Source: Ramlibacter alkalitolerans
Lineage (GTDB): Bacteria; Pseudomonadota; Gammaproteobacteria; Burkholderiales; Burkholderiaceae_C
Assembly (NCBI RefSeq): GCF_016722765.1
Contig: NZ_JAEQND010000003.1
Span: forward strand, 1 to 64,000
Direction: 5' to 3'
DNA: 64,000 nucleotides
Shown: positions 1 through 64,000 of the stretch, one piece after another
Layout: each line of letters opens with the position of its first letter
Position numbering within the stretch: the stretch's first letter is position 1
Made by a program: the position numbers and the translations under genes
Notes under the pieces: model-generated
What the model saw: only the letters and a program-made list of their open reading frames with translations
What the model was told of the DNA's origin: nothing
The model's database searches: none

Positions 1-130
1 CGCGGCTTTGCGGCCAACGGGTCATACAGTGTTTGAATCTCTCCCCCCGCTCAATCAGCTTTTCCGTTGTGCCGGAACGACTTGGCGCACTGGCCCGGAT
101 CTATTCCGGACAGCAGTGCGCCTCCGCGGG

Positions 131-190
131 GATGACGGTTGCGCCGGGTAACGGCTGCGCCGGATGACGGCTGCGCCGAGACGGCTGCGA
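131..190. repeat. 16-bp tandem repeat, about 3.7 copies
   Basis: Three consecutive 16-mers (131-146, 147-162, 163-178) vary around GATGACGGCTGCGCCG, followed by a partial fourth copy that runs to the stop codon of the kinase gene. The first 130 bases of the window contain no gene that I can support. The unit contains the CGGCTGCGCCG module that also occurs in the intergenic repeats at 1670-1792 and 62533-62646. Confidence 0.75.
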
Positions 191-192
191 CT

Positions 193-1662
193 CTACGCCG
201 CTTCCTTCGCCCGCATCCGCTCCGCTTCGCCCATCGTCCCTCCGGGCATCGGCGGCATCATGCGCGGGCGCTGCAGCTTGATGTGCGCTGCCAGGCCGCC
301 GGAGCTGGTGTTCGACAGCGCGAAGATGCCGCCCATGCGCTGCACGGTCTTGTCGACGATCGCGAGGCCCAGGCCGGCCCCGGTGGCCGCGGTGCGGGCC
401 GCGTCGCCGCGGAAGAAGGGCTTGACCAGGTTCGGCAGCGCCTCCGGCGAGACACCCATGCCGTGGTCGCGCACCTTCAGCAGCACCCACTCGTTGCGCG
501 CCTTGGCCGCGATGTCCACCACCGCGATCCCGGTCTCGGGCGTCTTGCCGTAGCGGCGCGCGTTCTCCAGCAGGTTGGAGACGACGCGGGCCAGTTCCAC
601 CTCGTCGGCCAGCACCTGCAGGTTCTTGGGCATGTCGAGGTTCACGCGGATGTCTCCGTGGTCCTCGATCGCGTACATGCAGGCTTCGATCACGTCGTTC
701 AGCACCACCGGCTTGAGCTCCGCGTGGTCGGGGCGCGCATAGTCCAGGAACTTGTCGATGATCGCGTCGAGCTGGTCGATGTCGGCCGCCATGTGCTCGC
801 GCGCATCGGGGTCGACCACGCTCATCTCGGTTTCCAGCCGCAGCCGCGCCAGCGGCGTGCGCAGGTCGTGCGAGATGCCGGCCAGCATCACCGCGCGGTC
901 CTGTTCGATCTTGGCGAGCTGCTGCGCCATGCGGTTGAAGCCGATGTTCACCTCGCGGATCTCGCTGGTGACGGCCTTTTCGTCCAGCCGGCTGGCGTCG
1001 AAGTCGCCATCGCGCACGCGGCTGGCGGCAAAGGACAACTGCTTGAGCGGCCGGTTGATCAGGCGCGCGATCACGGCCGCGCCGGCCAGCGACAGCGCCG
1101 CCGCGGTGATCAGCCAGACCAGCCAGGTCTTGCCGCCCACCTGCGAGAAGCGCGTGCGGTCCAGCAGCATCCAGTAGTCGTCGCGGTCGATCTTGAAGCC
1201 GATCCACAGGCCTTCCTCGCGGTTGACGCTGCTCGCCATCACCGCCCCGCGGCCCAGGCGCCCCGCCAGTTCGTCCAGGATGCGGCGGTCCATGGCGCTG
1301 GCCGAAAGCGGCTCGAACTTGTCCTTGGGCTCGCGCGGCAGGATGCGCACGCCTTCCTGGTCGGCCAGGGTCTTGATCAGGGAGACGCGGGCGATCGGGT
1401 CCGCGTGCACCAGCGCAGCGCGGCTGAGGTTGACGAGCGAGGCGATCTGCTGCGCCGTCTGCACGGCGCGCGGCTCGAACTCCAGCGCCCGGAAGGTCTG
1501 CAGCCAGGCCACGATTGAGCCGATGAGCAGCAGCGACAGCAGGAAGAAGGTGCGCCAGAACAGGGACAGCCCGAGGCGCGGGCGCATTTCCAGCGGCGCG
1601 GGCGCCGTCTCCAGCGGTGCGGGGCTGGTTTGCTCGGTGTGGGTCATGACGGCGCGGATCAT
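193..1662 (-). CDS. EnvZ-type membrane sensor histidine kinase
   Basis: This 489-aa protein is an inner-membrane sensor kinase. Two hydrophobic segments (about residues 35-57 and 180-202) flank a periplasmic domain and are followed by a HAMP linker. The H-box GISHDLRTPLARLR has the phospho-accepting His at about 265. The N-box NLLENARRYG and the ATP-lid motif GAGLGLAIVDK follow in the normal order and spacing, so the catalytic domain looks complete. It lies downstream of the OmpR-like regulator on the same strand, so the two form a two-component pair, separated by a 156-bp gap that contains an inverted repeat. The start could also be the Met at residue 6. The signal sensed is unknown, and the EnvZ label rests on architecture and on the partner. 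Confidence 0.93.
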   Translation of the reverse strand: MIRAVMTHTEQTSPAPLETAPAPLEMRPRLGLSLFWRTFFLLSLLLIGSIVAWLQTFRALEFEPRAVQTAQQIASLVNLSRAALVHADPIARVSLIKTLADQEGVRILPREPKDKFEPLSASAMDRRILDELAGRLGRGAVMASSVNREEGLWIGFKIDRDDYWMLLDRTRFSQVGGKTWLVWLITAAALSLAGAAVIARLINRPLKQLSFAASRVRDGDFDASRLDEKAVTSEIREVNIGFNRMAQQLAKIEQDRAVMLAGISHDLRTPLARLRLETEMSVVDPDAREHMAADIDQLDAIIDKFLDYARPDHAELKPVVLNDVIEACMYAIEDHGDIRVNLDMPKNLQVLADEVELARVVSNLLENARRYGKTPETGIAVVDIAAKARNEWVLLKVRDHGMGVSPEALPNLVKPFFRGDAARTAATGAGLGLAIVDKTVQRMGGIFALSNTSSGGLAAHIKLQRPRMMPPMPGGTMGEAERMRAKEAA

Positions 1663-1669
1663 TGGCGAT

Positions 1670-1792
1670 GGCGGAATGACGAAATGGCGGGGGACAAAAT
1701 GACTTTGCCGTACTCAGCAGGTCATTGTGGGCCCGCCATCCCGCTTTGTCATTCCGTCATTCGGCGCAGCCGTGTCATTTTCGCCATGCGGG
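1670..1792. repeat. Intergenic inverted repeat built from ATGAC and CGGCGCAGCCG modules
   Basis: Between the regulator and kinase genes, GGAATGACGAAATGGCGGG faces an interrupted complement that begins CCCGCCAT and continues TTTGTCATTCC. A second part reads GTCATTCGGCGCAGCCGTGT. The same modules occur near 62.6 kb upstream of pyrH. It could form a hairpin within the two-component transcript. Confidence 0.55.
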
Positions 1793-1818
1793 CGCATCGC
1801 GCACCGCGCCGCCGGCGA

Positions 1819-2550
1819 TCAGCCCGCGCCGTCCGGCACGAACACGTAGCCCACGCCCCAGACCGTCTGGATGTAGCGCGGCGAAGCGGGGTCGGCTTCG
1901 ATCAGCTTGCGCAGGCGCGAGACCTGCACGTCGAGGCTGCGGTCGAACGGTTCGAATTCGCGGCCGCGGGCGAGTTGGGCCAGCTTCTCGCGTGACAGGG
2001 GCTGGCGCGGGTGGCGCACCAGCGCCTTGAGCATCGCGAACTCGCCGGTGGTCAGCGGCAGTTCCTCGCCGTTCTTGCGCAGCGTGCGTGCGCCGAGGTC
2101 GAAGGCGAACGGCCCGAAGGTCACCACCTCGTTGTCGGAGGAGGGCGCGCCAGGCGCTTCCTGCGCGGGGCGGCGGCGCAGCACCGCATGCACGCGCGCC
2201 AGCAGCTCGCGCGGGTTGAACGGCTTGCCCAGGTAATCGTCGGCGCCGACCTCCAGGCCGACGATGCGGTCGACGTCCTCGCCCTTGGCGGTCAGCATGA
2301 TGATCGGGGTGCGGTCGTTGGCGGCGCGCAGCCGGCGGCAGATCGACAGGCCGTCCTCGCCGGGCATCATCAGGTCCAGCACGATCAGGTCCGCGGTTTC
2401 GCGCAGCATCAGCCGGTTCAGCGCCTTGCCATCCTCGGCGAGGATCACCTCGAAGCCTTCCTGCGTGAGGTAACGGCGAAGCAGGTCGCGGATGCGCGCG
2501 TCATCGTCGACGACGAGGATCTTGTCGGTCCGTGCTGCAGCTTGCGTCAT
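1819..2550 (-). CDS. ompR: OmpR-family response regulator
   Basis: This 243-aa protein is a DNA-binding response regulator. The receiver domain (about residues 8-125) has the acidic pocket VVDDD, the phospho-acceptor Asp59 in LIVLDLMMP and the conserved Lys109 in GADDYLGKPF. The C-terminal winged helix (about 145-238) ends with the typical QTVWGVGYVFVP strand. It precedes the membrane histidine kinase on the same strand and presumably receives phosphate from it. The domain type is certain. The gene name follows the EnvZ-like partner and the general resemblance, so it should be taken as the subfamily and not as proof of porin control. Confidence 0.9.
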   Translation of the reverse strand: MTQAAARTDKILVVDDDARIRDLLRRYLTQEGFEVILAEDGKALNRLMLRETADLIVLDLMMPGEDGLSICRRLRAANDRTPIIMLTAKGEDVDRIVGLEVGADDYLGKPFNPRELLARVHAVLRRRPAQEAPGAPSSDNEVVTFGPFAFDLGARTLRKNGEELPLTTGEFAMLKALVRHPRQPLSREKLAQLARGREFEPFDRSLDVQVSRLRKLIEADPASPRYIQTVWGVGYVFVPDGAG

Positions 2551-2846
2551 GGTTCTCCAGGGCCAATTTGTAACAACGCCGATTTTGAGGTCAGCCGGAC
2601 CGCATTTCGCGTTTTTCTTCCATGCATTTCACAGTGTTACAGATGTTGCCCGCATCTATCGCACTTGACAAGTGGTAGGTGAACCGCGCCTGCGAGGCTC
2701 CGTTCTACCAGCCATGAAGCTCGTCCAAGCCGCGCATTTGCGGTGGCAGGCGTGGCAGCGGTCGCCGGCGCGCCGGACCAGCCGCCGCCAGGATCCGATT
2801 GAATATGCACGTCCCCGTGGGCGCACCCCACCAACCCGGAGCACCG
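2551..2846. other. Divergent intergenic region, no gene seen
   Basis: These 296 bases separate the minus-strand two-component genes from the plus-strand SIMPL gene and should hold both promoters. Near the regulator start there are two related motifs, TTTGTAACAA at about 2568 and GTGTTACAG at about 2634, which might be regulator sites. The short open frames here lack supporting features. Confidence 0.4.
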
Positions 2847-3551
2847 ATGAAACGATTCCCCCGCCTGCTGGCAGCTGGCGCCCTGGCGCTCGCCGCCGCC
2901 GGCGCCTGTGCGCAGACCCTCCCGCCGCCGCAGAACGTGTTGCAGTTGCAGGCTGCCGGCACTGTCGAAGTCCAGCAGGACCTGCTGATGATGACGCTGA
3001 CCACGGCGCGCGACGGCGCCGATCCGGCCGCGGTGCAGGCGCAGCTCAAGACCGCCCTCGACGCGGCGCTCACGGAAGCGAAGCGCAACGCACAGCCCGG
3101 CCAGCTCGACGTTCGCACCGGCAACTTCGCCCTGTACCCACGCCACAGCCGCGACGGCAAGATCTCCGGCTGGACGGGCACCGCAGAACTGATCCTGGAA
3201 GGGCGCGACTTCGCGCGCATCACGCAGACGGCCGGCCGCATCAACACGATGACGCTCGGCGGCGTCAGCTTCGGGCTCAGCCGTGAGCAGCGGTCCAAGG
3301 TCGAGGGCGAGGCGCAGGCCCAGGCCATCGAGCGCTTCAAGGCGCGCGCCATCGAGCTCGCCCGCGGCTTCGGCTTTACCGGCTACACGCTGCGCGAGGT
3401 GGCGGTCAATGCCAACGAGCCGGGCTTCGCGCCGCGCATGCGGATGATGGCGCAGGAGGCGCGCGTCGCCGCAGCCGAGGCGCCGGTGCCGGTGGAGCCG
3501 GGTCGCAGCGCCGTCACGGTCACGGTGTCCGGCTCCGTCCAGCTGCGCTGA
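2847..3551 (+). CDS. SIMPL-domain (DUF541) periplasmic protein
   Basis: The product of 234 aa begins with a clear Sec signal peptide (MKRFPRLLAAGALALAAAG, cleavage after ACA). I therefore chose the ATG at 2847 and not an upstream ATG in frame. The mature part has the SIMPL pattern: an N-terminal strand on VEVQQDLLMMTLTT, a central block with ISGWTGTAELILEG, and a C-terminal segment around RAIELARGFGFTGYTLREV. SIMPL proteins (Oxidative-stress-defence YggE type) are periplasmic and of unclear biochemical function. It stands alone, between the regulator promoter region and the lipid-kinase gene, which starts about 80 bases downstream. Confidence 0.85.
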   Translation: MKRFPRLLAAGALALAAAGACAQTLPPPQNVLQLQAAGTVEVQQDLLMMTLTTARDGADPAAVQAQLKTALDAALTEAKRNAQPGQLDVRTGNFALYPRHSRDGKISGWTGTAELILEGRDFARITQTAGRINTMTLGGVSFGLSREQRSKVEGEAQAQAIERFKARAIELARGFGFTGYTLREVAVNANEPGFAPRMRMMAQEARVAAAEAPVPVEPGRSAVTVTVSGSVQLR

Positions 3552-3632
3552 TGCGCTGCGGGCTCGCGCCGGATGACGGCGCTGGGCTCAGTCCGACAGG
3601 CCGGGCGGTTCGGCGCGGCTAAGCTGCCGTGC

Positions 3633-4622
3633 ATGGCCGCCGTCCTGTCCGACCCAGACCAGCCCGATGGGCAGCGGGCCGGCCTGCGCCCGGACGCCGA
3701 GCTCTTCATCGTGATGAACCGCGGCTCGGGCAAGAACGAGAAGGACGAGGTGCGCGCCGCGATCGCCGCCCAGCTCGAGGCCGCCGGCCGGCCGCATCGC
3801 TTCGTTCCCGTGGCGCCGGGCGAAATCCTGCAGGCCTGCCAGGAAGCGGCCCGCCTGGCGCGCGAGCACGGCGGCATCCTGGTGGCCGCCGGCGGCGACG
3901 GCACCATGAACTGCGCGGCGCAGGCGGCGCTGGCACAGGACTGTCCGATGGGCGTCGTCGCGCAAGGCACTTTCAATCTGTTCGCGCGCCAGCTGGGCTT
4001 GCCGCTGGATGCGGGCGAGGCGGCGCGGGCGCTGCTGAACGCACGGCCGGAGCCGGTGCAGGTCGGCTGGGTCAACCAGCGAACCTTCCTGGTCAACGCC
4101 TCGGTCGGGCTGTATCCGAAGCTGCTGGCCGACCGGGAGATCGCCAAGCAGAAGCTGGGCCGGCGACGATGGATCGCGATGCTGGCCGCCCTTAAGAGCC
4201 TGCTGGAATGGCGGGCGCAGCTCGTGCTCGACACCGAGCTCGACGGCCACCTCAGGCAGATGCGGACGGCCAGCGTGTTCGTCTGCAACAACCGCCTGCA
4301 GCTGCAGCGCGTCGGCATCGAGGAGGAGGTGGTGGCGCAGGTGGGCGAGGGCCGGCTGGCCGGCCTGCTGGTGCGCGGCACCAGCGCCTGGGCCAAGCTG
4401 CGCATGCTGGTGGCTGCCGCCTTCGGCAAGCTCGCGGCCGAACCCGAGATCGACAGCTTCACCCTGCGCACGCTGACGGTGGGGGCGCGCCACGTGCGGC
4501 GCCTCAAGGTGGCGACCGACGGCGAGATCACCTGGATGCAGGTGCCGCTGCGCTTCACGGTCGCGCCGCGGCCGCTCCAGGTGATGCTGCCGCCGCCCGA
4601 TCAACGACTGCCCGTGAAATGA
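3633..4622 (+). CDS. Diacylglycerol kinase family protein (DAGKc)
   Basis: This is a soluble lipid/sphingosine-kinase-type protein of 329 aa from the ATG at 3633. The nucleotide-binding signature GGDGTMN sits near residue 90, and the N-terminal strand LFIVMNRGSGKNEKDEV is the typical phosphate-binding entry of the family. Later segments (GTFNLFARQLGLP; FLVNASVGLYPKLLADRE) also match DAGKc proteins, which phosphorylate membrane lipids at the cytoplasmic face. An upstream in-frame ATG at 3573 would add 20 residues without family similarity. Its stop overlaps the start of the metallophosphoesterase in an ATGA, so the two are translationally coupled. The lipid substrate cannot be told from sequence. 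Confidence 0.88.
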   Translation: MAAVLSDPDQPDGQRAGLRPDAELFIVMNRGSGKNEKDEVRAAIAAQLEAAGRPHRFVPVAPGEILQACQEAARLAREHGGILVAAGGDGTMNCAAQAALAQDCPMGVVAQGTFNLFARQLGLPLDAGEAARALLNARPEPVQVGWVNQRTFLVNASVGLYPKLLADREIAKQKLGRRRWIAMLAALKSLLEWRAQLVLDTELDGHLRQMRTASVFVCNNRLQLQRVGIEEEVVAQVGEGRLAGLLVRGTSAWAKLRMLVAAAFGKLAAEPEIDSFTLRTLTVGARHVRRLKVATDGEITWMQVPLRFTVAPRPLQVMLPPPDQRLPVK

Positions 4623-5434
4623 CCGTCATCCTGCACCTGTCCGACACCCATTTCGGCACCGAGGAAGCGCCTGTCGTGGCGGCCGTGCAGAAGCTGGTGC
4701 GGCAGGAGCGCCCGAGCGCCGTGATCCTGAGCGGCGACATCACGCAGCGGGCCCGGCGCGCGCAGTTCGCCGCCGCGCGCGCGTTCTGCGACTCGCTCAA
4801 GGTGGACCATCTGCTGACGCTGCCGGGCAACCATGACATCCCGCTGTACAACGTCGCGGAGCGCCTGTTCATGCCGTACCGCGGCTACACCCGGGCGTTC
4901 GGGCGCAACCTGGAGCCGGAGCTCGAGTTCGCGGACGTGCTGGTGATCGGCGTCAACACGACCCGGCCCGAGCGCCACAAGGACGGCGTGGTGTCACCCC
5001 GCCAGATCCGGCGCGTGTCGGACCGGCTGCGCTCGGCCCGGCGCGAGCAGCTGCGCATCGTGGTCACGCACCAGCCGGCGTGCGTGATGCGGGCGCAGGA
5101 CGAGAAGGACCGGCTGCACGGCGGCGAGGAGGCGGTGCAGGCCTGGTCGCGCGCCGGGGCCGACCTGGTGCTGGGCGGCCACATCCACCTGCCGTACGTG
5201 AGCGACGTCTGCGCGCGGGTGAAGGGCGCCTCGCGGGCCTTGTACTGCATCCAGGCGGGCACGGCCTTCTCGCACCGGGTGCGGCACAACACGCCGAACT
5301 CGGTCAACCTGATCCGCTGGACGACTCCGGCGCCGGGCGAGCCGCGGTCGTGCAAGGTGGAGCGCTGGGACTACGACCTGGCAGACGACCGTTTCGAGAT
5401 GACGCACCCGTACGAGCTGAAGCTGGCGGAGTGA
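4619..5434 (+). CDS. Calcineurin-like metallophosphoesterase
   Basis: This 271-aa protein carries the complete dinuclear-metal motif series of calcineurin-like phosphoesterases: HLSDTHFG at the N-terminus, LSGDITQ, LPGNHD, a lone VVTHQPA and GGHIHLPY. The spacing resembles class III cyclic-nucleotide phosphodiesterases (CpdA/GpdQ group), although the substrate cannot be assigned. The start ATG at 4619 overlaps the stop of the lipid-kinase gene by four bases. No signal peptide is visible, so it should be cytoplasmic. It ends about 30 bases before the long inverted repeat that separates it from the convergent bdhA gene. Confidence 0.9.
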   Translation: MTVILHLSDTHFGTEEAPVVAAVQKLVRQERPSAVILSGDITQRARRAQFAAARAFCDSLKVDHLLTLPGNHDIPLYNVAERLFMPYRGYTRAFGRNLEPELEFADVLVIGVNTTRPERHKDGVVSPRQIRRVSDRLRSARREQLRIVVTHQPACVMRAQDEKDRLHGGEEAVQAWSRAGADLVLGGHIHLPYVSDVCARVKGASRALYCIQAGTAFSHRVRHNTPNSVNLIRWTTPAPGEPRSCKVERWDYDLADDRFEMTHPYELKLAE

Positions 5435-5461
5435 AGATCGGACAACCGAAAGCGGACCGCC

Positions 5462-5562
5462 GAACGCAAAAGCCGCAAAGGTTTCGCAAAGGCCGCAAAA
5501 AAGACAAACCCTGAAGGCTGTTCTTTTGCGGCTTTTGCGAGACTTTTGCGGCTTCTGCGTTC
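5462..5562. repeat. Long imperfect inverted repeat between convergent genes
   Basis: Two arms of about 41 bases (5462-5502 and 5521-5562) are complementary apart from a few mismatches and are built from repeats of GCAAAAGCCGCAAA. The A/T-rich runs on both sides suit a bidirectional transcription end for the metallophosphoesterase and bdhA genes. It looks like a copy of a dispersed family. Confidence 0.75.
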
Positions 5563-5590
5563 AAAGAAGACGCGCGATGAAGCGCAGTCC

Positions 5591-6361
5591 CTATTGCGCC
5601 GCCCAACCCCCATCCATGTTCCATGCCACGCCGCGCACGTTCTTCGCGGCCTCGGAGCAGAAGAACACGGCCAGTTCGCCCAGTTCTTCCGGGGTGGTGA
5701 ACTGCAGGGAGGGTTCCTTTTCGGCCAGCAGCTGCTTCTTCGCTTCCTCGTTGCCCACGCCCATCGCTGCCGCGCGCGCATCGACCTGCTTTTGCACCAG
5801 CGGCGTCAGCACCCAGCCGGGGCAGATCGCGTTGCAGGTGATGCCGGTGGTGGCGTTCTCCAGCGCCGTCACCTTGGTCAGCCCGACGATGCCGTGCTTG
5901 GCCGCCACGTAGGCCGCCTTCTGCACCGATGCGACCAGCCCGTGCACGGAAGCCACGTTGATGATGCGGCCCCAGTTGGCCGCCTTCATCGCCGGCAGCG
6001 CCAGGCGTGTCGTGTGGAAGGCGCTCGACAGGTTGATCGCGATCACCGCATCCCAGCGTTCGGGCGGGAAGTCCTCGATGGGCGCGACATGCTGGATGCC
6101 GGCGTTGTTGACCAGGATGTCGGTGCGGCCGAAGGTCTCCGCCACGTAGTGCATCATGGCCTCGATGTCCGCCGGCTTGCTCATGTCCGCGCCGTGGTAG
6201 CCGACCTTGACGCCGAGCGCGGCGATCTCGGCCTTCGGGCCTTCGACGTCGCCGAAACCATTGAGCACGATGTTGGCTCCCTGGCGCGCCAGGGCCTTGG
6301 CTATGCCCAGGCCGATGCCGCTGGTGGAGCCTGTGACGAGGGCGGTCTTGCCTTTCAGCAT
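5591..6361 (-). CDS. bdhA: D-3-hydroxybutyrate dehydrogenase (SDR family)
   Basis: This 256-aa classical SDR oxidises (R)-3-hydroxybutyrate to acetoacetate with NAD+, a step in reuse of polyhydroxybutyrate. The start is the ATG at 6361, giving MLKGKTALVTGSTSGIGLGI with the TGxxxGIG cofactor loop directly at the N-terminus. The open frame continues further upstream, but only as shadow sequence. NNAGIQHVAPIED, the Ser in NVASVHGLVAS and the YVAAKHG catalytic Tyr-Lys pair follow. The segment KQLLAEKEPSLQFTTPEELG and the C-terminal WNMDGGWAAQ are typical of BdhA. It diverges from the alpha/beta hydrolase gene by 84 bases and converges on the metallophosphoesterase gene. Confidence 0.92.
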   Translation of the reverse strand: MLKGKTALVTGSTSGIGLGIAKALARQGANIVLNGFGDVEGPKAEIAALGVKVGYHGADMSKPADIEAMMHYVAETFGRTDILVNNAGIQHVAPIEDFPPERWDAVIAINLSSAFHTTRLALPAMKAANWGRIINVASVHGLVASVQKAAYVAAKHGIVGLTKVTALENATTGITCNAICPGWVLTPLVQKQVDARAAAMGVGNEEAKKQLLAEKEPSLQFTTPEELGELAVFFCSEAAKNVRGVAWNMDGGWAAQ

Positions 6362-6445
6362 GGGGTTCTCTCCTCTCCGGGATAATCTGGGGCCTGAACC
6401 GGCCGAGCAGCAGAGGGTAATGCCTTCCGCCCGGCGCACGCATCC

Positions 6446-7390
6446 ATGACCGTTCCTACGCTGAACTACGTATCCTGCCCCGACGCTTCCGGCTCGCACC
6501 GGATGGCGTACTGGCTGTGGGGCGCGCCCGCAGCGCCGCACGTCGTGGTCTGCGCCCACGGCCTGTCGCGCCAGGGCCGCGACTTCGACGTGCTGGCCCG
6601 CAGCCTGCTCGAACGCAGTGCGCAGCCGCTGCGCGTGGTCTGTCCCGATGTGGTCGGCCGCGGGCGCAGCGACTGGCTGGCCGATCCCAAGGGGTACGGC
6701 ATCCCGCAGTACGCGGGCGACATGCTGCAGCTCCTGGGCCAGCTGCATGCCGCCGCGCCCATCACGACGCTCGACTGGGTCGGCACCAGCATGGGCGGCC
6801 TGATCGGCCTCACGCTGTGCGGCGCGCCCGGGCTGCCGCTGCCCGTCCCCGTGCGCCGCCTGGTGCTCAACGACGTCGGCCCGGTGATCGAATGGACGGC
6901 GCTGCAGCGCATCGGAACGTACCTGGGGAACACCGGCCGCTTCGGGTCCGTCGAGGAAGCCGCCGACGCGATGTGGCAGATCTCGCGCAGCTTCGGCCCG
7001 CACACGCCGGAGCAATGGCTGGCGCTGTCGCAGGCCATGGTGCGGGCGCTGCCTGGCGGCGGCTTCACGCTGCACTACGACCCCGCCATCGCCGTGCCCT
7101 TCCGCGCCATGACTGAGGCGGACGCGCAGGCGGGGCAGGCGGCGCTGTGGCAGCTGTATGACGCCGTGCATGCGCGCACCTTGCTGCTGCGCGGCGCCGA
7201 TTCCGACCTGCTCTCGCGCGCCACCGCGCAGGAGATGACGCGCCGCGGCCCGCAGCCGCAGCTCGTCGAATTCCAGGGCGTCGGCCATGCGCCGACGCTG
7301 GTCTCCGACATGCAGGTGGAGGCCGTCGCGGCCTTCCTCCTGGACACCGCATTCGCTCCCGATGAAAAGCCACACAGCGGAACAGGTTGA
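6446..7390 (+). CDS. Alpha/beta hydrolase
   Basis: This 314-aa protein has the alpha/beta hydrolase fold. The oxyanion-region HGL lies near residue 39, the nucleophile elbow VGTSMGG has Ser115, an acid is expected in RGADSDLL, and the catalytic His lies in GVGHAPTL. The family includes esterases, lactonases and C-C hydrolases, and the substrate is not evident here. The 3' end overlaps the proposed relA start by 29 bases, so the genes are probably cotranscribed. It diverges from bdhA, which could point to a role in hydroxyalkanoate metabolism, but this is only a positional hint. Confidence 0.85.
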   Translation: MTVPTLNYVSCPDASGSHRMAYWLWGAPAAPHVVVCAHGLSRQGRDFDVLARSLLERSAQPLRVVCPDVVGRGRSDWLADPKGYGIPQYAGDMLQLLGQLHAAAPITTLDWVGTSMGGLIGLTLCGAPGLPLPVPVRRLVLNDVGPVIEWTALQRIGTYLGNTGRFGSVEEAADAMWQISRSFGPHTPEQWLALSQAMVRALPGGGFTLHYDPAIAVPFRAMTEADAQAGQAALWQLYDAVHARTLLLRGADSDLLSRATAQEMTRRGPQPQLVEFQGVGHAPTLVSDMQVEAVAAFLLDTAFAPDEKPHSGTG

Positions 7391-9560
7391 GAGCCGCGCG
7401 GTGCCTGACCTGGTGGCGGCCGCCGAACAGGCGCTGCCCCAGCAGGTCCACGCCCTGCAGCGGGCGCGGGCGTTCGCGGAGCCGCTGATCGCCGCCGAGA
7501 CGCTGGAGACCGGCGAGAACACCCTCGCGCACGCCGACGCCGTCGCGGCCATCCTGAAGTCCATGGGCGGCTCCGAGGCCATGCAGGCCGCGAGCTACCT
7601 TGTGTACGCCGTGCCGCACCTGAACAAGCCGCAGGAGGTGATCGCCAAGGCCTTCGGCGAAAGCTATGCGGCGCTGGCGGTCGAGACCACCAAGCTGGTT
7701 CGCGTGCAGCAGCAGGCGCGCGGCGCCGAGCACTTCCTCGAAGACCCGCTGGTGCAGACCGAGAACGTGCGCAAGATGCTGCTCGCGTTCTCGCGCGACC
7801 TGCGGGTCGTGATGCTGCGGCTCGCCTCGCGGCTGCAGACCCTGCGCTACTACGCCGCGACCAAGCAGGCGACGCCGCCCGCCGTGGCGCGCGAGGCGCT
7901 GCAGGTGTTCGCGCCGCTGGCCAACCGCCTGGGGATCTGGCAGGTCAAGTGGGAGATGGAGGACCTGGCCTTCCGCTTCCTGGAGCCGGAGACGTACAAG
8001 CAGGTCGCCCGCTGGCTGGACGAAAAGCGGGTCGAGCGCGAGCACTACGTCGACCAGCTGCGGCGCCAGCTGGAAGTGGAACTGCGCGCCCAGGGCATCC
8101 ATGCGCAGGTCCACGGCCGGCCCAAGCACATCTACAGCATCGTCAAGAAGATGCGCGGCAAGTCGCTCGACTTCGGGCAGGTGCTCGACGTGCGCGCGCT
8201 GCGCGTGATCGTGCCGGACGTGAAGGACTGCTACGGGGCGCTGGACTGGGTGCATTCGCGCTTCACGCCGATCCTCGAGGAATTCGACGACTACATCGCC
8301 AAGCCCAAGCCGAACGGCTACCAGTCCCTGCACACGATCGTGCGCGACGACGCCGGCCGGCCGATCGAGATCCAGATCCGCACCCAGGCGATGCACGAGC
8401 ACGCCGAGCACGGCGTGGCGGCCCACTGGGCCTACAAGGAAGCGGGCCACAAGGGCTATGCGGGCGTCAGCGCCTCCGGCGAGTACGACACCAAGATCGC
8501 CGTGCTGCGGCAACTGCTGGCGTGGGAGCGCGACCTCTCGGGCGAGGACCGCGGCCTGTTCGAGGACCGCATCTACGTGCTGACGCCCCAGGCTTCGATC
8601 GTGGAACTGCCCAAGGGCTCGACCCCGGTCGACTTCGCGTACACGGTGCACACCAGCCTGGGCCACCGCTGCCGCGGCGCGCGCGTCGATGGCGCGATGG
8701 TGCCGCTGAACAAGCCGCTGGCCAACGGGCAGACGGTGGAGATCGTCACCGCCAAGGAAGGCGGACCGTCGCGCGACTGGCTCAATCCCGAACTGGGCTT
8801 CCTGGCGAGCAACCGCGCCCGCAGCAAGGTGCGTGCGTGGTTCAACGAGCAGATCCGGCACGAGACGGTGGCGCGCGGACGCGAGCTGGTCGAACGGCTG
8901 CTGCAGCGCGAAGGCCGCACCGCCTTCAAGCTCGAGGACCTGGCGGCGAAGCTCGGATTCAAGTCGGCCGACGACCTGTTCGCCGTGGTCGGCAAGGACG
9001 AATTCTCGCTGCGCACCATCGAGACGCTGCTGCATCCGCCGGAGCCCGCGCCCAGCGAAGACGAGGTCCTGCTGGCGAAGAAGTCCAGGCCGGTGGAGGC
9101 GAAGTCGCCCAAGGGTGGCGTGCTCGTGGTCGGCGTCGATTCGCTGATGACGCAACTGGCCAAGTGCTGCAAGCCGGCGCCGCCGGACGCGATCAGCGGC
9201 TTCGTCACGCGGGGCAAGGGCGTGAGCATCCACCGCCGCGACTGCGCGAATTTCCGCGAGATCGCGGGCCGCAGCCCGGAGCGCGTGATCGACGTGCAGT
9301 GGGGCAGCGCCAAGGGTGCCGAGGCGCAGGTCTATCCGGTGGACATCGCCATCGAGGCGAGCGACCGCCAGGGGCTGCTGCGCGACATCTCGGAAGTCTT
9401 CGCCAAGGAGAAGATGAATGTCATCGGCGTGCAGACGCAGTCGGTGCGCGGCACCGCGTGGATGACCTTCACCGTCGAAATCGCGGACTCGCAGCGGCTC
9501 GGCAAGGTGCTCGGCGTCGTCCGCGACGTCACCGGCGTGCAGTCGGCGCGGCGGCGCTGA
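7362..9560 (+). CDS. relA: GTP pyrophosphokinase RelA (synthetase-only type)
   Basis: This 732-aa long RSH protein makes (p)ppGpp on ribosomes during amino-acid starvation. The order is a degenerate N-terminal hydrolase domain, the synthetase domain, TGS (DRIYVLTPQASIVELPKGS), a zinc-finger/RIS region (AKCCKPAPPD) and a C-terminal ACT domain. The HD hydrolase motifs are not intact: the usual metal-binding sequence is replaced around VYAVPHLN (residues 82-88). The synthetase loop reads EFDD (about 307-310) before YIAKPKPNGYQS, which is the acidic ExDD signature of RelA, in contrast to RxKD of bifunctional enzymes. The start at 7362 overlaps the hydrolase gene, and a GTG at 7401 is an alternative. 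Confidence 0.95.
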   Translation: MKSHTAEQVESRAVPDLVAAAEQALPQQVHALQRARAFAEPLIAAETLETGENTLAHADAVAAILKSMGGSEAMQAASYLVYAVPHLNKPQEVIAKAFGESYAALAVETTKLVRVQQQARGAEHFLEDPLVQTENVRKMLLAFSRDLRVVMLRLASRLQTLRYYAATKQATPPAVAREALQVFAPLANRLGIWQVKWEMEDLAFRFLEPETYKQVARWLDEKRVEREHYVDQLRRQLEVELRAQGIHAQVHGRPKHIYSIVKKMRGKSLDFGQVLDVRALRVIVPDVKDCYGALDWVHSRFTPILEEFDDYIAKPKPNGYQSLHTIVRDDAGRPIEIQIRTQAMHEHAEHGVAAHWAYKEAGHKGYAGVSASGEYDTKIAVLRQLLAWERDLSGEDRGLFEDRIYVLTPQASIVELPKGSTPVDFAYTVHTSLGHRCRGARVDGAMVPLNKPLANGQTVEIVTAKEGGPSRDWLNPELGFLASNRARSKVRAWFNEQIRHETVARGRELVERLLQREGRTAFKLEDLAAKLGFKSADDLFAVVGKDEFSLRTIETLLHPPEPAPSEDEVLLAKKSRPVEAKSPKGGVLVVGVDSLMTQLAKCCKPAPPDAISGFVTRGKGVSIHRRDCANFREIAGRSPERVIDVQWGSAKGAEAQVYPVDIAIEASDRQGLLRDISEVFAKEKMNVIGVQTQSVRGTAWMTFTVEIADSQRLGKVLGVVRDVTGVQSARRR

Positions 9561-9588
9561 AAGGCGCTCGCGATTCCTCTGCTACAAT
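9558..9588 (+). promoter_or_regulatory. Candidate sigma70 promoter of tRNA-Val
   Basis: TACAAT at 9583-9588 is a good -10 box 15 bases before the tRNA 5' end. A weak -35-like TGAAAG begins at the relA stop codon with a 19-base spacer. Confidence 0.4.
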
Positions 9589-9603
9589 AGCGGGCTCAAC
9601 GAC

Positions 9604-9680
9604 AGGCGCGTAGCTCAGCTGGTTAGAGCACCACCTTGACATGGTGGGGGTCGTTGGTTCGAGTCCAATCGCGCCTACCA
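9604..9680 (+). tRNA. tRNA-Val (anticodon GAC)
   Basis: The 77-base gene folds into a full cloverleaf. The acceptor arm AGGCGCG pairs with CGCGCCT, the anticodon stem is CCACC/GGTGG with the loop TTGACAT, the T arm contains GGTTCGAGTCC, and CCA is encoded. The anticodon GAC reads GUC and GUU valine codons. Its 3' end is duplicated at 15943-15968, so it probably served as an integration target. Confidence 0.96.
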
Positions 9681-9682
9681 AT
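9657..9682. repeat. Candidate attL, 3' end of tRNA-Val
   Basis: The 26 bases from the T loop through CCA plus AT recur at 15943-15968 with one mismatch (C at 9666, A at 15952). A direct repeat that includes a tRNA 3' end is the usual trace of tyrosine-recombinase integration. Confidence 0.7.
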
Positions 9683-9685
9683 ATG

Positions 9686-9727
9686 AAGGCCTGAAAAGTC
9701 CAGTCTATGCTGGAGTTTTCAGGCCTT
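9686..9727 (+). terminator. Strong hairpin after tRNA-Val
   Basis: Eighteen-base arms (9686-9703 and 9710-9727) match with one mismatch around a 6-base loop. The outer arm is AAGGCCTGAAAA. It ends 26 bases before the stop of the convergent helicase gene and may stop transcription in both directions. Confidence 0.7.
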
Positions 9728-9752
9728 ATGCATTGGGTTGCCGCGGCCCCTG

Positions 9753-11804
9753 TCAAGGTGCTTGATGCAGCACCAGCGGCAGCACCGCAGCGGCACCGCC
9801 CTCGCGCAGCAGCGCCGCCGCCACGGTCAGGGTCCACCCGCTGCGGTAACGCGCATCGATCAGCAGCAGCGGTCCATGCGGCAGCGCCACGCCGGGTTGC
9901 AGCACCAGTGCCTGATCCAGCGCCGCAACCTTGGCGGCAGATGCCAGGTCGGCATCAGGCAGGGGGCCTTCCAGACGCAATGCATCCAGCAGCGGCAGCC
10001 TGCCCACCCGCGCCACGTGCGCGGCCACCGACCCCACCAATAGCGGGTGCGCGGCCGAGGGCATGGGCACCACGGCTACCGGCCGCGTGCCCCAGCTCGT
10101 GCGCCAACGGGCGAGGACGGCAACCACCCCGTCGAGCACGGCCTGCGATGCCGGCGCATCGACCGCATTGAACAGCGGCAGCAAGGCATCGGACCAGCCG
10201 GGATCGTCGGCGAACGCCAGTGCGCGGCCCTCCTTGCAGCCGGCGATGCGGCCCTTGCGCCGCACGCCCGCCGGCCAGAGCTTGCGCGGCTCGATCACCA
10301 CGTCCTGTCCGCGCGCGTACACCCGCGCTGCCTCCACGCGCTCCGCGCCGGGCTGCGCACCCGGGCCGGGCAGGCGCCCCGTGCAGACGCTGCAGCGCCC
10401 GCAGTCGCTGGGCGCGGGATCGTCCAGCGCTTCCTGCAGGAAGCGCATCAGGCAGCCCCGCCCCGCGGCGAATTCGCGCATCAGGCCGGCCTCTCTCGCG
10501 CGCGCCTCACCGAGTGCCCGCCAGCGCTCGGCGTCGAACGTCCACGGAGTGCCGGTCAATGCCCACGCCGTGCCTTCGTGCCGCACGACGTCTTCCACGG
10601 CCAGGATCTTCAGCAGTCCCTCGAGCCGTCCTCGCCGGATCGTGGTGGCGCTTTCCAGCGCCATCAGCGTTTGCGGGCCCGGCGCCAGGGCCCCGAGGAT
10701 CTGGCGCACTCGCGCCTCGTCCGGCACCCCGGCCGTCGCAAAATAGGCCCAGATGCGTTCATCCGTCTCCGCGGGCAGCAGCACGGCCACGGCATCGTCC
10801 AACGCCCGGCCCGCCCGGCCCACCTGCTGGTAGTAGGCCACCGGCGATGCCGGCGACCCGACGTGGATGCAGAACGCCAAGTCGGGCTTGTCGTAGCCCA
10901 TCCCGAGCGCCGAGGTCGCCACGACGGCCTTGAGCGCATTGCGGCGCAGGTCGTCCTCGATCCGCTGGCGCGCGGCCGCCTCCAGGCCGCCGTGGTAGGC
11001 CGCCACCTCGAACCCGCAGCTGCGCAGGAAGCCGGCAATCCGCTCGGTGTCGGCGATCGTGAGGGCATAGACGATGCCGGAGCCGGCGATGGTCTGCAGC
11101 GCATCGGCCACCCAGGCCAGGCGCTCCAGCGCGTCGAGGCCGGGCACCACAGCCAGGCGCAGGGACGAGCGGGCGAGCGAGCCGCGGAAGGTCAAGGTCT
11201 GCGCGCCCAGTTGTCGGGCGACGTCCTGCGTCACGCGCTGATTGGCCGTCGCAGTGGTCGCGAGCACCGGCGTGTCGGCCGCGATGCCCAGCAGCGTCTT
11301 CGCCAGTCGCTGGTAGTCGGGCCGGAAGTCGAAGCCCCAGTCGGAAATGCAATGCGCCTCGTCGATCACCACCAGCCCGGTGCTGCCCAGCAGGCTGGGC
11401 AGGCGCCGCGCGAAACCCGGGTTGCCCAGCCGCTCGGGCGAGACCAGCAGCACGTCCAGCCGGTCGGCAGCGATGCCGTCGAACACCGCGTCCCATGCGT
11501 CGAGATTCGTGGAGTTGATGGTTGCGGCACGCAGCCCGGCCCGGGCGGCGGCATCGATCTGGTCGCGCATCAGCGCCAGCAGCGGCGACACGACCAGCGT
11601 GGGGCCCTTGCCCTCGGCACGCAAGGCCGAAGTCGCGGCCCAGTAGACCGCAGACTTGCCCCATCCGGTGGCCTGGACCACGAGCACGCGGGACCGCTGC
11701 TCCACCAGCGCCGCCACGGCCGCGGCCTGGTCCTCGCGCGGACGAGCGCCCGGCCCCGCCATCGCGGCGAGAACCTGGCGCAGATGCGTCTCGGCAAGGG
11801 ACAT
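9753..11804 (-). CDS. RecQ-family DNA helicase with C-terminal PRTase-like domain
   Basis: This 683-aa protein (ATG at 11804) is an SF2 helicase of the RecQ type. Walker A ATGWGKS lies at about 45-51, VVIDEAHCISDWGFDFRPDY follows, and the later motif YYQQVGRAGR (motif VI) is intact. A Cys4 zinc site follows, with cysteines at about 451, 468, 471 and 474. In place of HRDC the C-terminal third looks like a phosphoribosyltransferase fold: VVPMPSAAHPLLV, and a nucleotide-loop-like LLLIDARYRSGWTLTVAAALL near residue 646. This helicase-PRTase layout is known mainly from actinobacterial RecQ-like proteins. The first acidic pair of the PRPP loop is Asp-Ala and not Asp-Asp, so enzymatic activity of that domain is uncertain. 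It lies at the tRNA end of the candidate island. Confidence 0.85.
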   Translation of the reverse strand: MSLAETHLRQVLAAMAGPGARPREDQAAAVAALVEQRSRVLVVQATGWGKSAVYWAATSALRAEGKGPTLVVSPLLALMRDQIDAAARAGLRAATINSTNLDAWDAVFDGIAADRLDVLLVSPERLGNPGFARRLPSLLGSTGLVVIDEAHCISDWGFDFRPDYQRLAKTLLGIAADTPVLATTATANQRVTQDVARQLGAQTLTFRGSLARSSLRLAVVPGLDALERLAWVADALQTIAGSGIVYALTIADTERIAGFLRSCGFEVAAYHGGLEAAARQRIEDDLRRNALKAVVATSALGMGYDKPDLAFCIHVGSPASPVAYYQQVGRAGRALDDAVAVLLPAETDERIWAYFATAGVPDEARVRQILGALAPGPQTLMALESATTIRRGRLEGLLKILAVEDVVRHEGTAWALTGTPWTFDAERWRALGEARAREAGLMREFAAGRGCLMRFLQEALDDPAPSDCGRCSVCTGRLPGPGAQPGAERVEAARVYARGQDVVIEPRKLWPAGVRRKGRIAGCKEGRALAFADDPGWSDALLPLFNAVDAPASQAVLDGVVAVLARWRTSWGTRPVAVVPMPSAAHPLLVGSVAAHVARVGRLPLLDALRLEGPLPDADLASAAKVAALDQALVLQPGVALPHGPLLLIDARYRSGWTLTVAAALLREGGAAAVLPLVLHQAP

Positions 11805-11899
11805 GCCGTCTATCGCTCCTCCAGCAGTGACCATCGCGGTGAGCATACTGCCCGCCGACTCCGGCGGAACGAGTTGGAAGCGTCGCACGAGGTCGCATT

Positions 11900-12601
11900 T
11901 CAATGCTGTGAGAACACCCCCTCGATCTGGTGCACGCCGACCACTTCTGCGTTCGCCCCCAGTGGATACCCACGCTCCACGGGCGCCACGACGCAGGCTG
12001 CGTCCAGTTCCAGGTCCTCCAACGCCAGCCAGAAACCCTTGCCTACTTTCGGCGCCGCTGCGAACCTGATCTCGAAGCCGACGCGCCGGCGGCCCGTGGC
12101 GACCACCACGTCCATCTCCGTCCCGGCCGCGGTGCGGTAGAAGCCCAGGCTCGAGCCGGCCGGCATGTGCGCCGCGATCTGCTCCAGCACGAAGCCTTCC
12201 CAGGAAGCGCCGACGATCGGGTGGCCCTGCAAGTCATCCAGCCGCCTGATTCCCAGCAGCGCATGCAGCAGGCCGCTGTCCCGCAGGTAGACTTTGGGCG
12301 ACTTCACGAGCCGCTTGCCGACGTTGCGCAGCTCGGGTTCGAGCCGTCGCACCATCATCGTCTCGACCAGGATGTCGAGGTAGCGCGCGACCGTCGTGTG
12401 CGCCACTCCGCCCAGCGAGGCGCCGAGCGCGGAGGCGTTGAACACCTGGCCCTGGAGGTGGGCCAGCATTCGCCAGAAGCGGTGCAGGGTGTCGGGCGCC
12501 ACACCCACGCCCAGCGCGGGCAGGTCTCGCTGCAGGAAAGCCTGGATGAAGTCTTGCCGCCAGGCGAACGACAGCTCTTCACCCGTCGCGAGCAGGCTCA
12601 T
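11900..12601 (-). pseudogene. Truncated AAA/DUF4143 ATPase (C-terminal part only)
   Basis: The 233 residues match the C-terminal half of the AAA_14-DUF4143 ATPases: SFAWRQDFIQAFLQRDLPALG, then VARYLDILVETMMVRRLEP, VKSPKVYLRDSGLLHALLG, and a nuclease-like end with GTEMDVVVATGRRRVGFEI. Members are normally about 380-450 aa and begin with a Walker A ATPase domain. Here an in-frame stop lies directly before the ATG and no ATPase sequence is seen upstream, so the first half has been lost. The remaining frame is open and could still be translated, but it lacks the ATP site. Confidence 0.75.
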
Positions 12602-13153
12602 TCACTCACCGGTGTCGACCTTGGTGACCAGCCCCGGCGCGCCTGCCGTCATCGCGGGAGTGGGTCGGTGCTGCTGTGTGGGCGCGGTAATGTCATTGCC
12701 AAGCAAGTGCTGCGGCCACGTTTGCTTCGGTTCGTGGCAGCCGTCGCTGGGAGCACCGGCGACTGGTGCCGGCTAAGAATGGTGACCCACCGGTTCACGT
12801 CGAACTACCACTCTAGACTGGAGGCGGTCGGGCAGGTTGCGCTGCCCACTGTCTGCGTTTGCAGATACCTGCCCTTGGGCGGACTGGCCGACGAGCGATC
12901 GAGACTGGCCGCAAGCGGAGCACGCGTAGCCTCCTTCCGGAGGAGCGCCCGTCTGCTTCACGGTGAGCCGCCCAGCTGCGGGTGACGAGGAAACCCTCGC
13001 CCGACCCAGACAGGAAGCGACAATGCGCTCGCCGTGAAAATCGAAGGTTCGCGCTGCCCCATCGCACGCCTCGCGTGATAGCACAACCAATGCCAGTAGA
13101 GATCAGTGCATGATGCGCCCCCGCCCCGATCGTCTACATCCCTGCAATGCCAG
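12602..13153. other. Non-coding stretch inside the island
   Basis: About 550 bases contain no gene I can support. It presumably includes the break point where the ATPase half of the DUF4143 gene was lost. The stretch from about 12800 to 13080 has short open frames on the minus strand but no domain-like sequence. Confidence 0.5.
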
Positions 13154-13667
13154 ATGAACCCCAATACCTTCATCCACAATTTCGAGAGGACCGAGCACTC
13201 CGATGAGTTGTATTCAATTCTTGGGAGGGCATTGGCCATCGCGACGCGGTTCGATGCGATGTGCAAGGCAGCTGCACTTCAAGTCCAGTTCAAGCAGTGC
13301 GAGCTAGACGAACCGCAGGAGAGAGCTGAACTTTTCGCAATGCTTGCTGCGAAGTACCAGTCTCTCAGCCGCAGTATCAAGAACGAACCTGAAGCTTCCG
13401 AAGGGGGCGGCCCTGCTGCTGGAAGATGCAACGCAGGCCCGCAATGCTGTTGCGCACGACTTGGCCAAGGGCATGACTGGGTGCCTGGACACGACCGTCG
13501 ACCGGAACGCCTTGGTTCGAGAGGTGTCAGATCGGATCTTCGAGCTCGCGCACGGCGACGTGGTCATCTCGCTGATCATTGCGCATCTCAACGGTGAAGA
13601 AGCGTCGAACAGTGAGTTCCTGTCTACCTATGTGCAGCGGGTGGTGCGCTGGGTCATTGAAGAGTGA
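13154..13667 (+). pseudogene. Frameshifted HEPN-like small protein
   Basis: Two overlapping frames make one plausible protein of about 170 aa. The first frame starts at 13154 (MNPNTFIHNFERTEHSDEL) and is helical up to about 13375 (LAAKYQSLSRSIKN). The second frame continues from about 13390 with KLPKGAALLLEDATQARNAV and ends VVRWVIEE at 13667. The join needs a one-base shift near 13380-13395. The second part has RNAVAH, which fits the RX4-6H motif of HEPN ribonucleases and toxins in an all-helical context. Base composition is lower in GC than in the core genes. I cannot exclude a sequencing error in place of a real frameshift. Confidence 0.5.
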
Positions 13668-13791
13668 GCGCAATCAGCTCGTCCGACGCGCACGCGCTGG
13701 TTGTGGCCGAATGCGGACGTCGAATCTCACGCGTCACCCGACGTGTGGATGTGCGTGGGCATACTGCGCTCAGCCCACGCTCGGCGGTTTG

Positions 13792-14229
13792 CTACTGAAT
13801 AGCTGAGACAGGGATGGGGGCCCCCAGGATCACAAAGATGTCGCCCGCGGCCGCTGTGCGTTCCACCGCCAAGATGGGGTAAACACGCGAGAGATCTGCG
13901 TACTTAGCCCACACACCGGCGCCCCTCTTTCCTTCCGGCGGTGAGGAAAGGGCAGCGTACCCTTTCGCCCCATCTTCGAGAGCTGAGATCGCCTTAGCAC
14001 GCCCGGCGTAGCCGACAGGCCTGTCCGCACCGGTCTCGGCATAGCCTTGTGCGTGAAAGCATCGAACCCTCAGGTACGCGCCAGGAATTGCATGGTCTCG
14101 GACACGCTGGTTGGGCTCTTGCCAGAGCTGCATCATCACAGATCCCGCCTCATTGAATGAGTCCCAGGAGTTGACAACCGAGCCGTACGGCCTGAAGCCA
14201 ATAGATTGCAGGAATTCGGTGACTGTCAT
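13792..14229 (-). CDS. Hypothetical protein in the island
   Basis: This 145-aa reading frame from the ATG at 14229 (MTVTEFLQSIGFRPYGSVV) has mixed alpha/beta character, no signal peptide and no membrane segment. Aromatic and charged residues are spread as in a folded protein (for example SVMMQLWQEPNQRVRDHAIPG and GAGVWAKYADLSRVYPI). I do not recognise the family. Its codon use is less GC-rich than that of the flanks, which agrees with imported DNA. It runs opposite to the frameshifted HEPN-like gene and in the same direction as the membrane-coiled-coil orphan, which lies 189 bases upstream. Confidence 0.6.
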   Translation of the reverse strand: MTVTEFLQSIGFRPYGSVVNSWDSFNEAGSVMMQLWQEPNQRVRDHAIPGAYLRVRCFHAQGYAETGADRPVGYAGRAKAISALEDGAKGYAALSSPPEGKRGAGVWAKYADLSRVYPILAVERTAAAGDIFVILGAPIPVSAIQ

Positions 14230-14417
14230 CCGTAAACTCCAGCGGAGTAGCACCTAGCATAGCGTGATCGGAGTCGCGGTGTGAGCCGAATCGACTACTC
14301 ACGCCGGCGGCCGCGGTGCATTCCGTTGACCTGTGCTTCGCTGGCGATGCTAACGCTTGGTCGGTGAGCCTGCTGCTGGCCGGAGGCGGCCATCAAATGC
14401 CGAAGAAGGCACAGACG

Positions 14418-15440
14418 CTAAAACCGTCCTGACCCAGGAGTGTTGGACCAGTCGGTGGGCTCTGGAAGATCAAGCTTGCCTTGTGGGGACGGCTCGCCCT
14501 TCGGCTCCTGCCTAACCTTGTGAACCTTCACCACGATGCGCTTTGTGACTTCCGGCTCCCCAACCTCGTTCTCCCGCTGATGAACCTCAAGGTCGCAAAT
14601 GAGCTTCGTTCCGTTCTGAAACACCACCTCCTGATCCAGAACCTGCCGGTGAAATTCTCCGTCGCCGAGCTCGAAACTGATGCTTTTCTTCTCAAAGATT
14701 CCCCGCCAGTTGTGATTCCCCGCGCGGAGCACGGGCGACACGACCTCGATTTCGACATTCCGATAGACCAGCGGCTCAAGTTCTTCAGGCCCGACGATGA
14801 ACCTCTCAAAGTGCTGCCGCTCGACTATGCGCTCCGACGCGCCCTTCTGGTGAGAGTTGCTAAACCCGACTGCTTCGACCTTGGTATATGAAGCAAGATT
14901 CCGATAGAGGTTTGACCGTTTGAGCTGAACCTTCTTCCTTCCAAGCAACGCGGCAGCGATTTCTTCAGTTGCGGGAGGCGATTCGATGGGTAATTCACCA
15001 TTTGGTTTTCCCTCAGCGGAATCCTCTTCCCTTGCCAGCTTCTTGACCTCCAGCCTCGCCTTTTCGATCGCTAGGTCGTTGAGAGTTGTTTGCTGCTTCG
15101 CGTGCTTTAGCTTGTGCCTCACGAAAAGGGCGCCACCCAGGGCGGTCGCCCCCATGGTGAAGATGCTTCCGACGAGGTCTCTAAGGAAGGTTATCTGCTC
15201 CTGATACTGCCCAACGAGAAGGATGTGCTCCTCCCAGCCCCCAGGCACGGGGGGCACCACGTCCACCTCGATTTCGACATCAAGGATGTGGCTGACCTCC
15301 CGCAGTAGTCCGAGGATCTCCGCCTCGCATCGATTTCGGACAAGCGCGTCCATCTCGTGCGAACCGTTGCGCAGGTGGTAGTGAACCTTGAACTGCTGCT
15401 TCCTTCCCTCAGAAATTCTCTCGAAGCTCTCGCCATTCAC
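14418..15440 (-). CDS. Orphan membrane protein with coiled coil
   Basis: The 340-aa protein has four parts. A soluble alpha/beta N-terminal domain (about 1-75) includes YHLRNGSHEMDALVRNRCEA. One hydrophobic segment lies at about 85-108 (LVGSIFTMGATALGGALFV). A charged helical stretch follows (about 110-140, KLKHAKQQTTLNDLAIEKAR), probably a coiled coil. A beta-rich C-terminal domain (about 165-310) contains ERQHFERFIVGPEELEPLVY and VSPVLRAGNHNWRGIFEKKS. I do not recognise a named family. I have the impression that proteins of this layout occur in defence or mobile islands, but I cannot check it. It is the best preserved gene in the low-GC part of the island. Confidence 0.7.
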   Translation of the reverse strand: MNGESFERISEGRKQQFKVHYHLRNGSHEMDALVRNRCEAEILGLLREVSHILDVEIEVDVVPPVPGGWEEHILLVGQYQEQITFLRDLVGSIFTMGATALGGALFVRHKLKHAKQQTTLNDLAIEKARLEVKKLAREEDSAEGKPNGELPIESPPATEEIAAALLGRKKVQLKRSNLYRNLASYTKVEAVGFSNSHQKGASERIVERQHFERFIVGPEELEPLVYRNVEIEVVSPVLRAGNHNWRGIFEKKSISFELGDGEFHRQVLDQEVVFQNGTKLICDLEVHQRENEVGEPEVTKRIVVKVHKVRQEPKGEPSPQGKLDLPEPTDWSNTPGSGRF

Positions 15441-15942
15441 GGGCAGGCCCTCCTTGATGAGCTATAGCTTATCCGCACTTCTACATCTGCAATCTAGGGT
15501 GGCGCGGCGCCAAAACCGCTGTCGCATTCCCCATCCGACGCGGCGGGCGCGGTGAGGGTTGGCGGTCGTTGGGCTAGGCAAGCGTGCGCTGCCTCCAAGG
15601 AGAAGCTCCACTCGTTCGGCGATGTCCTCTTCCGACCCCTCGCCGTCGTTCGCGCTTTGCACGTCGGTGGGGTGGCTCAATGACTGCGTTGGAGCCGAGA
15701 CTGTGAATTGGATGTCCACCAGCGACCGACCGCACCGCTGCGAAGCGGTCACCAAGGTGGCGGCGCGAAGGACAGGAACGTTCGCTTCGGGCAATCGCAG
15801 TTTTGTGGGGGCTTTGGGTCGCTGGCGATGAGCTCTTGGGGAACTATTCTGGGGAAATTGAAGTGGCACGAAGGGGCATCAAGGGGTGCAAGCCTTTGTT
15901 CGTGCCCCCATAGCGCCCCGTCTTTGCTAAGACCGTGTTTTA
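15441..15942. other. Right end of island, no gene seen
   Basis: About 500 bases up to the second tRNA fragment hold only short open frames on both strands without domain features. The next 228 bases after the repeat (15969-16196) are also empty up to the end of the porin gene. Confidence 0.5.
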
Positions 15943-15968
15943 GTTCGAGTCAAATCGCGCCTACCAAT
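15943..15968. repeat. Candidate attR, duplicated tRNA-Val 3' end
   Basis: The sequence repeats 25 of 26 bases of 9657-9682, including the T-loop core TTCGAGTC and the acceptor end GCGCCTACCA. No tRNA body precedes it. It marks the probable right boundary of the island. Confidence 0.7.
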
Positions 15969-16196
15969 TTCTCCCTCGCCGATCAACGACTTGGCGTCGC
16001 TCTGATCCGGCGCGGGACAATCCAGGGACAAACGCCCATCACGGATGCTGCGAGCAGGCGCTTCGCCGCGCCACCGTCGTTCGCCGGCAGCCAACGGGCG
16101 TCCTTCTCCAGCAGCATCTACACGCCGTGCCCCGCCTGCGCGGCAATCCAGGCGCGTGCCGCTGGCTTCCCTGCGGCGGGGCCGCGGCGGCGCTGC

Positions 16197-17213
16197 TCAG
16201 AAGGTGTGGCGCAGGCCCAGCTCGTAGCCGTTGGAGGAGCCGCCAAGGCTCGTACCGGACGCCGCCAGGCCTTGCACCCCGATCGCGCGCTGCGCCCCGG
16301 CCTGGTTGCTCAGGTGGGCGACGGTGGCATAGAGCTGCGTGCGCTTCGACAGGTTGTAGCCGTAGCCGATGGCGAACTTCTTCCAGTCGGCGTCGCTGCC
16401 GGCGGTGTCGTAGCGGCTCGCCTGCGCGCGCAGCTCGCCCAGCCCCAGCGGCGCCGTCACGCCCAGTTCCACCGCCGTGATCTGCGCCGTGCCGCGCTTC
16501 TCGCGTGCCCACAGCAGCGAAGGCCGCAACACGCCGAAGTCGTACGACGCGCCGAAGTTGTGGATGCGGATGTCGGCGCCGTCGGTGGCGCCCTGCAGCT
16601 TGCCCGTCGCGAGCGCGACGTGCACGGGCCCCGCGCGATACCCGGCCCGCAGGCCCACGTAGTTGCCTTCCTGGCTGTTGGTCGCATTGGAGGGCTGCTC
16701 GCCGAACGCGTATTGCAGTTGGGCGTAGAAGCCGCCGAGGCCGGGCGGCAGGAAGTAGCTCACCGCGTTGGAGATCTGGATCGGCGCGCCCAGCATGATG
16801 AACGCGTTGTTCCCCCCGACGCCGTTGGTGAGGAAGGGATCGAAGATCAGCGTGTTGAGGAAGGTCGCGGCGTCGTCGCGACCCAGGCGCACTTCGCCGA
16901 AGCGGCCGGCCAGGCTGACCGTGGAGCGGCGGTTGAAGGACAGCGCGCCGCCGGTCTTGCCCTGCCCGGTGTCCACGTCCAGCCCGGCTTCGAGCCAGAA
17001 GCTGGCCGCCAGCCCGCCACCGAGGTCTTCGACCCCGCGGAAACCCAGCCGGCTGATGTTGGCCCCGCCGGTGGACAGGCCGGTGCGCGAGGTGCCGTTG
17101 CCGGTGACGCGGGCGACGCCGACGTCGACCACGCCGAACAGCGTGACGGAGGACTGGGCGGCAGCGCCCACGGCGAGGGTGGCCGCCGTGACGGCGGTCA
17201 GGAGTTTCTTCAT
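16197..17213 (-). CDS. Gram-negative (Burkholderiales-type) trimeric porin
   Basis: This 338-aa outer-membrane porin has a signal peptide (MKKLLTAVTAATLAVGAAA) and then the family opening SSVTLFGVVDVGVARVTGNG. Alternating beta strands follow, with RLGFRGVEDLGGGLAASFWLE and FNRRSTVSLAGRFGEVRLGR as typical porin_4 blocks. The last residues NGYELGLRHTF end in Phe, the outer-membrane assembly signal. It is the last gene of the minus-strand Rieske locus and may admit the aromatic substrate, although porins of this family are often unspecific. A 145-bp repeat-rich gap separates it from the reductase gene. Confidence 0.93.
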   Translation of the reverse strand: MKKLLTAVTAATLAVGAAAQSSVTLFGVVDVGVARVTGNGTSRTGLSTGGANISRLGFRGVEDLGGGLAASFWLEAGLDVDTGQGKTGGALSFNRRSTVSLAGRFGEVRLGRDDAATFLNTLIFDPFLTNGVGGNNAFIMLGAPIQISNAVSYFLPPGLGGFYAQLQYAFGEQPSNATNSQEGNYVGLRAGYRAGPVHVALATGKLQGATDGADIRIHNFGASYDFGVLRPSLLWAREKRGTAQITAVELGVTAPLGLGELRAQASRYDTAGSDADWKKFAIGYGYNLSKRTQLYATVAHLSNQAGAQRAIGVQGLAASGTSLGGSSNGYELGLRHTF

Positions 17214-17221
17214 GGTTCTCT

Positions 17222-17345
17222 TGGGTTCGGCTCCCTCCCTCGGAGGGGGAGGCAGTTCAGTGAGCCCTCCCGCAGGGGGAGGAGGTTGAAGGCACCGTCA
17301 CCCCCGCCCTCTCGCGCAAGCGGGAGAGGGAGAGGAGCGGGAGGC
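17222..17345. repeat. G/C-rich hairpins between porin and reductase genes
   Basis: Several palindromic blocks lie close together. One is CTCCCTCGGAGGGGGAG at the left; another is CCCTCTC facing GAGAGGG at 17307-17330 around a GCGCAAGC-like loop. They may act as a partial transcription end or an mRNA processing site between the two genes. Confidence 0.55.
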
Positions 17346-17358
17346 GAAAGATCGGGCG

Positions 17359-18315
17359 CTACAGGTCCAGCGTCACCGAGGCGCTCCTGCACCCCGACAC
17401 GCAGACCATCATCACCTTGTTGGCGGCGCGCTCCTTCGCGCTCAGCACGGAGTCGCGATGGTCCGGCTCGCCGCACAGCACGCGCGTCTCGCACGAGCCG
17501 CAGATGCCTTCCTTGCAGCTGTGGTCCACGTCCACGCCGGCCTCGAGCAGCGTGTCCAGGATCGACTTCTCCGGCGTGATGGTGAAGGTCTTGCGGCTGC
17601 GCGCCAGTTCCACGGTGAACGTGGCGCGGGCGTCGTCGGCCGCCTTGTGTTCGACCGCCGCGAAGCGCTCGATGTGCGCGTTCTCGTGGCCCAGTTCCGC
17701 GCTGAATTTCTCGAACGCATCCAGCATGGGCGTGGGACCGCAGGCGTACAGGTGCCGGTCCGGCCCTGCAGGCCGCGCGGCGAGCAGCGCCTTCAGGTCG
17801 GGCGGACCGCCCTGTTCGTCGTCGAAGTGCAGGTGCAGGGGCACCTCCAGTCGCTTCAGCTCGTCGAGGAAGGCGGCGCTGCGGCGCGAGCGCGCGAAGT
17901 ACAGCAGCTCGAACGGGCGACGCAGGTCGTGCAGGCGGCGCGCCATGCACAGCAGCGGCGTGATGCCGATGCCGCCGGCGACCAGCACCGTGTGTTCGGC
18001 AGACTCCTGCAGCGGGAAGTTGTTGCGCGGCGCGGAGATCACCAGCTGCGTGCCGATGCGCAGCTGCTCGTGCACGCAGCGCGAGCCGCCGCGGCTGGCG
18101 CGGTCCTTCAGCACGCCCACCACGTAGCGATGGCGCTCGGCGGCGTTGTTGCACAGCGAGTAGCTGCGCTCCAGGCCGTTGGGCAGGTGCAGCTCGATGT
18201 GCGAGCCCGGCGTGAAGGCCGGGAGCTCCCCGCCGCCCACGGGCCGCAGGTCGACGGTGATGGTGTCCTCGGCTTCGAAGCGCAGCGTGTGGACGAAGGC
18301 GTTGAGGGTCTGCAT
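17359..18315 (-). CDS. Phthalate-dioxygenase-reductase-type oxidoreductase (PDR/VanB family)
   Basis: This 318-aa electron-transfer protein has the order FMN domain, NAD domain and plant-type 2Fe-2S ferredoxin domain. The flavin/NAD parts include RSYSLCNN (flavin loop) and VLVAGGIGITPLLCMARRL (NAD site). The ferredoxin end has the cysteine set DHSCKEGICGSCETRVLCG plus a later Cys in VMMVCVSGC. Such reductases pass electrons from NADH to a Rieske oxygenase. The oxygenase alpha-subunit gene lies 25 bases upstream in the same direction, so the two should form a two-component oxygenase like VanAB. The aromatic substrate is not predictable from sequence. Confidence 0.93.
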   Translation of the reverse strand: MQTLNAFVHTLRFEAEDTITVDLRPVGGGELPAFTPGSHIELHLPNGLERSYSLCNNAAERHRYVVGVLKDRASRGGSRCVHEQLRIGTQLVISAPRNNFPLQESAEHTVLVAGGIGITPLLCMARRLHDLRRPFELLYFARSRRSAAFLDELKRLEVPLHLHFDDEQGGPPDLKALLAARPAGPDRHLYACGPTPMLDAFEKFSAELGHENAHIERFAAVEHKAADDARATFTVELARSRKTFTITPEKSILDTLLEAGVDVDHSCKEGICGSCETRVLCGEPDHRDSVLSAKERAANKVMMVCVSGCRSASVTLDL

Positions 18316-18340
18316 GGTCTGGCTCCGGCCGCGCGCGGCC

Positions 18341-19366
18341 TCAGTTCGCTTCCACCTGTTCGCTGGCGACCTGCTTGAGCAGGCGGCGCAGCCGCACCAG
18401 GCCGATGTCGTGCTGGTACAGGTGCTCGCGCTGGTTGGCCTCGGGCTCCATCTGTTCCAGCATCACGCGGTCCTGCTCCAGCACTGCCCAGTGCCGCGCC
18501 TCGAGCCGGTTGCGGTACAGGAAGCGCCAGGTGTCGCGCTGCCACCCGTCCACCTGGCGGCAGCGCCAGAAGAACACGGCGCAGCGCTGCGGGCCGATCG
18601 GCGTGACGCAGGCCACGATGGCGAAGTTGCCGCCCGGGCCGCCGGTCTTCGGGTACGGGATCTCCAGCCGCATCCAGGCGAGGCCGGTGATGCCCCACTC
18701 GGTCCAGTCGAAGTTCACGCCGCGCTGGCCGGTCTTCTCGAACACGAAGCCCTGCTCGGTGTCGCGCACGCGGAAGGCGGCCGTGTTCTCGCCTTCGGCC
18801 ATCGAGTGCGACTGCTTGTGCAGGAAGGTCCCGTGCATCGGGTCCATCACGTTGTCGAGGGCGTAGCGCCACTCGCACTCCCACTCGGCGTAGCAGAGGA
18901 AGTTCGAGTACTCGGGCGACGCCAGTTCGGCGGGGAGCGTGAAGGGCGGCGGCTCGTCCACGTGCGTGTCGCTGTTGTAGACGAACACGGTCCCATGGGC
19001 CTCGCGCACGTGGAAGTCCAGCGCGGCGCGCGAGCCTTCGAGCTTGCAGCCGGGGCTGCCCGGCACCTTGGTGACGGTGCCGTCGCAGCGCACCTGCACG
19101 CCGTGGTACGGACACGCGAGGCGGTCGCCCAGCACCACGCCCTGCGACAGCGGCGCGCCCCGGTGCGGGCAGTGGTCCTCCAGCGCGTGCAACTGCCCGG
19201 CGTCGTCGCGCCAGATCGCGAGCTTGCGGCCGAACCGGCGCAGCGAGACGGGCTGGTCGGCGAGGAAGTGCGAGGGGCACACCGCGTACCAGAGGTTCTT
19301 CGGCCCCACCTGCAGGCGCGCCTCGACGGGATCGGCGGCGACGGGAGTGATGGCGATCGGCTTCAT
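18341..19366 (-). CDS. Rieske aromatic oxygenase, alpha subunit
   Basis: The 341-aa protein (ATG at 19366, MKPIAITPVAADP) has an N-terminal Rieske 2Fe-2S domain with DHCPHRGAPLS and ACPYHGVQV (Cys-x-His ... Cys-x2-His). The catalytic domain has the mononuclear iron motif NVMDPMHGTFLH (Asp-x2-His-x4-His). Length and layout match single-component-alpha monooxygenases or demethylases of the VanA/Pobs group. Electrons should come from the adjacent PDR-type reductase. Its start overlaps the stop of the small HTH gene by four bases (ATGA), so translation is coupled. Likely reactions are O-demethylation or ring hydroxylation, and the substrate is open. Confidence 0.92.
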   Translation of the reverse strand: MKPIAITPVAADPVEARLQVGPKNLWYAVCPSHFLADQPVSLRRFGRKLAIWRDDAGQLHALEDHCPHRGAPLSQGVVLGDRLACPYHGVQVRCDGTVTKVPGSPGCKLEGSRAALDFHVREAHGTVFVYNSDTHVDEPPPFTLPAELASPEYSNFLCYAEWECEWRYALDNVMDPMHGTFLHKQSHSMAEGENTAAFRVRDTEQGFVFEKTGQRGVNFDWTEWGITGLAWMRLEIPYPKTGGPGGNFAIVACVTPIGPQRCAVFFWRCRQVDGWQRDTWRFLYRNRLEARHWAVLEQDRVMLEQMEPEANQREHLYQHDIGLVRLRRLLKQVASEQVEAN

Positions 19367-19599
19367 GCGGCGTCTCCTTCGTTGCCCAGGCGCGCCATCA
19401 GGGCGCGGAAGCTCTCTTCGGTCCACTGCTCGCCGTTGCTAGCGCCGGGACCGCCGCGGTTGAGGCTGGCCACGAGTTCGGGCAGGGTCCACGCACCTTC
19501 GGCGAACGCGCGCTCGATGGCGTCGCCCAGCAGGTCCTCGAACACGGTCGGCGCGCGGCGCCGCGCCTGGTGCGGTTGCAGGTAGCGGTCGGTGTCCAT
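19363..19599 (-). CDS. Small recombinase-like HTH protein tied to Rieske oxygenase
   Basis: This protein of 78 aa (MDTDRYLQPHQARRRAPTVF at the start) is charged and helical. It resembles the short recombinase-like helix-turn-helix proteins that accompany Rieske oxygenase genes in Comamonadaceae. The pattern LPELVASLNRGG followed by WTEESFRALMARLG looks like the helix-turn-helix end of serine recombinases, without any catalytic domain. Its stop overlaps the oxygenase start by four bases, so it is part of the operon. A role in regulation is possible but unproven. Confidence 0.7.
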   Translation of the reverse strand: MDTDRYLQPHQARRRAPTVFEDLLGDAIERAFAEGAWTLPELVASLNRGGPGASNGEQWTEESFRALMARLGNEGDAA

Positions 19600-19620
19600 C
19601 AGGTGTCTCCTCGGATACGT

Positions 19621-20043
19621 TCAGTTGGCCTGGATGCCGAAGTCCTTGATCAGCTTGGCGAAGCGGATGTAGTCGCCGCCATTGACCTGCGCTACGCGGG
19701 CGCCGTCGCCGCCGGCCGGAATGGCGCCGTACACCTTCATGCGTGCGGCCACGTCGGGCATCTTCAGGATCTCGTTCATGTGCCTGTTGAGCGTGGCCAC
19801 GATGTCCGGCGGCAGGTTCTTCGGGCCCATCAGCGCCTGCCAGGCGCCGACCTCCGCGTCGCGCACGCCCAGTTCCGCGAGCGTGGGCACATCGGGCGCG
19901 AGCGGCGAGCGCTCGTGGTCGGCGACGGCGAGGGCGCGCATCTTGCCCGAGGCCACGTAAGGCGCCACGGGGCCCCAGGTCACGTAGGTCAGGGGGACGT
20001 GGCCGCCCAGCACGTCGTTGACGGCCGGTGCGACGCCCTTGTA
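19621..20043 (-). pseudogene. Bug-family solute receptor, C-terminal fragment
   Basis: About 140 residues match the C-terminal half of Bug (TctC-type) periplasmic receptors: YKGVAPAVNDVLGGHVPLTY, GKMRALAVADHERSPLAPDV, then GAWQALMGPKNLPPDIVATL. Intact Bug proteins are about 320-330 aa with a signal peptide. Here the homology begins abruptly near 20043, and upstream there is unrelated sequence with no signal peptide. It sits 21 bases upstream of the small HTH gene in the Rieske operon, so the locus once had its own receptor. An open frame continues to 20121 but its first 26 residues look foreign. Confidence 0.8.
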
Positions 20044-20286
20044 GGACCGACGAAAGGCAGTGGACGCCTTGGGAGGGGGAATGGGGCGGTCAGCGTTCGG
20101 GCGCCGCGCGCCCGCGCTCACCCCTTGCTTGAAGGCTGGTCAGCGGTGTTCGTGTACGGGACCAGTTGCTCGCCATCCATGGCCTGGATGACGGGCTCCA
20201 TGCTGCGAAGAGGTCACAGCTCGGGGCGCAAGACACCGGCTGAGGGTTCCGGAGGCCTGGCCGGACTGATCCGCCAGCCTTAGGGA

Positions 20287-20361
20287 AGGCGAAGTCGTCC
20301 AGCCCTTGAACGCCCGCTGGAAGGCGTGCGAATCCGCGAATGCGGATTCGTCCGCGATGTC
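20287..20361 (-). pseudogene. Possible AraC-family regulator remnant
   Basis: A 25-residue stretch reads DIADESAFADSHAFQRAFKG and continues WTTSP. It looks like the second helix-turn-helix of AraC regulators (consensus A-x-x-x-GF-x-D-x-S-x-F-x-R-A-F-K-x-W-x-G-x-SP). No further domain is visible on either side. It lies between the broken Bug gene and the end of the isocitrate-lyase-like gene. The match is short and could be chance. Confidence 0.35.
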
Positions 20362-21250
20362 ACTGGGCCCAGCGCCGCTCGAACGCCCACACGTCTTCGA
20401 AGCCGACGAGCAAATGCAGTTGCTGCATGTCATACCGGGGCACCGGCGACCCCGCCGTCGTCCCCTCCGCGGCCAGTGAGGCGAGTGCGGCGGCCATGGC
20501 GGCGCAGGCGGACTGCATCAGCACGGCCGGCCAGATCGCGAGCGCGAAGCCCAGTTCCTCGAGCCGGCGCGCCGACAGCTCCGGCGAGCGGCCCGTGGGC
20601 ACCATGTTCGCGATCAGCCAGGCACCTTCGCCGGCGAGCTCGCCGCCGATGCGCCTGAATTCCTCTTCGCTTTCCGGCGATTCGACGAACACGATGTCGG
20701 CGCCCGCCTTGGCGAAGGCCTTGCCGCGCGCGATGGCCTCGTCGAGCCCGAGTGCCGTCCGCGCGTCGGTGCGGGCGATGATCAGGAAGTCCCTGCTGCG
20801 GCGGGCCTCGACGGCCACCTCGATGCGGCGCACGGCGTCCGCCAGCGGCACGACCCGCCGGTTCGGCGTGTGGCCGCATTTCTTCGGCGATTCCTGGTCC
20901 TCCAGCTGGATCGCCTGCACGCCCGCTTCCTCGTAACCGCGCACGGTGTGGCGGATGTTGATCAGCCCGCCGAAGCCGGTGTCGGCGTCGGCGATCAGCG
21001 GCTTGCCCACGCCATGCGCGATCGTGCGCGCGCGCTGCTGCATGTCCGTGTAGCCGGCGAGCCCCGCGTCCGGCAGGCCCAGGTGCGACGCGGAAACGCC
21101 ATAGCCCGTCATGTAGAGGGCCGCAAAGTCCATGCGGTCCGCGATCCTCGCGCCCAGCATTTCGTAGACGCCGGGGGCGACGACGAATTCCCGACGCTGC
21201 AGGCGCGCGCGAAGGGCGCCCGCGGGAGCGGGGCAGGGCAGGGCGTTCAT
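20360..21250 (-). CDS. Isocitrate lyase/PEP mutase family lyase
   Basis: This 296-aa protein belongs to the ICL/PEPM superfamily of C-C bond lyases. The metal-binding DADTGFG, the LEDQ motif and the loop KKCGH (at QLEDQESPKKCGHTPN) are present, and KKCGH is the catalytic-Cys signature shared by isocitrate and 2-methylisocitrate lyases. The start ATG at 21250 (MNALPCPAPAGALRARL) overlaps the stop of the next upstream gene by four bases. Its two upstream partners are CoA-ester lyases, so the operon is devoted to cleaving branched hydroxy-acids. A 2-methylisocitrate or dimethylmalate lyase role fits the length; the exact substrate is open. Confidence 0.88.
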   Translation of the reverse strand: MNALPCPAPAGALRARLQRREFVVAPGVYEMLGARIADRMDFAALYMTGYGVSASHLGLPDAGLAGYTDMQQRARTIAHGVGKPLIADADTGFGGLINIRHTVRGYEEAGVQAIQLEDQESPKKCGHTPNRRVVPLADAVRRIEVAVEARRSRDFLIIARTDARTALGLDEAIARGKAFAKAGADIVFVESPESEEEFRRIGGELAGEGAWLIANMVPTGRSPELSARRLEELGFALAIWPAVLMQSACAAMAAALASLAAEGTTAGSPVPRYDMQQLHLLVGFEDVWAFERRWAQ

Positions 21251-22218
21251 GTCGCTTCCTTCGGGTGATCGATCAGTGCCTGTCGTTCGGCGATGTTGGC
21301 GGCCAGCTTCCCGTGCGCCATGTCGACCAGCACGCCACCGGCGCCGACGGCCCCCTGACCGTCGCGGGTGGTCTGCGCCAGCAGCTCGCGCGTGCGGGCA
21401 GCCCAATCGAGCTCCTCGCGCGAGGGCGAGAACACCTCGTTGGCCAGTTCGATCTGCGTGGGGTGGATGGCCCACTTGCCCTCGAAGCCGAGTGCCCTCG
21501 CACGTTCGGCGCAGGCGCGGTAGCCCTCGGCGTCGGCGTAGTCGGTGTAGGGCCCGTCGACCGGGCGCAGCCCCCAGGCGCGGCAGGCGTTGGCGATGCG
21601 CGCCATGGCGAAGTGCCACTGGTCGTTCCAGTGCCGACCGCGCTGTCCGCCGGCGCCGGCATCGGTGAGCACGGCGTACTGCGCATTCGGCCGGCCGAAC
21701 ACGCGGTCGTGCGTGCGCATGTCGATGCTGTAGTCGCCCACGCCGAAGATCATCGCCTCCAGCCGGTCCGAAGCCTGCGCGATCTCCTCGACGTTGGCGA
21801 CGCCGCGCGCGGTCTCGATCAGCACCTCGATGCCGATGCGCCTGGCGCGGCCGGTCTCGCGCTCCACCAGCGTCAGCAGCTGGTCGACGAATCGCACGTC
21901 GGCGGCGCAGGAGGTCTTGGGCAGCAGGATCAGGTCCAGCCGCGGCGCCTGCCGCGCGAGGTCCACGATGTCGCGCAGGGCCCAGGGGGTGTCCAGCCCG
22001 TTCACGCGCACGGCGACGGTCTTGCTGCCCCACTCGATCTCGCGCAGCGCCTGCAGCGCCTGCGCGCGCGCTTCCTCCTTCTGGGCCGAAGCCACCGCGT
22101 CCTCCAGGTCCAGGAAGAGCGCATCGGCGGCGCTTTCGGCGGCCTTCGCGAGGAAGCGCGGACGCGTGGCGGGAACGGCCAGCTCGCTGCGTTGCAGGCG
22201 GTCTTGACGATGGTTCAT
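21247..22218 (-). CDS. HpcH/HpaI-type CoA-ester lyase (malyl-CoA lyase-like)
   Basis: The 323-aa protein belongs to the CitE/malyl-CoA lyase group, which cleaves a 3-hydroxyacyl-CoA diacid into acetyl- or propionyl-CoA and an oxoacid. Characteristic blocks are ALFLDLEDAVASAQKEEAR, VRVNGLDTPWALRD, LILLPKTS, GIEVLIETARGVANVEEI with the metal Glu, and MIFGVGDYSIDM with the metal Asp. Its C-terminal part (KWAIHPTQIELANEVFSPS) is typical. Compared with the two other CitE-like proteins of this locus it is longer and nearer to L-malyl-CoA/beta-methylmalyl-CoA lyase. Four-base overlaps on both sides show a tight operon. Confidence 0.88.
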   Translation of the reverse strand: MNHRQDRLQRSELAVPATRPRFLAKAAESAADALFLDLEDAVASAQKEEARAQALQALREIEWGSKTVAVRVNGLDTPWALRDIVDLARQAPRLDLILLPKTSCAADVRFVDQLLTLVERETGRARRIGIEVLIETARGVANVEEIAQASDRLEAMIFGVGDYSIDMRTHDRVFGRPNAQYAVLTDAGAGGQRGRHWNDQWHFAMARIANACRAWGLRPVDGPYTDYADAEGYRACAERARALGFEGKWAIHPTQIELANEVFSPSREELDWAARTRELLAQTTRDGQGAVGAGGVLVDMAHGKLAANIAERQALIDHPKEAT

Positions 22219-23150
22219 GTTGATGCGGTGGAAGATGATTGGGCGGATTTCTGCTCGCGCTGGCGCACCAGTGCGGCCCGGCGCAGCAGGCGTTCGGCGG
22301 GGCCGACGAGGTCGATGGCGACGAACACGCCGTCAGCGACGGCCGTGCCGTGTCCCTGCGCGAGGGCGGCGCGGTAACCGGCCACCAGCCGTTCGGCGCG
22401 CTGCACTTCCGCGGGCGTGGGCGAGAACGTTGCGTTGGCCACGGCGACCTGCGCAGGGTGGAACACGACCTTGCCGGCGAAGCCCAGCTCGCGCGCCAGC
22501 AGCGCGTCGGCGCGGGTGGCCTCGGCGTTGCGCACGTCCAGGAACCAGGCTGCATCGATGGCCTGGATCCCGACGGCACCGGCGGCGGCGGAGATGGCGG
22601 AACGCGCGAACAGCAGCGCATTGGCGGTGATGGCCGCACCGGTGGCGGCCGTGTAGTCGCCGGAGCCGAAGAACAGGGCGGTGGTGCGCGTGCAGGCCTC
22701 GGCGATCGGCAGCGCCTGCAGGATTCCGCGCGGCGTCTCCAGCATGGCCACCAGCTCGCGCGGGCGCTGCACGCCCTGCTCGCGTTCCAGCGTCTGCAGC
22801 AGCGCGTCGAGCGCGTGCAGTTCCGCCGCCGTTTCGACCTTGGGCACCATGATCGAGTCCAGCAGCGCGAGCGGCAGCGCGGCGAGGTCGGCGGCGCCGA
22901 AGCCGGAGCCCAGGGTGTTGATGCGCACGCACAGCTCGCGACCGCATCCCTGCAGTTCGCGCAGTGCGCGGCCCACCAGCTCGCGCGCCTGCGCCTTCGC
23001 GGCGGGCGGCACGCTGTCCTCCAGGTCGAGGACGAGCGCATCGGCGCCGTACGCCGCCGCCTTGCGCATGCGGTCCGGCCGGTTGCCCGGCGTCATGAGC
23101 ATCGAGCGCCGCAGGCGCGGCGCGGCTTCGGGAGAAGGAGGCGTGTTCAT
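22215..23150 (-). CDS. CoA-ester lyase (CitE family), first gene of minus operon
   Basis: This 311-aa protein starts at the ATG 23150 (MNTPPSPEAAPRLRRSML). It has MTPGNRPDRMRKAAAYGADA, LVLDLEDSVPPAAK, the Arg of VRINTLG, VAMLETPRGILQALPIAEAC with the metal Glu, and ALFFGSGDYTAATGA with the metal Asp. These are the family ligands for Mg2+ and the CoA-ester carboxylates. Together with its two downstream neighbours it forms a three-lyase operon. The promoter lies in the 154-bp gap shared with the divergent amidase gene, which holds the GTAC-rich operator. The likely reaction is cleavage of a citramalyl-CoA-like thioester. Confidence 0.87.
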   Translation of the reverse strand: MNTPPSPEAAPRLRRSMLMTPGNRPDRMRKAAAYGADALVLDLEDSVPPAAKAQARELVGRALRELQGCGRELCVRINTLGSGFGAADLAALPLALLDSIMVPKVETAAELHALDALLQTLEREQGVQRPRELVAMLETPRGILQALPIAEACTRTTALFFGSGDYTAATGAAITANALLFARSAISAAAGAVGIQAIDAAWFLDVRNAEATRADALLARELGFAGKVVFHPAQVAVANATFSPTPAEVQRAERLVAGYRAALAQGHGTAVADGVFVAIDLVGPAERLLRRAALVRQREQKSAQSSSTAST

Positions 23151-23243
23151 GGAACCTTCGTATGTGCGCGGGCAGGTGGGGGCCGGGGCCACGCGCAGCT
23201 GCTCGCGGGTAATCCCGCAGTCGCCCGGGCGACTCTGGGCCTT

Positions 23244-23266
23244 ATTGTACGTACATACGCACATTT
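23244..23266. promoter_or_regulatory. Candidate GntR operator, divergent lyase/amidase promoter
   Basis: The 23-base sequence begins ATTGTACGTACAT and differs at only two positions from 34521-34543, next to the gntR gene. TGTACGTACA is a perfect 10-bp palindrome and a third GCAC half follows. It lies 39 bases before the amidase start and about 94 bases before the lyase start. Confidence 0.75.
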
Positions 23267-23304
23267 GAGCGAACACAGGCAAACCCGCGAAAGGAAGCCC
23301 CCGC

Positions 23305-24666
23305 ATGCACGTCCCGTCCCCCGCCGTGTCCGCCACCGAGCGGCTGCAGCGCAGCCTCGATGCCATCCACCAGTGGGATCCGCTGGTGAAGGCCATGATC
23401 ACGGTGGATGCGGAAGGCGCCCGCCGCACGGCCGAGGCCGCGGACCGCGCCGCCGCCGAGGGGCGCTCGCTAGGCCTCCTGCACGGCGTGCCGCTGGTGG
23501 TCAAGGACAACATCGACACCGCCGGCCTGCGCACCACCTGCGGCTCGCTCTTCTTCGAGGACAACTTGCCCGCCGCGGATGCGACGGTGGTGAGGCGCCT
23601 GCGCGCCGCCGGCGCGGTGATCGTCGGCAAGTGCACGCTGCACGAATTCGCGTTCGGCGTGCGTTCGCTCAACCCGGTGGTGGGCCAGTGCCGCAATCCC
23701 TGGGATCCCGCTCGCATCCCGGGCGGCTCCAGCGGCGGCTCCGGCGTCGCGGTCGCCACCGGCATGGCGGAGATGGCGCTCGGCACGGACACCGGCGGCT
23801 CGGTGCGCATCCCCGCGGCCCTCAACGGCATCACCGGCCTGCGTCCCACCGTCGGACGCGTGTCCAACCATGGCTGCCTGCCGGTGAGCCCGACGCACGA
23901 CACCATCGGGCCGATGGCGCGCAGCGTCGAAGAGGTCGCGCTGCTGTTCGCCGTGATGTCTGGCCACGATGCCAGCGACCCGGTGAGCGAGCCGCGCGAG
24001 TTGCCCAACTTCCTGCCCCGCCTGCGCGACGGCATCGCCGGTCGCCGCATCGGCCGCCCCCGCAACCACTACTTCGACAACGTGTCCGCGCCCGTGGGTG
24101 CGGCCATCGAGGAGGCCGTGCGCACCTTCAGCCGCCTGGGCGCCGAGATCGTCGACGTCGAGGTGCCGGGCGCCGAGGAGGCGCACGCGTGGGCGACGGC
24201 CATGATCTATTCCGACGCCTGCGCGCTGCATGCGGCGCGGCTGCAAGAGGGCGGCGAACGCTGGGGCCCGCAGACACTGGAGCGCATGCGCATGGGCCTG
24301 CGCTACACCGGCACCGACTACGCGCGCTCCATGCGGCAGCGCGAGGCGTGGTGCCGCACGCTGGAGGATGTCTTCGGCCGCGTCGACCTGCTCCTGTCGC
24401 CCTCGAGCCCCACCGTAGCGCCCCTGATCGACGACCAGCGCAGCCTGTTCGAGGCCACTCGCGCGGTCACGCAGAACACCTATGCCGGCGCCTTCGGGCG
24501 CATCCCGGGCCTGTCGGTACCTTGCGGCGCCTCGCCCGAGGGCCTGCCGATCGGCGTGCAGCTGGAGTCCGCGTGCTGGAACGAGCCGCTGCTGCTGCAG
24601 GCCGGCTGGGCCTTCCAGTCCGTGACCGACTGGCACCAGCGACGCCCGTCTCTGCCGCGCGCCTGA
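23305..24666 (+). CDS. Amidase (amidase signature family), paralogue 1
   Basis: This 453-aa protein hydrolyses an amide with the Ser-cisSer-Lys triad. Lys67 lies in LVVKDNIDTAG, the Ser pair at about 142-143 in PGGSSGGSGVAVATG, and the nucleophile Ser166 in TDTGGSVRIPAA. No signal peptide is present, so it acts in the cytoplasm. It aligns without gaps over its first 170 residues with the amidase at 32200, so the two are paralogues. It leads the plus-strand operon with a TRAP transporter behind it. The operator-like palindrome lies just upstream. The substrate is unknown; GatA is excluded by the length and by the absence of gatB/gatC. Confidence 0.92.
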   Translation: MHVPSPAVSATERLQRSLDAIHQWDPLVKAMITVDAEGARRTAEAADRAAAEGRSLGLLHGVPLVVKDNIDTAGLRTTCGSLFFEDNLPAADATVVRRLRAAGAVIVGKCTLHEFAFGVRSLNPVVGQCRNPWDPARIPGGSSGGSGVAVATGMAEMALGTDTGGSVRIPAALNGITGLRPTVGRVSNHGCLPVSPTHDTIGPMARSVEEVALLFAVMSGHDASDPVSEPRELPNFLPRLRDGIAGRRIGRPRNHYFDNVSAPVGAAIEEAVRTFSRLGAEIVDVEVPGAEEAHAWATAMIYSDACALHAARLQEGGERWGPQTLERMRMGLRYTGTDYARSMRQREAWCRTLEDVFGRVDLLLSPSSPTVAPLIDDQRSLFEATRAVTQNTYAGAFGRIPGLSVPCGASPEGLPIGVQLESACWNEPLLLQAGWAFQSVTDWHQRRPSLPRA

Positions 24667-24745
24667 CGGCCGCGCATGTTCCCGTGCTCCGGCCGCCACG
24701 GCCGGAGCCGTCTTTGACCGCACCGATCCAGCAAAGGACCTCCCC

Positions 24746-25786
24746 ATGAAAAAGCTTCTGACCGCCGTCGCGGCAAGTGCCGTCCTTCTCACCGCCGGCA
24801 TCGCGCACGCCGCCGATCCCACCGTGCGCTGGAAGATGGCCGGCATGTTCGGCTCCAGCTTCAAGCCCATCGGTGGCCACATCGTGGCCATGACCAAGAA
24901 GGCGGAGCAGGCTTCGGGCGGCTCGCTCAAGATCCGCTTCTACGAGCCCGGCGCGCTGGTGCCGGTGCCGGGCATCTTCGATGCCGTCTCGCAGGGTTCC
25001 ATCGAGGCCGGCTACGCGGGCATCGGCTTCTTCACCAACAAGGAGCCGGGAATCGCGCTGTACAACGCCGCGCCCTTCACGCCGGATCTCGCCGAATTCA
25101 TGGCCTGGATCTACTACGGCGGCGGGCAGGAAGTGCTGGACGAGGTGCTCAAGCCGCACAAGATCAAGGCGATCTTCTGCGGCGTGCTGGCACCGGAGGC
25201 CGGCGGCTGGTTCCGCAAGGAGGTCAACGCGCTGTCGGACCTCAAGGGCCTGAAGATGCGCATCGGCGGATTGGGCGCCAACGTGCTGGAAAAGGTCGGC
25301 GTCTCCACGCAGGCCCTCGGCGGCGCCGACGTGTTCCCGGCGCTGGAACGCGGCGTGATCGACGCGGCCGAATACTCCAACCCGGGCGTCGACGAGTCGC
25401 TGGGCTTCGACCAGGCGGCCAAGTACTACTACTTCCCCGGCTGGCACAACCCCACCAGCCCCGAGTGGCTGATGGTCAACACCGACGCCTACGCCAAGCT
25501 CACGGCGGGCCAGAAGGCCGCGCTCGACATGGCCTGCGGCGACACCGTCGCGCGCAGCATCGCCGAGGGCGAGGTGGTGAGCATGCAGGCCCTGCAGCGG
25601 CTGCGCGCCAAGGGCGTGCAGGTGCGTCGCTGGAAGCCCGAGGTGGTCAACGAGCTGCGCCGCATGTGGTACGCCGAGGCCGAGCGCTTGAGCGGCGAGA
25701 ACGCCAACTTCAAGAAGATCTGGACCTCCATGTCCAACTTCCGCAAGGCGTACGCGGCCCAGCACGAACTGCAGCGGCTGGAGTGA
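24746..25786 (+). CDS. TRAP transporter solute-binding protein, set 1
   Basis: This is a 346-aa periplasmic receptor with a Sec signal peptide (MKKLLTAVAASAVLLTAGIA, cleavage after AHA). It has the DctP-type core, including the Arg of GLKMRIGGLGANVLEKVG that binds a substrate carboxylate, and VFPALERGVIDAAEYSNPGV in the hinge segment. The overall pattern (PTSPEWLMVNTDAYAKLTAG) resembles the receptors for 2-oxoacids or sugar acids (TakP/SmoM side of the family). The small and large permeases follow immediately. It should bind a carboxylate-bearing substrate of the amidase/hydrolase pair. Confidence 0.9.
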   Translation: MKKLLTAVAASAVLLTAGIAHAADPTVRWKMAGMFGSSFKPIGGHIVAMTKKAEQASGGSLKIRFYEPGALVPVPGIFDAVSQGSIEAGYAGIGFFTNKEPGIALYNAAPFTPDLAEFMAWIYYGGGQEVLDEVLKPHKIKAIFCGVLAPEAGGWFRKEVNALSDLKGLKMRIGGLGANVLEKVGVSTQALGGADVFPALERGVIDAAEYSNPGVDESLGFDQAAKYYYFPGWHNPTSPEWLMVNTDAYAKLTAGQKAALDMACGDTVARSIAEGEVVSMQALQRLRAKGVQVRRWKPEVVNELRRMWYAEAERLSGENANFKKIWTSMSNFRKAYAAQHELQRLE

Positions 25787-26421
25787 GCGTGGCGGCCAAC
25801 CTCGATCTCGCCGAGGCGGGCACGCCGCCGCTCGCGCCGCCGGCGCCGCGCGACGGGGCGGGCGCATTGCGGCTGGCGGAGCGGCTCGACCGCTTCGTCA
25901 CCGGCGCCGGCATGGCCGGCGGCTGGATGATCGTGCTGCTGGTGATCGTCGTGTGCATCGACGTCGTCACCCGCAAGTTCATCACCTTCCACTCCACCTT
26001 CCTGCAGGAACTGGAGTGGCACATCCACACGGTGGTGTTCGCGCTGTCCTTCGGCTTCGCCTACGTGCGCGGCGCCCACGTGCGCATCGACGTGATCCGC
26101 GACCGGCTGTCGCGCCCCTCGCGGGCGCGGCTCGAACTGGCCGGCATCATCCTGCTGCTGGTGCCCTTTGCCGTGCTGATCCTGTGGGTGGGCATCACCT
26201 TCGCGCACCAGGCACTGGTGCAGAACGAGGGCTCCACCTCGGCGCAGGGCATCCCGCACCGCTGGATCATCAAGTCGCTGATTCCGATCGGAATGGTGCT
26301 GCTGCTCACCGCGGCGGTGGCCACCGCGCTGCGCGCCTGGTGCTACCTGCGCGGGCAGGCCGATGCGCCCGAAGCCTTCGAGCAGGAACCGGTCTCGCTC
26401 GAAACTCCGGGAGCCGCCTGA
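25783..26421 (+). CDS. TRAP transporter small permease, set 1
   Basis: This 212-aa membrane protein has four hydrophobic segments in the DctQ pattern, among them GGWMIVLLVIVVCIDVVTRK and the conserved LQELEWHIHTVVFALSFGFA. I chose the GTG at 25783, which overlaps the receptor stop as GTGA; a second GTG lies two codons later. Its stop overlaps the start of the large permease (TGATG). It couples receptor and large permease in the Na+-driven importer. Confidence 0.88.
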   Translation: MSVAANLDLAEAGTPPLAPPAPRDGAGALRLAERLDRFVTGAGMAGGWMIVLLVIVVCIDVVTRKFITFHSTFLQELEWHIHTVVFALSFGFAYVRGAHVRIDVIRDRLSRPSRARLELAGIILLLVPFAVLILWVGITFAHQALVQNEGSTSAQGIPHRWIIKSLIPIGMVLLLTAAVATALRAWCYLRGQADAPEAFEQEPVSLETPGAA

Positions 26422-27794
26422 TGGACTATCTCGTCGACCACTTGGCCATCCTGATGTTCGTCGCGCTCGCCGGGATGCTGTTCTCCGGCTTCCCGGTGGC
26501 GATGGTGATCGGAGGGATCTCGCTCCTCTTCGGGCTGATCGGTGCCGCCTTCGGCGTATTCGCGCCCACCGAGTTCTTCAACTTCCTGCCGCGGATGTGG
26601 GGCGGGGCGGCCGAGAACCTCGTGCTGATCGCCGCGCCCCTGTTCATCTTCATGGGCGTGCTGCTGGAAAAGAGCGGCGTCGCCGCGGACCTGCTGCGCT
26701 GTCTGCAACTGCTGCTGCGCCGCGTGCCCGGGGGCCTGGCGCTGGGCGTCGCGCTCATGGGCACGATCATGGCCGCCACCACCGGCATCATCGGCGCATC
26801 GATCGTCATGCTGTGCATGCTGTCGCTGCCGGTGATGCTGCAGCAGGGCTACGACAAGGGCCTGGCCACCGGCGTCATCGCGGCCTCTGGCACGCTCGGC
26901 ATCCTGATCCCGCCCAGCATCATGCTGGTGATCATGGGAGACCTGATGCAGATCTCCACCGGCAAGCTGTTCCTGGGCGCCATGCTGCCCGGACTCATGC
27001 TCGCCGGCCTGTACCTGGTCTACATCGTGACGGTGTGCTGGTTCAAGCCGAAGCTCGCGCCGCCGATGCCCGCGGACGACATGTCGATCAGCACCGGGCG
27101 GCTGGTGATGATGCTGGTGAAGGGCTTCGTGCCGCCCACCGTGCTGATCGGCCTGGTGCTCGGTTCGATCTTCTTCGGCTGGGCGACGCCGACGGAAGCG
27201 GCGGCGGTGGGTGCGCTGGGCGCCACGGTGCTGGCGCTGGCGTACGGCCGCCTGTCGTGGCGGCTGGTGAACGAGTCGGTGCGGTCCTCCACGCTCACGA
27301 TCGGCATGGTGTTCCTGGTGATCCTGGCTGCCACCTGCTTCTCCTACGTGTTTCGCTCGCTGGGCGGCGACGACGTGATCCACGACTTCCTGAACGCCAG
27401 CGGCCTCGGGCCCTGGGGGCTGCTGTCGCTGCTGATGTTCGCCGTCTTCCTGCTCGGGTTCTTCTTCGACTGGCTGGAGATCATCCTGATCGTGCTGCCG
27501 ATCTTCGCGCCGGTGGTCACCACGCTGGACTTCTCCGCGCACGTGGCGGACAAGCAGGAAGTCCTCTACTGGTTCGCGGTGCTGGTGGCCGTCAACCTGC
27601 AAAGCTCCTTCCTCACCCCGCCGTTCGGCTTCGCCCTGTTCTTCATCAAGGGCACGGCGCCGCCCGCGGTCCGCATGGGCCACATCTACAAGGGCATCGT
27701 GCCTTTCGTGGGACTGCAGGTCGTGGGCATCCTGCTCGTGATGGCGTTTCCGGAGATCGTGCTCTGGCTGCCGCGTCTCCTCCTCGACAAATGA
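26421..27794 (+). CDS. TRAP transporter large permease, set 1
   Basis: The 457-aa DctM-type protein starts at the ATG 26421 (MDYLVDHLAILMFVALAGML). It has about 12 membrane segments and the family landmarks FSGFPVAMVIGG, APLFIFMGVLLEKSGVAADL, GTLGILIPPSIMLVIMGDLM and FFDWLEIILIVLPIFAPVV. It is the channel-forming subunit of the secondary importer. Length is in the upper range for DctM, and an extended loop (LAPPMPADDMSISTGRLVMM) lies near residue 215. The hydrolase gene follows 13 bases later. Confidence 0.92.
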   Translation: MDYLVDHLAILMFVALAGMLFSGFPVAMVIGGISLLFGLIGAAFGVFAPTEFFNFLPRMWGGAAENLVLIAAPLFIFMGVLLEKSGVAADLLRCLQLLLRRVPGGLALGVALMGTIMAATTGIIGASIVMLCMLSLPVMLQQGYDKGLATGVIAASGTLGILIPPSIMLVIMGDLMQISTGKLFLGAMLPGLMLAGLYLVYIVTVCWFKPKLAPPMPADDMSISTGRLVMMLVKGFVPPTVLIGLVLGSIFFGWATPTEAAAVGALGATVLALAYGRLSWRLVNESVRSSTLTIGMVFLVILAATCFSYVFRSLGGDDVIHDFLNASGLGPWGLLSLLMFAVFLLGFFFDWLEIILIVLPIFAPVVTTLDFSAHVADKQEVLYWFAVLVAVNLQSSFLTPPFGFALFFIKGTAPPAVRMGHIYKGIVPFVGLQVVGILLVMAFPEIVLWLPRLLLDK

Positions 27795-27807
27795 AAGGAA
27801 AGCAACG

Positions 27808-28539
27808 ATGAACTCCTGGGAGAGCTACCTCTCGGAAGCGGACCGCGCGACGCTCGCGCGCGGAAAGTGGGGCCAGCGCATCCAGCCTGGCGTGCGGCCG
27901 GCCATCGTGTCGATCGACGTGCAGAACTACATGGTGGGCCGGCGCGGCGAACCGGACGGGGAGTATCCGTACAGCTGCGGCGGCATCGGCTGGGAGGCGG
28001 TCGATGCCTCCAAGGAGATCCTCGCCGCCGCGCGCGCCGCCGGCGCGCCGGTGCTGTACACGCGCTTCGCGCTCGATGCGAATGGCCACGAGGGCGGCAT
28101 GTTCGCCCGCAAGGTGGGCAAGGGCGCGGGCGAGAACGCATTCCTCGAAGGCACGCATGGCGCCGAGCTGCTGGCCGAGGTCGGCCCGCAGCCTGGCGAC
28201 TTCGTCTTCACCAAGAAGAAGGTCAGCGCGTTCTTCGGCACCCCGCTGCTGTCCTACCTGACGGACCTGCAGGTCGACACGGTGATCGTGATCGGCGGCT
28301 CCACCAGCAACTGCGTGCGCGCCACCGTTGTGGACGCGTCCCAGTACAACTTCCGCGTGCTGGTGCCGCAGGAGGCGGTGTTCGACCGCATCCCGCTGTC
28401 GCACGCCGTGTCGCTGTTCGACATGAACCGCACCTATGCCGACGTGCTGCCCACGAACGAGGTGGTTGCCTACTTGCGCGGCATCGCGCAGCGCGCCGCC
28501 GGCGCGCGGCTCTCCGCGGTCCGCGCCCAGGCGGCTTGA
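27808..28539 (+). CDS. Isochorismatase-family cysteine hydrolase, paralogue 1
   Basis: The 243-aa protein has the Asp-Lys-Cys catalytic set of this family: Asp37 in IVSIDVQNYM, a Lys at 136-138 in FTKKKVSAFFGT, and Cys169 in GGSTSNCVRATVVDA. Members with this pattern include N-carbamoylsarcosine amidase, maleamate amidase and ureidoacrylate amidase, all hydrolases of C-N bonds next to a carboxylate. A good ribosome site (AAAGGAAAG) precedes the ATG. It closes the first transporter set and is followed by a second TRAP system. I infer that it removes ammonia or a carbamoyl group from the imported compound. Confidence 0.88.
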   Translation: MNSWESYLSEADRATLARGKWGQRIQPGVRPAIVSIDVQNYMVGRRGEPDGEYPYSCGGIGWEAVDASKEILAAARAAGAPVLYTRFALDANGHEGGMFARKVGKGAGENAFLEGTHGAELLAEVGPQPGDFVFTKKKVSAFFGTPLLSYLTDLQVDTVIVIGGSTSNCVRATVVDASQYNFRVLVPQEAVFDRIPLSHAVSLFDMNRTYADVLPTNEVVAYLRGIAQRAAGARLSAVRAQAA

Positions 28540-28579
28540 GCCCGCATCCTTCATCACCGAATCGCTGCAAGAGGAATCC

Positions 28580-29662
28580 ATGGACAAGAGACATTTCATC
28601 GCCGCCGGCCTGCTGGCCGGCGCCTGCGCGCTGGCGCCTGCGGCCTTCGCGCAGGAGTCGATCAAGCTCAAGGTGGCGTCGAACTATCCGGCCACCTCGC
28701 TGTTCAGCCGCGTGCAGAAGCACATGCTGGACGAGGTCACGGCGAGCACCAACGGGCGCGTCACTTTCGAGTGGTACTACGGCGGCGTGCTGCTGAAGGC
28801 CGCCGACGTGTTCCCCGGCGTCGGCCGGGGCGCCGCCGACATCGCCTTCACGGTGCCCGCCGCGTTCAACCCGCGCGAGTACCCGATCACCGGTGTCACC
28901 TTGCCCTTCCTGACGGAGAACGTGCAGGCCGCGAGCCTCGCCTTCCGCGACTGGTACAACACCACGCCCGCGGTGCAGAAGGAATACCAGCGCAACAACG
29001 TGCGCTTCCTGCTGGCGGTGCCCGCGTCGGAGAACGTGCTGTGGAGCCAGAAGAAGGTGAACACCGCCGCGGACCTGAAAGGCATGCGCATCCGCATGCT
29101 CGCAGGCCCCGGCGATGCGCTGTCGCTGCTGGGCGCCACGGCCGTGACGGTGCCTTACACGGACGCGATCGACCTGCTGTCGCGCGGCGGCGTGGAGGCG
29201 ATCTCGGCGACGCCCTTCGAGCAGGGCGTGAAGGACGGCCTGCCGGAGATGGTGAACTATCTCTCGTCCGCCGGCCGCATGGGCATCTACGCCGCGGTGA
29301 TCACGGCGATGAACCTGGATCGCTGGAATTCGCTGCCGAAGGACGTCCAGGCCGCCTTCCTCAAGGCCGCGGACAACGCCATCCAGTACTACGCCGAGGC
29401 GCAGGGCAAGGACGCCGACGAATCGGTCGACATCCTGCTGAAGGCCAAGCGGGTGCAGGTACTCAAGATGGATCCGCAGGAGGAGAAGGCCTGGCGTGAC
29501 AAGACGCGCGACGCGATCCTGAAGAAGTACCACGACCAGGTGGCACGCACGGGCGCGGACGGCAACCAGCTGGTGGCCAGCTACACCGCGCTGGTGCGCA
29601 AGTACGAGCAGAGCCACCCGTACCAGACCGGCATCGACCGCTACTTTGCCCGGAAGAAGTGA
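28580..29662 (+). CDS. TRAP transporter solute-binding protein, set 2
   Basis: This 360-aa periplasmic receptor has a signal peptide (MDKRHFIAAGLLAGACALAP, cleavage after AFA). The substrate Arg is expected in LKGMRIRMLAGPGDALSLLG, followed by TVPYTDAIDLLSRGGVEAIS, both standard DctP blocks. It is clearly different in sequence from the receptor at 24746, so the two importers probably take different, though related, substrates. The small permease gene follows with a TGATG overlap. The ATG at 28580 is preceded by GAGGAA. Confidence 0.9.
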   Translation: MDKRHFIAAGLLAGACALAPAAFAQESIKLKVASNYPATSLFSRVQKHMLDEVTASTNGRVTFEWYYGGVLLKAADVFPGVGRGAADIAFTVPAAFNPREYPITGVTLPFLTENVQAASLAFRDWYNTTPAVQKEYQRNNVRFLLAVPASENVLWSQKKVNTAADLKGMRIRMLAGPGDALSLLGATAVTVPYTDAIDLLSRGGVEAISATPFEQGVKDGLPEMVNYLSSAGRMGIYAAVITAMNLDRWNSLPKDVQAAFLKAADNAIQYYAEAQGKDADESVDILLKAKRVQVLKMDPQEEKAWRDKTRDAILKKYHDQVARTGADGNQLVASYTALVRKYEQSHPYQTGIDRYFARKK

Positions 29663-30219
29663 TGCGCCAGGCGCTGCTCGCATGCGCAAGGCGCACCAAT
29701 GCCCTGTCGCAGGGCATGGCCCGCCTCACCGGCCTGCTGATCATCGTGCTCATGCTCGCGGTGGTGGCAGACTCGCTGCTGCGCGGCGCCGCCAACATCG
29801 CGATCTGGGGCGTGCTCGAACTGAGCACGATGATGCTGCTGGCGCTCGTCTACCTGGGGCTGCCGGCCACGCAGGCGGAGCGGGTGAACTTCCGGGTTTC
29901 CGTGTTCACCGACCGTCTGCCCCGGCGCGCCAACCTGGCGCTGGGCGGCCTGTTGCTGCTGCTGCAGCTGGCGCTGCTCGCCATCCTGGCCTGGTTCAGC
30001 TGGCGCAGCGCGCTGTTCTCCTTCCACCGGCAGGAAGTCTCCATCGGGCTGGTGGAGATCCCGCTGTGGCCGCACCGTACGCTGGTGGCGGTGGGCCTCA
30101 CGCTCCTGTGGTGGCAGGCCTTCGTCAGCGGCATCGAGCTGGTGCTGCACGGCAAGCACCCTTATGAACTGGACCTGAAGGCCGAAGTCGAGGGCGCGAT
30201 CGGGAGGCAGGCGGCATGA
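29662..30219 (+). CDS. TRAP transporter small permease, set 2
   Basis: This is a 185-aa DctQ-type membrane protein with four hydrophobic segments (first: LTGLLIIVLMLAVVADSLLR; then ELSTMMLLALVYLGLPATQA). I use the ATG at 29662, which overlaps the receptor stop; a GTG one codon earlier is also possible. The end overlaps the large permease start by four bases. It is shorter than its counterpart in set 1, as is common for this subunit. Confidence 0.86.
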   Translation: MRQALLACARRTNALSQGMARLTGLLIIVLMLAVVADSLLRGAANIAIWGVLELSTMMLLALVYLGLPATQAERVNFRVSVFTDRLPRRANLALGGLLLLLQLALLAILAWFSWRSALFSFHRQEVSIGLVEIPLWPHRTLVAVGLTLLWWQAFVSGIELVLHGKHPYELDLKAEVEGAIGRQAA

Positions 30220-31511
30220 CGGCCGGTGCACAAGGCCTGCTGATGATCGCCGGCCTGTTCGTCCTGCTGGCCATGGGCCTGCCGATCGCCATGGCGCTGG
30301 TCGCCAGCGGCGTCGTCGCCATCCTGAGCGTGCAGGGCTGGTCGGCCGCCGACTACCTGCTCGGCGCGCTGCCGTATTCCGGCGCGGCGGAATTCGCGTT
30401 CATCGTGATCCCGCTGTTCCTGTTCATGGGCCACATGGCGTTTTCCGCGGGTGTGTCCGAGCGCGGCTTCCGCGCGGCGCTGGCGTGGTTCGGGCACATC
30501 CCGGGCGGGCTGGGCATCGCGGCGGTCTCGGCGTGCGCCGCGTTCGCCACGGTGTCGGGGTCCTCCATCGCGACCGCCGCCACGGTGGCCAAGGTCGCCG
30601 TGCCGGAAATGCTCAAGGCCGGCTACAGCAAGCGGCTCGCGGGCGCGGCCGTCGCCACCGGCGGCACGCTGGGCGTGCTGATCCCGCCCTCCAGCGTGAT
30701 GGTGCTGTATTCGATCGCGACCGAGACGCCGATCCCGCACCTGTTCATGGCCGGCATCGTGCCGGGCATCCTTACCGCCGTGCTCTACGCCGTCCTGATC
30801 CACATGACGGTGCGCCGGGACCCTTCGATGAAGGAACTGACCGTTCTGCCGCGCGCGCCCATGAAGCAGCGCCTGCGGCTGACGCTGTCGTCCTGGGAGA
30901 TCATCCTGCTGTTCGCGGTGGTGATGGGGACGCTGTACGCGGGCCTCGCGACCGCGACCGAGGCGGCCGGCTACGGCGCCCTGGCGGCCCTGGCGGTGGC
31001 GCTCGCGCGCGGCACCCGCTGGGAGGAAGTGAAGAAGGGCCTGCAGGTCTCCGGCGCCAGCACGGCATCGATCTTCTTCCTGATCATCGGCGCCGGCATC
31101 TTCAGCGTGGCGCTGGCCACGACGCAGATGCCGCAGCAGATCGCGACCGCCGTCACCTCGCTGCAGCTGCCGCCGGTGCTGCTCATGATCCTGCTGCTGC
31201 TGCCCTTCCTGGTGCTGGGCTGCTTCATCGACGCGGCCTCGATGGTGCTGCTGACGATGCCCATCATCTTCCCGATCGTGAAGCAGGCCGGCATCGACCC
31301 GGTGCTGTTCGGGATCCTGGTGGTGAAGATGACGGAGATCGGCAACATCACGCCGCCCGTGGGCCTGAACGTGTTCGTGGTGAGCACGACTTGCCCGGAG
31401 ATTCCGGTGCGGGAAGCCTTCCGCGGCGTTCTGCCCTTCTTCGTGGTCGAACTGGTCGTGGTGGCGCTGCTGATCGCCTTCCCGTCGCTTACCCTGGGCC
31501 TCGTGCGCTGA
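30216..31511 (+). CDS. TRAP transporter large permease, set 2
   Basis: This 431-aa DctM-type protein has the usual landmarks: LFVLLAMGLPIAMALVASGV, IPLFLFMGHMAFSAGVSERG, the Ser-rich motif FATVSGSSIATAATVAKVAV, and GGTLGVLIPPSSVMVLYSIA. Near the end IEIGNITPPVG-type sequence appears as MTEIGNITPPVGLNVFVVST, the standard TRAP C-terminal signature. About 12 membrane segments are expected. It completes the second importer and is followed 17 bases later by the second isochorismatase-family gene. Confidence 0.92.
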   Translation: MTAGAQGLLMIAGLFVLLAMGLPIAMALVASGVVAILSVQGWSAADYLLGALPYSGAAEFAFIVIPLFLFMGHMAFSAGVSERGFRAALAWFGHIPGGLGIAAVSACAAFATVSGSSIATAATVAKVAVPEMLKAGYSKRLAGAAVATGGTLGVLIPPSSVMVLYSIATETPIPHLFMAGIVPGILTAVLYAVLIHMTVRRDPSMKELTVLPRAPMKQRLRLTLSSWEIILLFAVVMGTLYAGLATATEAAGYGALAALAVALARGTRWEEVKKGLQVSGASTASIFFLIIGAGIFSVALATTQMPQQIATAVTSLQLPPVLLMILLLLPFLVLGCFIDAASMVLLTMPIIFPIVKQAGIDPVLFGILVVKMTEIGNITPPVGLNVFVVSTTCPEIPVREAFRGVLPFFVVELVVVALLIAFPSLTLGLVR

Positions 31512-31528
31512 GGCCGCAAGAAATCCCC

Positions 31529-32176
31529 ATGACAACGCAACTCGATACCGCGGCCGACGTCCGCGCGGACTACCTGCGCAAAGGCTTCCTCGGCCAGGTG
31601 GGCTTCGGCCGCAGCCCCTGCCTGCTCGTGGTGGACCTCACCAACGGCTTCACCGACCCGTCCTCGCCGCTGGGCTCGGAGCTGTCGGACGTGATCGCCG
31701 CCAACAACGAACTGCTTGCCGTGGCCCGCGAGCGCGGGATTCCCGTGATCTTCAGCATCGTGCGCTACGACCACCCTCGCGAGGCCGGCGTGTGGCTGCG
31801 CAAGGTGCCGGCGCTGGGCATCCTGAAGACGGGCAGCGGGACCGAAGACGTCGACGCGCGGCTCGCACCCCGGCCGGACGAACAGATCCTGGTGAAGAAG
31901 TTCGGCTCCTGCTTCTTCGGCACGACGCTGGCCAGCCAGCTCACCTCCCAGGGCATCGACACGGTGATCGTCACCGGCGTGTCCACCAGCGGCTGCGTGC
32001 GCGCGACGGTGGTCGACGCCGTGCAGCACGGATTCCGCGCCATCGTGCCCCGCGAGGCGGTGGGCGACCGCGCCCGCGCGCCGCACGAGGCGAACCTGTT
32101 CGACATGCAGGCCAAGTACGCGGACGTGCTGGAACTCGCGCGGGTGAAGGACTACCTGCAGACGGTGCCCCGCTGA
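31529..32176 (+). CDS. Isochorismatase-family cysteine hydrolase, paralogue 2
   Basis: The protein of 215 aa starts at the ATG 31529 (MTTQLDTAADVRADYLRKGF). Asp36 in LLVVDLTNGF, Lys123/124 in ILVKKFGSCFFGT and Cys156 in GVSTSGCVRATVVDA form the catalytic set. The sequence around the active site is that of N-carbamoylsarcosine amidase and related C-N hydrolases. It shares the layout but not close identity with the hydrolase at 27808. Together with the downstream amidase it repeats, in a different order, the amidase-transporter-hydrolase module found earlier in the same operon. Confidence 0.88.
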   Translation: MTTQLDTAADVRADYLRKGFLGQVGFGRSPCLLVVDLTNGFTDPSSPLGSELSDVIAANNELLAVARERGIPVIFSIVRYDHPREAGVWLRKVPALGILKTGSGTEDVDARLAPRPDEQILVKKFGSCFFGTTLASQLTSQGIDTVIVTGVSTSGCVRATVVDAVQHGFRAIVPREAVGDRARAPHEANLFDMQAKYADVLELARVKDYLQTVPR

Positions 32177-32199
32177 CGCCAACAACGAAGGAAAACGAC

Positions 32200-33558
32200 A
32201 TGAATGCTCCCGCCATTCCCGGCGCCGCGGTCGCTGCCACGCGCGAGGCCTTGGCCAACATCGAACGGTGGAACCCCGTCATCAACGCGATGATCACGGT
32301 CACCGCGGATCGTGCCCTGCAGAGGGCCGCCGAGCTCGATGCGGCTGCTGCCGCCGGCGAATGGTGCGGCCTCCTGCACGGCCTGGTCGTGAACCTCAAG
32401 GACAACATCGACCTGGAGGGCGTGCCGACCACCGGCGCCACGGTGCTGCGCCGCGGCCACCGCGCCGAGCGCAATGCCTTCATCACCGACCGCCTCGAGC
32501 GCAACGGCGCCGTGATCGTCGGCAAATCGAATCTGCACGAATGGGTGTTCGGCCCCACCAGCCAGAGCCGCCACTTCGGGCCCGTGCGCAACCCCTGGAA
32601 CCCGGGGCACATCCCCGGAGGCTCCAGCGGTGGCTCGGGCGCGTCGGTGGCCGCGGACATGGCCGCCGTGTCGATCGGCAGCGACACGGCCGGTTCCATC
32701 CGCATCCCAGCCTCCTTCAACGGCGTGGCCGGCCTGCGGCCGACCGTGGGCCGCATCTCCGGCCGTGGAAGCCTCGGCGTGAGCGCGGCGTTCGACACGC
32801 TTGGCCCGCTGGCGCGGCGCGTGTCCGACGTGGCGCGCGTGTTCGCGGTGATCGCCGGCCACGATCCGCACGACCCGATTTCGGTCGATACGCCGGTGCC
32901 GAACTTCCTGCCCACGCTCTCCGATCCGGTGCGCGGCATGCGCATCGGCGTCATGCGGAGCTTCTTCTTCGACGGCCTGCACCCCGACCTCGCGCCGGCG
33001 ACGGAGCGCGCCATCGGCGTGTTCCGCGACCTTGGCGTGAAGATCGTGGATGTGGACCTCGGCGACGTCGAGAAGGCACAGGAGATGCTCGCTTTCCGGA
33101 TGGTGGTCGCCGACGCCATGGAAGTGCACCGCGACCGAGTGGCGGCGCACGCAGCTGATTACGGCGAGGACATCCGGATGCGGCTGCGCATTGGCGAGCA
33201 GGTCACCGGCGTGCAGTACGCCGAGGCCCTGCGCTGGATGGAGCGCTTCCGCCACCGCCTGCGCGCGGCCTTCGGCGAGGTTGACGCGATGCTGTCGCCC
33301 ACCACCGCGATCCCCGCGCCGGCGATCGAGGGCCTCGACTTCGGGGAGGCGATCCGGGCTGTGCCGCGGCTGACCTGCGTCTACGCGGCGGCGGGCGTTC
33401 CTGGCCTGGCGCTGCCGTGCGGATTCACCGCCGATGGACTGCCGCTGTCGATGGAACTCGCGGGCCCGGCCTTCGGCGAGCCGCAGATCCTGCGCCTGGG
33501 CCACGCCTTCCAGGGCGTGACCGACTTCCACCTGCGGCGCCCGAAGCTGCCTCGGTGA
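32200..33558 (+). CDS. Amidase (amidase signature family), paralogue 2
   Basis: The 452-aa protein (ATG at 32200, MNAPAIPGAAVAATREALAN) has Lys67 in VVNLKDNIDLEG, the Ser pair in PGGSSGGSGASVAAD and the nucleophile Ser166 in SDTAGSIRIPAS. The motif around the nucleophile is TAGS, where the paralogue at 23305 has TGGS. Residue numbers of the triad are the same in both proteins. It is the last gene of the ten-gene plus-strand operon and converges on the gntR gene, whose stop lies one base away. A cytoplasmic hydrolase of a small amide is expected. Confidence 0.91.
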   Translation: MNAPAIPGAAVAATREALANIERWNPVINAMITVTADRALQRAAELDAAAAAGEWCGLLHGLVVNLKDNIDLEGVPTTGATVLRRGHRAERNAFITDRLERNGAVIVGKSNLHEWVFGPTSQSRHFGPVRNPWNPGHIPGGSSGGSGASVAADMAAVSIGSDTAGSIRIPASFNGVAGLRPTVGRISGRGSLGVSAAFDTLGPLARRVSDVARVFAVIAGHDPHDPISVDTPVPNFLPTLSDPVRGMRIGVMRSFFFDGLHPDLAPATERAIGVFRDLGVKIVDVDLGDVEKAQEMLAFRMVVADAMEVHRDRVAAHAADYGEDIRMRLRIGEQVTGVQYAEALRWMERFRHRLRAAFGEVDAMLSPTTAIPAPAIEGLDFGEAIRAVPRLTCVYAAAGVPGLALPCGFTADGLPLSMELAGPAFGEPQILRLGHAFQGVTDFHLRRPKLPR

Positions 33559-33559
33559 T

Positions 33560-34429
33560 TCAGGCGCGGCGCGCGCGCGCTGCGGCCGCCGCCGGCGCGG
33601 CCTGCTCGTCGTCGCGCTCGGAGCGATGGGCGCGGAAGCGCGACCGCTGCGTGTACAGCCCGCTCGGGTAGTGCCCGATCGAGATCTCCACGGTGTTGCC
33701 GCTGCGGTCGTAGAAGTAGCGCGTGATGCGCATCGCCGCCTGGCCGTCGGCCGCCTTGAGGGAGCGCGCGATCTCCGGGTCGAGGTTCACAGCGGTGATC
33801 TCCTGCTGCACCTCGATGACCCGCAGGCCGTAGTGCTCTTCGATGTGCGCGTAGAGCGGGCGGGTGAAGATCTTGTCGCGGTTCACGGCATCGGCGAATT
33901 CCGGCCGCACATAGGCGCGCACGTGGGCCAGCGGCCGCTTCTGGTCGGCCACCTTCCGCAGCAGCGTGACTTCCAGCCATACCTGGCCCGGCTTGCACTC
34001 GTGCTCCGCCGCGAAGGCCGCGTCGGCCACGATTTCCTTGCGGGCCAGCACGCGCATCTCGGTCGACTCGGCGAACTGCAACAGGTCGCCGATGGTGTTG
34101 ATGCCGCCGAATACGCGCGGCGACTGCGAGGGCGCGCGCACCCGGGTGCCGATGCCCGCGTGCGAGGAGATCACGCCTTCCTCCTTCAACTCGCGCAGCG
34201 CCTGCCGCACGGTATGGCGGCTCACGCCGTAGCGGCTGGCGATCGCGTCCTCGGTCGGCAGCAGGCTGCCGACGGGGTAGCGCTTCTGCGCAATGTCGCG
34301 CATCAGCGCCTGGGCCACCGAGGCGTAGAGGGGTTGGCGGCGCGCGTCCAGCCCGGGCTGCGAGGCCGGCAGGTCCGGCGGGAGGGCCTCGGCAGCCTTG
34401 GGGGGAGGGATGCTGGCGCGTTCTCTCAT
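33560..34429 (-). CDS. GntR/HutC-type transcriptional regulator
   Basis: This 289-aa regulator has an N-terminal winged helix (about 30-100; LPTEDAIASRYGVSRHTVRQ, ALRELKEEGVISSHAGIGTR) and a C-terminal UTRA ligand domain (about 125-265; LLRKVADQKRPLAHVRAYVR, RPLYAHIEEHYGLRVIEVQQ). This is the HutC subfamily, whose ligand is usually a small metabolite of the regulated pathway. It diverges from the CoA-transferase operon. A palindromic TTGTACGTACAT site lies about 92 bases upstream of its start, and nearly the same site occurs at the other divergent promoter of the locus (23.25 kb). I infer that it controls the whole catabolic locus and itself. HutC-type regulators are usually repressors. Confidence 0.92.
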   Translation of the reverse strand: MRERASIPPPKAAEALPPDLPASQPGLDARRQPLYASVAQALMRDIAQKRYPVGSLLPTEDAIASRYGVSRHTVRQALRELKEEGVISSHAGIGTRVRAPSQSPRVFGGINTIGDLLQFAESTEMRVLARKEIVADAAFAAEHECKPGQVWLEVTLLRKVADQKRPLAHVRAYVRPEFADAVNRDKIFTRPLYAHIEEHYGLRVIEVQQEITAVNLDPEIARSLKAADGQAAMRITRYFYDRSGNTVEISIGHYPSGLYTQRSRFRAHRSERDDEQAAPAAAAARARRA

Positions 34430-34520
34430 GAGGTCATGAATGGGAAAGTGGTCTCATTGTGCAGGAGGGGAAGCGGAATCGCGGGTAATCCCTCTCGTGC
34501 GCCGCGCCTGCTTCCGCGAC

Positions 34521-34543
34521 ATTGTACGTACATTCGTACATTT
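34521..34543. promoter_or_regulatory. Candidate GntR operator, gntR/CoA-transferase promoter
   Basis: The 23-base sequence begins ATTGTACGTACAT and continues to CGTACATTT. It gives three GTAC-type half sites and matches 23244-23266 at 21 of 23 positions. It lies between gntR and the 13-gene operon. Confidence 0.78.
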
Positions 34544-34611
34544 CCAGTCACCCTCCCGCGTCGGCGTCGGCAAGACGCCACGGGCTGGGTCTCACCAGGA
34601 GCAAACGCGGC

Positions 34612-35871
34612 GTGAGCAGCAACCAGGATCCCGGAACGAGCCAAGGCCCGTCCTCCCAGCCCCTCGCGGGCACCCGGGTCGTCGACATCTCCAACTTCCT
34701 CGCGGCGCCCCTCGCCTCGATGTTCCTCGCGGACTTCGGCGCCGATGTCATCAAGGTGGAGCGTCCCGGCCTCGGCGACGAAGTGCGGCGCTGGGGCGAG
34801 GTGAAGAACGGCGTCGGCCTCTACTACAAGGCCGTCAACCGCGGCAAGAAGTCGGTGACGGCGGACCTGCGCACGCCCTTCGGCGTCGAGGTGGTCAAGC
34901 GGCTCGTGAAGGACGCCGACATCCTGGTGGAGAACTACCGCCCCGGCACCATCGAGAAGTGGGGCCTGGGTCCCGACGTGCTGCGCGAGATCAACCCCGG
35001 CCTGATCGTGCTGCGCGTCACCGGCTTCGGCCAGACCGGGCCGAACGGCAAGCGCCCCGGCTTCGGCACCATCGCCGAGGCGTACGCCGGCTACGTGTAC
35101 ATCTCCGGCGTGCCCGGAGGCCCGCCGCTGCTGCCCGGCTTCGGCCTGGCCGATGCCACCACCGGCCTCATGGCGGCCTACCTCGCTTCGGTCGCGCTGC
35201 ACGAGAAGCGCCGCAGCGGGCAGGGGCAGGTGATCGACCTCGCGCTCTACGAGACGCTGCTCACCTTGCTGGGCCCGCAGGTCGTCAACTACGACCAGCT
35301 CGGGATCATCCAGGAGCGTGCCGGCTCGCGCCTGCCGTTCACGGCGCCGCGCAACATCTACCGCACCCGGGACGAGAAGTTCATCTCGGTGGGCGGCAGC
35401 GCGCAGTCGATCTTCGAGCGCATCTGCACCGCGCTGGAGATCCCGGAACTGCCGCGCGATCCGCGCTTCGCCGACAACCGCGCGCGGCTGAAGAACGTCG
35501 ACGCGCTCGACGAGGCGCTGCAGGCGGCGATCAGCCGCTTCGACCGCGACGAGCTGATGCGCCGGTTCGTCGCCCTGGAGGCGGCGATTTCCCCCGTGAA
35601 CAACGTGGAGGACGTGCTGCAGGACGAGCACGTGGCCGCGCGCGAGAACATCGTCTCGCTGCCCGATGACGAACTGGGCGCGCCGCTGCGCATGCAGAAC
35701 GTCGTCGGCAAGCTCTCCCGCACGCCGGGCGCCATCCGCCACACCGGCCCGCGCCTGGGCCAGCACAACCGCGAAGTGCTCATCGACCAGCTCGGGTTCA
35801 CCGAGGAGGAACTGGTGCGGCACGACATCGACCCCGGCGCGCCGCAGGGCGCATCGGCCACCCGATCCTAG
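34612..35871 (+). CDS. CaiB/BaiF-type CoA transferase 1
   Basis: This 419-aa family III CoA transferase moves CoA between acyl groups. I chose the GTG at 34612 because AGGAG lies about 10 bases before it; the ATG at 34522 would lie inside the operator. Family blocks are TRVVDISNFLAAPLASMFLA, ADFGADVIKVERPGLGDEVR, NRGKKSVTADL, ILVENYRPGTIEKWGLGPDV and RVTGFGQTGP. The catalytic Asp should lie in the segment FGLADATTGLMAAYL. It is the first gene of the right-hand operon and is directly followed by a CoA-ester lyase, so activation and cleavage of one acid by this pair is likely. Confidence 0.9.
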   Translation: MSSNQDPGTSQGPSSQPLAGTRVVDISNFLAAPLASMFLADFGADVIKVERPGLGDEVRRWGEVKNGVGLYYKAVNRGKKSVTADLRTPFGVEVVKRLVKDADILVENYRPGTIEKWGLGPDVLREINPGLIVLRVTGFGQTGPNGKRPGFGTIAEAYAGYVYISGVPGGPPLLPGFGLADATTGLMAAYLASVALHEKRRSGQGQVIDLALYETLLTLLGPQVVNYDQLGIIQERAGSRLPFTAPRNIYRTRDEKFISVGGSAQSIFERICTALEIPELPRDPRFADNRARLKNVDALDEALQAAISRFDRDELMRRFVALEAAISPVNNVEDVLQDEHVAARENIVSLPDDELGAPLRMQNVVGKLSRTPGAIRHTGPRLGQHNREVLIDQLGFTEEELVRHDIDPGAPQGASATRS

Positions 35872-35878
35872 GAGTCCC

Positions 35879-36760
35879 ATGCCGGTCTTTCGCAGCTTCC
35901 TGTTCGCCCCGGGCAACCATCCGCGCCGGGTGGAGAAATGCCTCACGCTCGGCGCCGACGCCGTGATCCTCGACCTCGAGGACGCGGTGGCCAATTCCGA
36001 GAAGGTCGCCACGCGCGCCATCGTCGTCGAGGCGCTGGGGCGCCCCCGGCCCTGCCGCGGCTACGTGCGCGTCAACGCACTCGGCACGCAGTGGAGCCAC
36101 GGCGACTTCGTGGCGGTGGTCGCCAAGGGCGTCGACGGCATCGTGCTGCCCAAGGTGGAGTCCGCCGCCGACCTGCAGACGGGCGAGTGGCTGCTGGGCG
36201 CGCTGGAACGCGAGCACGGCCTGCCCGAAGGCAGCATCGACCTGGTGCCGATCATCGAGACGGCCGCGGGCTACTGCAACATCGCGGAGATCGCCCGCGC
36301 GGCGAAACGCACGCGCCGCCTCTCCTTCGGTGCCGGCGACTTCACGCTGGACCTGGGCATCACCTGGTCGGCCGACGAAACCGAGCTGCTGCCCTACCGC
36401 AGTACGCTGGTCGCGCAGTCGCGCGCCGCCGGCCTGGAGCCGCCGATCGACACCGTGTGGGTGTCGCTCAACGACCGCGAGGGTTTCGCCCGCTCGGTGC
36501 AGCGCGCCAAGGCCCTGGGCTTCCAGGGCAAGCTGTGCATCCACCCGGACCAGGTGCCGGTGGTCAACGAGTGCTTCCGCCCCACCGACTCGGAGCTGTC
36601 GCACGCCCGTCGCGTGCTCGACGCCTTCGCGCAGGCCGAACGCGACGGCCTCGCCGCCATCCAGGTCGACGGCCAGTTCGTCGACTACCCGATCGTGTAT
36701 CGCGCGCAGCGCCTGATCGAGCGCGCCGACGCGATCACCCAGGCGGCGCGCCCGCACTGA
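35879..36760 (+). CDS. CoA-ester lyase (CitE family)
   Basis: The 293-aa protein has FRSFLFAPGNHPRRVEKCLT, AVILDLEDAVANSEKVATR, YVRVNALGTQW, DLVPIIETAAGYCNIAEIAR with the metal Glu, and LSFGAGDFTLDLGITW with the metal Asp. This is the CitE/citramalyl-CoA lyase group, which releases acetyl-CoA and an oxoacid such as pyruvate. Only seven bases separate it from the CoA transferase, and AGGAG precedes the ATG at 35879. It is the third CitE-type protein of the locus, and differs clearly from those at 21247 and 22215. Confidence 0.89.
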   Translation: MPVFRSFLFAPGNHPRRVEKCLTLGADAVILDLEDAVANSEKVATRAIVVEALGRPRPCRGYVRVNALGTQWSHGDFVAVVAKGVDGIVLPKVESAADLQTGEWLLGALEREHGLPEGSIDLVPIIETAAGYCNIAEIARAAKRTRRLSFGAGDFTLDLGITWSADETELLPYRSTLVAQSRAAGLEPPIDTVWVSLNDREGFARSVQRAKALGFQGKLCIHPDQVPVVNECFRPTDSELSHARRVLDAFAQAERDGLAAIQVDGQFVDYPIVYRAQRLIERADAITQAARPH

Positions 36761-36791
36761 ACCGCCCGCCACGCAATTCCACGGAGTCCCC

Positions 36792-38003
36792 ATGCTGAAT
36801 GATCCCGCCCTCCAGCCCCTCGACGACATCCGCATCCTGGACGTCTCGAGCTACCTGGCCGGTCCGTTCTGCTCCACCCAGCTGGCCGAGTTCGGCGCCG
36901 AGGTGTGGAAGATCGAACTGCCCAAGACGGGCGACGCGCTGCGCCGCTTCGGCACCATCACCGAGAACGGCGATTCGCTGCCCTGGCTGTCCGAGTGCCG
37001 CAACAAGAAGTCCATCACCCTCGACATGCGCACGCCGGAAGGTGGGCGCCTGATGAAGCGCCTGGTCAAGGAAGTCGACGTGCTGGTCGAGAACTTCCAG
37101 CCGGGAACGCTGGAAAAATGGGGCCTGGGCTGGGACACGCTCCAGGAAATCAATCCGCGCCTCGTCATGGTGCGGATCTCCGGCTACGGCCAGACCGGCC
37201 CTTACCGCGACCGCCCCGGGTTCGGCCGCATTGCCAACGCCTTCGGCGGCCTGGCCTTCCTGGCCGGCTATCCCGACCGGCCGCCGGTGACCCCCGGCTC
37301 GGCCACCATCCCCGACTACATGGCCGGCATGTACGGTGCGATGGGCGCCATGCTGGCGCTGAAGGCGCGCGAGCGGACCGGCCGCGGCCAGATGGTGGAC
37401 ATCGGCCTGTACGAGCCGATCTTCCGCATCCTCGACGAGCTCGCGCCGGCCTACGCGTACAAGGGCTACGTGCGCCAGCGCATGGGGCCGGCCACCGTCA
37501 ACGTGGTGCCGCACAGCCACTATCCGACGAAGGACGGTCGCTGGATCGCGATCGCCTGCACCAACGACAAGATCTACGAACGCCTGGCGGCTGCGATGGC
37601 GAAGTCGGGCATGCCCGCGCCCGAGGACTGGCTGCTGCTGAAGAACCGCGAGCGCGATCGCCCGCAGGTCGACGAGCACGTGACCGCATGGACCTCGCGC
37701 CACGACCGCGCGGAAGTGCTGCGCATCTGCGAGGAAGCCCAGGTGCCCTGCGGCCCGATCTACTCGATCGACGAGATCTTCGAGGACCCGCAGTACGCCG
37801 CGCGCGGCAACATCCTGAAGATGCAGGACGAGCGCGTCGGCGAACTTCCGATCCCGAACCTGGTGCCGCGGCTGTCGGACACCCCCGGCAGCGTCAAGTG
37901 GCTGGGCCCGCGCCTGGGCGAACACAACGACGAGGTCTTCAAGGGCCGGCTGGGCCTCAGCGACGACGACCTGCGCCGGCTCTCCACCGAAGGCGTGATC
38001 TGA
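36792..38003 (+). CDS. CaiB/BaiF-type CoA transferase 2
   Basis: This 403-aa family III CoA transferase has DIRILDVSSYLAGPFCSTQL, EFGAEVWKIELPKTGDALRR, NKKSITLDMRTPEGG, VLVENFQPGTLEKWGLGWDT and VRISGYGQTGPYRDRPGFGR. The catalytic Asp is expected in SATIPDYMAGMYGAMGAM. The overall pattern is that of succinyl-CoA-dependent transferases for dicarboxylates (for example citramalate or mesaconate CoA transferases), but that assignment is by resemblance only. It lies between the lyase and the Liv transporter genes in the same operon. Confidence 0.89.
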   Translation: MLNDPALQPLDDIRILDVSSYLAGPFCSTQLAEFGAEVWKIELPKTGDALRRFGTITENGDSLPWLSECRNKKSITLDMRTPEGGRLMKRLVKEVDVLVENFQPGTLEKWGLGWDTLQEINPRLVMVRISGYGQTGPYRDRPGFGRIANAFGGLAFLAGYPDRPPVTPGSATIPDYMAGMYGAMGAMLALKARERTGRGQMVDIGLYEPIFRILDELAPAYAYKGYVRQRMGPATVNVVPHSHYPTKDGRWIAIACTNDKIYERLAAAMAKSGMPAPEDWLLLKNRERDRPQVDEHVTAWTSRHDRAEVLRICEEAQVPCGPIYSIDEIFEDPQYAARGNILKMQDERVGELPIPNLVPRLSDTPGSVKWLGPRLGEHNDEVFKGRLGLSDDDLRRLSTEGVI

Positions 38004-38025
38004 GGCCGCGGAAAGGAAAGCCACG

Positions 38026-38889
38026 ATGCCTGTGTCCGAGCTCCTGGTCGGGGGCCTGCTCCTCGGCGGCCTGTATGCCCTCATGGCATGCGGCCTCAAC
38101 CTCATCTTCGGGGTGATGCGCGTCATCAACTTCGCGCACGGCGAGCTGCTGGCGATCGGCGCCCTGAGCACCGTGTCGTTGGTCGCCGGCTATGCGTTCC
38201 CGTTCTGGGCCGCGGTGCTGCTGGTGCCGCTGTTCACCGCCGCCCTCGGGCTGGTGATGTACCGGCTGGTGCTGCAGCGGCTGACGAACGCGCCGATGAT
38301 CATGACGCTGCTGGCCACCTACGCCATCTCCACCATCCTGGTGAACGGCGCCATCCTCACCTGGGGCGGCGGCTACAAGGGCCTGCCCGGCGTGCTGGAG
38401 GGCTCGGTGCAGCTGCTCGGGGTGAACGTCTCGGTCTCGCGCCTCGTCGCCTTCCTGGTCGCGCTCGGCACCAGCCTGGCGGTGTGGTGGGCGCTGGAGA
38501 AGACGCGCTTCGGCCGGGCCGTGCGCTCGGTCTCGCAGGCGCCGGAGCTGGCGGAGATCTCCGGCATCTCGCTCGATTTCGTGCGCAACGCCACCTTTGC
38601 GATCGGCGCCGGCATGGCGGGCCTGGCCGGCGTGCTGATGGCCCCGACCTTCGCCTCCGACCCGCAGCTCGGTGCGCGTTTCCTGATCAAGGCCTTCGCC
38701 GTCATCATCGTCGGCGGCATGGGCAGCTACCCCGGCGCCATCGCCGCGGCACTGCTGCTCGGCGTCATCGAGGTGGTCGGCGGCTATTTCACCGGCGCGG
38801 TGATCGGTTCGGCGCTGCTGTTCCTGCTGATGCTGGCGGTGCTGCTCGTGCGGCCGCGCGGGCTGCTGGGCGTGGGAGCGCGCACATGA
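38026..38889 (+). CDS. livH: Branched-chain amino-acid-type ABC permease (LivH)
   Basis: This is a 287-aa inner-membrane permease with eight or so hydrophobic segments. LivH landmarks are LLGGLYALMACGLNLIFGVM, RVINFAHGELLAIGA, GRAVRSVSQAPELAEISGIS and KAFAVIIVGGMGSYPGAIAA. Its stop overlaps the LivM start by four bases. The Liv/HAAT family imports amino acids and also many organic acids and amides, so the name describes the family and not the substrate. Confidence 0.92.
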   Translation: MPVSELLVGGLLLGGLYALMACGLNLIFGVMRVINFAHGELLAIGALSTVSLVAGYAFPFWAAVLLVPLFTAALGLVMYRLVLQRLTNAPMIMTLLATYAISTILVNGAILTWGGGYKGLPGVLEGSVQLLGVNVSVSRLVAFLVALGTSLAVWWALEKTRFGRAVRSVSQAPELAEISGISLDFVRNATFAIGAGMAGLAGVLMAPTFASDPQLGARFLIKAFAVIIVGGMGSYPGAIAAALLLGVIEVVGGYFTGAVIGSALLFLLMLAVLLVRPRGLLGVGART

Positions 38890-39893
38890 AGCCGCTGGCC
38901 ATCTTCCTTGCCGTCGGCGCGCTGGCGCTCACCGTGCCTTTCTGGGGCACCGAGTACGCGCTGTCGTTCACCATCCAGATGCTGGTGTTCGTCATCCTCG
39001 CGTACTCGTGGAACCTGATCGGCGGCTACACCGGCTACACGCACTTCGGCCAGGTCTGCTTCTTCGGCCTGGGCGGCTACACCGGCGCGCTGCTGGTGAC
39101 CAAGCTGGGCATGGCCTGGTACTTCGCGGCGCCGATCGCCGCGCTCGTGGGTGTGCTGCTGGCGGTGCCGCTGGGCATGGCGATGCTGCGCCTGCGCGGC
39201 CCGTACTTCGCCATCGGCATGTTCGGCCTGGCGCGGGTGCTGGAATCCTTCGTGCTCGGGTTCGACTCGCTCACGCAGGGCGGCACCGGCCTGTACCTGA
39301 CGCCGCTGTCGAACCTCAGGCCCGTGTACTTCGCGCTGGTGGCGCTGGCGCTGGTCATGATGATCGCGACCTGGCGTCTCGACAACTCGCGGCTCGGGCT
39401 GAAGCTGCTGGCGATCCGCGAGGACGAGGAGGCGGCCGACGCGCTGGGCGTGCGCACCACGCGGCTGAAGGTCGGCACCTTCGTCGTCTCGGCCATCGCG
39501 CCGGCGGCGGTCGGGGCGCTGTACGCGACCTACCTCGGCTTCATCGACCCGCCCACCGCGTTCTCGCCCGTCATGGAGCTCACCACCATCGCCATCGTGC
39601 TGCTGGGCGGCATGGGCACGGTGTTCGGCCCGCTGGTGGGTGCCGTGGTGCTGTCGGTGGTCAACGAGTTGCTGTGGGCGCGCTTTCCCGAGGGCTACCT
39701 CGCGATCGTCGGCACGCTGATCCTGCTGGCGGTGCTGTTCATGCCGCGCGGCATCGTCAACCTGGCGATGAAGAAGGGCTGGCTGCCTCCCGGCCGCGGC
39801 CTGCTGCGGCAGCTCGCCCGCGAGGACAGCCGCGCCATCAAGGAAGCGCCGGCGCTGGTGCTGGCAGAGGACGTGAAGAGGGCCGAAGCATGA
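38886..39893 (+). CDS. livM: Branched-chain amino-acid-type ABC permease (LivM)
   Basis: This 335-aa inner-membrane permease starts at the ATG 38886. Landmarks are ILAYSWNLIGGYTGYTHFGQ, FFGLGGYTGALLVTKLGMAW, RLGLKLLAIREDEEAADALG and AIVLLGGMGTVFGPLVGAVV, all standard for LivM. An extended hydrophilic tail (about 30 residues after MKKGWLPPGRGLLRQL) follows the last membrane segment. The 85-base gap to LivG contains a dispersed repeat, which is unusual inside this otherwise tightly packed operon. Confidence 0.92.
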   Translation: MKPLAIFLAVGALALTVPFWGTEYALSFTIQMLVFVILAYSWNLIGGYTGYTHFGQVCFFGLGGYTGALLVTKLGMAWYFAAPIAALVGVLLAVPLGMAMLRLRGPYFAIGMFGLARVLESFVLGFDSLTQGGTGLYLTPLSNLRPVYFALVALALVMMIATWRLDNSRLGLKLLAIREDEEAADALGVRTTRLKVGTFVVSAIAPAAVGALYATYLGFIDPPTAFSPVMELTTIAIVLLGGMGTVFGPLVGAVVLSVVNELLWARFPEGYLAIVGTLILLAVLFMPRGIVNLAMKKGWLPPGRGLLRQLAREDSRAIKEAPALVLAEDVKRAEA

Positions 39894-39902
39894 GCGTCAA
39901 AC

Positions 39903-39966
39903 CCGTCATTCCCGCGCAGGCGGGAATCCAGAAGGCCCCGGGTCCCCGCCTCCGCGGCGACGACAG
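39903..39966. repeat. Dispersed palindromic repeat between livM and livG
   Basis: The sequence CGTCATTCCCGCGCAGGCGG followed by GAATCCAGAAG, with a partly complementary CCCCGCCTCCGCGGCGACGA at the other end, is the well-known intergenic repeat of many beta- and gammaproteobacteria. If translated it reads VIPAQAGIQ. The left stem CCCGCGCAGGCGGG can fold by itself. It interrupts the operon between two transporter genes. Confidence 0.8.
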
Positions 39967-39978
39967 GAGGGTAGGCCA

Positions 39979-40689
39979 GTGAGCGCAAGCGACGACATCC
40001 TGGTGGCGGAGAAGGTCTCCAAGCGCTTCGCGGGCCGCGTGGCGCTGAACGAGGCGAGCTTGACGGTCAAGCGCGGCTCGATCACGGGCGTGATCGGGCC
40101 CAATGGCTCCGGCAAGTCCACCCTGTTCAACATCATCGCCGGCACGCTGGCGCCCAACGGCGGGCGGGTGTGGATCCGGGGGCAGGACGTGACCGGCGCC
40201 TCGGCGGCGGAGATCTGCCGCCGCGGCGTGGGCCGCACCTTCCAGATCAGCCGGCTGTTCGCCGAGATGACGGTGATGGAGAACCTGGTGGCGGTCGCGC
40301 ACGGCGTGGACGACCGCGCGGCGGTCAAGCGCGCGCGCGAACTGCTGGAGTTCCTGGAGATCACTGCCATCGCGGACAAGTGGGGCTCGGAGCTCTCCTA
40401 CGGCCAGCGCAAGCTGGTGGAGATCGCCCGGGCGCTCATGCTGCAGCCGGTGATCATGCTGCTGGACGAGCCCTTCGCGGGCATCAACCCGCGGCTGCAG
40501 AACCGCATCGTGGAGCACCTGAGGGCGCTGTGCGCCCGGGGCCTCACGGTGTTCTTCATCGACCACGAGATGCGCATCGTCCTGTCGGAATGCGACCTCG
40601 TCTACGTGCTGGCCGAAGGCAGCGTGATCGCCAGCGGCCCGCCCGAGCGGGTGCGCGACGACCCCCGGGTGCTGGACGCGTATTTCTGA
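39979..40689 (+). CDS. livG: ABC transporter ATP-binding protein (LivG)
   Basis: The 236-aa ATPase has Walker A GPNGSGKST, the signature LSYGQRKLVEIARAL, Walker B VIMLLDEPFAG and the H-loop FIDHEMRIV. The N-terminal pattern VSKRFAGRVALNEASLTVKR and NPRLQNRIVEHL are typical of LivG. The start is a GTG at 39979, preceded by GGAGGG at a distance of about ten bases. It works with LivF on the LivHM pore. Confidence 0.92.
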   Translation: MSASDDILVAEKVSKRFAGRVALNEASLTVKRGSITGVIGPNGSGKSTLFNIIAGTLAPNGGRVWIRGQDVTGASAAEICRRGVGRTFQISRLFAEMTVMENLVAVAHGVDDRAAVKRARELLEFLEITAIADKWGSELSYGQRKLVEIARALMLQPVIMLLDEPFAGINPRLQNRIVEHLRALCARGLTVFFIDHEMRIVLSECDLVYVLAEGSVIASGPPERVRDDPRVLDAYF

Positions 40690-40708
40690 ACGACGGAGGA
40701 AACCTGCC

Positions 40709-41668
40709 TTGCTGAACCTGCCTGAACGCATCACCCTGAGTGAAGTCGGCCCCCGCGACGGCTTGCAAAGCCTGGACCGGTGGATAGAGACCGACGTCAA
40801 GATCGCCATGATCGACCGGCTCTCGCGGGCCGGCTTTCCGGTCATCGAGGTGACGGGTTTCGTGCGCAACAGCGTGATCCCCAACCTCAAGGACGCGGAG
40901 GAGGTCTGCGCGCGCATCGAGCGCCGCCCCGGCACCGTGTACCGGGCGCTGGTGCCCAACGCACGCGGCGCCGAACGCGCGCTCGACTCCAGGCTCGACG
41001 AACTGCTGGGGCTGATCACCGTCAGCGAGACCTACCTGCGCAAGAACCAGAACATGTCGCTGCCCGAGGCCATCGACCAGGGCATCCGCTGTTTCCGGCT
41101 CGCCGACCAGGCGGGCGTGGGCTTCGTGATGGCCGTCGGCGTGGCCATGTGGTGCGCCTACGAGGGCGCGATCCCCGAGGACAAGACGCTGGGCGTGCTG
41201 CGCCAGCTGCGCGAGGGCGGCATCCGCCGTTTCTACGTGGCGGGCTCGATGGGGATGGAGGACCCCGCGCAGGTGGGATCGCTGTTCCGCCGCATCGCCC
41301 GCGAACTGCCCGACTGCGAAGTCGGCTACCACGTGCACAACCTGTCCGGTTGCGCCACGGCCAACGTGCTGGCCGCCGTGGACGCCGGTGCCAGCTTCAT
41401 CGAAGGCTCGATCTGCGGCATCGGCGGCGGCATCGCGATGCCCACCAGCGTGGCTTCGGTGGGCAACCTGCCGACCGAGGACCTGGTGTGCATGTTCGAG
41501 GCCATGGGCGTGCGCACCGGCGTCGCGCCCGAGGAAGCGGTGGCGGCCGCGCGTGACATCGCCGCCATGCTCGGCATCGAGGCGCGCAGCCATGCGGCCC
41601 AGGTCGGCACCCGCGCGGAACTGCTGGAGCAGGGCCGCCACCATCCGCGCAATCCGCAGACCGCCTGA
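40709..41668 (+). CDS. HMG-CoA-lyase-like protein lacking the conserved Cys
   Basis: The 319-aa protein belongs to the DRE-TIM metallolyase family near hydroxymethylglutaryl-CoA lyase. Metal ligands are visible: Asp17 in VGPRDGLQ and the His pair in GYHVHNLSG. The family signature loop GLGGCPYA...SGN is changed to GIGGGIAMPTSVASVGN: the catalytic Cys is a Gly and three residues are inserted, and a Cys appears earlier in GSICGIGG. The TED motif after it (LPTEDLVCMF) is intact. The TTG start at 40709 has GGAGGA at a good distance. It probably cleaves a related 3-hydroxy-3-methyl- or citramalyl-type thioester. Confidence 0.85.
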   Translation: MLNLPERITLSEVGPRDGLQSLDRWIETDVKIAMIDRLSRAGFPVIEVTGFVRNSVIPNLKDAEEVCARIERRPGTVYRALVPNARGAERALDSRLDELLGLITVSETYLRKNQNMSLPEAIDQGIRCFRLADQAGVGFVMAVGVAMWCAYEGAIPEDKTLGVLRQLREGGIRRFYVAGSMGMEDPAQVGSLFRRIARELPDCEVGYHVHNLSGCATANVLAAVDAGASFIEGSICGIGGGIAMPTSVASVGNLPTEDLVCMFEAMGVRTGVAPEEAVAAARDIAAMLGIEARSHAAQVGTRAELLEQGRHHPRNPQTA

Positions 41669-41706
41669 ACCTGTCCCTTCCCCGTCCAACCCTTCCTGGA
41701 GACCCC

Positions 41707-42876
41707 ATGAACAAGCTCTGGTTCGCTTCCCTCGCCGCCGCGACGGCGATCGCCGCTCCCTCCTTCGCCCAGGCACAGGACACCGTGCGCATCGGCATTG
41801 CGCTGTCGCAGACCGGCAACCTCGCCGACTCCGCCACGCACTACTGGCGCGGCGTGGAGCTGTGGCGCGACGAGGTGAACGCGCGCGGCGGCCTGCTGGG
41901 CAAGAAAGTGGAGTTCGTCGTCTACGACGACCGCTCCGACCCCGCCACGTCGGCGCGCCTGTACGAGCGCCTGATCACCAATGACAAGGTGGATCTCCTG
42001 ATCTCCACCATCGGCTCGGCGCAGACCGCCACCGCGACGGCCGTCGCCGAGAAGCACAAGCGCGTGATGATCAACGGCGGCGGCGCGTCCGAGTCCATCC
42101 AGCAGCGCGGCTTCAAGTACATCTTCCAGACGGCGGCGCGCATCTCGGCCTACGTGGACGGCATCGACCCGTTGATGAAGAAGTACAACGTCAAGAGCAT
42201 GGCCTTCGTCGCGCGCGACTACTCCGCGGCGCGCGACATGGAAAAGGTCGTGAAGGGCATGGCCCAGAAGAACGGCGTCGAGATGGTGATGGACGAGTAC
42301 TTCCCGTCCGGCAACGTGGACTTTTCCTCGCAGATCGCGCGCGCCCGCCAGAGCAAGCCGGACCTGTGGGTTTCGGTGGGCTATCCGAACGAGGCGATCG
42401 AGATGACGCGCCAGTTCCGCGCCTCGAACTACATGCCGAAGATCTTCGTGCACAACGGCGTGGCGCAGGAGGACTACATCAAGGCCGCCGGCAAGGACGC
42501 CGAAGGCGCGATCGGCATGTCGCTGTACGAGCCCTCGCTCAAGACCGCCGGCAACGCCGAGTTCGTGAAGAACTTCAGCGGGCGCTACCACTACGAGCCG
42601 GGCTACTACTCCTCCTTCGGCTACACCGCGGTGAGCGTGCTGGAAGCCGCCGTGAAGAAGGCCGGTTCCTTCGACCAGGAGAAGCTGCGCAACGTGCTGA
42701 CCACACTGAAGATGGACACCATCATGGGCAAGCACGAGGTGGACCCGAAGACCGGCATGCAGCTGGGCATCCGCGGCCTGCTGGTGCAGGTGCAGGACGG
42801 CAAGCGCGAGATCGTGTGGCCCGAGGAACTGAAGACGGCCGACGCCAAGCTGCCGCTGGCGGCCGCCGCGCGCTGA
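41707..42876 (+). CDS. ABC transporter substrate-binding protein (Liv/HAAT type)
   Basis: This 389-aa periplasmic receptor has a signal peptide (MNKLWFASLAAATAIAAPSF, cleavage after AQA). The type I periplasmic-binding fold shows in VRIGIALSQTGNLADSATHY, GGLLGKKVEFVVYDDRSDPA, ISTIGSAQTATATAVAEKHK and FQTAARISAYVDGIDPLMKK. It belongs to the Liv/amide/organic-acid group and is encoded inside the operon between the HMG-CoA-lyase-like gene and livF. The specificity is unknown, but it should be the uptake receptor for the acid or amide handled by the operon. Confidence 0.9.
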   Translation: MNKLWFASLAAATAIAAPSFAQAQDTVRIGIALSQTGNLADSATHYWRGVELWRDEVNARGGLLGKKVEFVVYDDRSDPATSARLYERLITNDKVDLLISTIGSAQTATATAVAEKHKRVMINGGGASESIQQRGFKYIFQTAARISAYVDGIDPLMKKYNVKSMAFVARDYSAARDMEKVVKGMAQKNGVEMVMDEYFPSGNVDFSSQIARARQSKPDLWVSVGYPNEAIEMTRQFRASNYMPKIFVHNGVAQEDYIKAAGKDAEGAIGMSLYEPSLKTAGNAEFVKNFSGRYHYEPGYYSSFGYTAVSVLEAAVKKAGSFDQEKLRNVLTTLKMDTIMGKHEVDPKTGMQLGIRGLLVQVQDGKREIVWPEELKTADAKLPLAAAAR

Positions 42877-42887
42877 GCGGACGACCC

Positions 42888-43658
42888 ATGGACAGCGGCA
42901 AGTCCCCACCGCTCGAGGTGCAGGAGCTGACGACCGGCTACGGCGACGTGGCCGTCGTCAGGAACGCCACCATGCGCTTCCCGGCGCGCCTGATTACCAC
43001 CATCATCGGCTCCAACGGTGCCGGCAAGTCCACGGTGATCAAGGCCGCCGCCGGCCTGCTGCCGGCCTGGAAGGGCAAGGTGCTGGCCGACGGCGTGGAC
43101 ATCACCCGCGAGCCTGCGTGGCGGCGGGTGCACCGCGGCATCGGTTATGTGCCCCAGGGTCGCGTGGTCGTGCCCGAGATGACGGTGCACGACAACCTCG
43201 AGATCGGCGCGCACATCCTCAAGGGCGACCGCGGGCGCATCGAAGCGGCGATACAGCGCGTCACGCAGCTGTTCCCGGTGCTCGCGCAGCGCTTCGGCCA
43301 GCTCGCGGGAACCATGAGCGGCGGCGAGCAGCAGATGCTGGCCATCGCCCGCGCGCTGATGGCCAGCCCGCGCACGATCATCCTGGACGAACCCTCGCTG
43401 GGCCTGTCGCCGAAGTTCGTGGAGATCGTGTTCGAGAAGCTGCACGCCCTGCGCGACGAAGGGCTGACCGTGGTGATGGTGGAGCAGAAGGCTTCGCGCG
43501 CGCTCGCGGTGTCCGACTTCGGCTACGTGATGCACCTGGGCCAGGTGGTCTATTCCGGCGCCGCGGCCGAACTGGTGGAGAACGAGAACGTCAAGCGGCT
43601 GTTCCTCGGCCAGGTGCCGGAGGACATCCACCTGCTGCCCGAGGAAGCGGATGCCTGA
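42888..43658 (+). CDS. livF: ABC transporter ATP-binding protein (LivF)
   Basis: This 256-aa ATPase has Walker A GSNGAGKST, signature MSGGEQQMLAIARAL, Walker B TIILDEPSLG and the LivF-type segment VPQGRVVVPEMTVHDNLEIG. The start ATG at 42888 gives MDSGKSPPLEVQELTTGYGD. The final residues overlap the start of the next gene by eight bases. It is the second ATPase of the Liv importer. The five Liv genes are split by the HMG-CoA-lyase-like gene, so enzyme and uptake genes are interleaved. Confidence 0.92.
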   Translation: MDSGKSPPLEVQELTTGYGDVAVVRNATMRFPARLITTIIGSNGAGKSTVIKAAAGLLPAWKGKVLADGVDITREPAWRRVHRGIGYVPQGRVVVPEMTVHDNLEIGAHILKGDRGRIEAAIQRVTQLFPVLAQRFGQLAGTMSGGEQQMLAIARALMASPRTIILDEPSLGLSPKFVEIVFEKLHALRDEGLTVVMVEQKASRALAVSDFGYVMHLGQVVYSGAAAELVENENVKRLFLGQVPEDIHLLPEEADA

Positions 43659-44511
43659 ACCCACGCAAGCCGTCGCGCTGCTCGACGAACTGCCCGAAGC
43701 GCTCGCCACCGGCGAGCAGCGGCACATCTACGCGGAGATCCGGCGGCTGTCGGCGGTGCCGATGGTTGCTTTGATCTACCGCCACCTGGCCACCATTCCC
43801 GGGGCGCTGGAGTGGGCCTGGAGCGTGCTGGAGCCGGCGCTGCGCGCGGGGGCCGTGCAGCAGGCGGCCTGGCAGCTCGCCAGCCGTGCGCGCGTGCCCC
43901 GACAGCCCGTCCTTCCCGTCGCGGCGCTGCGCGCCGTCGGCATCGTGGAAGCAGACCAGCGCGCGATCGCGCAGGTGCTCGATGCCTACAACCGCGCCAA
44001 CCCGGTGAACATCGTGGCCGTGCGTTGCCTGTCGCTGCGGCTCGCCGGCGGAGCACCCCCCGCCAGCAGCGGCGTGCCGCCGCAGGACTGGCAGCCGCCG
44101 GCGGCCATCTCTTCGCTGCCGCCGATGGTGGATCCGCAGGCGATGCCGCCGGCCGTCCGCGCCGCGGCGCTGCTGCTCACCGATCGTGGCCGCACCGACG
44201 CGCCGTCCCCGCTGTGGCCCAGCCTGTACCGGCACCTGGCGCACTGGCCGTCCTTCCTGGGGCTGGCGACCGTCGTGGTGCCGCCCGAATTTGAGGCGAT
44301 CGATGCGACGGCCGCCAGGTTGCGGCAGCAGGTGGACGATGCCGCGGCGACGCTCGCGGCGCAACTGCCGGCTTCCACGTCGCACCCCGCGCCTGCCGGT
44401 GCCGAGGCGCGCTGCCTGCAAGCCGCCATCACCCAGTTCAGCCCCCGCATCCCGGAAATGGTGGTGATCGGCAACCTGCTGCGCGGCGCGCTGCCGCCGG
44501 CATCCCCATGA
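43651..44511 (+). CDS. DehI-like two-repeat helical protein, function unknown
   Basis: The 286-aa protein has two similar halves: LSAVPMVALIYRHLATIPGA with EWAWSVLEPALRAGAVQQAA, and DAPSPLWPSLYRHLAHWPSF later in the chain. Such an internal duplication is a feature of the DehI-type haloacid dehalogenase fold, in which two repeats form a pseudodimer. I see this as likely distant kinship and not as a proof of dehalogenase activity. It overlaps livF by eight bases and the nitroreductase gene by four bases, so it is a full member of the operon. The product has no signal peptide or membrane segment. Confidence 0.6.
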   Translation: MPEPTQAVALLDELPEALATGEQRHIYAEIRRLSAVPMVALIYRHLATIPGALEWAWSVLEPALRAGAVQQAAWQLASRARVPRQPVLPVAALRAVGIVEADQRAIAQVLDAYNRANPVNIVAVRCLSLRLAGGAPPASSGVPPQDWQPPAAISSLPPMVDPQAMPPAVRAAALLLTDRGRTDAPSPLWPSLYRHLAHWPSFLGLATVVVPPEFEAIDATAARLRQQVDDAAATLAAQLPASTSHPAPAGAEARCLQAAITQFSPRIPEMVVIGNLLRGALPPASP

Positions 44512-45257
44512 GCCAAGGAGAGTCCCGCGTGGACAGCACCCTTTCTTCCAAGCGGCCCTGCAGCGATGCGGTGCGCCTGAGCGCCGACCAGGCCCTGCGC
44601 ACCCGCCGCTCGGTGCGAGCCTTCCTGCCGACGCCGGTGCCGCGCACCGAGGTGGAGGAACTGCTGGCCCTGGCCAGCCGCAGCCCGAGCGGCAGCAACA
44701 TCCAGCCGTGGAAGGTGCACGTGTTCTCCGGCGCGCTGCGCCAGCGGATCACGCGCGAGATCTGGGCCGCCCTCGACGCCGGCCGGGCCGGCGAGCACAA
44801 GCGCGAGTGGAACTACTACCCGCAGCAATGGCGCGAGCCCTACCTGGGGCGGCGGCGCAAGATCGGCTGGGACATGTACGGCCTGCTGGGGATCCCCAAG
44901 GGTGACTTCGCGCGCACCGAGGCGCAGCGGCGCCAGAACTACGACTTCTTCGGCGCCCCGGTGGGCATGATGTTCACGCTCGACGAGGACATGGAGATCG
45001 GCAGCTGGCTCGATCTCGGCATCTTCCTCGGCAGCCTGGCGGTGGCGGCGCGCGGCCACGGGCTCGATACCTGCCCGCAGGCCGCGTTCGCGGACTTCCA
45101 CCGCATCCTGCGGCCGCTGCTGGGCATCCCCGACAACGAGATCATCATCTGCGGCATGGCGCTGGGCCACGCCGACTCCGACGCTCCCGTCAACCGGCTG
45201 CGCACCGAGCGCGCGGCGCCCGGGCAGTTCGCCCGCTTCGAAGGGTTCGAGGAATGA
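44508..45257 (+). CDS. Nitroreductase-family flavoprotein
   Basis: This 249-aa FMN-dependent oxidoreductase has the N-terminal FMN-phosphate motif TRRSVRAFLPTPVPRTEVEE, the block LASRSPSGSNIQPWKVHVFS, and the C-terminal DNEIIICGMALGHADSDAPV and NRLRTERAAP. Family members reduce nitro groups, quinones or activated C=C bonds with NAD(P)H. In this operon a reductase of an unsaturated acid or an imide would fit, but no substrate can be assigned. Overlaps of four bases on both sides show translational coupling. Confidence 0.9.
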   Translation: MSQGESRVDSTLSSKRPCSDAVRLSADQALRTRRSVRAFLPTPVPRTEVEELLALASRSPSGSNIQPWKVHVFSGALRQRITREIWAALDAGRAGEHKREWNYYPQQWREPYLGRRRKIGWDMYGLLGIPKGDFARTEAQRRQNYDFFGAPVGMMFTLDEDMEIGSWLDLGIFLGSLAVAARGHGLDTCPQAAFADFHRILRPLLGIPDNEIIICGMALGHADSDAPVNRLRTERAAPGQFARFEGFEE

Positions 45258-45760
45258 GCGGCATGGTGCAATTCGAGGGCACGGCCACCGTGCTCGGCGA
45301 CGACGTCGACACCGACATCATCTTCCCCGCGCGCTACCTCGCCGTGCTGCGGCCGCAGGACCAGGCGCGGCACCTGTTCGAGCCGCTGGGCGAGGCCGTG
45401 CGCGAGCAGGTGATGGCCGGTGGCGTGATCGCTGCCGGCTGGAACTTCGGCTGCGGCTCCTCGCGCGAGCACGCGGTGACGGCCATGCTCGGTGCCGGCG
45501 TGCGGCTGGTCGTTGCCAAGTCGTTTTCGCGCATCTTCTTCCGCAACGCAGTCAACAACGGGCTGGCCGTCGTGATGAACGAGGAACTCGCCGGCGCGGT
45601 GCGCGACGGCGATGCCGTGCAGGTCGACCTGCGCGCCGGCCAGGCGCGCGTGGCCGGCGCCGGCCACGCCTTCCCGCCGCTGCCCGGGCCCGTGCTGGAG
45701 ATCCTCGCCGCCGGCGGCCTGTGGGCCGCGAAGACCGGCATGACCGGAGCGAACGCATGA
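45254..45760 (+). CDS. LeuD-type dehydratase small subunit
   Basis: This 168-aa small (swivelling-domain) subunit of the aconitase/isopropylmalate-isomerase family has DDVDTDIIFPARYLAVL, the substrate loop NFGCGSSREHAVTAMLGAGV and KSFSRIFFRNAVNNGLAV. The large subunit follows directly with a four-base overlap. The pair is separate from leucine biosynthesis genes and sits in a catabolic operon, so it more probably acts on a methylated C5/C6 dicarboxylate (for example a citraconate/citramalate or homoaconitate-type reaction). The residues that would settle the substrate cannot be judged without a structure-based comparison. Confidence 0.87.
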   Translation: MSGMVQFEGTATVLGDDVDTDIIFPARYLAVLRPQDQARHLFEPLGEAVREQVMAGGVIAAGWNFGCGSSREHAVTAMLGAGVRLVVAKSFSRIFFRNAVNNGLAVVMNEELAGAVRDGDAVQVDLRAGQARVAGAGHAFPPLPGPVLEILAAGGLWAAKTGMTGANA

Positions 45761-47019
45761 ACGCGACCCTGGCAGAGAAGGTGATGGGGCGCCTGGCCGG
45801 CCGCGCGGTGCGCGCCGGCGAGATGGTGGAGATCGCGCCGGACTGGACCTTTGCCCTCGACGACGGCATCGGCCTGATCGACCAGAATTTCCGGCGCTAC
45901 GGCGTGGAGAAGCTGGCGCGCCCGGACCGCATCGCGCTGTTCTACGACCACTACGCGCCCGCCGACACGCCGCTGCACGCGCAGATGCACCGCATCGGCC
46001 GCCAGCTGTTCGAGCGCTTCGGGCTGCCGCGCGAGCGCCTGTTCGACGTCGGCGCGGGCATCTCGCACCAGGTGGCCGTGGAAAGCGGCATGGTCCTGCC
46101 CGGGCAGATGCTCACCAACATGGATTCGCACACGATCACCATCGGTGCGGTGGGCGCGCTGGGCTGCGGCATCGGCGGCGCCGAGATGGCGTCGCTGTGG
46201 GCGCACGGCAAGCTGTGGTTCCGGGTGCCGGAGAGCATCCGCATCGACCTCGAAGGCACGTTGCCGGCCGGCACCTGCGCCAAGGATCTCGTGCTGTCCA
46301 TCCTGGCGCGGCTCACCGCGCGCGGGGCGATCTACAACGCGATCGAGTACCACGGCCCGGCGCTGGCCGGCCTGTCCATCCCCGAGCGCATGACCCTGTG
46401 CAACATGGGCATCGAGATGGGCGCGAAGTTCGCCGTGGTGCCGGGCGACGCGGTCACGCGCGCGCACTTCGAGGCGCTCGGGATCGACGCTGGCGAGATG
46501 CCGGGGCCCGACCCCGGCGCCAGCTACCGCGTGCAGCACCGCTTCGACCTGTCGACGGTGGAACCGCTGGTCTCCGCCCCCAGCAAGGTCGACAACGTGC
46601 ATCCGGCGGCGCAGTTCGCCGGCACGCGCATCCACCAGGCCTTCCTGGGCACCTGCACCAACGGCCGGCTCGAAGACCTGGAGCAGGCGGCGGCGATCCT
46701 GAAGGGAAAGCGGGTCGCGTCGGGCGTGCGCATGGTGGTCACGCCGGCCTCGCGCCAGGTGTATTCGCGGGCGATGCAGTCGGGCGTGCTGCAGGTGCTG
46801 CTGGACGCCGGCGCCACGATCACCACGCCGGGCTGCGGCGCCTGCGCCGGCATGCACCAGGGCGTGCTGGCGGCCGAGGAAGTCTGCATCTCCTCCTCGA
46901 GCCGCAACTTCCTGGGCCGCATGGGCCACCGCGACGCGCTGGTCTACCTGGGCTCGCCGGCCACCGTCGCAGCCAGCGCGCTCAGGGGCACGATCACCGA
47001 TCCCCGCGCGGTCCTTTAG
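45757..47019 (+). CDS. LeuC/homoaconitase-type dehydratase large subunit
   Basis: The 420-aa protein (ATG at 45757, MNATLAEKVMGRLAGRAVRA) binds a 4Fe-4S cluster through three cysteines: one in GTCTNGRLED and two in TTPGCGACAGMHQG. The block TNMDSHTITIGAVGALGCGI is the substrate and cluster neighbourhood. Length and order fit the archaeal-type LeuC/homoaconitase branch, which works with separate small subunits. It is the last gene of the 13-gene operon. Its 3' end overlaps the 3' end of the convergent HpaB-like gene by 26 bases. Confidence 0.88.
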   Translation: MNATLAEKVMGRLAGRAVRAGEMVEIAPDWTFALDDGIGLIDQNFRRYGVEKLARPDRIALFYDHYAPADTPLHAQMHRIGRQLFERFGLPRERLFDVGAGISHQVAVESGMVLPGQMLTNMDSHTITIGAVGALGCGIGGAEMASLWAHGKLWFRVPESIRIDLEGTLPAGTCAKDLVLSILARLTARGAIYNAIEYHGPALAGLSIPERMTLCNMGIEMGAKFAVVPGDAVTRAHFEALGIDAGEMPGPDPGASYRVQHRFDLSTVEPLVSAPSKVDNVHPAAQFAGTRIHQAFLGTCTNGRLEDLEQAAAILKGKRVASGVRMVVTPASRQVYSRAMQSGVLQVLLDAGATITTPGCGACAGMHQGVLAAEEVCISSSSRNFLGRMGHRDALVYLGSPATVAASALRGTITDPRAVL

Positions 47020-48616
47020 AGGGCAACTCGGGCAGCGGCACCATCACCGGCTGCCCCGGCACGGTGCAGCCGGTATCGCAGCAGCGCCCCGGCTGGCGGT
47101 TGCGCGTGATGGCGCGCTCCGGCTGGTGCAGCGCACCGCGTTCGAGCAGCCGCTCCACCAGTTCGACCTTGTTGCCCACCGGGTAGTTGCGCCAGATCTC
47201 CTGCTTCATCGCCGCCGGGGAGCCGCCGCCATGCAGGCTGATCAGGGAGTACCAGCCGCCCTGGTAGGACGCGGTGAGGTCCTCCATGAAGCGGGCCACC
47301 TCGATGCGCTTGTCGTACGGCACGTCGGGGTTGGCGCGCAGCACTTCGGACAGCTTCGCCGCGGTGGCCGGATTGTGGTCCTCGTCGGGGCCGGGCAGGG
47401 CGACGATCAGCCCGCCCGAGACCTCGTGCGCGAGGCGGTGCATGTCGTAGATCTGCGTGGCCAGCAGCAGCTTGCCGATGTTGCTGAACACCGGGTCGGG
47501 CATGAAGCTGCCGGTGTGCGGGTCCTGCGTCGCGTACACGCTGGCGGCCACGCCGCAGGCATAGAAGCCCTCCACGATCTTGATCAGTTCCACCATGGGC
47601 TCGCGCAGGTTGCTCTTGCTGCCGGGGTCCAGGCCGTTGGCTTCGCACATGAGGGCGGCAGCGCCGATCAGCAGGTCGCCGAAGCCGGCGCGCGCCGCGA
47701 TGCAGCTGTGGCGGTGATGCGTGGCGTAGCTGTAGGTCAGCACGTGGCTGTGTTCCCACTCGGCGTCGAAGAACACGCGCTCCCAGGGCACCAGCACGCG
47801 GTCGAACAGGACGACGGCGGTGGCCTGGCCGTACTTGCGCGAGAACAGGGCGTCGCCGTGTTCCAGCTTCTCGCCGGGCCGGCCCGCGGGGCGCGAGACG
47901 ATGGTCACGCCGGGCGCGTCGATGGGGAGGGCGCAGCAGACGGCGAAATCCGCGTCCTCGCGTCCCATGTTGCGCCCCGGCATGACCAGCAGTTCGTGCA
48001 TGTAGGGTGCGCCGGTCACGATCGCCTTGGTGCCGCTCAGGACGATGCCCTTGGCCGTGCGGTCGACCACGTGCACGTAGGTGTCGGGGTTGCCCTGCTC
48101 GTGGGGCCGCTTGCTGCGGTCCCCCTTGGCGTCCGTCATGGCGATGCCGAGCGAGAGGTCGCGTTCCTGCACGTCGGCCAGGTAGGCCTCGAAGCGCGCG
48201 CGCAGCTCGGTGCTGCCGCGCGCGTCGTCGATGTGCGCCACCGCCTGCGCGATGCCGTTGAGGGCGTCGTGGGCCAGGTAGCGCTGCGCGCAGCCCGTTT
48301 CCTGGCACAGCACGCGCACCGCTTCCAGCTTGTTCAGGAGGTCGCCGGCCGCATCGTTGACGTGCAGCATGCGGTTGACCACGCGGTGCCGGCGCGACTG
48401 GGTGGCCAGCGCGATCGGCGCCATGGCGGGGTCGCGCGCGAAATCGTAGGTGTAGGCGAGGGCGTTGACGCCCGGCTGCAGCGCCGGTTCGTCGGCGACG
48501 CTTTCCACCCGGCGTCCGTCCACGTAGACGACGGGGCGGTACCGGCGCAGCGATTCGCGGTACTCGGCGCCCGTCATGAGGTTCGCGCGCGTCGGCGCGG
48601 CATCGGCGATGTTCAT
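46994..48616 (-). CDS. HpaB/AbfD-superfamily protein (4-hydroxyphenylacetate 3-hydroxylase N-terminal family)
   Basis: The 540-aa protein starts at the ATG 48616, behind a perfect AGGAGG. It belongs to the acyl-CoA-dehydrogenase-fold family of 4-hydroxyphenylacetate 3-monooxygenase (FADH2-dependent) and 4-hydroxybutyryl-CoA dehydratase (FAD and 4Fe-4S). Family blocks are MTGAEYRESLRRYRPVVYVD, GIAMTDAKGDRSKRPHEQGN, KAIVTGAPYMHELLVMPGRN, VLVPWERVFFDAEWEHSHVL and GGLIVALPGPDEDHNP. A Cys-x4-Cys (LCQETGCAQ) and a His-rich HHRHSC segment recall the cluster ligands of the dehydratase, and the tail GRCCDTGCTVPGQPV is cysteine-rich. I cannot decide between oxygenase and dehydratase. No flavin reductase partner is nearby. 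Confidence 0.82.
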   Translation of the reverse strand: MNIADAAPTRANLMTGAEYRESLRRYRPVVYVDGRRVESVADEPALQPGVNALAYTYDFARDPAMAPIALATQSRRHRVVNRMLHVNDAAGDLLNKLEAVRVLCQETGCAQRYLAHDALNGIAQAVAHIDDARGSTELRARFEAYLADVQERDLSLGIAMTDAKGDRSKRPHEQGNPDTYVHVVDRTAKGIVLSGTKAIVTGAPYMHELLVMPGRNMGREDADFAVCCALPIDAPGVTIVSRPAGRPGEKLEHGDALFSRKYGQATAVVLFDRVLVPWERVFFDAEWEHSHVLTYSYATHHRHSCIAARAGFGDLLIGAAALMCEANGLDPGSKSNLREPMVELIKIVEGFYACGVAASVYATQDPHTGSFMPDPVFSNIGKLLLATQIYDMHRLAHEVSGGLIVALPGPDEDHNPATAAKLSEVLRANPDVPYDKRIEVARFMEDLTASYQGGWYSLISLHGGGSPAAMKQEIWRNYPVGNKVELVERLLERGALHQPERAITRNRQPGRCCDTGCTVPGQPVMVPLPELPSKGPRGDR

Positions 48617-48644
48617 GGGCCTCCTGTGCTTGGCAAGCCTTGAT

Positions 48645-48659
48645 TTGAACACTGTTCAA
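48645..48659. promoter_or_regulatory. Candidate TetR operator
   Basis: TTGAACACTGTTCAA is a perfect 7+1+7 palindrome in the 70-base gap between the HpaB-like gene and the divergent tetR gene. This is the usual place and shape for a TetR-family operator that controls both genes. Confidence 0.7.
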
Positions 48660-48686
48660 TGTTTCGATCAACGATTAAGATGACGC

Positions 48687-49364
48687 ATGACATCGCCCCG
48701 CCGAAGCTCCGGTCCGCCGGCGGCCGCGCGCGCCCGCGCAGCCCGCCAGAAGGCCATGACGGACCAGCGCCGCGCCCACATCCTCGATGCCGCGCGGGCC
48801 GCGTTCTTCGAGCTCGGGCTCGACGGCACGAGCATCCGGGAGATCGCCCAGCGCGCGGGCTACACGCCGGGCGCCATCTACAGCTACTTCGCCAGCAAGG
48901 AAGAGGTCTATGCCGCGCTGCTGGGCGAGTCGCTGCAGCGCCTGAACGCGCACGTCGCCGCAGCGCGCGACGGCACGGCGGCATCGGGGGCGGCGCTCGT
49001 GCGCGCGACGGCGAAGGCCTTCTTCGACTTCTACCGCGAGAACCCGCGCGACCTGGACCTGGGCTTCTATGTCTTCCAGGGCCTGCAACCGCGCGGCCTG
49101 ACGCCGCAGCTGAACGAGGCGCTGAACCGCCAGTTGCGCAGCGCGCTGCAGCCGACCGAGGACGCATTGGCCGGCCTGGGCATGCGCCCGGAACTCGCCT
49201 TGCAGGAGGTGACGGCGCTGTTCGCCCACTGCGTGGGGCTGCTGGTCCTGAGCCACACGGGCCGCATCCGCATGTTCAACCAGGGATCGCAGGAGTTGTT
49301 CGACGCCTATCTCGAGCAGATGGTCGCCAGGGCGGCCCCGCGCCGGGCGCGGGCGCCCTCATAG
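48687..49364 (+). CDS. TetR-family transcriptional regulator
   Basis: This 225-aa protein has an N-terminal TetR DNA-binding domain at about 25-75: RRAHILDAARAAFFELGLDG, TSIREIAQRAGYTPGAIYSY and FASKEEVYAALLGESLQ. The C-terminal ligand domain is helical (FFDFYRENPRDLDLGFYVFQ; QEVTALFAHCVGLLVLSHTG). It diverges from the HpaB-like gene and the palindrome between them is the likely operator, so it probably represses that gene until an aromatic acid or acyl-CoA binds. The extra basic N-terminal 20 residues may not belong to the true start. Confidence 0.9.
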   Translation: MTSPRRSSGPPAAARARAARQKAMTDQRRAHILDAARAAFFELGLDGTSIREIAQRAGYTPGAIYSYFASKEEVYAALLGESLQRLNAHVAAARDGTAASGAALVRATAKAFFDFYRENPRDLDLGFYVFQGLQPRGLTPQLNEALNRQLRSALQPTEDALAGLGMRPELALQEVTALFAHCVGLLVLSHTGRIRMFNQGSQELFDAYLEQMVARAAPRRARAPS

Positions 49365-49427
49365 CGGCCGCCGGCCTTCGGGGAAATGCTGCTGCCGGTG
49401 CGAGGCGGCGCGTGGCATATTGCCGCG

Positions 49428-50537
49428 ATGGACCGGGTGCTCACGTCCACGGAATACCGGCTGCTCATCGAGCATTCTCCGGTGATGGTCTGGCGTGCGG
49501 GCGTCGACGCCAAGTGCGACTATTTCAACGAGACCTGGCTGCAGTACACCGGACGCACGATGGCCCAGGAAATGGGCGACGGCTGGGCCGAAGGGGTGCA
49601 TCCGGAGGACTTCCAGCGCTGCGTGGCGCACTACCTCGCCCACTTCCACCGGCGTGAGCCGTTCGAGATGGAATACCGCCTTCGCCGCAAGGACGGCGTC
49701 TTCCGCTGGATCTTCGATCGCGGCGTGCCGTACAGCGACGACAGCGGCGTCTTCGCCGGCTACATCGGCAGCTGCGTCGATGTGGACGAGCGCCGCAGGG
49801 CCCAGGATACCCAGCAGCAGCACACCCGCGAGCAGCTGGCGCTCGCGCGCGATTTCGAACGCTGGATCCTCGCCATCGTGAGCCACGACATCCGCGATCC
49901 GCTGAACACCATCCAGCTGGCAGCGCACGTCCTCTCCCGGACCGCGGAGCCGGGCGGGCCGGCGAAACGGCAGGCCGAGTCCGTCGGCCGGGCCGTCGGT
50001 CGCATCCAGCACATCGTCGGGGACCTGCTGGATCTGTCGCGCGAGCGCGAAGGCACCGGCATCTCCGTCGACCGCAAGCCGACGGACATGCGTTCCATGT
50101 GCCAGCACATCATCGACGAGGTCCGCGCCATTGCCACCGACCGGCAGATCACCTTCGACTGCGAAGCCGATGGCCTCGGGGCGTGGGACGAGCATCGCAT
50201 CCTGCAGGCGATCTCCAACCTCACGTCGAACGCCGTCCAGCATGGCAAGCCCGGCTCGCCGGTGCGCCTGCGCCTGACCGGGGACGCGCAGCGCGTCGCC
50301 GTCGAAGTGCACAACGAAGGGGCCATTCCCAGCGAGGTGCTGCCTCGCATCTTCGAACCCTTCCGATCCGGTCGCCACCACGGCGGGCGCGGACAGGGGC
50401 TCGGACTCGGGCTTTTCATCGCCAAGGCGATCGCCGTGGCGCACGGAGGCGGCCTGGAGGTGGACTGCTCGGGTGGCGCAACGACGTTCCGCCTGGTCCT
50501 GCCGCGCAACGGGGCGGCGGAGCGGGTCGCCGCCTGA
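49428..50537 (+). CDS. Soluble PAS-domain sensor histidine kinase
   Basis: The 369-aa kinase begins with one PAS/PAC domain (about 8-125; EYRLLIEHSPVMVWRAGVDA, the PAC segment MEYRLRRKDGVFRWIFDRGV). The phospho-His153 lies in AIVSHDIRDPLNTIQLAAHV. The catalytic domain has ISNLTSNAVQHG (N-box) and GQGLGLGLFIAKAIAVAHGG (G-box). No membrane segment is present, so it senses a cytoplasmic signal. The start is the ATG at 49428. No response regulator gene is adjacent, so it is an orphan kinase here. Confidence 0.92.
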   Translation: MDRVLTSTEYRLLIEHSPVMVWRAGVDAKCDYFNETWLQYTGRTMAQEMGDGWAEGVHPEDFQRCVAHYLAHFHRREPFEMEYRLRRKDGVFRWIFDRGVPYSDDSGVFAGYIGSCVDVDERRRAQDTQQQHTREQLALARDFERWILAIVSHDIRDPLNTIQLAAHVLSRTAEPGGPAKRQAESVGRAVGRIQHIVGDLLDLSREREGTGISVDRKPTDMRSMCQHIIDEVRAIATDRQITFDCEADGLGAWDEHRILQAISNLTSNAVQHGKPGSPVRLRLTGDAQRVAVEVHNEGAIPSEVLPRIFEPFRSGRHHGGRGQGLGLGLFIAKAIAVAHGGGLEVDCSGGATTFRLVLPRNGAAERVAA

Positions 50538-50561
50538 CCGGGCCCCCTGTCGCGTGGGCGA

Positions 50562-50759
50562 TCAGCCGGCGGGCCGTTCCGACGCCTTGCCGGCCGCCTG
50601 TTCCTCGCGGCCCGTCGGCGTGGATTCGCGGGTGCGCGTGAGGTACGGCAGCACGCTGCTCGCGCCCTGGCCCGAGCGGCTGCCGGTGGGCGGCAGGGTG
50701 GCCTCGAACTCGAGCTTTTCTCGCTCGGCCTGTTCAGTGAGCTGCTGTGTGAGGGGCAT
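50562..50759 (-). CDS. Small hypothetical protein
   Basis: A 65-aa frame from the ATG at 50759 begins MPLTQQLTEQAEREKLEFEA and continues with a Thr/Gly/Ser-rich tail. The first 20 residues are a plausible charged helix. I do not recognise it. It lies alone and opposite to the kinase and phaR genes. The residual 294 bases up to phaR have no further gene. Confidence 0.35.
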   Translation of the reverse strand: MPLTQQLTEQAEREKLEFEATLPPTGSRSGQGASSVLPYLTRTRESTPTGREEQAAGKASERPAG

Positions 50760-51053
50760 GGCGGGATGGCCAGACAGGCAGGAGGCAGGGACGCCTGCAG
50801 CTTGGAATGCACCCCGGAACAGGTCTGTAGGACGAGGGCGCAACGCTGGTCCCGCACGGGTTTTCACCGGCGAAATTTCACGGAGCGCGCGACGGGGCGG
50901 CAGCGGTGTGCGAACCCTTGTCGTACAGGCCGGCCTGCAGCATGGAGCTGGATAAGGGTTGATCCGCCCATGTGCGGAAGGGCTGCTCCTTACAATGCTG
51001 CGACGCAATAGTCAACAGCGCGGGCGCCAGACCCGCCCAGAGGAGTCCTGTTC

Positions 51054-51581
51054 GTGACGAGCAAGAAAGCCAGCGGCGCCAAGCCGGCGCAGCGCATCAT
51101 CAAGAAGTACCCGAACCGGCGACTCTACGATACCGACACGTCCACCTACATCACGCTCACCGAGGTCAAGCAGCTGGTGATGGACGCGCAGCCCTTCGTG
51201 GTGCGCGACGCGAAGACGAACGAGGACCTCACGCGCAGCATCCTGCTGCAGATCATCCTGGAAGAGGAAGCGGGCGGCGCCCCGATGTTCAGCGAGGCCG
51301 CGCTGGCCAACATCATCCGTTTCTACGGCCATGCGGCCCAGGGGTTCATGGGCAGCTACCTCGAGAAGAACGTCCAAGCCTTCACCGACCTGCAGGCGCA
51401 GCTGGCCGAACAGACGAAGAATTTCACGCCCGAGATGTGGACCCAGTTCATGAACATGCCCAATCCGCTGGGCCTCATGGGCAATTACGCCAGCCAGTCG
51501 AAGACGATGTTCGAGTCGATGCAGGAGCAGATGCAGAAGAACACCGAGCAGATGCTGGGCGCATTCGGCATCAAGAAATAG
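51054..51581 (+). CDS. phaR: Polyhydroxyalkanoate synthesis repressor PhaR
   Basis: This 175-aa regulator binds PHB granules and phasin/PHB gene promoters. The N-terminal DNA-binding block (PHB_acc_N) is conserved: [40 protein letters not shown] and [15 protein letters not shown]. The PHB_acc repeats follow ([20 protein letters not shown]) and a Gln/Met-rich end. The start is a GTG at 51054, preceded by AGGAG. It fits with bdhA at 6 kb as part of PHB metabolism in this organism, although the genes are far apart. Confidence 0.95.
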
Positions 51582-51609
51582 GTCTTTGCGCTTCAGGGAC
51601 AATACGGGG

Positions 51610-53016
51610 ATGAGCGACATTGCCGCCCCGGACACTCCCCTTTCTGCCTCGACGGCTCCTGCCGCTCCCAAGGTGGGCTTCGTCAGCCTCGGCTGCCCGA
51701 AGGCCCTGACCGACTCCGAACTGATCCTCACCCAGCTGAGCGCCGAGGGCTACACCACGTCCAAGACCTTCGAAGGTGCGGACCTGGTGATCGTCAACAC
51801 CTGCGGCTTCATCGACGATGCCGTCCGCGAAAGCCTCGACACGATCGGCGAGGCGCTGTCCACCAACGGCAAGGTGATCGTCACCGGCTGCCTCGGCGCG
51901 CGCAAGGGCGAGGCGGGCGGCAACATGGTGGCGCAGGTCCATCCCTCGGTGCTGGCCGTCACGGGCCCGCATGCCACGCAGGAAGTGATGGATGCGGTGC
52001 ATGCCCACCTGCCCAAGCCGCACGATCCCTTCATCGACCTGGTGCCGCCGGCGGGCATCAAGCTCACGCCGAAGCACTACGCCTACCTGAAGATCAGCGA
52101 GGGCTGCAACCACCGCTGCACCTTCTGCATCATCCCTTCGCTGCGCGGCGACCTGGTGAGCCGCCCGATCGGCGACGTGCTCAAGGAAGCGAAGGCGCTG
52201 TTCGAGGGCGGCGTGAAGGAACTGCTGGTGGTGAGCCAGGACACCTCCGCCTACGGCGTGGACGTCAAGTACCGCACCGGCTTCTTCGATGGCCGTCCGG
52301 TGCGCACGCGCATGCTGGAACTCGTGCAGGCCCTGGGCGAACTCGCCGAGCCGCACGGCGCCTGGGTGCGGCTGCATTACGTGTATCCGTATCCCCATGT
52401 CGACGAGGTCATCCCGCTGATGGCCCAAGGCAGGGTGCTGCCCTACCTCGATGTGCCGTTCCAGCACAGCCACCCCGACGTGCTGCGCCGGATGAAGCGC
52501 CCCGCCAGCGGGGAGAAGAACCTGGAGCGCATCGCCCGCTGGCGCGAGATGTGCCCCGAGCTCGTGATCCGCAGCACCTTCATCGCCGGTTTCCCCGGCG
52601 AGACGGAGGCGGAGTTCCAGCACCTGCTGGACTTCCTGCGCGAAGCGCAGATCGACCGCGCGGGCTGCTTCGCCTACAGCCCGGTGGAAGGCGCCGCGGC
52701 TAACGAACTGGGCGGCATGCTGCCGCAGGAGCTGCGCGAGGAACGCCGCGCGCGCTTCATGGCGGTGGCCGAGGAAGTGTCGGCGGCGCGGCTGCAGCGG
52801 CGCGTCGGCGCCGACATGCAGGTGCTGGTGGATTCCGCGCCGCCCCTGGGGCGCAAGGGCGGTGTGGGCCGTTCTTATGCGGATGCGCCGGAGATCGACG
52901 GCACGGTGAAGCTGCTGCCGCCGCAAAAGCTGAGCAAGCGCCTGGCGGTGGGCGAATTCACGAGGGCGAGGATCGTGGCCACCGACGGTCATGACCTGGT
53001 GGCAGAGCCGGTCTGA
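51610..53016 (+). CDS. rimO: Ribosomal protein S12 methylthiotransferase RimO
   Basis: This 468-aa radical SAM enzyme adds a methylthio group to Asp89 (E. coli S12 Asp88) of ribosomal protein S12. The N-terminal UPF0004 domain binds one 4Fe-4S cluster ([40 protein letters not shown]). The radical SAM cluster is [17 protein letters not shown], with cysteines at about 165-173. A TRAM domain ends the protein ([20 protein letters not shown]). The start ATG at 51610 follows phaR by 28 bases. RimO is distinguished from MiaB by PSLRG after the cysteines. Confidence 0.96.
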
Positions 53017-53034
53017 GGGGGCAGCGCCTCTCCC

Positions 53035-53078
53035 GTAGGCTGGCGGTGACGCGCGAAGCGCAGGGAACCCCAGCGCTT
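53035..53078. repeat. Half copy of the GTAGGCTGGCGGTGA repeat
   Basis: GTAGGCTGGCGGTGA at 53035 followed by GGGAACCCCAGCGCTTC repeats the left half of the larger palindrome at 56428-56523. It lies just after the rimO stop. The complementary right half is missing here. Confidence 0.65.
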
Positions 53079-53213
53079 CTTCGCGCATCGCCGGGCTTGC
53101 GCTTCGTTCCAGCACCCGCCTACAAAGACAACATGGCTGCCAGCGGCGGCCTTATCATGCTCGATGGTTCGCGAGTTGGCGTGCAAGACGACCCGAACCT
53201 GGAGCCCAGAACG

Positions 53214-53240
53214 AAAAAGCCGGCTTCAGCCGGCTTTTTT
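53214..53240. terminator. Rho-independent terminator, downstream of tRNA-Leu
   Basis: The palindrome AAAAAGCCGGC - TTCA - GCCGGCTTTTTT has runs of A and T on both sides, so it can stop transcription in either direction. On the minus strand it lies 9 bases after the tRNA-Leu 3' end. Confidence 0.88.
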
Positions 53241-53248
53241 GAGATGTT

Positions 53249-53333
<85 letters not shown>

Positions 53334-53350
53334 ATTTCAGGAAAAAAAAG

Positions 53351-53380
53351 ATTGTATATCAAAAACGCAGAGCGAAACAA
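53351..53380 (-). promoter_or_regulatory. Promoter of tRNA-Leu inside the 5' end of rnr
   Basis: On the minus strand TTGTTT (53375-53380) and TACAAT (53351-53356) are separated by 18 bases and lie 18 bases before the tRNA. These boxes overlap the putative TTG start and the first codons of rnr on the other strand. Confidence 0.6.
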
Positions 53381-55613
53381 CGGCGCCGGGCTCCTCGATG
53401 AGATCGAGGGCGTGATCCAGGGACACCGCGACGGCCACGGCTACGTGGTCCGCGACGACGGCGAGGTCGACATCTATCTCCCCCCCAACGAGATGCGCGC
53501 GGTGCTGCACCGCGACCGCGTGCGCGCGCGCATCGTGCGCCAGGACCGCCGGGGCCGGCCGGAAGGCCGCGTCGTCGAGATCATCGAGCGGCCGCCGCAT
53601 CCGATCATCGGCCGCCTGCTGCACGAAAGCGGCGTCTGGCTGGTCGCCCCCGAGGACAAGCGCTACGGCCAGGACGTGCTGATCCCCAAGGGCGCGACGG
53701 GCACGGCCAAGCCGGGCCAGGTGGTGGTCGTGGAACTCACGGAGCCGCCCAGCCTTTACGGGCAGCCAGTGGGCCGCGTCAAGGAAGTGCTGGGCGAGAT
53801 CGACGATCCCGGCATGGAGATCGAGATCGCCGTGCGCAAGTACGGCGTGCCGCACGAGTTCTCCGAAGGGTGTATCGCGCAGGCGCGCTCGCTGCCGGAC
53901 AAGGTGCGCACGGCCGATCGCAGGAAGCGCGTGGACCTCACGGACGTGCCGCTGGTCACCATCGACGGCGAAGATGCGCGCGACTTCGACGACGCCGTGT
54001 ATTGCGAGCCCGCCAAGGTGGGCCGCGGCAAGGGCTGGCGCCTGCTGGTTGCGATCGCCGACGTGAGCCACTACGTGGAGACCGGCAGCGCGATCGACAT
54101 CGATGCGTACGACCGCGCCACCAGCGTCTATTTCCCGCGCCGGGTGATCCCGATGCTGCCGGAGAAGCTGTCGAACGGGCTGTGTTCGCTCAACCCGCAA
54201 GTGGACCGCCTGTGCATGGTGTGCGACATGCTGGTCACCGGCGCCGGCGACATCCACGCCTACCAGTTCTATCCGGCGGTGATGTACAGCCACGCCCGCA
54301 TGACCTACACCGAGGTCGCGGCGATCCTAGCCAACACGCGCGGCCCCGAAGCGACGCGGCGCAAGGAGCTCGTTCCGCATTTCCTCAACCTGCACGACGT
54401 CTATCGGGCCTTGCTCAAGGCGCGCAGCGTGCGCGGCGCGGTGGACTTCGAGACCACCGAGACGCAGATCATCTGCGACGAGAACGGCCGCATCGAGCAG
54501 ATCGTCCCGCGCACGCGCAACGACGCCCACCGCCTGATCGAGGAGTCCATGCTGGCAGCCAACGTGTGCGCGGCGGATTTCATCCAGCAGGGCGAGCATC
54601 CCGGCCTGTACCGGGTGCACGAGGGGCCGACGCCGGAAAAGCAGGAACTGCTGCGCAACTACCTGAAGGCGGTCGGCGTCGGCATGACGATCGGCGACGA
54701 CCCGAAGCCCGGCGACTTCCAGAAGATCGCCGAAGCCACAAAGGACCGGCCGGACGCGCAGCAGATCCACACCATGCTGCTGCGCTCCATGCAGCAGGCG
54801 ATCTACACGCCGATCAACAGCGGCCACTTCGGCCTCGCGTACGAGGCCTACACGCACTTCACGAGCCCGATCCGCCGCTACCCGGACCTGCTGGTGCACC
54901 GCGTGATCAAGGCGATCCTGGCGCGCGAGCGCTACCAACTGCCCGTCCTGCCGACGCCGGGCGAGGCCCACGAGAAGCTGGCGCGGCGGCTGGCGCACGG
55001 CAAGGCGATGCACAAGCCGAAGAAGCCGCCGGCGTCGTCGCGCGAGGTGCAGGCCTGGGAAGCCGCCGGCCTGCATTGCAGCGCCAACGAGCGCCGCGCC
55101 GACGAGGCGAGCCGCGACGTCGAGGCCTGGCTGAAGTGCAAGTTCATGCGCGACCACCTCGGCGAGGAGTACTCCGGCACCGTCACGGCGGCGACGAGCT
55201 TCGGCATCTTCGTCACGCTCGATGCGCTGTACGTCGAAGGGCTGGTGCACATCACCGAGCTGGGGGGCGAGTACTTCAAGTTCGACGAGGCCCGGCAGGA
55301 ACTGCGCGGCGAGCGCACCGGCATCCGCTATGCCATCGGCACGCGGCTGCGGGTGCAGGTGAGCCGCGTCGACCTGGACGGCCGCAAGATCGACTTCCGC
55401 CTGGTGCGCGAGGACGAGGAGTTCATGGCCCGCGCCATGAAGGACAAGGGCGTGTCCGGCCGCAGCGAGGGCGTGCCGGTCAAGGCCTCGGCCAAGCGCG
55501 CCGCCAAGAAGGCCGCGGCCGGCAAGCAGGCCAAGTCGCCGCTCGACGCGGTAAAGTCCGTCGCCAAGAAGGCGGCGGCAAAGGCGCGCACCGCGCGCAA
55601 GAGCCGCCGCTAG
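53352..55613 (+). CDS. rnr: Ribonuclease R, without the N-terminal HTH domain
   Basis: The 753-aa processive 3'-5' exoribonuclease has cold-shock domains ([20 protein letters not shown]), the RNB catalytic domain with its metal Asp cluster in [13 protein letters not shown] (about 205-217), [16 protein letters not shown], an S1 domain ([20 protein letters not shown]) and a Lys/Arg/Ala-rich tail. E. coli RNase R has 813 aa with an additional N-terminal winged helix, which is absent here. The TTG at 53352 is the only start codon upstream of the cold-shock domain that is free from stops, has just AGGA upstream, and lies in the tRNA-Leu promoter. The true start may therefore be slightly downstream. 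Confidence 0.93.
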
Positions 55614-55638
55614 CGCGCAACTCACGCAGGGGACATCC

Positions 55639-56400
55639 ATGGCAAGCAATCAAGCGGCGCCGGCACGCGTCGCCATCGTCACGGGCGGAGGCACCGGCAT
55701 CGGCCGGGCCGCCGCGCAAGCGTTGCTGGGCGGCGGCTGGAAGGTCGCCGTCGCCGGCCGCCGGCCCGAGCCGCTGGCCGAGGTGGCCGGCCAGGCGCCG
55801 GAGCAGGCGATCGCGGTGCCGACCGACGTCAGCGACCCCGCTTCCGTCGAGGCGTTGTTCCAGGAGACGGTGAAGGCCTTCGGCCGCGTCGACCTGCTGT
55901 TCAACAACGCCGGCATGGGCCTGGGCGCCGCGCCGCTGGAAGACATCGCGGTGGCTGACTGGAAGCGCGTGGTCGACACCAACCTGAACGGGATGTTCTA
56001 CGGCATCCAGCAGGCCTTCCGCGTGATGAAGTCGCAGGACCCCATGGGCGGGCGCATCATCAACAACGGCTCGATCTCGGCGCATGCGCCGCGGCCGCAC
56101 TCGATCGCCTACACGGCGACCAAGCATGCGGTGACCGGGCTGACGAAGGCGGCGTCGCTCGATGGCCGCCGCTACAACATCGCGGTCGGCCAGATCGACA
56201 TCGGCAATGCCATGACGGACCTGGCTGCGCGCATGGCCAAGGGCGTGCCGCAGGCCAACGGCGAGATCGCCGTGGAGCCGCTGATGGACGTGAAGATCGT
56301 CGGCGAATCGATCCTGTACATGGCCAACCTGCCGCTGGAAGCGAACGTGCTGTTCCATACGGTGATGGCGACGAAGATGCCGTTCGTGGGGCGGGGGTAG
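55639..56400 (+). CDS. SDR-family oxidoreductase
   Basis: This 253-aa classical short-chain dehydrogenase has the cofactor loop [26 protein letters not shown], the Ser of [16 protein letters not shown] and the catalytic YTATKHA. NADP+ preference is possible because of VAGRRPEPL after strand 2. The substrate is unknown. It follows rnr by 25 bases on the same strand and ends before a large palindrome, with nnr on the opposite strand beyond it. Confidence 0.9.
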
Positions 56401-56427
56401 TTCCAGGCTGCGGTTTTCGCCGCTTCG

Positions 56428-56523
56428 GTAGGCTGGCGGTGAGCCGCGCCAGCGCGAACCCCAGCGCTGCGCGGAAGCCGTGAAGCGCTGGGGTTCGCCC
56501 TTCGGGGCTCACCGCCAGCCTAC
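56428..56523. repeat. 96-bp interrupted palindrome at convergent gene ends
   Basis: The left arm GTAGGCTGGCGGTGAGCC and GAACCCCAGCGCT faces AGCGCTGGGGTTC and GGGGCTCACCGCCAGCCTAC. The right end covers the nnr stop codon. It should act as a bidirectional transcription end for the SDR and nnr genes. A half copy lies at 53035. Confidence 0.8.
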
Positions 56524-57947
56524 GAAGCCGCGTACGAAACCGCCAGCGCGCCCGCCGTCAGCGGACGATCCGCCGGCCACCGGTCCGCCGCCAGCCCGTG
56601 CAGGACCACCGCCGCACTGGCCGCCTCGAAGGCCGGCTCGCTTCCCATCCGCGCCGCGATCCAGCCGGCCAGCACGTCGCCGGTGCCCGCAATCGCCAAC
56701 CGTGCATTGCCGGTCGGGTTGATCCGCACCTCGCCTTCGGGCGAAGCGATGACGGTGCCGGATCCCTTCAGCACCACCACGCTGGCGAAGCGCCGCGCCA
56801 GTTCGCGTGCGCTCGCGATCCGGTCCGCCTGCACCGCCTTCGTGTCCCGACCGAGCAGCCGCGCGGCCTCCAGCGGATGCGGCGTGAGCACGGTGGGCGC
56901 GCTGCGCCCCGCCAGCAGGGCCTGCAGCGGCGCATCCGCGGCGAGCGCGTTCAGCGCGTCGGCATCCAGCACCAGCGCGCGCGCGGCCAGCACGCGCGGC
57001 AAGGCGGCGCGCACCGCTGCGCCGCCGCCGCAGCCGCAGGCGACGCTCATCCCCTCCAGCGCGAGGCTGTCCCAGGGCCGCACCATCAGGTCCGGCTGCT
57101 GCGCATCGAGCGCGCCCGCTGCGGGATCGAGGAAGCCGACGAACACGCGGCCGGCGCCGTGGTGCAGGGCGGCGCGGCCGGCGAGCAGCGCCGCGCCGGC
57201 CATGCCCGCGGCGCCGCCGATCACCGCGACGTCGCCGTAGCTGCCCTTGTGGCTCGCGTGCCGGCGGGCCTGCGTCGGTGCTGGTCCCGACAGCGTCGCC
57301 GTGGGGCGCTCTGCGCCCGCGTCCACCTGCAGGTCGTCGAACCAGACGGTGCCCGCGGCGTCGCGGCCGTGCAGGGTGAAGAGGCCCGTCTTCAGCGCCA
57401 GCAGGCTCAGGGTGTGGGCCGCGCGGACGCAGGCGCCGGCGGCTCCGGTGTCCGCGTCCAGCCCCGAAGGCACGTCGACCGCCAGCACGGGCGCCGCTGC
57501 GCCATTCATGCATTCGATGTCCGCCAGCAGGGCGCCTTCCGGTGCGCGCGTGCTGCCGATCCCGAGCAGGCCGTCGAGCGCGAGGTCCCAGCTCGGGGGT
57601 GGCTGCGAAGCGAAGCGCACGCCGGCATCGCGCGCACGCTGCAAGGCTGCCCGCGCGTCGCCGGGCATGCGGGTCTCGTCCCCGCGCCAGGTCACTACCG
57701 GCTCCTTGCCCCAGCGCTGCAGGTGCAGCGCGGCCTCGAAGCCGTCGCCGCCGTTGTTGCCGGGCCCGCAGGCGACCCAGACCGTGCGCGCGTGCGGGGC
57801 GAGGGCGAGAGCGAGCCGCGCGACGGCGAGCCCCGCCCGCTGCATCAACGCCTGGGCGGGCAGGGCGGCCGCGGCGGCCGCTTCGATCCGCCGCGTCGCC
57901 GCCACGCCATGGAGCGCCCAGGGGCGGTCGGGAGCGACGCGCTGCAT
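56520..57947 (-). CDS. nnr: Bifunctional NAD(P)H-hydrate epimerase/dehydratase
   Basis: This 475-aa repair enzyme restores damaged NAD(P)H hydrates. The N-terminal epimerase domain (YjeF_N, about 1-215) has ACGPGNNGGDGFEAALHL and the catalytic-side AVDVPSGLDADTGAAG. The C-terminal ADP-dependent dehydratase domain (YjeF_C) has YGDVAVIGGAAGMAGAALLA, VLTPHPLEAARLLG and NPTGNARLAIAGTGDVLAGW. Both halves look complete. It is the last gene of a minus-strand run amidase-dadA-nnr with gaps of 0 and 3 bases. Its stop lies in the palindrome that ends the opposing SDR gene. Confidence 0.94.
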   Translation of the reverse strand: MQRVAPDRPWALHGVAATRRIEAAAAAALPAQALMQRAGLAVARLALALAPHARTVWVACGPGNNGGDGFEAALHLQRWGKEPVVTWRGDETRMPGDARAALQRARDAGVRFASQPPPSWDLALDGLLGIGSTRAPEGALLADIECMNGAAAPVLAVDVPSGLDADTGAAGACVRAAHTLSLLALKTGLFTLHGRDAAGTVWFDDLQVDAGAERPTATLSGPAPTQARRHASHKGSYGDVAVIGGAAGMAGAALLAGRAALHHGAGRVFVGFLDPAAGALDAQQPDLMVRPWDSLALEGMSVACGCGGGAAVRAALPRVLAARALVLDADALNALAADAPLQALLAGRSAPTVLTPHPLEAARLLGRDTKAVQADRIASARELARRFASVVVLKGSGTVIASPEGEVRINPTGNARLAIAGTGDVLAGWIAARMGSEPAFEAASAAVVLHGLAADRWPADRPLTAGALAVSYAAS

Positions 57948-57950
57948 GCG

Positions 57951-59228
57951 TCAGCCCACCAGCCGCTCGATCCCCAGCCCTTCGAGGTCGAGTTGCGGCG
58001 CGCGCGCGGAGATCAGGTCGGCCACCACGCGCGCGCTGCCGCAGGACAGCGCCCAGCCGCTCGAGCCGTGGCCGATGTTGATCCACACGCCGGGGATGTG
58101 CGTGGCGCCCAGGACCGGCGGGCCGTCGGGCAGCATGGGCCGCGCGCCCTTCCACTCCTGCACCGCGGCGCCGGTGTTGGCCAGTTGCGCGGCGCCCGGG
58201 AACCAGTCCTGCAGCACCTTGTACAGCGTGCGGATCGCCGAGGGCCGCTTGCGATCCGGCGCGCCGCCGATCTCCGCGCTGCCGGCCACCCGCACCCGGT
58301 TGCCCAGGCGCGAGATCGCCACCTTGTAGCGGTCGTCCATCACGCCGCTGCGGGGCGCATTCAGGGGCTCGCGGATCGGCGCGCTGATGGAGTAGCCGTG
58401 CACCGCGGCCAGCGGGATCCGCAGGCCGACCGTCCGCAGCAGGTTGGCGGAGGCGAGTCCGCTGCAGATCACGACCGCATCGAAACGTGCGCTGGTGGTG
58501 GGCGCCGCGTCGTCGTCGCGCGTGATGCGCAGCGTCGTGGGCTGCGCGGAGTCGAGCGGCGCGATCGTGCAATGGAACTCGAAGCGGGCGCCGAGCGCCT
58601 GCGCCTGGTTCTTCAGCAGCAGCGCGAACTGCCGGCAGTTGCCGACCTCGTCGTCGGGCAGGTGGATCGCGCCGACGAACTCGGTGTCGGGATTGAGCGC
58701 CGGCTCGAGCTCGCGTGCCCGCGCCGCATCGATCTCCTGGAACTTGATGCCGCTGTCGCGCAGCAGCTGCAGCCCCGGCTGCACCATCTTGCGATCGCGC
58801 TCGCCGCGCAGCAGCACCATGTAGCCGCTGCTGTGGTCGTATTCGAGCTGCAGGTCCTCGGTCACCTGGTGCAGGCGCTCGCGGCTGTAGAAGGCCAGCC
58901 GCTGCAGGCGGCCGCGGTTGGCCATGTAGGTCTCGAGGTTGCAGGCACTGCGCCAGCGCATCATCCAGCGCACCTCGTGCGCGGCCAGCGGCCAGCACAG
59001 GCGCACCGGTGCATGGCGGCTCAGGAGGTAGCGTGCAACCTTGGTGGGCATGCCGGGCGCCGCCCACGGGGTGACGTAGCCGGGGGCGACGACGCCCGCG
59101 TTGGCGAAGCTGGTTTCGAGCGCGGCGGCACCGTGGCGCTCGAACACGGTGACGTCATGGCCGTCGGCGGCCAGTTCGTACGCTGTGGTCACGCCGATGA
59201 TGCCGGCGCCCACGATGGCGACTTTCAT
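57951..59228 (-). CDS. dadA: D-amino-acid dehydrogenase (DadA-type)
   Basis: This 425-aa FAD-dependent membrane-associated dehydrogenase oxidises D-amino acids to 2-oxoacids. The FAD motif VAIVGAGIIGVTTAYELAAD opens the chain, and the C-terminal WINIGHGSSGWALSCGSARV closes the flavin site. PGYVTPWAAPGMPTKVARYL and RMLPDGPPVLGATHIPG-like sequence (ARPMLPDGPPVLGATHIPGV) are DadA landmarks. It directly abuts the amidase gene, whose stop is next to its start codon. An amidase beside DadA suggests that D-amino-acid amides or N-acyl-D-amino acids may be used, but this is only inferred from position. Confidence 0.9.
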   Translation of the reverse strand: MKVAIVGAGIIGVTTAYELAADGHDVTVFERHGAAALETSFANAGVVAPGYVTPWAAPGMPTKVARYLLSRHAPVRLCWPLAAHEVRWMMRWRSACNLETYMANRGRLQRLAFYSRERLHQVTEDLQLEYDHSSGYMVLLRGERDRKMVQPGLQLLRDSGIKFQEIDAARARELEPALNPDTEFVGAIHLPDDEVGNCRQFALLLKNQAQALGARFEFHCTIAPLDSAQPTTLRITRDDDAAPTTSARFDAVVICSGLASANLLRTVGLRIPLAAVHGYSISAPIREPLNAPRSGVMDDRYKVAISRLGNRVRVAGSAEIGGAPDRKRPSAIRTLYKVLQDWFPGAAQLANTGAAVQEWKGARPMLPDGPPVLGATHIPGVWINIGHGSSGWALSCGSARVVADLISARAPQLDLEGLGIERLVG

Positions 59229-60572
59229 TCAGGTCGTTGTTGTCGTTGTGGTGAGCAGATTCTCGATCTGAATCGCAAGGTTCAGGATCTTGTCATCGTG
59301 CAGGGCCCCATGCCAGGCCATGAGGCCCACCGGGAGTTCGTCCGCCGCATGGCAGGGCAGGGAGATCGCGCAGCCGTCCAGCATGTTGACCACGCTGGTG
59401 TTGCGCAGGAGCAGGGCGTTGACGCGGAAGAAGGCTTCGTCGCGCTCGCCGCCCGGCGCCAGGTCCGCGATCGGCGGGGCGACGATGGGCACGGTGGGCG
59501 ACAGCACGGCGTCGAAGCCGGCCAGCGCCTGGCCGACTTCGCGCACCCAGGCGCTGCGCGCACGCTGCAGTTCGATGTATTCGTAGGCCTTCATCGCGGC
59601 GCCGCGCTCGATGCGCAGCCGCACGCGGGGGTCGTAGCGGCTGCCTTCCCGCGCCAGCAACTGGCGGTGCCAGGCATAGCTTTCGGCCGCCGCGAAGCCG
59701 CCGGTGGACTGGATCGAACCGAGGTCCTGGATCTGCCACAGCGGAATCTCGTCGATGCGGGCGCCGGCATCGCGCAGCCGCCGCAGCGTGCGCTCGAACG
59801 CGCGCGCCACGGTGCCATCCACGCCATCGAGCATCTGCGTGGTGGCGACGGCGAGGCGGTAGCCGGCCAGCGGCGTGTCCACGCGCACCACCTTGCGGGC
59901 GGCGATGATCTCGTGCGCCAGCACGGCGTCGCGCACGCTGCGCGTCATGGCGCAGACGGTGTCGAGCGTGCCGGAAAGCGGATAGGCGCCCTCCAGCGGC
60001 GTCAGGCGCGCCGTGTTCTTGAAGCCGACGATGCCGCACAGGGCGGCCGGGATGCGGATCGATCCGCCCGTGTCCGAGCCGAGCCCGATGAAGGAGGCGC
60101 CGGTGGCCACCGAGACGGCGCCGCCGGAGCTCGACCCGCCGGGGATGCGCGGCGTGCGGGCATCGCAGGGATTCGGCGGCGTGCCGTAATGGGGATTCAC
60201 GCCCACGCCGGAGAAGGCGAACTCGCTCATGTTGGTGCGGCCCACCACCACGCCGCCCGCGGCACGCAGGCGGGCCACGGAGGGTGCGTCGATCCGCGCC
60301 GGCTCCGCCTGGACCAGGGCCAGCGAGCCGGCGGTGGTCACGTCGCCGGCGAAGTCGAACAGGTCCTTGATCGACACCGGGAGGCCCGCGAGCGGGGCGG
60401 CCGCCGCGACCTGCGCCGCCTCGGCGGCCGAAGCCTCGAAGCGCGTCTTGAGGAAGACGTGGGTGTTGCTGCCCGAATGCGCCGCCGCCACGGCGGCGCC
60501 AAGCTCGTCGGCGGCGCTGGTCTCACCGTGGCGCAGGCGCTCGCGGGTGCTGTGGAGGTCGGGCAGGGGCAT
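59229..60572 (-). CDS. Amidase (amidase signature family), paralogue 3
   Basis: This 447-aa protein has the triad Lys69 in [14 protein letters not shown], the Ser cluster at 147-149 in [16 protein letters not shown] and the nucleophile Ser171 in [15 protein letters not shown]. It differs strongly from the two amidases at 23-33 kb, so it is not a recent copy. The chain ends with a run of seven threonines encoded by a GTT/GTC-like triplet repeat on the plus strand, which is prone to length change. It is the first gene of the amidase-dadA-nnr unit, divergent from rpsB. Confidence 0.9.
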
Positions 60573-60617
60573 GGTCGGTGGGTGGGGCGGTCGGGAGCGG
60601 GGGAGCAGGGCCTGTGC

Positions 60618-60623
60618 TAGAAT
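60618..60623 (+). promoter_or_regulatory. Candidate -10 box of the rpsB transcript
   Basis: TGCTAGAAT contains an extended -10 (TAGAAT) about 143 bases before the rpsB start. The long leader between them could hold the autoregulatory site of S2. I see no good -35 box. Confidence 0.45.
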
Positions 60624-60765
60624 CTCGCGGTTTTGCTGGGCGCCACGCGCAAGGTGTGCGAGCCGTCGTCAGCGAAGCAAATCGCGAATCCCGCCCCCTC
60701 GAGGTGTCGCAGCCACAGCGCTTGCGATTTCTGGCCGGATTCTAGACCCAACCTTCGGAGCTCCC

Positions 60766-61518
60766 ATGACCGTATCCATGCGTGAAATGCTGGAAGCCGG
60801 TGTCCATTTCGGACACCAGACTCGCTTCTGGAACCCCAAGATGGCCCCGTACATCTTCGGCCATCGCAACAAGATCCACATCATCAACCTGGAAAAGACG
60901 CTGCCGCTGTTCCAGGAGGCGACCAAGTTCGCCCGCCAGCTCGCGTCCAACCGCGGCACCATCCTGATGGTCGGCACCAAGCGCCAGGCGCGCGAGTTGA
61001 TGGGCGCCGAAGCCGAACGCGCCGGCATGCCCTTCGTGAACCAGCGCTGGCTGGGCGGCATGCTGACCAACTTCAAGACCGTCAAGACGTCCATCAAGCG
61101 CCTGAAGGACATGAAGGCCCAGCAGGAAGCCGGCCTCGAGTCCATGTCCAAGAAGGAACAGCTGATGTTCGAGCGCGAGATCACCAAGCTCGAACGCGAC
61201 ATCGGCGGCATCCAGGACATGAACACCCTGCCGGACGCGCTGTTCATCGTCGACGTCGGCTACCACAAGATCGCCGTCGCCGAAGCGCAGAAGCTGGGCA
61301 TCCCGATCATCGCGGTGGTGGACTCCAACCACTCGCCCGAGGGCATCGACTACGTGATCCCGGGCAACGACGACTCCGCCAAGGCCGTCACGCTGTACGT
61401 GCGCGGCATGGCCGACGCCATCCTGGAAGGCAAGAACAGCGCCGTGACCGACGTGCAGCGCGCCGTGTCCGAAGGTGGCGACGAGTTCGTGGAAGTGCAG
61501 GAAGGCACTTCCGCCTGA
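60766..61518 (+). CDS. rpsB: 30S ribosomal protein S2
   Basis: The 250-aa protein starts at the ATG 60766 ([20 protein letters not shown]). The family block [20 protein letters not shown], the central [20 protein letters not shown] and the coiled insertion around [20 protein letters not shown] are present, followed by [20 protein letters not shown] and [20 protein letters not shown]. It opens the conserved rpsB-tsf-pyrH-frr order. The open frame extends upstream, but this is only a shadow of the divergent amidase. Confidence 0.98.
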
Positions 61519-61538
61519 GCCACCCGGCCAGCAGCGAC

Positions 61539-61562
61539 AAAGGGGGCTCTCGGGCCCCCTTT
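61539..61562 (+). terminator. Hairpin between rpsB and tsf
   Basis: AAAGGGGGC (61539-61547) pairs with GCCCCCTTT (61554-61562) around a 6-base loop, 21 bases after the rpsB stop. It probably attenuates readthrough into tsf, since r-protein S2 is needed in other amounts than EF-Ts. Confidence 0.75.
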
Positions 61563-61599
61563 GCTCTAGGCAACAACTGATCAGAGAGACGAGGACAAA

Positions 61600-62523
61600 A
61601 TGGCAGCTATCACCGCAAGCATGGTCGGCGAACTCCGGGCGAAGACCGACGCCCCCATGATGGAGTGCAAGAAGGCCCTGACCGAGGCCAACGGCGACAT
61701 GGACAAGGCCGAGGAAATCCTGCGCGTCAAGCTGGGCAACAAGGCCGGCAAGGCCGCTTCCCGCATCACCGCCGAAGGCGTGGTCGCCGCCTCCATCGAG
61801 GGCACCACCGGCGCCATGATCGAAGTCAACTGCGAAACCGACTTCGTCACGAAGAACGACAGCTTCATCGCGCTGGCCAGGGCCGCCGCCGAATTGATCG
61901 CGAAGCACAACCCCGCCGACATTGCCGCCCTGGGCGCGCTGCCGTACAGCCAGGACAGCTTCGGCCCCACCCTGGAAGACGTGCGCAAGGGCCTGATCGG
62001 CAAGATCGGCGAGAACATGAGCTTCCGCCGCTTCAAGCGCTTCGCCGGCGACAACAAGCTGGTGAGCTACCTGCACGGCACCCGCATCGGCGTGGTCGTG
62101 GAGTACCAGGGTGACGACGTCGCCGCCAAGGACGTCGCGATGCACGTCGCCGCCATGAAGCCGGTGGCCCTCTCCAGCGCCGACGTGCCGGCCGAACTGA
62201 TCGAGAAAGAGCGTGCCGTCGCCACGGGCAAGGCGGAAGAAGACCGCAAGACGGCCGAAGCCGCCGGCAAGCCGGTGCAGTCGGCCGAAATCGTTGCCAA
62301 GCGTATAGAAGGCGGCGTGCAGAAGTACCTGAAGGAAGTGTCGCTGCTGAACCAGGCCTTCGTGAAGAACGACAAGCAGACCGTGGAGCAGATGCTCAAG
62401 GCCGCCAACACCACGATCAAGGCGTTCACGCTGTACGTGGTGGGCGAGGGCATCGAGAAGAAGGCGGACGACTTCGCCGCCGAAGTGGCCGCCCAGGTGG
62501 CCGCCGCGAAGCAGGCCGCGTAA
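61600..62523 (+). CDS. tsf: Translation elongation factor Ts
   Basis: The 307-aa nucleotide-exchange factor for EF-Tu has the N-terminal UBA-like domain with [20 protein letters not shown], then INCETDFV-type sequence ([20 protein letters not shown]) and the C-terminal dimerisation/helical region ending [13 protein letters not shown] good ribosome site (GAGGAC) precedes the ATG at 61600. Length is that usual in betaproteobacteria. Confidence 0.98.
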
Positions 62524-62532
62524 AGCTGCGGC

Positions 62533-62646
62533 AATGACGCGGCTGCGCCGCATGACCTCGCGGCCGCGTCGATGACAAAATGACAGCTGGAGCGTTTACA
62601 GTCATTTCGTCATCGAGCGGCGCAGCCGCGAGGACATTTTGTCATT
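62533..62646. repeat. Nested palindromic repeat before pyrH
   Basis: An outer pair CGCGGCTGCGCCG (62538-62550) and CGGCGCAGCCGCG (62618-62630) is perfectly complementary. An inner pair GATGACAAAATGAC (62571-62584) and GTCATTTCGTCATC (62601-62614) has one mismatch. Further ATGAC/GTCAT copies lie outside. The modules recur at 131-190 and 1670-1792. It separates tsf from pyrH and may stop or process the transcript. Confidence 0.75.
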
Positions 62647-62671
62647 TGGATTGAACACGGAGAACGACTGC

Positions 62672-63388
62672 ATGCCCAGCCCCGCCCACAAGCGCATCCT
62701 GCTCAAGCTGTCGGGCGAGGCCCTGATGGGGGATGACGCCTTCGGCATCAACCGCGCGACCATCGTCCGGATGGTGGAGGAGGTCGCCGAGGTGGTGCAC
62801 CTGGGCGTGCAGGTGGCCGTGGTGATAGGCGGCGGCAACATCTTCCGCGGCGTGGCCGGCGGCTCGGTCGGCATGGACCGCGCCACCGCCGACTACATGG
62901 GCATGCTGGCCACCGTGATGAACGCGCTGGCCCTGTCGGACGCGATGCAGAAGCAGGGCCTGGTGCCCCGCGTGATGTCCGCCATCGCCATCGAGCAGGT
63001 GGTCGAGCCGTATGTGCGGCCCAAGGCGCTGCAGTACCTGGAAGAAGGCAAGGTGGTCATCTTCGCCGCCGGCACCGGCAACCCCTTCTTCACCACCGAC
63101 ACGGCCGCGGCGCTGCGCGGGGCCGAGATCGGCGCCGAGATGGTGCTCAAGGCGACCAAGGTCGACGGCGTCTACACCGCCGACCCGAACAAGGATCCTT
63201 CCGCCGAGCGTTATTCGCGCCTCAGCTTCGACGAGGCCATGTCGCGCAACCTCGGCATCATGGACGCCACCGCCTTCGCGCTGTGCCGCGACCAGAAGCT
63301 GCCGATCAAGGTGTTCTCCATCTTCAAGCATGGCGCCCTCAAGCGCGTGGTGCTCGGCGAGGACGAAGGCACCCTGGTATACGCCTGA
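62672..63388 (+). CDS. pyrH: Uridylate kinase (UMP kinase)
   Basis: This 238-aa hexameric enzyme phosphorylates UMP to UDP in pyrimidine nucleotide synthesis. I chose the ATG at 62672, preceded by CGGAG, giving [20 protein letters not shown]; an upstream ATG at 62639 lies at the end of the repeat. The amino-acid-kinase motifs are [51 protein letters not shown] and [17 protein letters not shown]. It is part of the translation-related block. Confidence 0.97.
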
Positions 63389-63403
63389 GACATAGGAACT
63401 GCC

Positions 63404-63967
63404 ATGACAACGATCGCTGAAATCAAGCAGACGATGCAGCACAAGATGGACCAGACCATCGCCAACTTCAAGACCACGCTCACGCACATCCGCACCGGCC
63501 GCGCCAACCCCGGCCTGCTCGATACCGTGCACGTGGACTACTACGGCTCCTCGGTGCCGATCAGCCAGGTGGCCAACGTGTCGCTGCTCGACGCCCGCAC
63601 CATCAGCGTGCAGCCGTGGGAAAAGGGCATGGGCGCCAAGATCGAGAAGGCCATCCGCGAGAGCGACCTGGGCCTGAACCCGGCCTCCATGGGCGACCTG
63701 CTGCGCGTGCCGATGCCGCCCATGTCGGAGGAACGCCGCAAGGAGATGACCAAGCTGGTGCGCCACGAGGGCGAGAACGCCAAGATCGCAATCCGCAACC
63801 TGCGCCGCGACGCCAACGAGCACGTGAAGAAGCTGGTCAAGGACAAGATCGCGACCGAGGACGAACTCAAGCGCACCGAGGGCGAGGTCCAGAAGGTCAC
63901 CGACAAGCACATCGCCGAGATCGACCAGCTGGTCGCGAACAAGGAAAAGGAAATCATGGAGGTCTGA
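63404..63967 (+). CDS. frr: Ribosome recycling factor
   Basis: The 187-aa protein separates ribosomal subunits after termination together with EF-G. The coiled three-helix bundle shows in [60 protein letters not shown] and [20 protein letters not shown]. Length is that of the family. It starts 15 bases after pyrH. The window ends 33 bases after its stop, where the next gene of the block (usually uppS) would be expected. Confidence 0.98.
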
Positions 63968-64000
63968 CGCGCTGGCGTCGACTTTCCATTGCCCTGCATG

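What the first reader, a model, noticed from the sequence alone, without database searches (positions are those of the whole stretch)
20360..47019. A 27-kb catabolic locus apparently controlled by one GntR regulator through two matching operators
The sequences 23244-23266 and 34521-34543 agree at 21 of 23 positions and contain the perfect palindrome TGTACGTACA. Each lies in a divergent promoter region. Together the two regions drive all four transcription units of the locus: three lyases; ten amidase/TRAP/hydrolase genes; gntR itself; and 13 CoA-transferase/Liv/LeuCD genes. The only DNA-binding regulator in between is the HutC-type GntR. I found no other copy of the sequence by eye in the window. 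A 26-gene locus under one local regulator is a compact definition of a pathway that I cannot name.
Basis: partly seen in the sequence, partly recalled or inferred. Interest (0 to 1): 0.8.

Follow-up and report, generated by a model that had tools for sequence, protein, structure and literature searches.

The report
Local GntR switch for catabolic locus
A bacterium keeps 26 genes, probably for taking up and breaking down an unidentified amide-containing compound, around one regulator gene, and two copies of the DNA site that this regulator very likely recognises lie in the two control regions of the locus.

Summary
The two sites match at 21 of 23 positions and are the only copies (up to 3 mismatches) in the 5.71-Mb genome. 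One further core palindrome lies beside a paralogous gntR. Relatives tie the sites to this GntR: TGTACGTACA occurs 15 times in seven genomes and 12 copies lie at this locus or its homologues; 11 of those 12 carry a one-sided extension, TGTACGTACANNCGNACA. In the closest relative each site is kept in its own place, at 21 and 22 of 23 positions. The core fits GntR/HutC operators.

"One pathway" needs a correction. The locus has two modules: an old core (gntR, lyases, CoA-transferases, Liv transporter) and a 10-gene amidase/TRAP cassette lying between gntR and the second operator. Four related core loci lack the cassette there. One distant genome holds six of its genes elsewhere, with another gntR homologue and the same core site.

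Likely chemistry: amide hydrolysis, CoA transfer, C-C cleavage; substrate unknown. Binding is untested. A local GntR with its operators is an ordinary kind of system; this is a well-supported, unnamed new member.

The parts
23244..23266 (+). operator 1, between HpcH2 (-) and Ami1 (+); core TGTACGTACA 23246-23255, one-sided arm CGCACA
   Evidence: conserved upstream of HpcH2 in L036
34521..34543 (+). operator 2, between gntR (-) and CaiB1 (+); core 34523-34532, arm CGTACA
   Evidence: conserved at the same place in L036, G005, G051, G043
33560..34429 (-). GntR/HutC-type regulator, GntR HTH + UTRA domain (P0001)
   Evidence: nearest solved relatives YvoA/NagR and DasR
22215..23150 (-). HpcH2, HpcH/HpaI-CitE-like C-C lyase
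   Evidence: conserved beside gntR
21247..22218 (-). HpcH1, HpcH/HpaI-CitE-like C-C lyase
20360..21250 (-). PEPM, PEP-mutase/isocitrate-lyase family, KKCGH loop as in methylisocitrate/dimethylmalate lyases (loop rule recalled)
23305..24666 (+). Ami1, amidase-signature family hydrolase
24746..27794 (+). TRAP transporter 1: DctP1 24746-25786, DctQ1 about 25867-26421, DctM1 26421-27794
27808..28539 (+). Ich1, isochorismatase-family amidohydrolase, near N-carbamoylsarcosine amidohydrolase
28580..31511 (+). TRAP transporter 2: DctP2 28580-29662, DctQ2 29659-30219, DctM2 30216-31511
31529..32176 (+). Ich2, isochorismatase-family amidohydrolase
32200..33558 (+). Ami2, amidase-signature family hydrolase
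34612..35871 (+). CaiB1, class III CoA-transferase
35879..36760 (+). HpcH3, CitE-like C-C lyase
36792..38003 (+). CaiB2, class III CoA-transferase
38026..40689 (+). LivH 38026-38889, LivM 38886-39893, LivG 39979-40689 (branched-chain-type ABC transporter)
40709..41668 (+). HMG-CoA-lyase-like enzyme
41707..43658 (+). substrate-binding protein 41707-42876 and LivF 42888-43658
43651..44511 (+). DehI-like protein without the catalytic Asp of 2-haloacid dehalogenases
44508..45257 (+). nitroreductase-family flavoprotein
45254..47019 (+). LeuD/DmdB-type 45254-45760 and LeuC/HacA-type 45757-47019 hydro-lyase

Best explanation
The GntR protein is a local repressor that binds, probably as a dimer, to TGTACGTACA plus a one-sided CGNACA arm. 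Bound at 34521-34543 it shuts its own gene and the 13-gene CoA-transferase/Liv/LeuCD unit; bound at 23244-23266 it shuts the three-lyase unit and the ten-gene amidase/TRAP unit. A pathway intermediate, probably a carboxylic acid or its amide, would bind the UTRA domain and release it. The encoded route most likely imports an amide or its acid (two TRAP systems, one Liv system), hydrolyses amide bonds (Ami1/2, Ich1/2), hydrates or isomerises the resulting dicarboxylate (LeuCD type), loads it onto CoA (CaiB1/2) and cleaves it (HpcH1-3, HMG-CoA-lyase-like, PEPM). Shown: the sites, their rarity, their conservation beside gntR orthologues, gene families. Inferred: binding, repression, effector, order of steps. 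The substrate is not identified.
For: 21/23 identity and only two copies in the genome. Across seven genomes 12 of 15 TGTACGTACA lie at the homologous loci (own 2/3, G043 1/1, G051 1/1, G005 1/2, G185 2/2, G435=L036 2/2, G411 3/4). 11 of the 12 carry CGNACA at the same distance. TTGTACGTACANNCGNACA hits 4 times in 3 of 349 sampled order genomes, the own genome's two included, all four at such loci, reversed control 0. In L036 (GntR 82%) both sites are kept, at 21 of 23 (operator 1) and 22 of 23 (operator 2) positions, each with its own variant arm; most of the rest of the two intergenic regions is less alike. GntR homologues often have such a palindrome upstream: 12 of 29 within 350 bases (up to 1 mismatch), against 0 of 29 downstream. 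The segment SRHT(V/I)R is kept in all 11 homologues aligned; the residue for NagR Arg48, which reads G-4, is Arg in 11 of 11, and that for Arg38, which reads G-5, is Arg in 0 of 11 (Asp61 here), while the operator has G at -4 and T at -5. Cassette link: in G411 (another family) Ami1-DctPQM1-Ich1-Ich2 lies with HpcH3-CaiB2, a 44% GntR homologue and TGTACGTACA upstream of Ami1; in G240 an Ami2-type amidase (41%) lies beside DehI-HpcH3-CaiB2 relatives. Close Ich1 relatives (51-72%) have a HpcH/CitE gene within 5 kb at 5 of 5 loci; the next 20 hits (37-45%) at 0 of 20.
Against: No binding, transcript or growth data. Consensus promoter scans found nothing in either operator region. The total number of TGTACGTACA in the seven relatives (12, G336 having none) is not far above that of the reversed control (8), so the case rests on where the copies lie. 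The Ami1 site of G411 lacks the CGNACA arm and lies in the locus of the second gntR homologue, so there the cassette may answer to a different GntR. Three core loci (G005, G051, G043) show one operator only. G336, with a more distant locus of this kind, has only a variant site upstream of its gntR. Whether genomes without the pattern also lack a GntR orthologue was not measured for the order and family samples. The chemistry rests on family names: most NCBIfam equivalog cut-offs are missed.
Confidence: 0.7

Rival explanations
1. GntR controls only the ancestral units (lyases, itself, CoA-transferase/Liv/LeuCD). The ten-gene amidase/TRAP cassette landed beside operator 1 by chance and runs from a promoter that the operator does not govern, or serves another substrate.
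For: Operator 1 exists upstream of HpcH2 in L036, whose gntR-HpcH2 junction has no cassette. G005, G043 and G051 lack it at this place, and among 8 relatives searched a close DctP1 (67%) exists only in G411, the rest being 36% or less (G051 is 81% complete).
Against: The Ami1 start codon begins 39 bases after the end of operator 1, so a bound repressor should hinder that unit too. In G411 six cassette genes, elsewhere in the genome, again have TGTACGTACA upstream of Ami1 and sit with HpcH3-CaiB2. Ich1's close relatives have CitE-like genes within 5 kb at 5 of 5 loci.
Confidence: 0.17
2. A paralogous GntR, for instance the C32 one, binds the window sites, or several HutC-type paralogues share them.
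For: The paralogue's own promoter region holds TTGTACGTACAA and TTGTACGGACAA, and the recognition segments are nearly alike.
Against: The paralogue's arm is CAGACA, not CGNACA. In the calls made the bipartite form is seen only at loci that hold a relative of the window GntR at 54% identity or more.
Confidence: 0.08
3. The sites are chance or structural repeats with no regulator.
For: Consensus promoter scans found nothing, so the regions are not proven promoters.
Against: Rarity, placement, conservation in L036 and presence at 12 homologous places.
Confidence: 0.02

Closest known systems
GntR/HutC regulators NagR (YvoA) and DasR
   Same: GntR HTH + UTRA; for NagR an operator palindrome with G at -4 read by an arginine (PMC4333415, abstract and passages seen); the matching arginine is conserved here
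   Different: Only about 48 (NagR) and 43 (DasR) bits by sequence. The second base-reading arginine is missing and the operator has T at -5. The operator carries a one-sided CGNACA arm. The effector is unknown; no amino-sugar genes among the locus genes.
Itaconate/citramalate-type degradation (CoA-transferase plus CitE-like lyase; pathway recalled)
   Same: Class III CoA-transferases beside HpcH/CitE-like lyases; all three HpcH proteins hit the RipC and citE models
   Different: These hits are below the models' cut-offs; amidases, LeuCD, HMG-CoA-lyase-like and nitroreductase genes are extra.
2,3-Dimethylmaleate branch of nicotinate fermentation (recalled)
   Same: A LeuD/DmdB-type hydro-lyase subunit above its NCBIfam cut-off and a PEP-mutase/ICL-family protein whose second-best solved relative is a 2,3-dimethylmalate lyase, after a carboxyphosphonate phosphorylmutase
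   Different: No other genes of that fermentation were looked for; resemblance only.
Maleamate / N-carbamoyl amidohydrolases
   Same: Ich1 is nearest to a N-carbamoylsarcosine amidohydrolase among solved structures (that 4l07 and 3ot4 are maleamate amidases is recalled)
   Different: No nicotinate ring-opening family among the locus genes scanned; NCBIfam equivalogs missed.

Membership tests
GntR family, HutC-type | N-terminal GntR winged HTH (PF00392) | tested here: met
   6.2e-20, 71.1 bits against cut-off 27
GntR family, HutC-type | C-terminal UTRA effector domain (PF07702) | tested here: met
   2.6e-22, 79.6 bits against 23.8
GntR family, HutC-type | operator palindrome with G at -4 in both halves beside own gene | tested here: met
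   TGTAC/GTACA core at operator 2 and beside orthologues; contact rule for NagR from PMC4333415
GntR family, HutC-type | binds the operator and is released by an effector | not testable with these tools
   needs protein
DehI-type 2-haloacid dehalogenase (gene 43651-44511) | catalytic Asp (DehI Asp189 / HadD Asp205, PMC5780510, passages seen) | tested here: not met
   Leu at that column in 7 of 7 proteins aligned, the window's included; the partner Asn is kept in 7 of 7. That chain residue 204 of 3bjx is Asp189 is inferred from a numbering offset of 15.
4-hydroxyphenylacetate 3-hydroxylase HpaB (gene 46994-48652, next to the locus) | NCBIfam HpaB equivalog cut-off | tested here: not met
   142.4 bits against 480.2; nearest solved relatives are a vinylacetyl-CoA isomerase and a gamma-aminobutyrate-metabolism dehydratase/isomerase, 286 and 260 bits, against 122 for the best hydroxylase
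Methylisocitrate lyase PrpB (gene 20360-21250) | NCBIfam equivalog cut-off | tested here: not met
   239.1 bits against 354.4
LeuD/DmdB small and LeuC/HacA large subunit subfamilies | NCBIfam subfamily cut-offs | tested here: met
   TIGR02087 150 against 108.95; NF001614 474.2 against 385; 3-isopropylmalate dehydratase equivalogs missed
Itaconate degradation lyase RipC | NCBIfam equivalog cut-off | tested here: not met
   165-190 bits against 375 for HpcH1-3

The most novel reading that the evidence does not exclude
The locus is a merged regulon for an undescribed route that opens amides or imides of substituted maleic or malic acids (for example ring fragments of pyrrole-type compounds) and splits the resulting branched dicarboxylates through CoA thioesters. 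It arose when a ten-gene uptake-and-amidase cassette entered between gntR and the regulator's second operator. The regulator belongs to a HutC-type branch that reads an asymmetric operator: a symmetric core for the branch and a one-sided arm (CGNACA against CAGACA) that tells paralogues apart.
Probability: 0.12. Interest if true: 0.68.

Novelty: new member of a known kind. Interest (0 to 1): 0.42.

Why it matters
The operator gives a precise handle on an unnamed catabolic locus: the regulator, its sites and the genes to test are defined, and a small set of relatives shows which genes are core and which are added. If confirmed, the one-sided arm would be a simple rule for telling apart the targets of paralogous HutC-type regulators in these bacteria. 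The cassette between a regulator and its second operator is also a clear example of how a catabolic regulon can grow without new regulatory sites.

Tried and rejected
Haloacid degradation because of the DehI-like gene: rejected as written, since the catalytic Asp is Leu in 7 of 7 proteins aligned, though another chemistry is open. Hydroxyphenylacetate degradation because of the neighbouring HpaB-family gene: not supported; in the window that gene lies next to a divergent TetR gene with a palindrome TGAACACTGTTCA between them.

Riboflavin breakdown (PMC12746152: abstract, section list and passages seen): the enzymes named in the abstract differ. Tetrapyrrole maleimides: the search listing gave 4 papers, none on a gene locus judging by title and abstract start. 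Two searches for a published cluster combining these families gave 3 and 2 papers, none fitting by title and abstract start; a pyrrole/maleamate search found 19, 15 listed, many on nicotine pathways. No claim that the locus is unpublished is made beyond these searches.

A wider own-genome scan with 2 mismatches in 12 bases gave 12 forward and 12 reverse hits against 15 and 19 for the reversed control, so weak sites cannot be judged. Promoter and terminator consensus scans were uninformative. I first scanned DctM1 and LivM in wrong frames (no families) and corrected this. I could not name the organism; the window genome and the G relatives are unnamed, and the named relative with this locus is a MAG titled Gammaproteobacteria bacterium (L036). 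Structure prediction and fold search were not run.
Full report
OBSERVATION. In the window the core TGTACGTACA with up to one mismatch occurs only at these two places, against 0.18 expected. In the 5.71-Mb genome the exact core occurs three times and the 23-mer with up to three mismatches twice, both in the window. The third core lies about 100 bases before the likely start of another HutC-type gntR gene, 33% identical, divergent from a tripartite-tricarboxylate receptor gene with a CaiB-type gene beyond it. GntR is the only locus protein with a DNA-binding family in these scans.

WHO BINDS. Relatives answer this. GntR orthologues were found in G005, G051, G043 (56-59%) and, at 47%, G024, and at 82% in the MAG contig L036. 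The site lies beside gntR in L036, G005, G051 and G043; G024 has only an imperfect one. In L036 there are two: one between CaiB1 and gntR, one between gntR and HpcH2. They match the corresponding window sites at 22 and 21 of 23 positions and have the same variant arms (CATTCGTACATT at CaiB1, CATACGCACAT at HpcH2). Some other stretches of these intergenic regions are alike too, but most is less so.

In the sampled order the pattern TTGTACGTACANNCGNACA occurs four times in 3 of 349 genomes, reversed control 0: twice in the window and once each in G411 and G185, both of which proved to hold the same kind of locus. In the sampled family TGTACGTACANNCGNACA occurs in 1 of 349 genomes, the window's own. 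Whether the other genomes have a GntR orthologue was not scored in these two samples. Counting every TGTACGTACA in the seven genomes that have one, 12 of 15 lie at such loci. The other three are the paralogue site, one that appears to lie in a coding repeat in G005, and one in G411 near genes unrelated to the window's. G336, with a more distant locus of this kind, has no exact core but TTGTCCGTACAA upstream of its gntR. The reversed control has 8 copies in the seven relatives searched, against 12 of the motif, so it is position, not number, that speaks. Eleven of the 12 copies at loci carry CGNACA after two free bases; the exception is the G411 site upstream of Ami1.

FIT TO THE FAMILY. GntR has the GntR HTH and UTRA domains and its nearest solved relatives are NagR/YvoA and, lower, DasR. 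In NagR, Arg48 reads G at -4 and Arg38 reads G at -5 (PMC4333415, passages seen). By the ungapped alignment the window protein has Arg71 and Asp61 at these places. Its operator has G at -4 and T at -5 in both halves. Over the 11 homologues aligned, the first is Arg in 11 and the second is Arg in 0. Upstream palindromes are common in this branch: 12 of 29 homologue genes have the core with up to one mismatch within 350 bases upstream, 0 of 29 downstream (the 29 include the closest orthologues, and some downstream stretches are shorter, down to 237 bases). The own-genome paralogue carries CAGACA instead of CGNACA. That the arm sets the paralogues apart is inference.

TWO MODULES. In G005, G043 and G051 gntR is followed directly by HpcH2 and HpcH1, and the CaiB1 unit is divergent; in L036 gntR is followed by HpcH2, where the contig ends. 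No amidase or TRAP gene of the cassette lies between. In the window the ten-gene cassette sits exactly there, so operator 1, probably the HpcH2 operator in the ancestor, now also faces Ami1, whose start codon begins 39 bases on. G185 has a rearranged core with two operators. G411 has a core on one contig with two operators. On another contig it has Ami1-DctPQM1-Ich1-Ich2 with a second gntR homologue (44%), HpcH3-CaiB2, and a TGTACGTACA upstream of Ami1, opposite a HpaB-family gene 78% identical to the window's neighbour at 46994-48652. In G240 an Ami2-type amidase (41%) lies beside DehI-, HpcH3- and CaiB2-type genes. A close DctP1 relative exists only in G411 among the eight relatives searched (67%; others 36% or less). 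So the cassette looks like an addition here, yet it has met the same kind of control twice. PEPM was not found next to a core locus as far as these were fetched, but a 48% relative sits beside a HpcH and an Ich1 gene in G224. The DehI-like gene is found in 4 of 60 genus genomes, one of them as a 29-residue fragment, and more distantly in 15 other genomes of the 349 order genomes.

CHEMISTRY. Names above curated NCBIfam cut-offs are few. Ich1 resembles N-carbamoylsarcosine-type amidohydrolases. The LeuD/LeuC pair passes subfamily cut-offs, the small one named LeuD/DmdB. PEPM is nearest to a carboxyphosphonate phosphorylmutase and 2,3-dimethylmalate lyase among solved structures. CaiB1 is nearest to CaiB/BaiF and succinate-hydroxymethylglutarate CoA-transferases, and both CaiB proteins hit the succinate-glutarate model best, below its cut-off. 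HpcH1-3 fall among CitE/RipC relatives, also below cut-off. Ich1's close relatives (51-72%, 5 loci) have a HpcH gene within 5 kb at 5 of 5 loci and a CaiB gene within 5 kb at 4 of 5. The next 20 hits (37-45%) show no HpcH gene in the stretches fetched, about 8 kb each side or to the contig end, and a CaiB gene in 2 of 20, more than 7 kb away. This supports amide hydrolysis feeding a CoA-dependent cleavage. The DehI-like protein lacks the catalytic Asp in 7 of 7 proteins aligned, so it should not be called a dehalogenase. The substrate is unknown; a substituted maleamic or malamic acid is my guess, at about one in three for the broad class.

VERDICT. The observation and the regulator assignment are strong for a purely sequence-based case. 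The kind of system is ordinary; what is new is the particular regulon, its asymmetric operator and the clear case of module insertion. Binding, repression and substrate remain to be shown.

Noticed in passing
46994-48652 (-) with 48687-49364 (+): HpaB-family gene nearest to a vinylacetyl-CoA isomerase and a related dehydratase/isomerase, divergent from a TetR gene with TGAACACTGTTCA between them. Its 78% relative in G411 lies opposite Ami1 with TGTACGTACA between them, so it may belong to the same pathway.
   Followed up: partly
19621-20121 (-): TctC/Bug receptor frame of 166 aa that matches only profile positions 137-273 of 274: possibly a gene lacking its front half, directly beyond PEPM.
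   Followed up: no
16197-19426 (-): Rieske oxygenase with VanA-type C-terminal domain (18341-19426), a ferredoxin-reductase-type gene (17359-18315) and a porin gene (16197-17213); a 51% relative of the oxygenase lies in the same G224 stretch as the PEPM-HpcH-Ich1 trio.
   Followed up: no
L046 11888-11950 (own genome C32:119888): Paralogous gntR with two sites TTGTACGTACAAGCAGACAG and TTGTACGGACAAGCAGACAG 42 bases apart; similar GCAGACAG or GCGGACAG arms appear beside other paralogues (L017, L016).
   Followed up: partly
L096 12108-12800 (own genome C28:264102): A second Ich1 (56%) beside HpcH- and CaiB-type genes and a TctC receptor gene elsewhere in the same genome, perhaps a sister pathway.
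   Followed up: no
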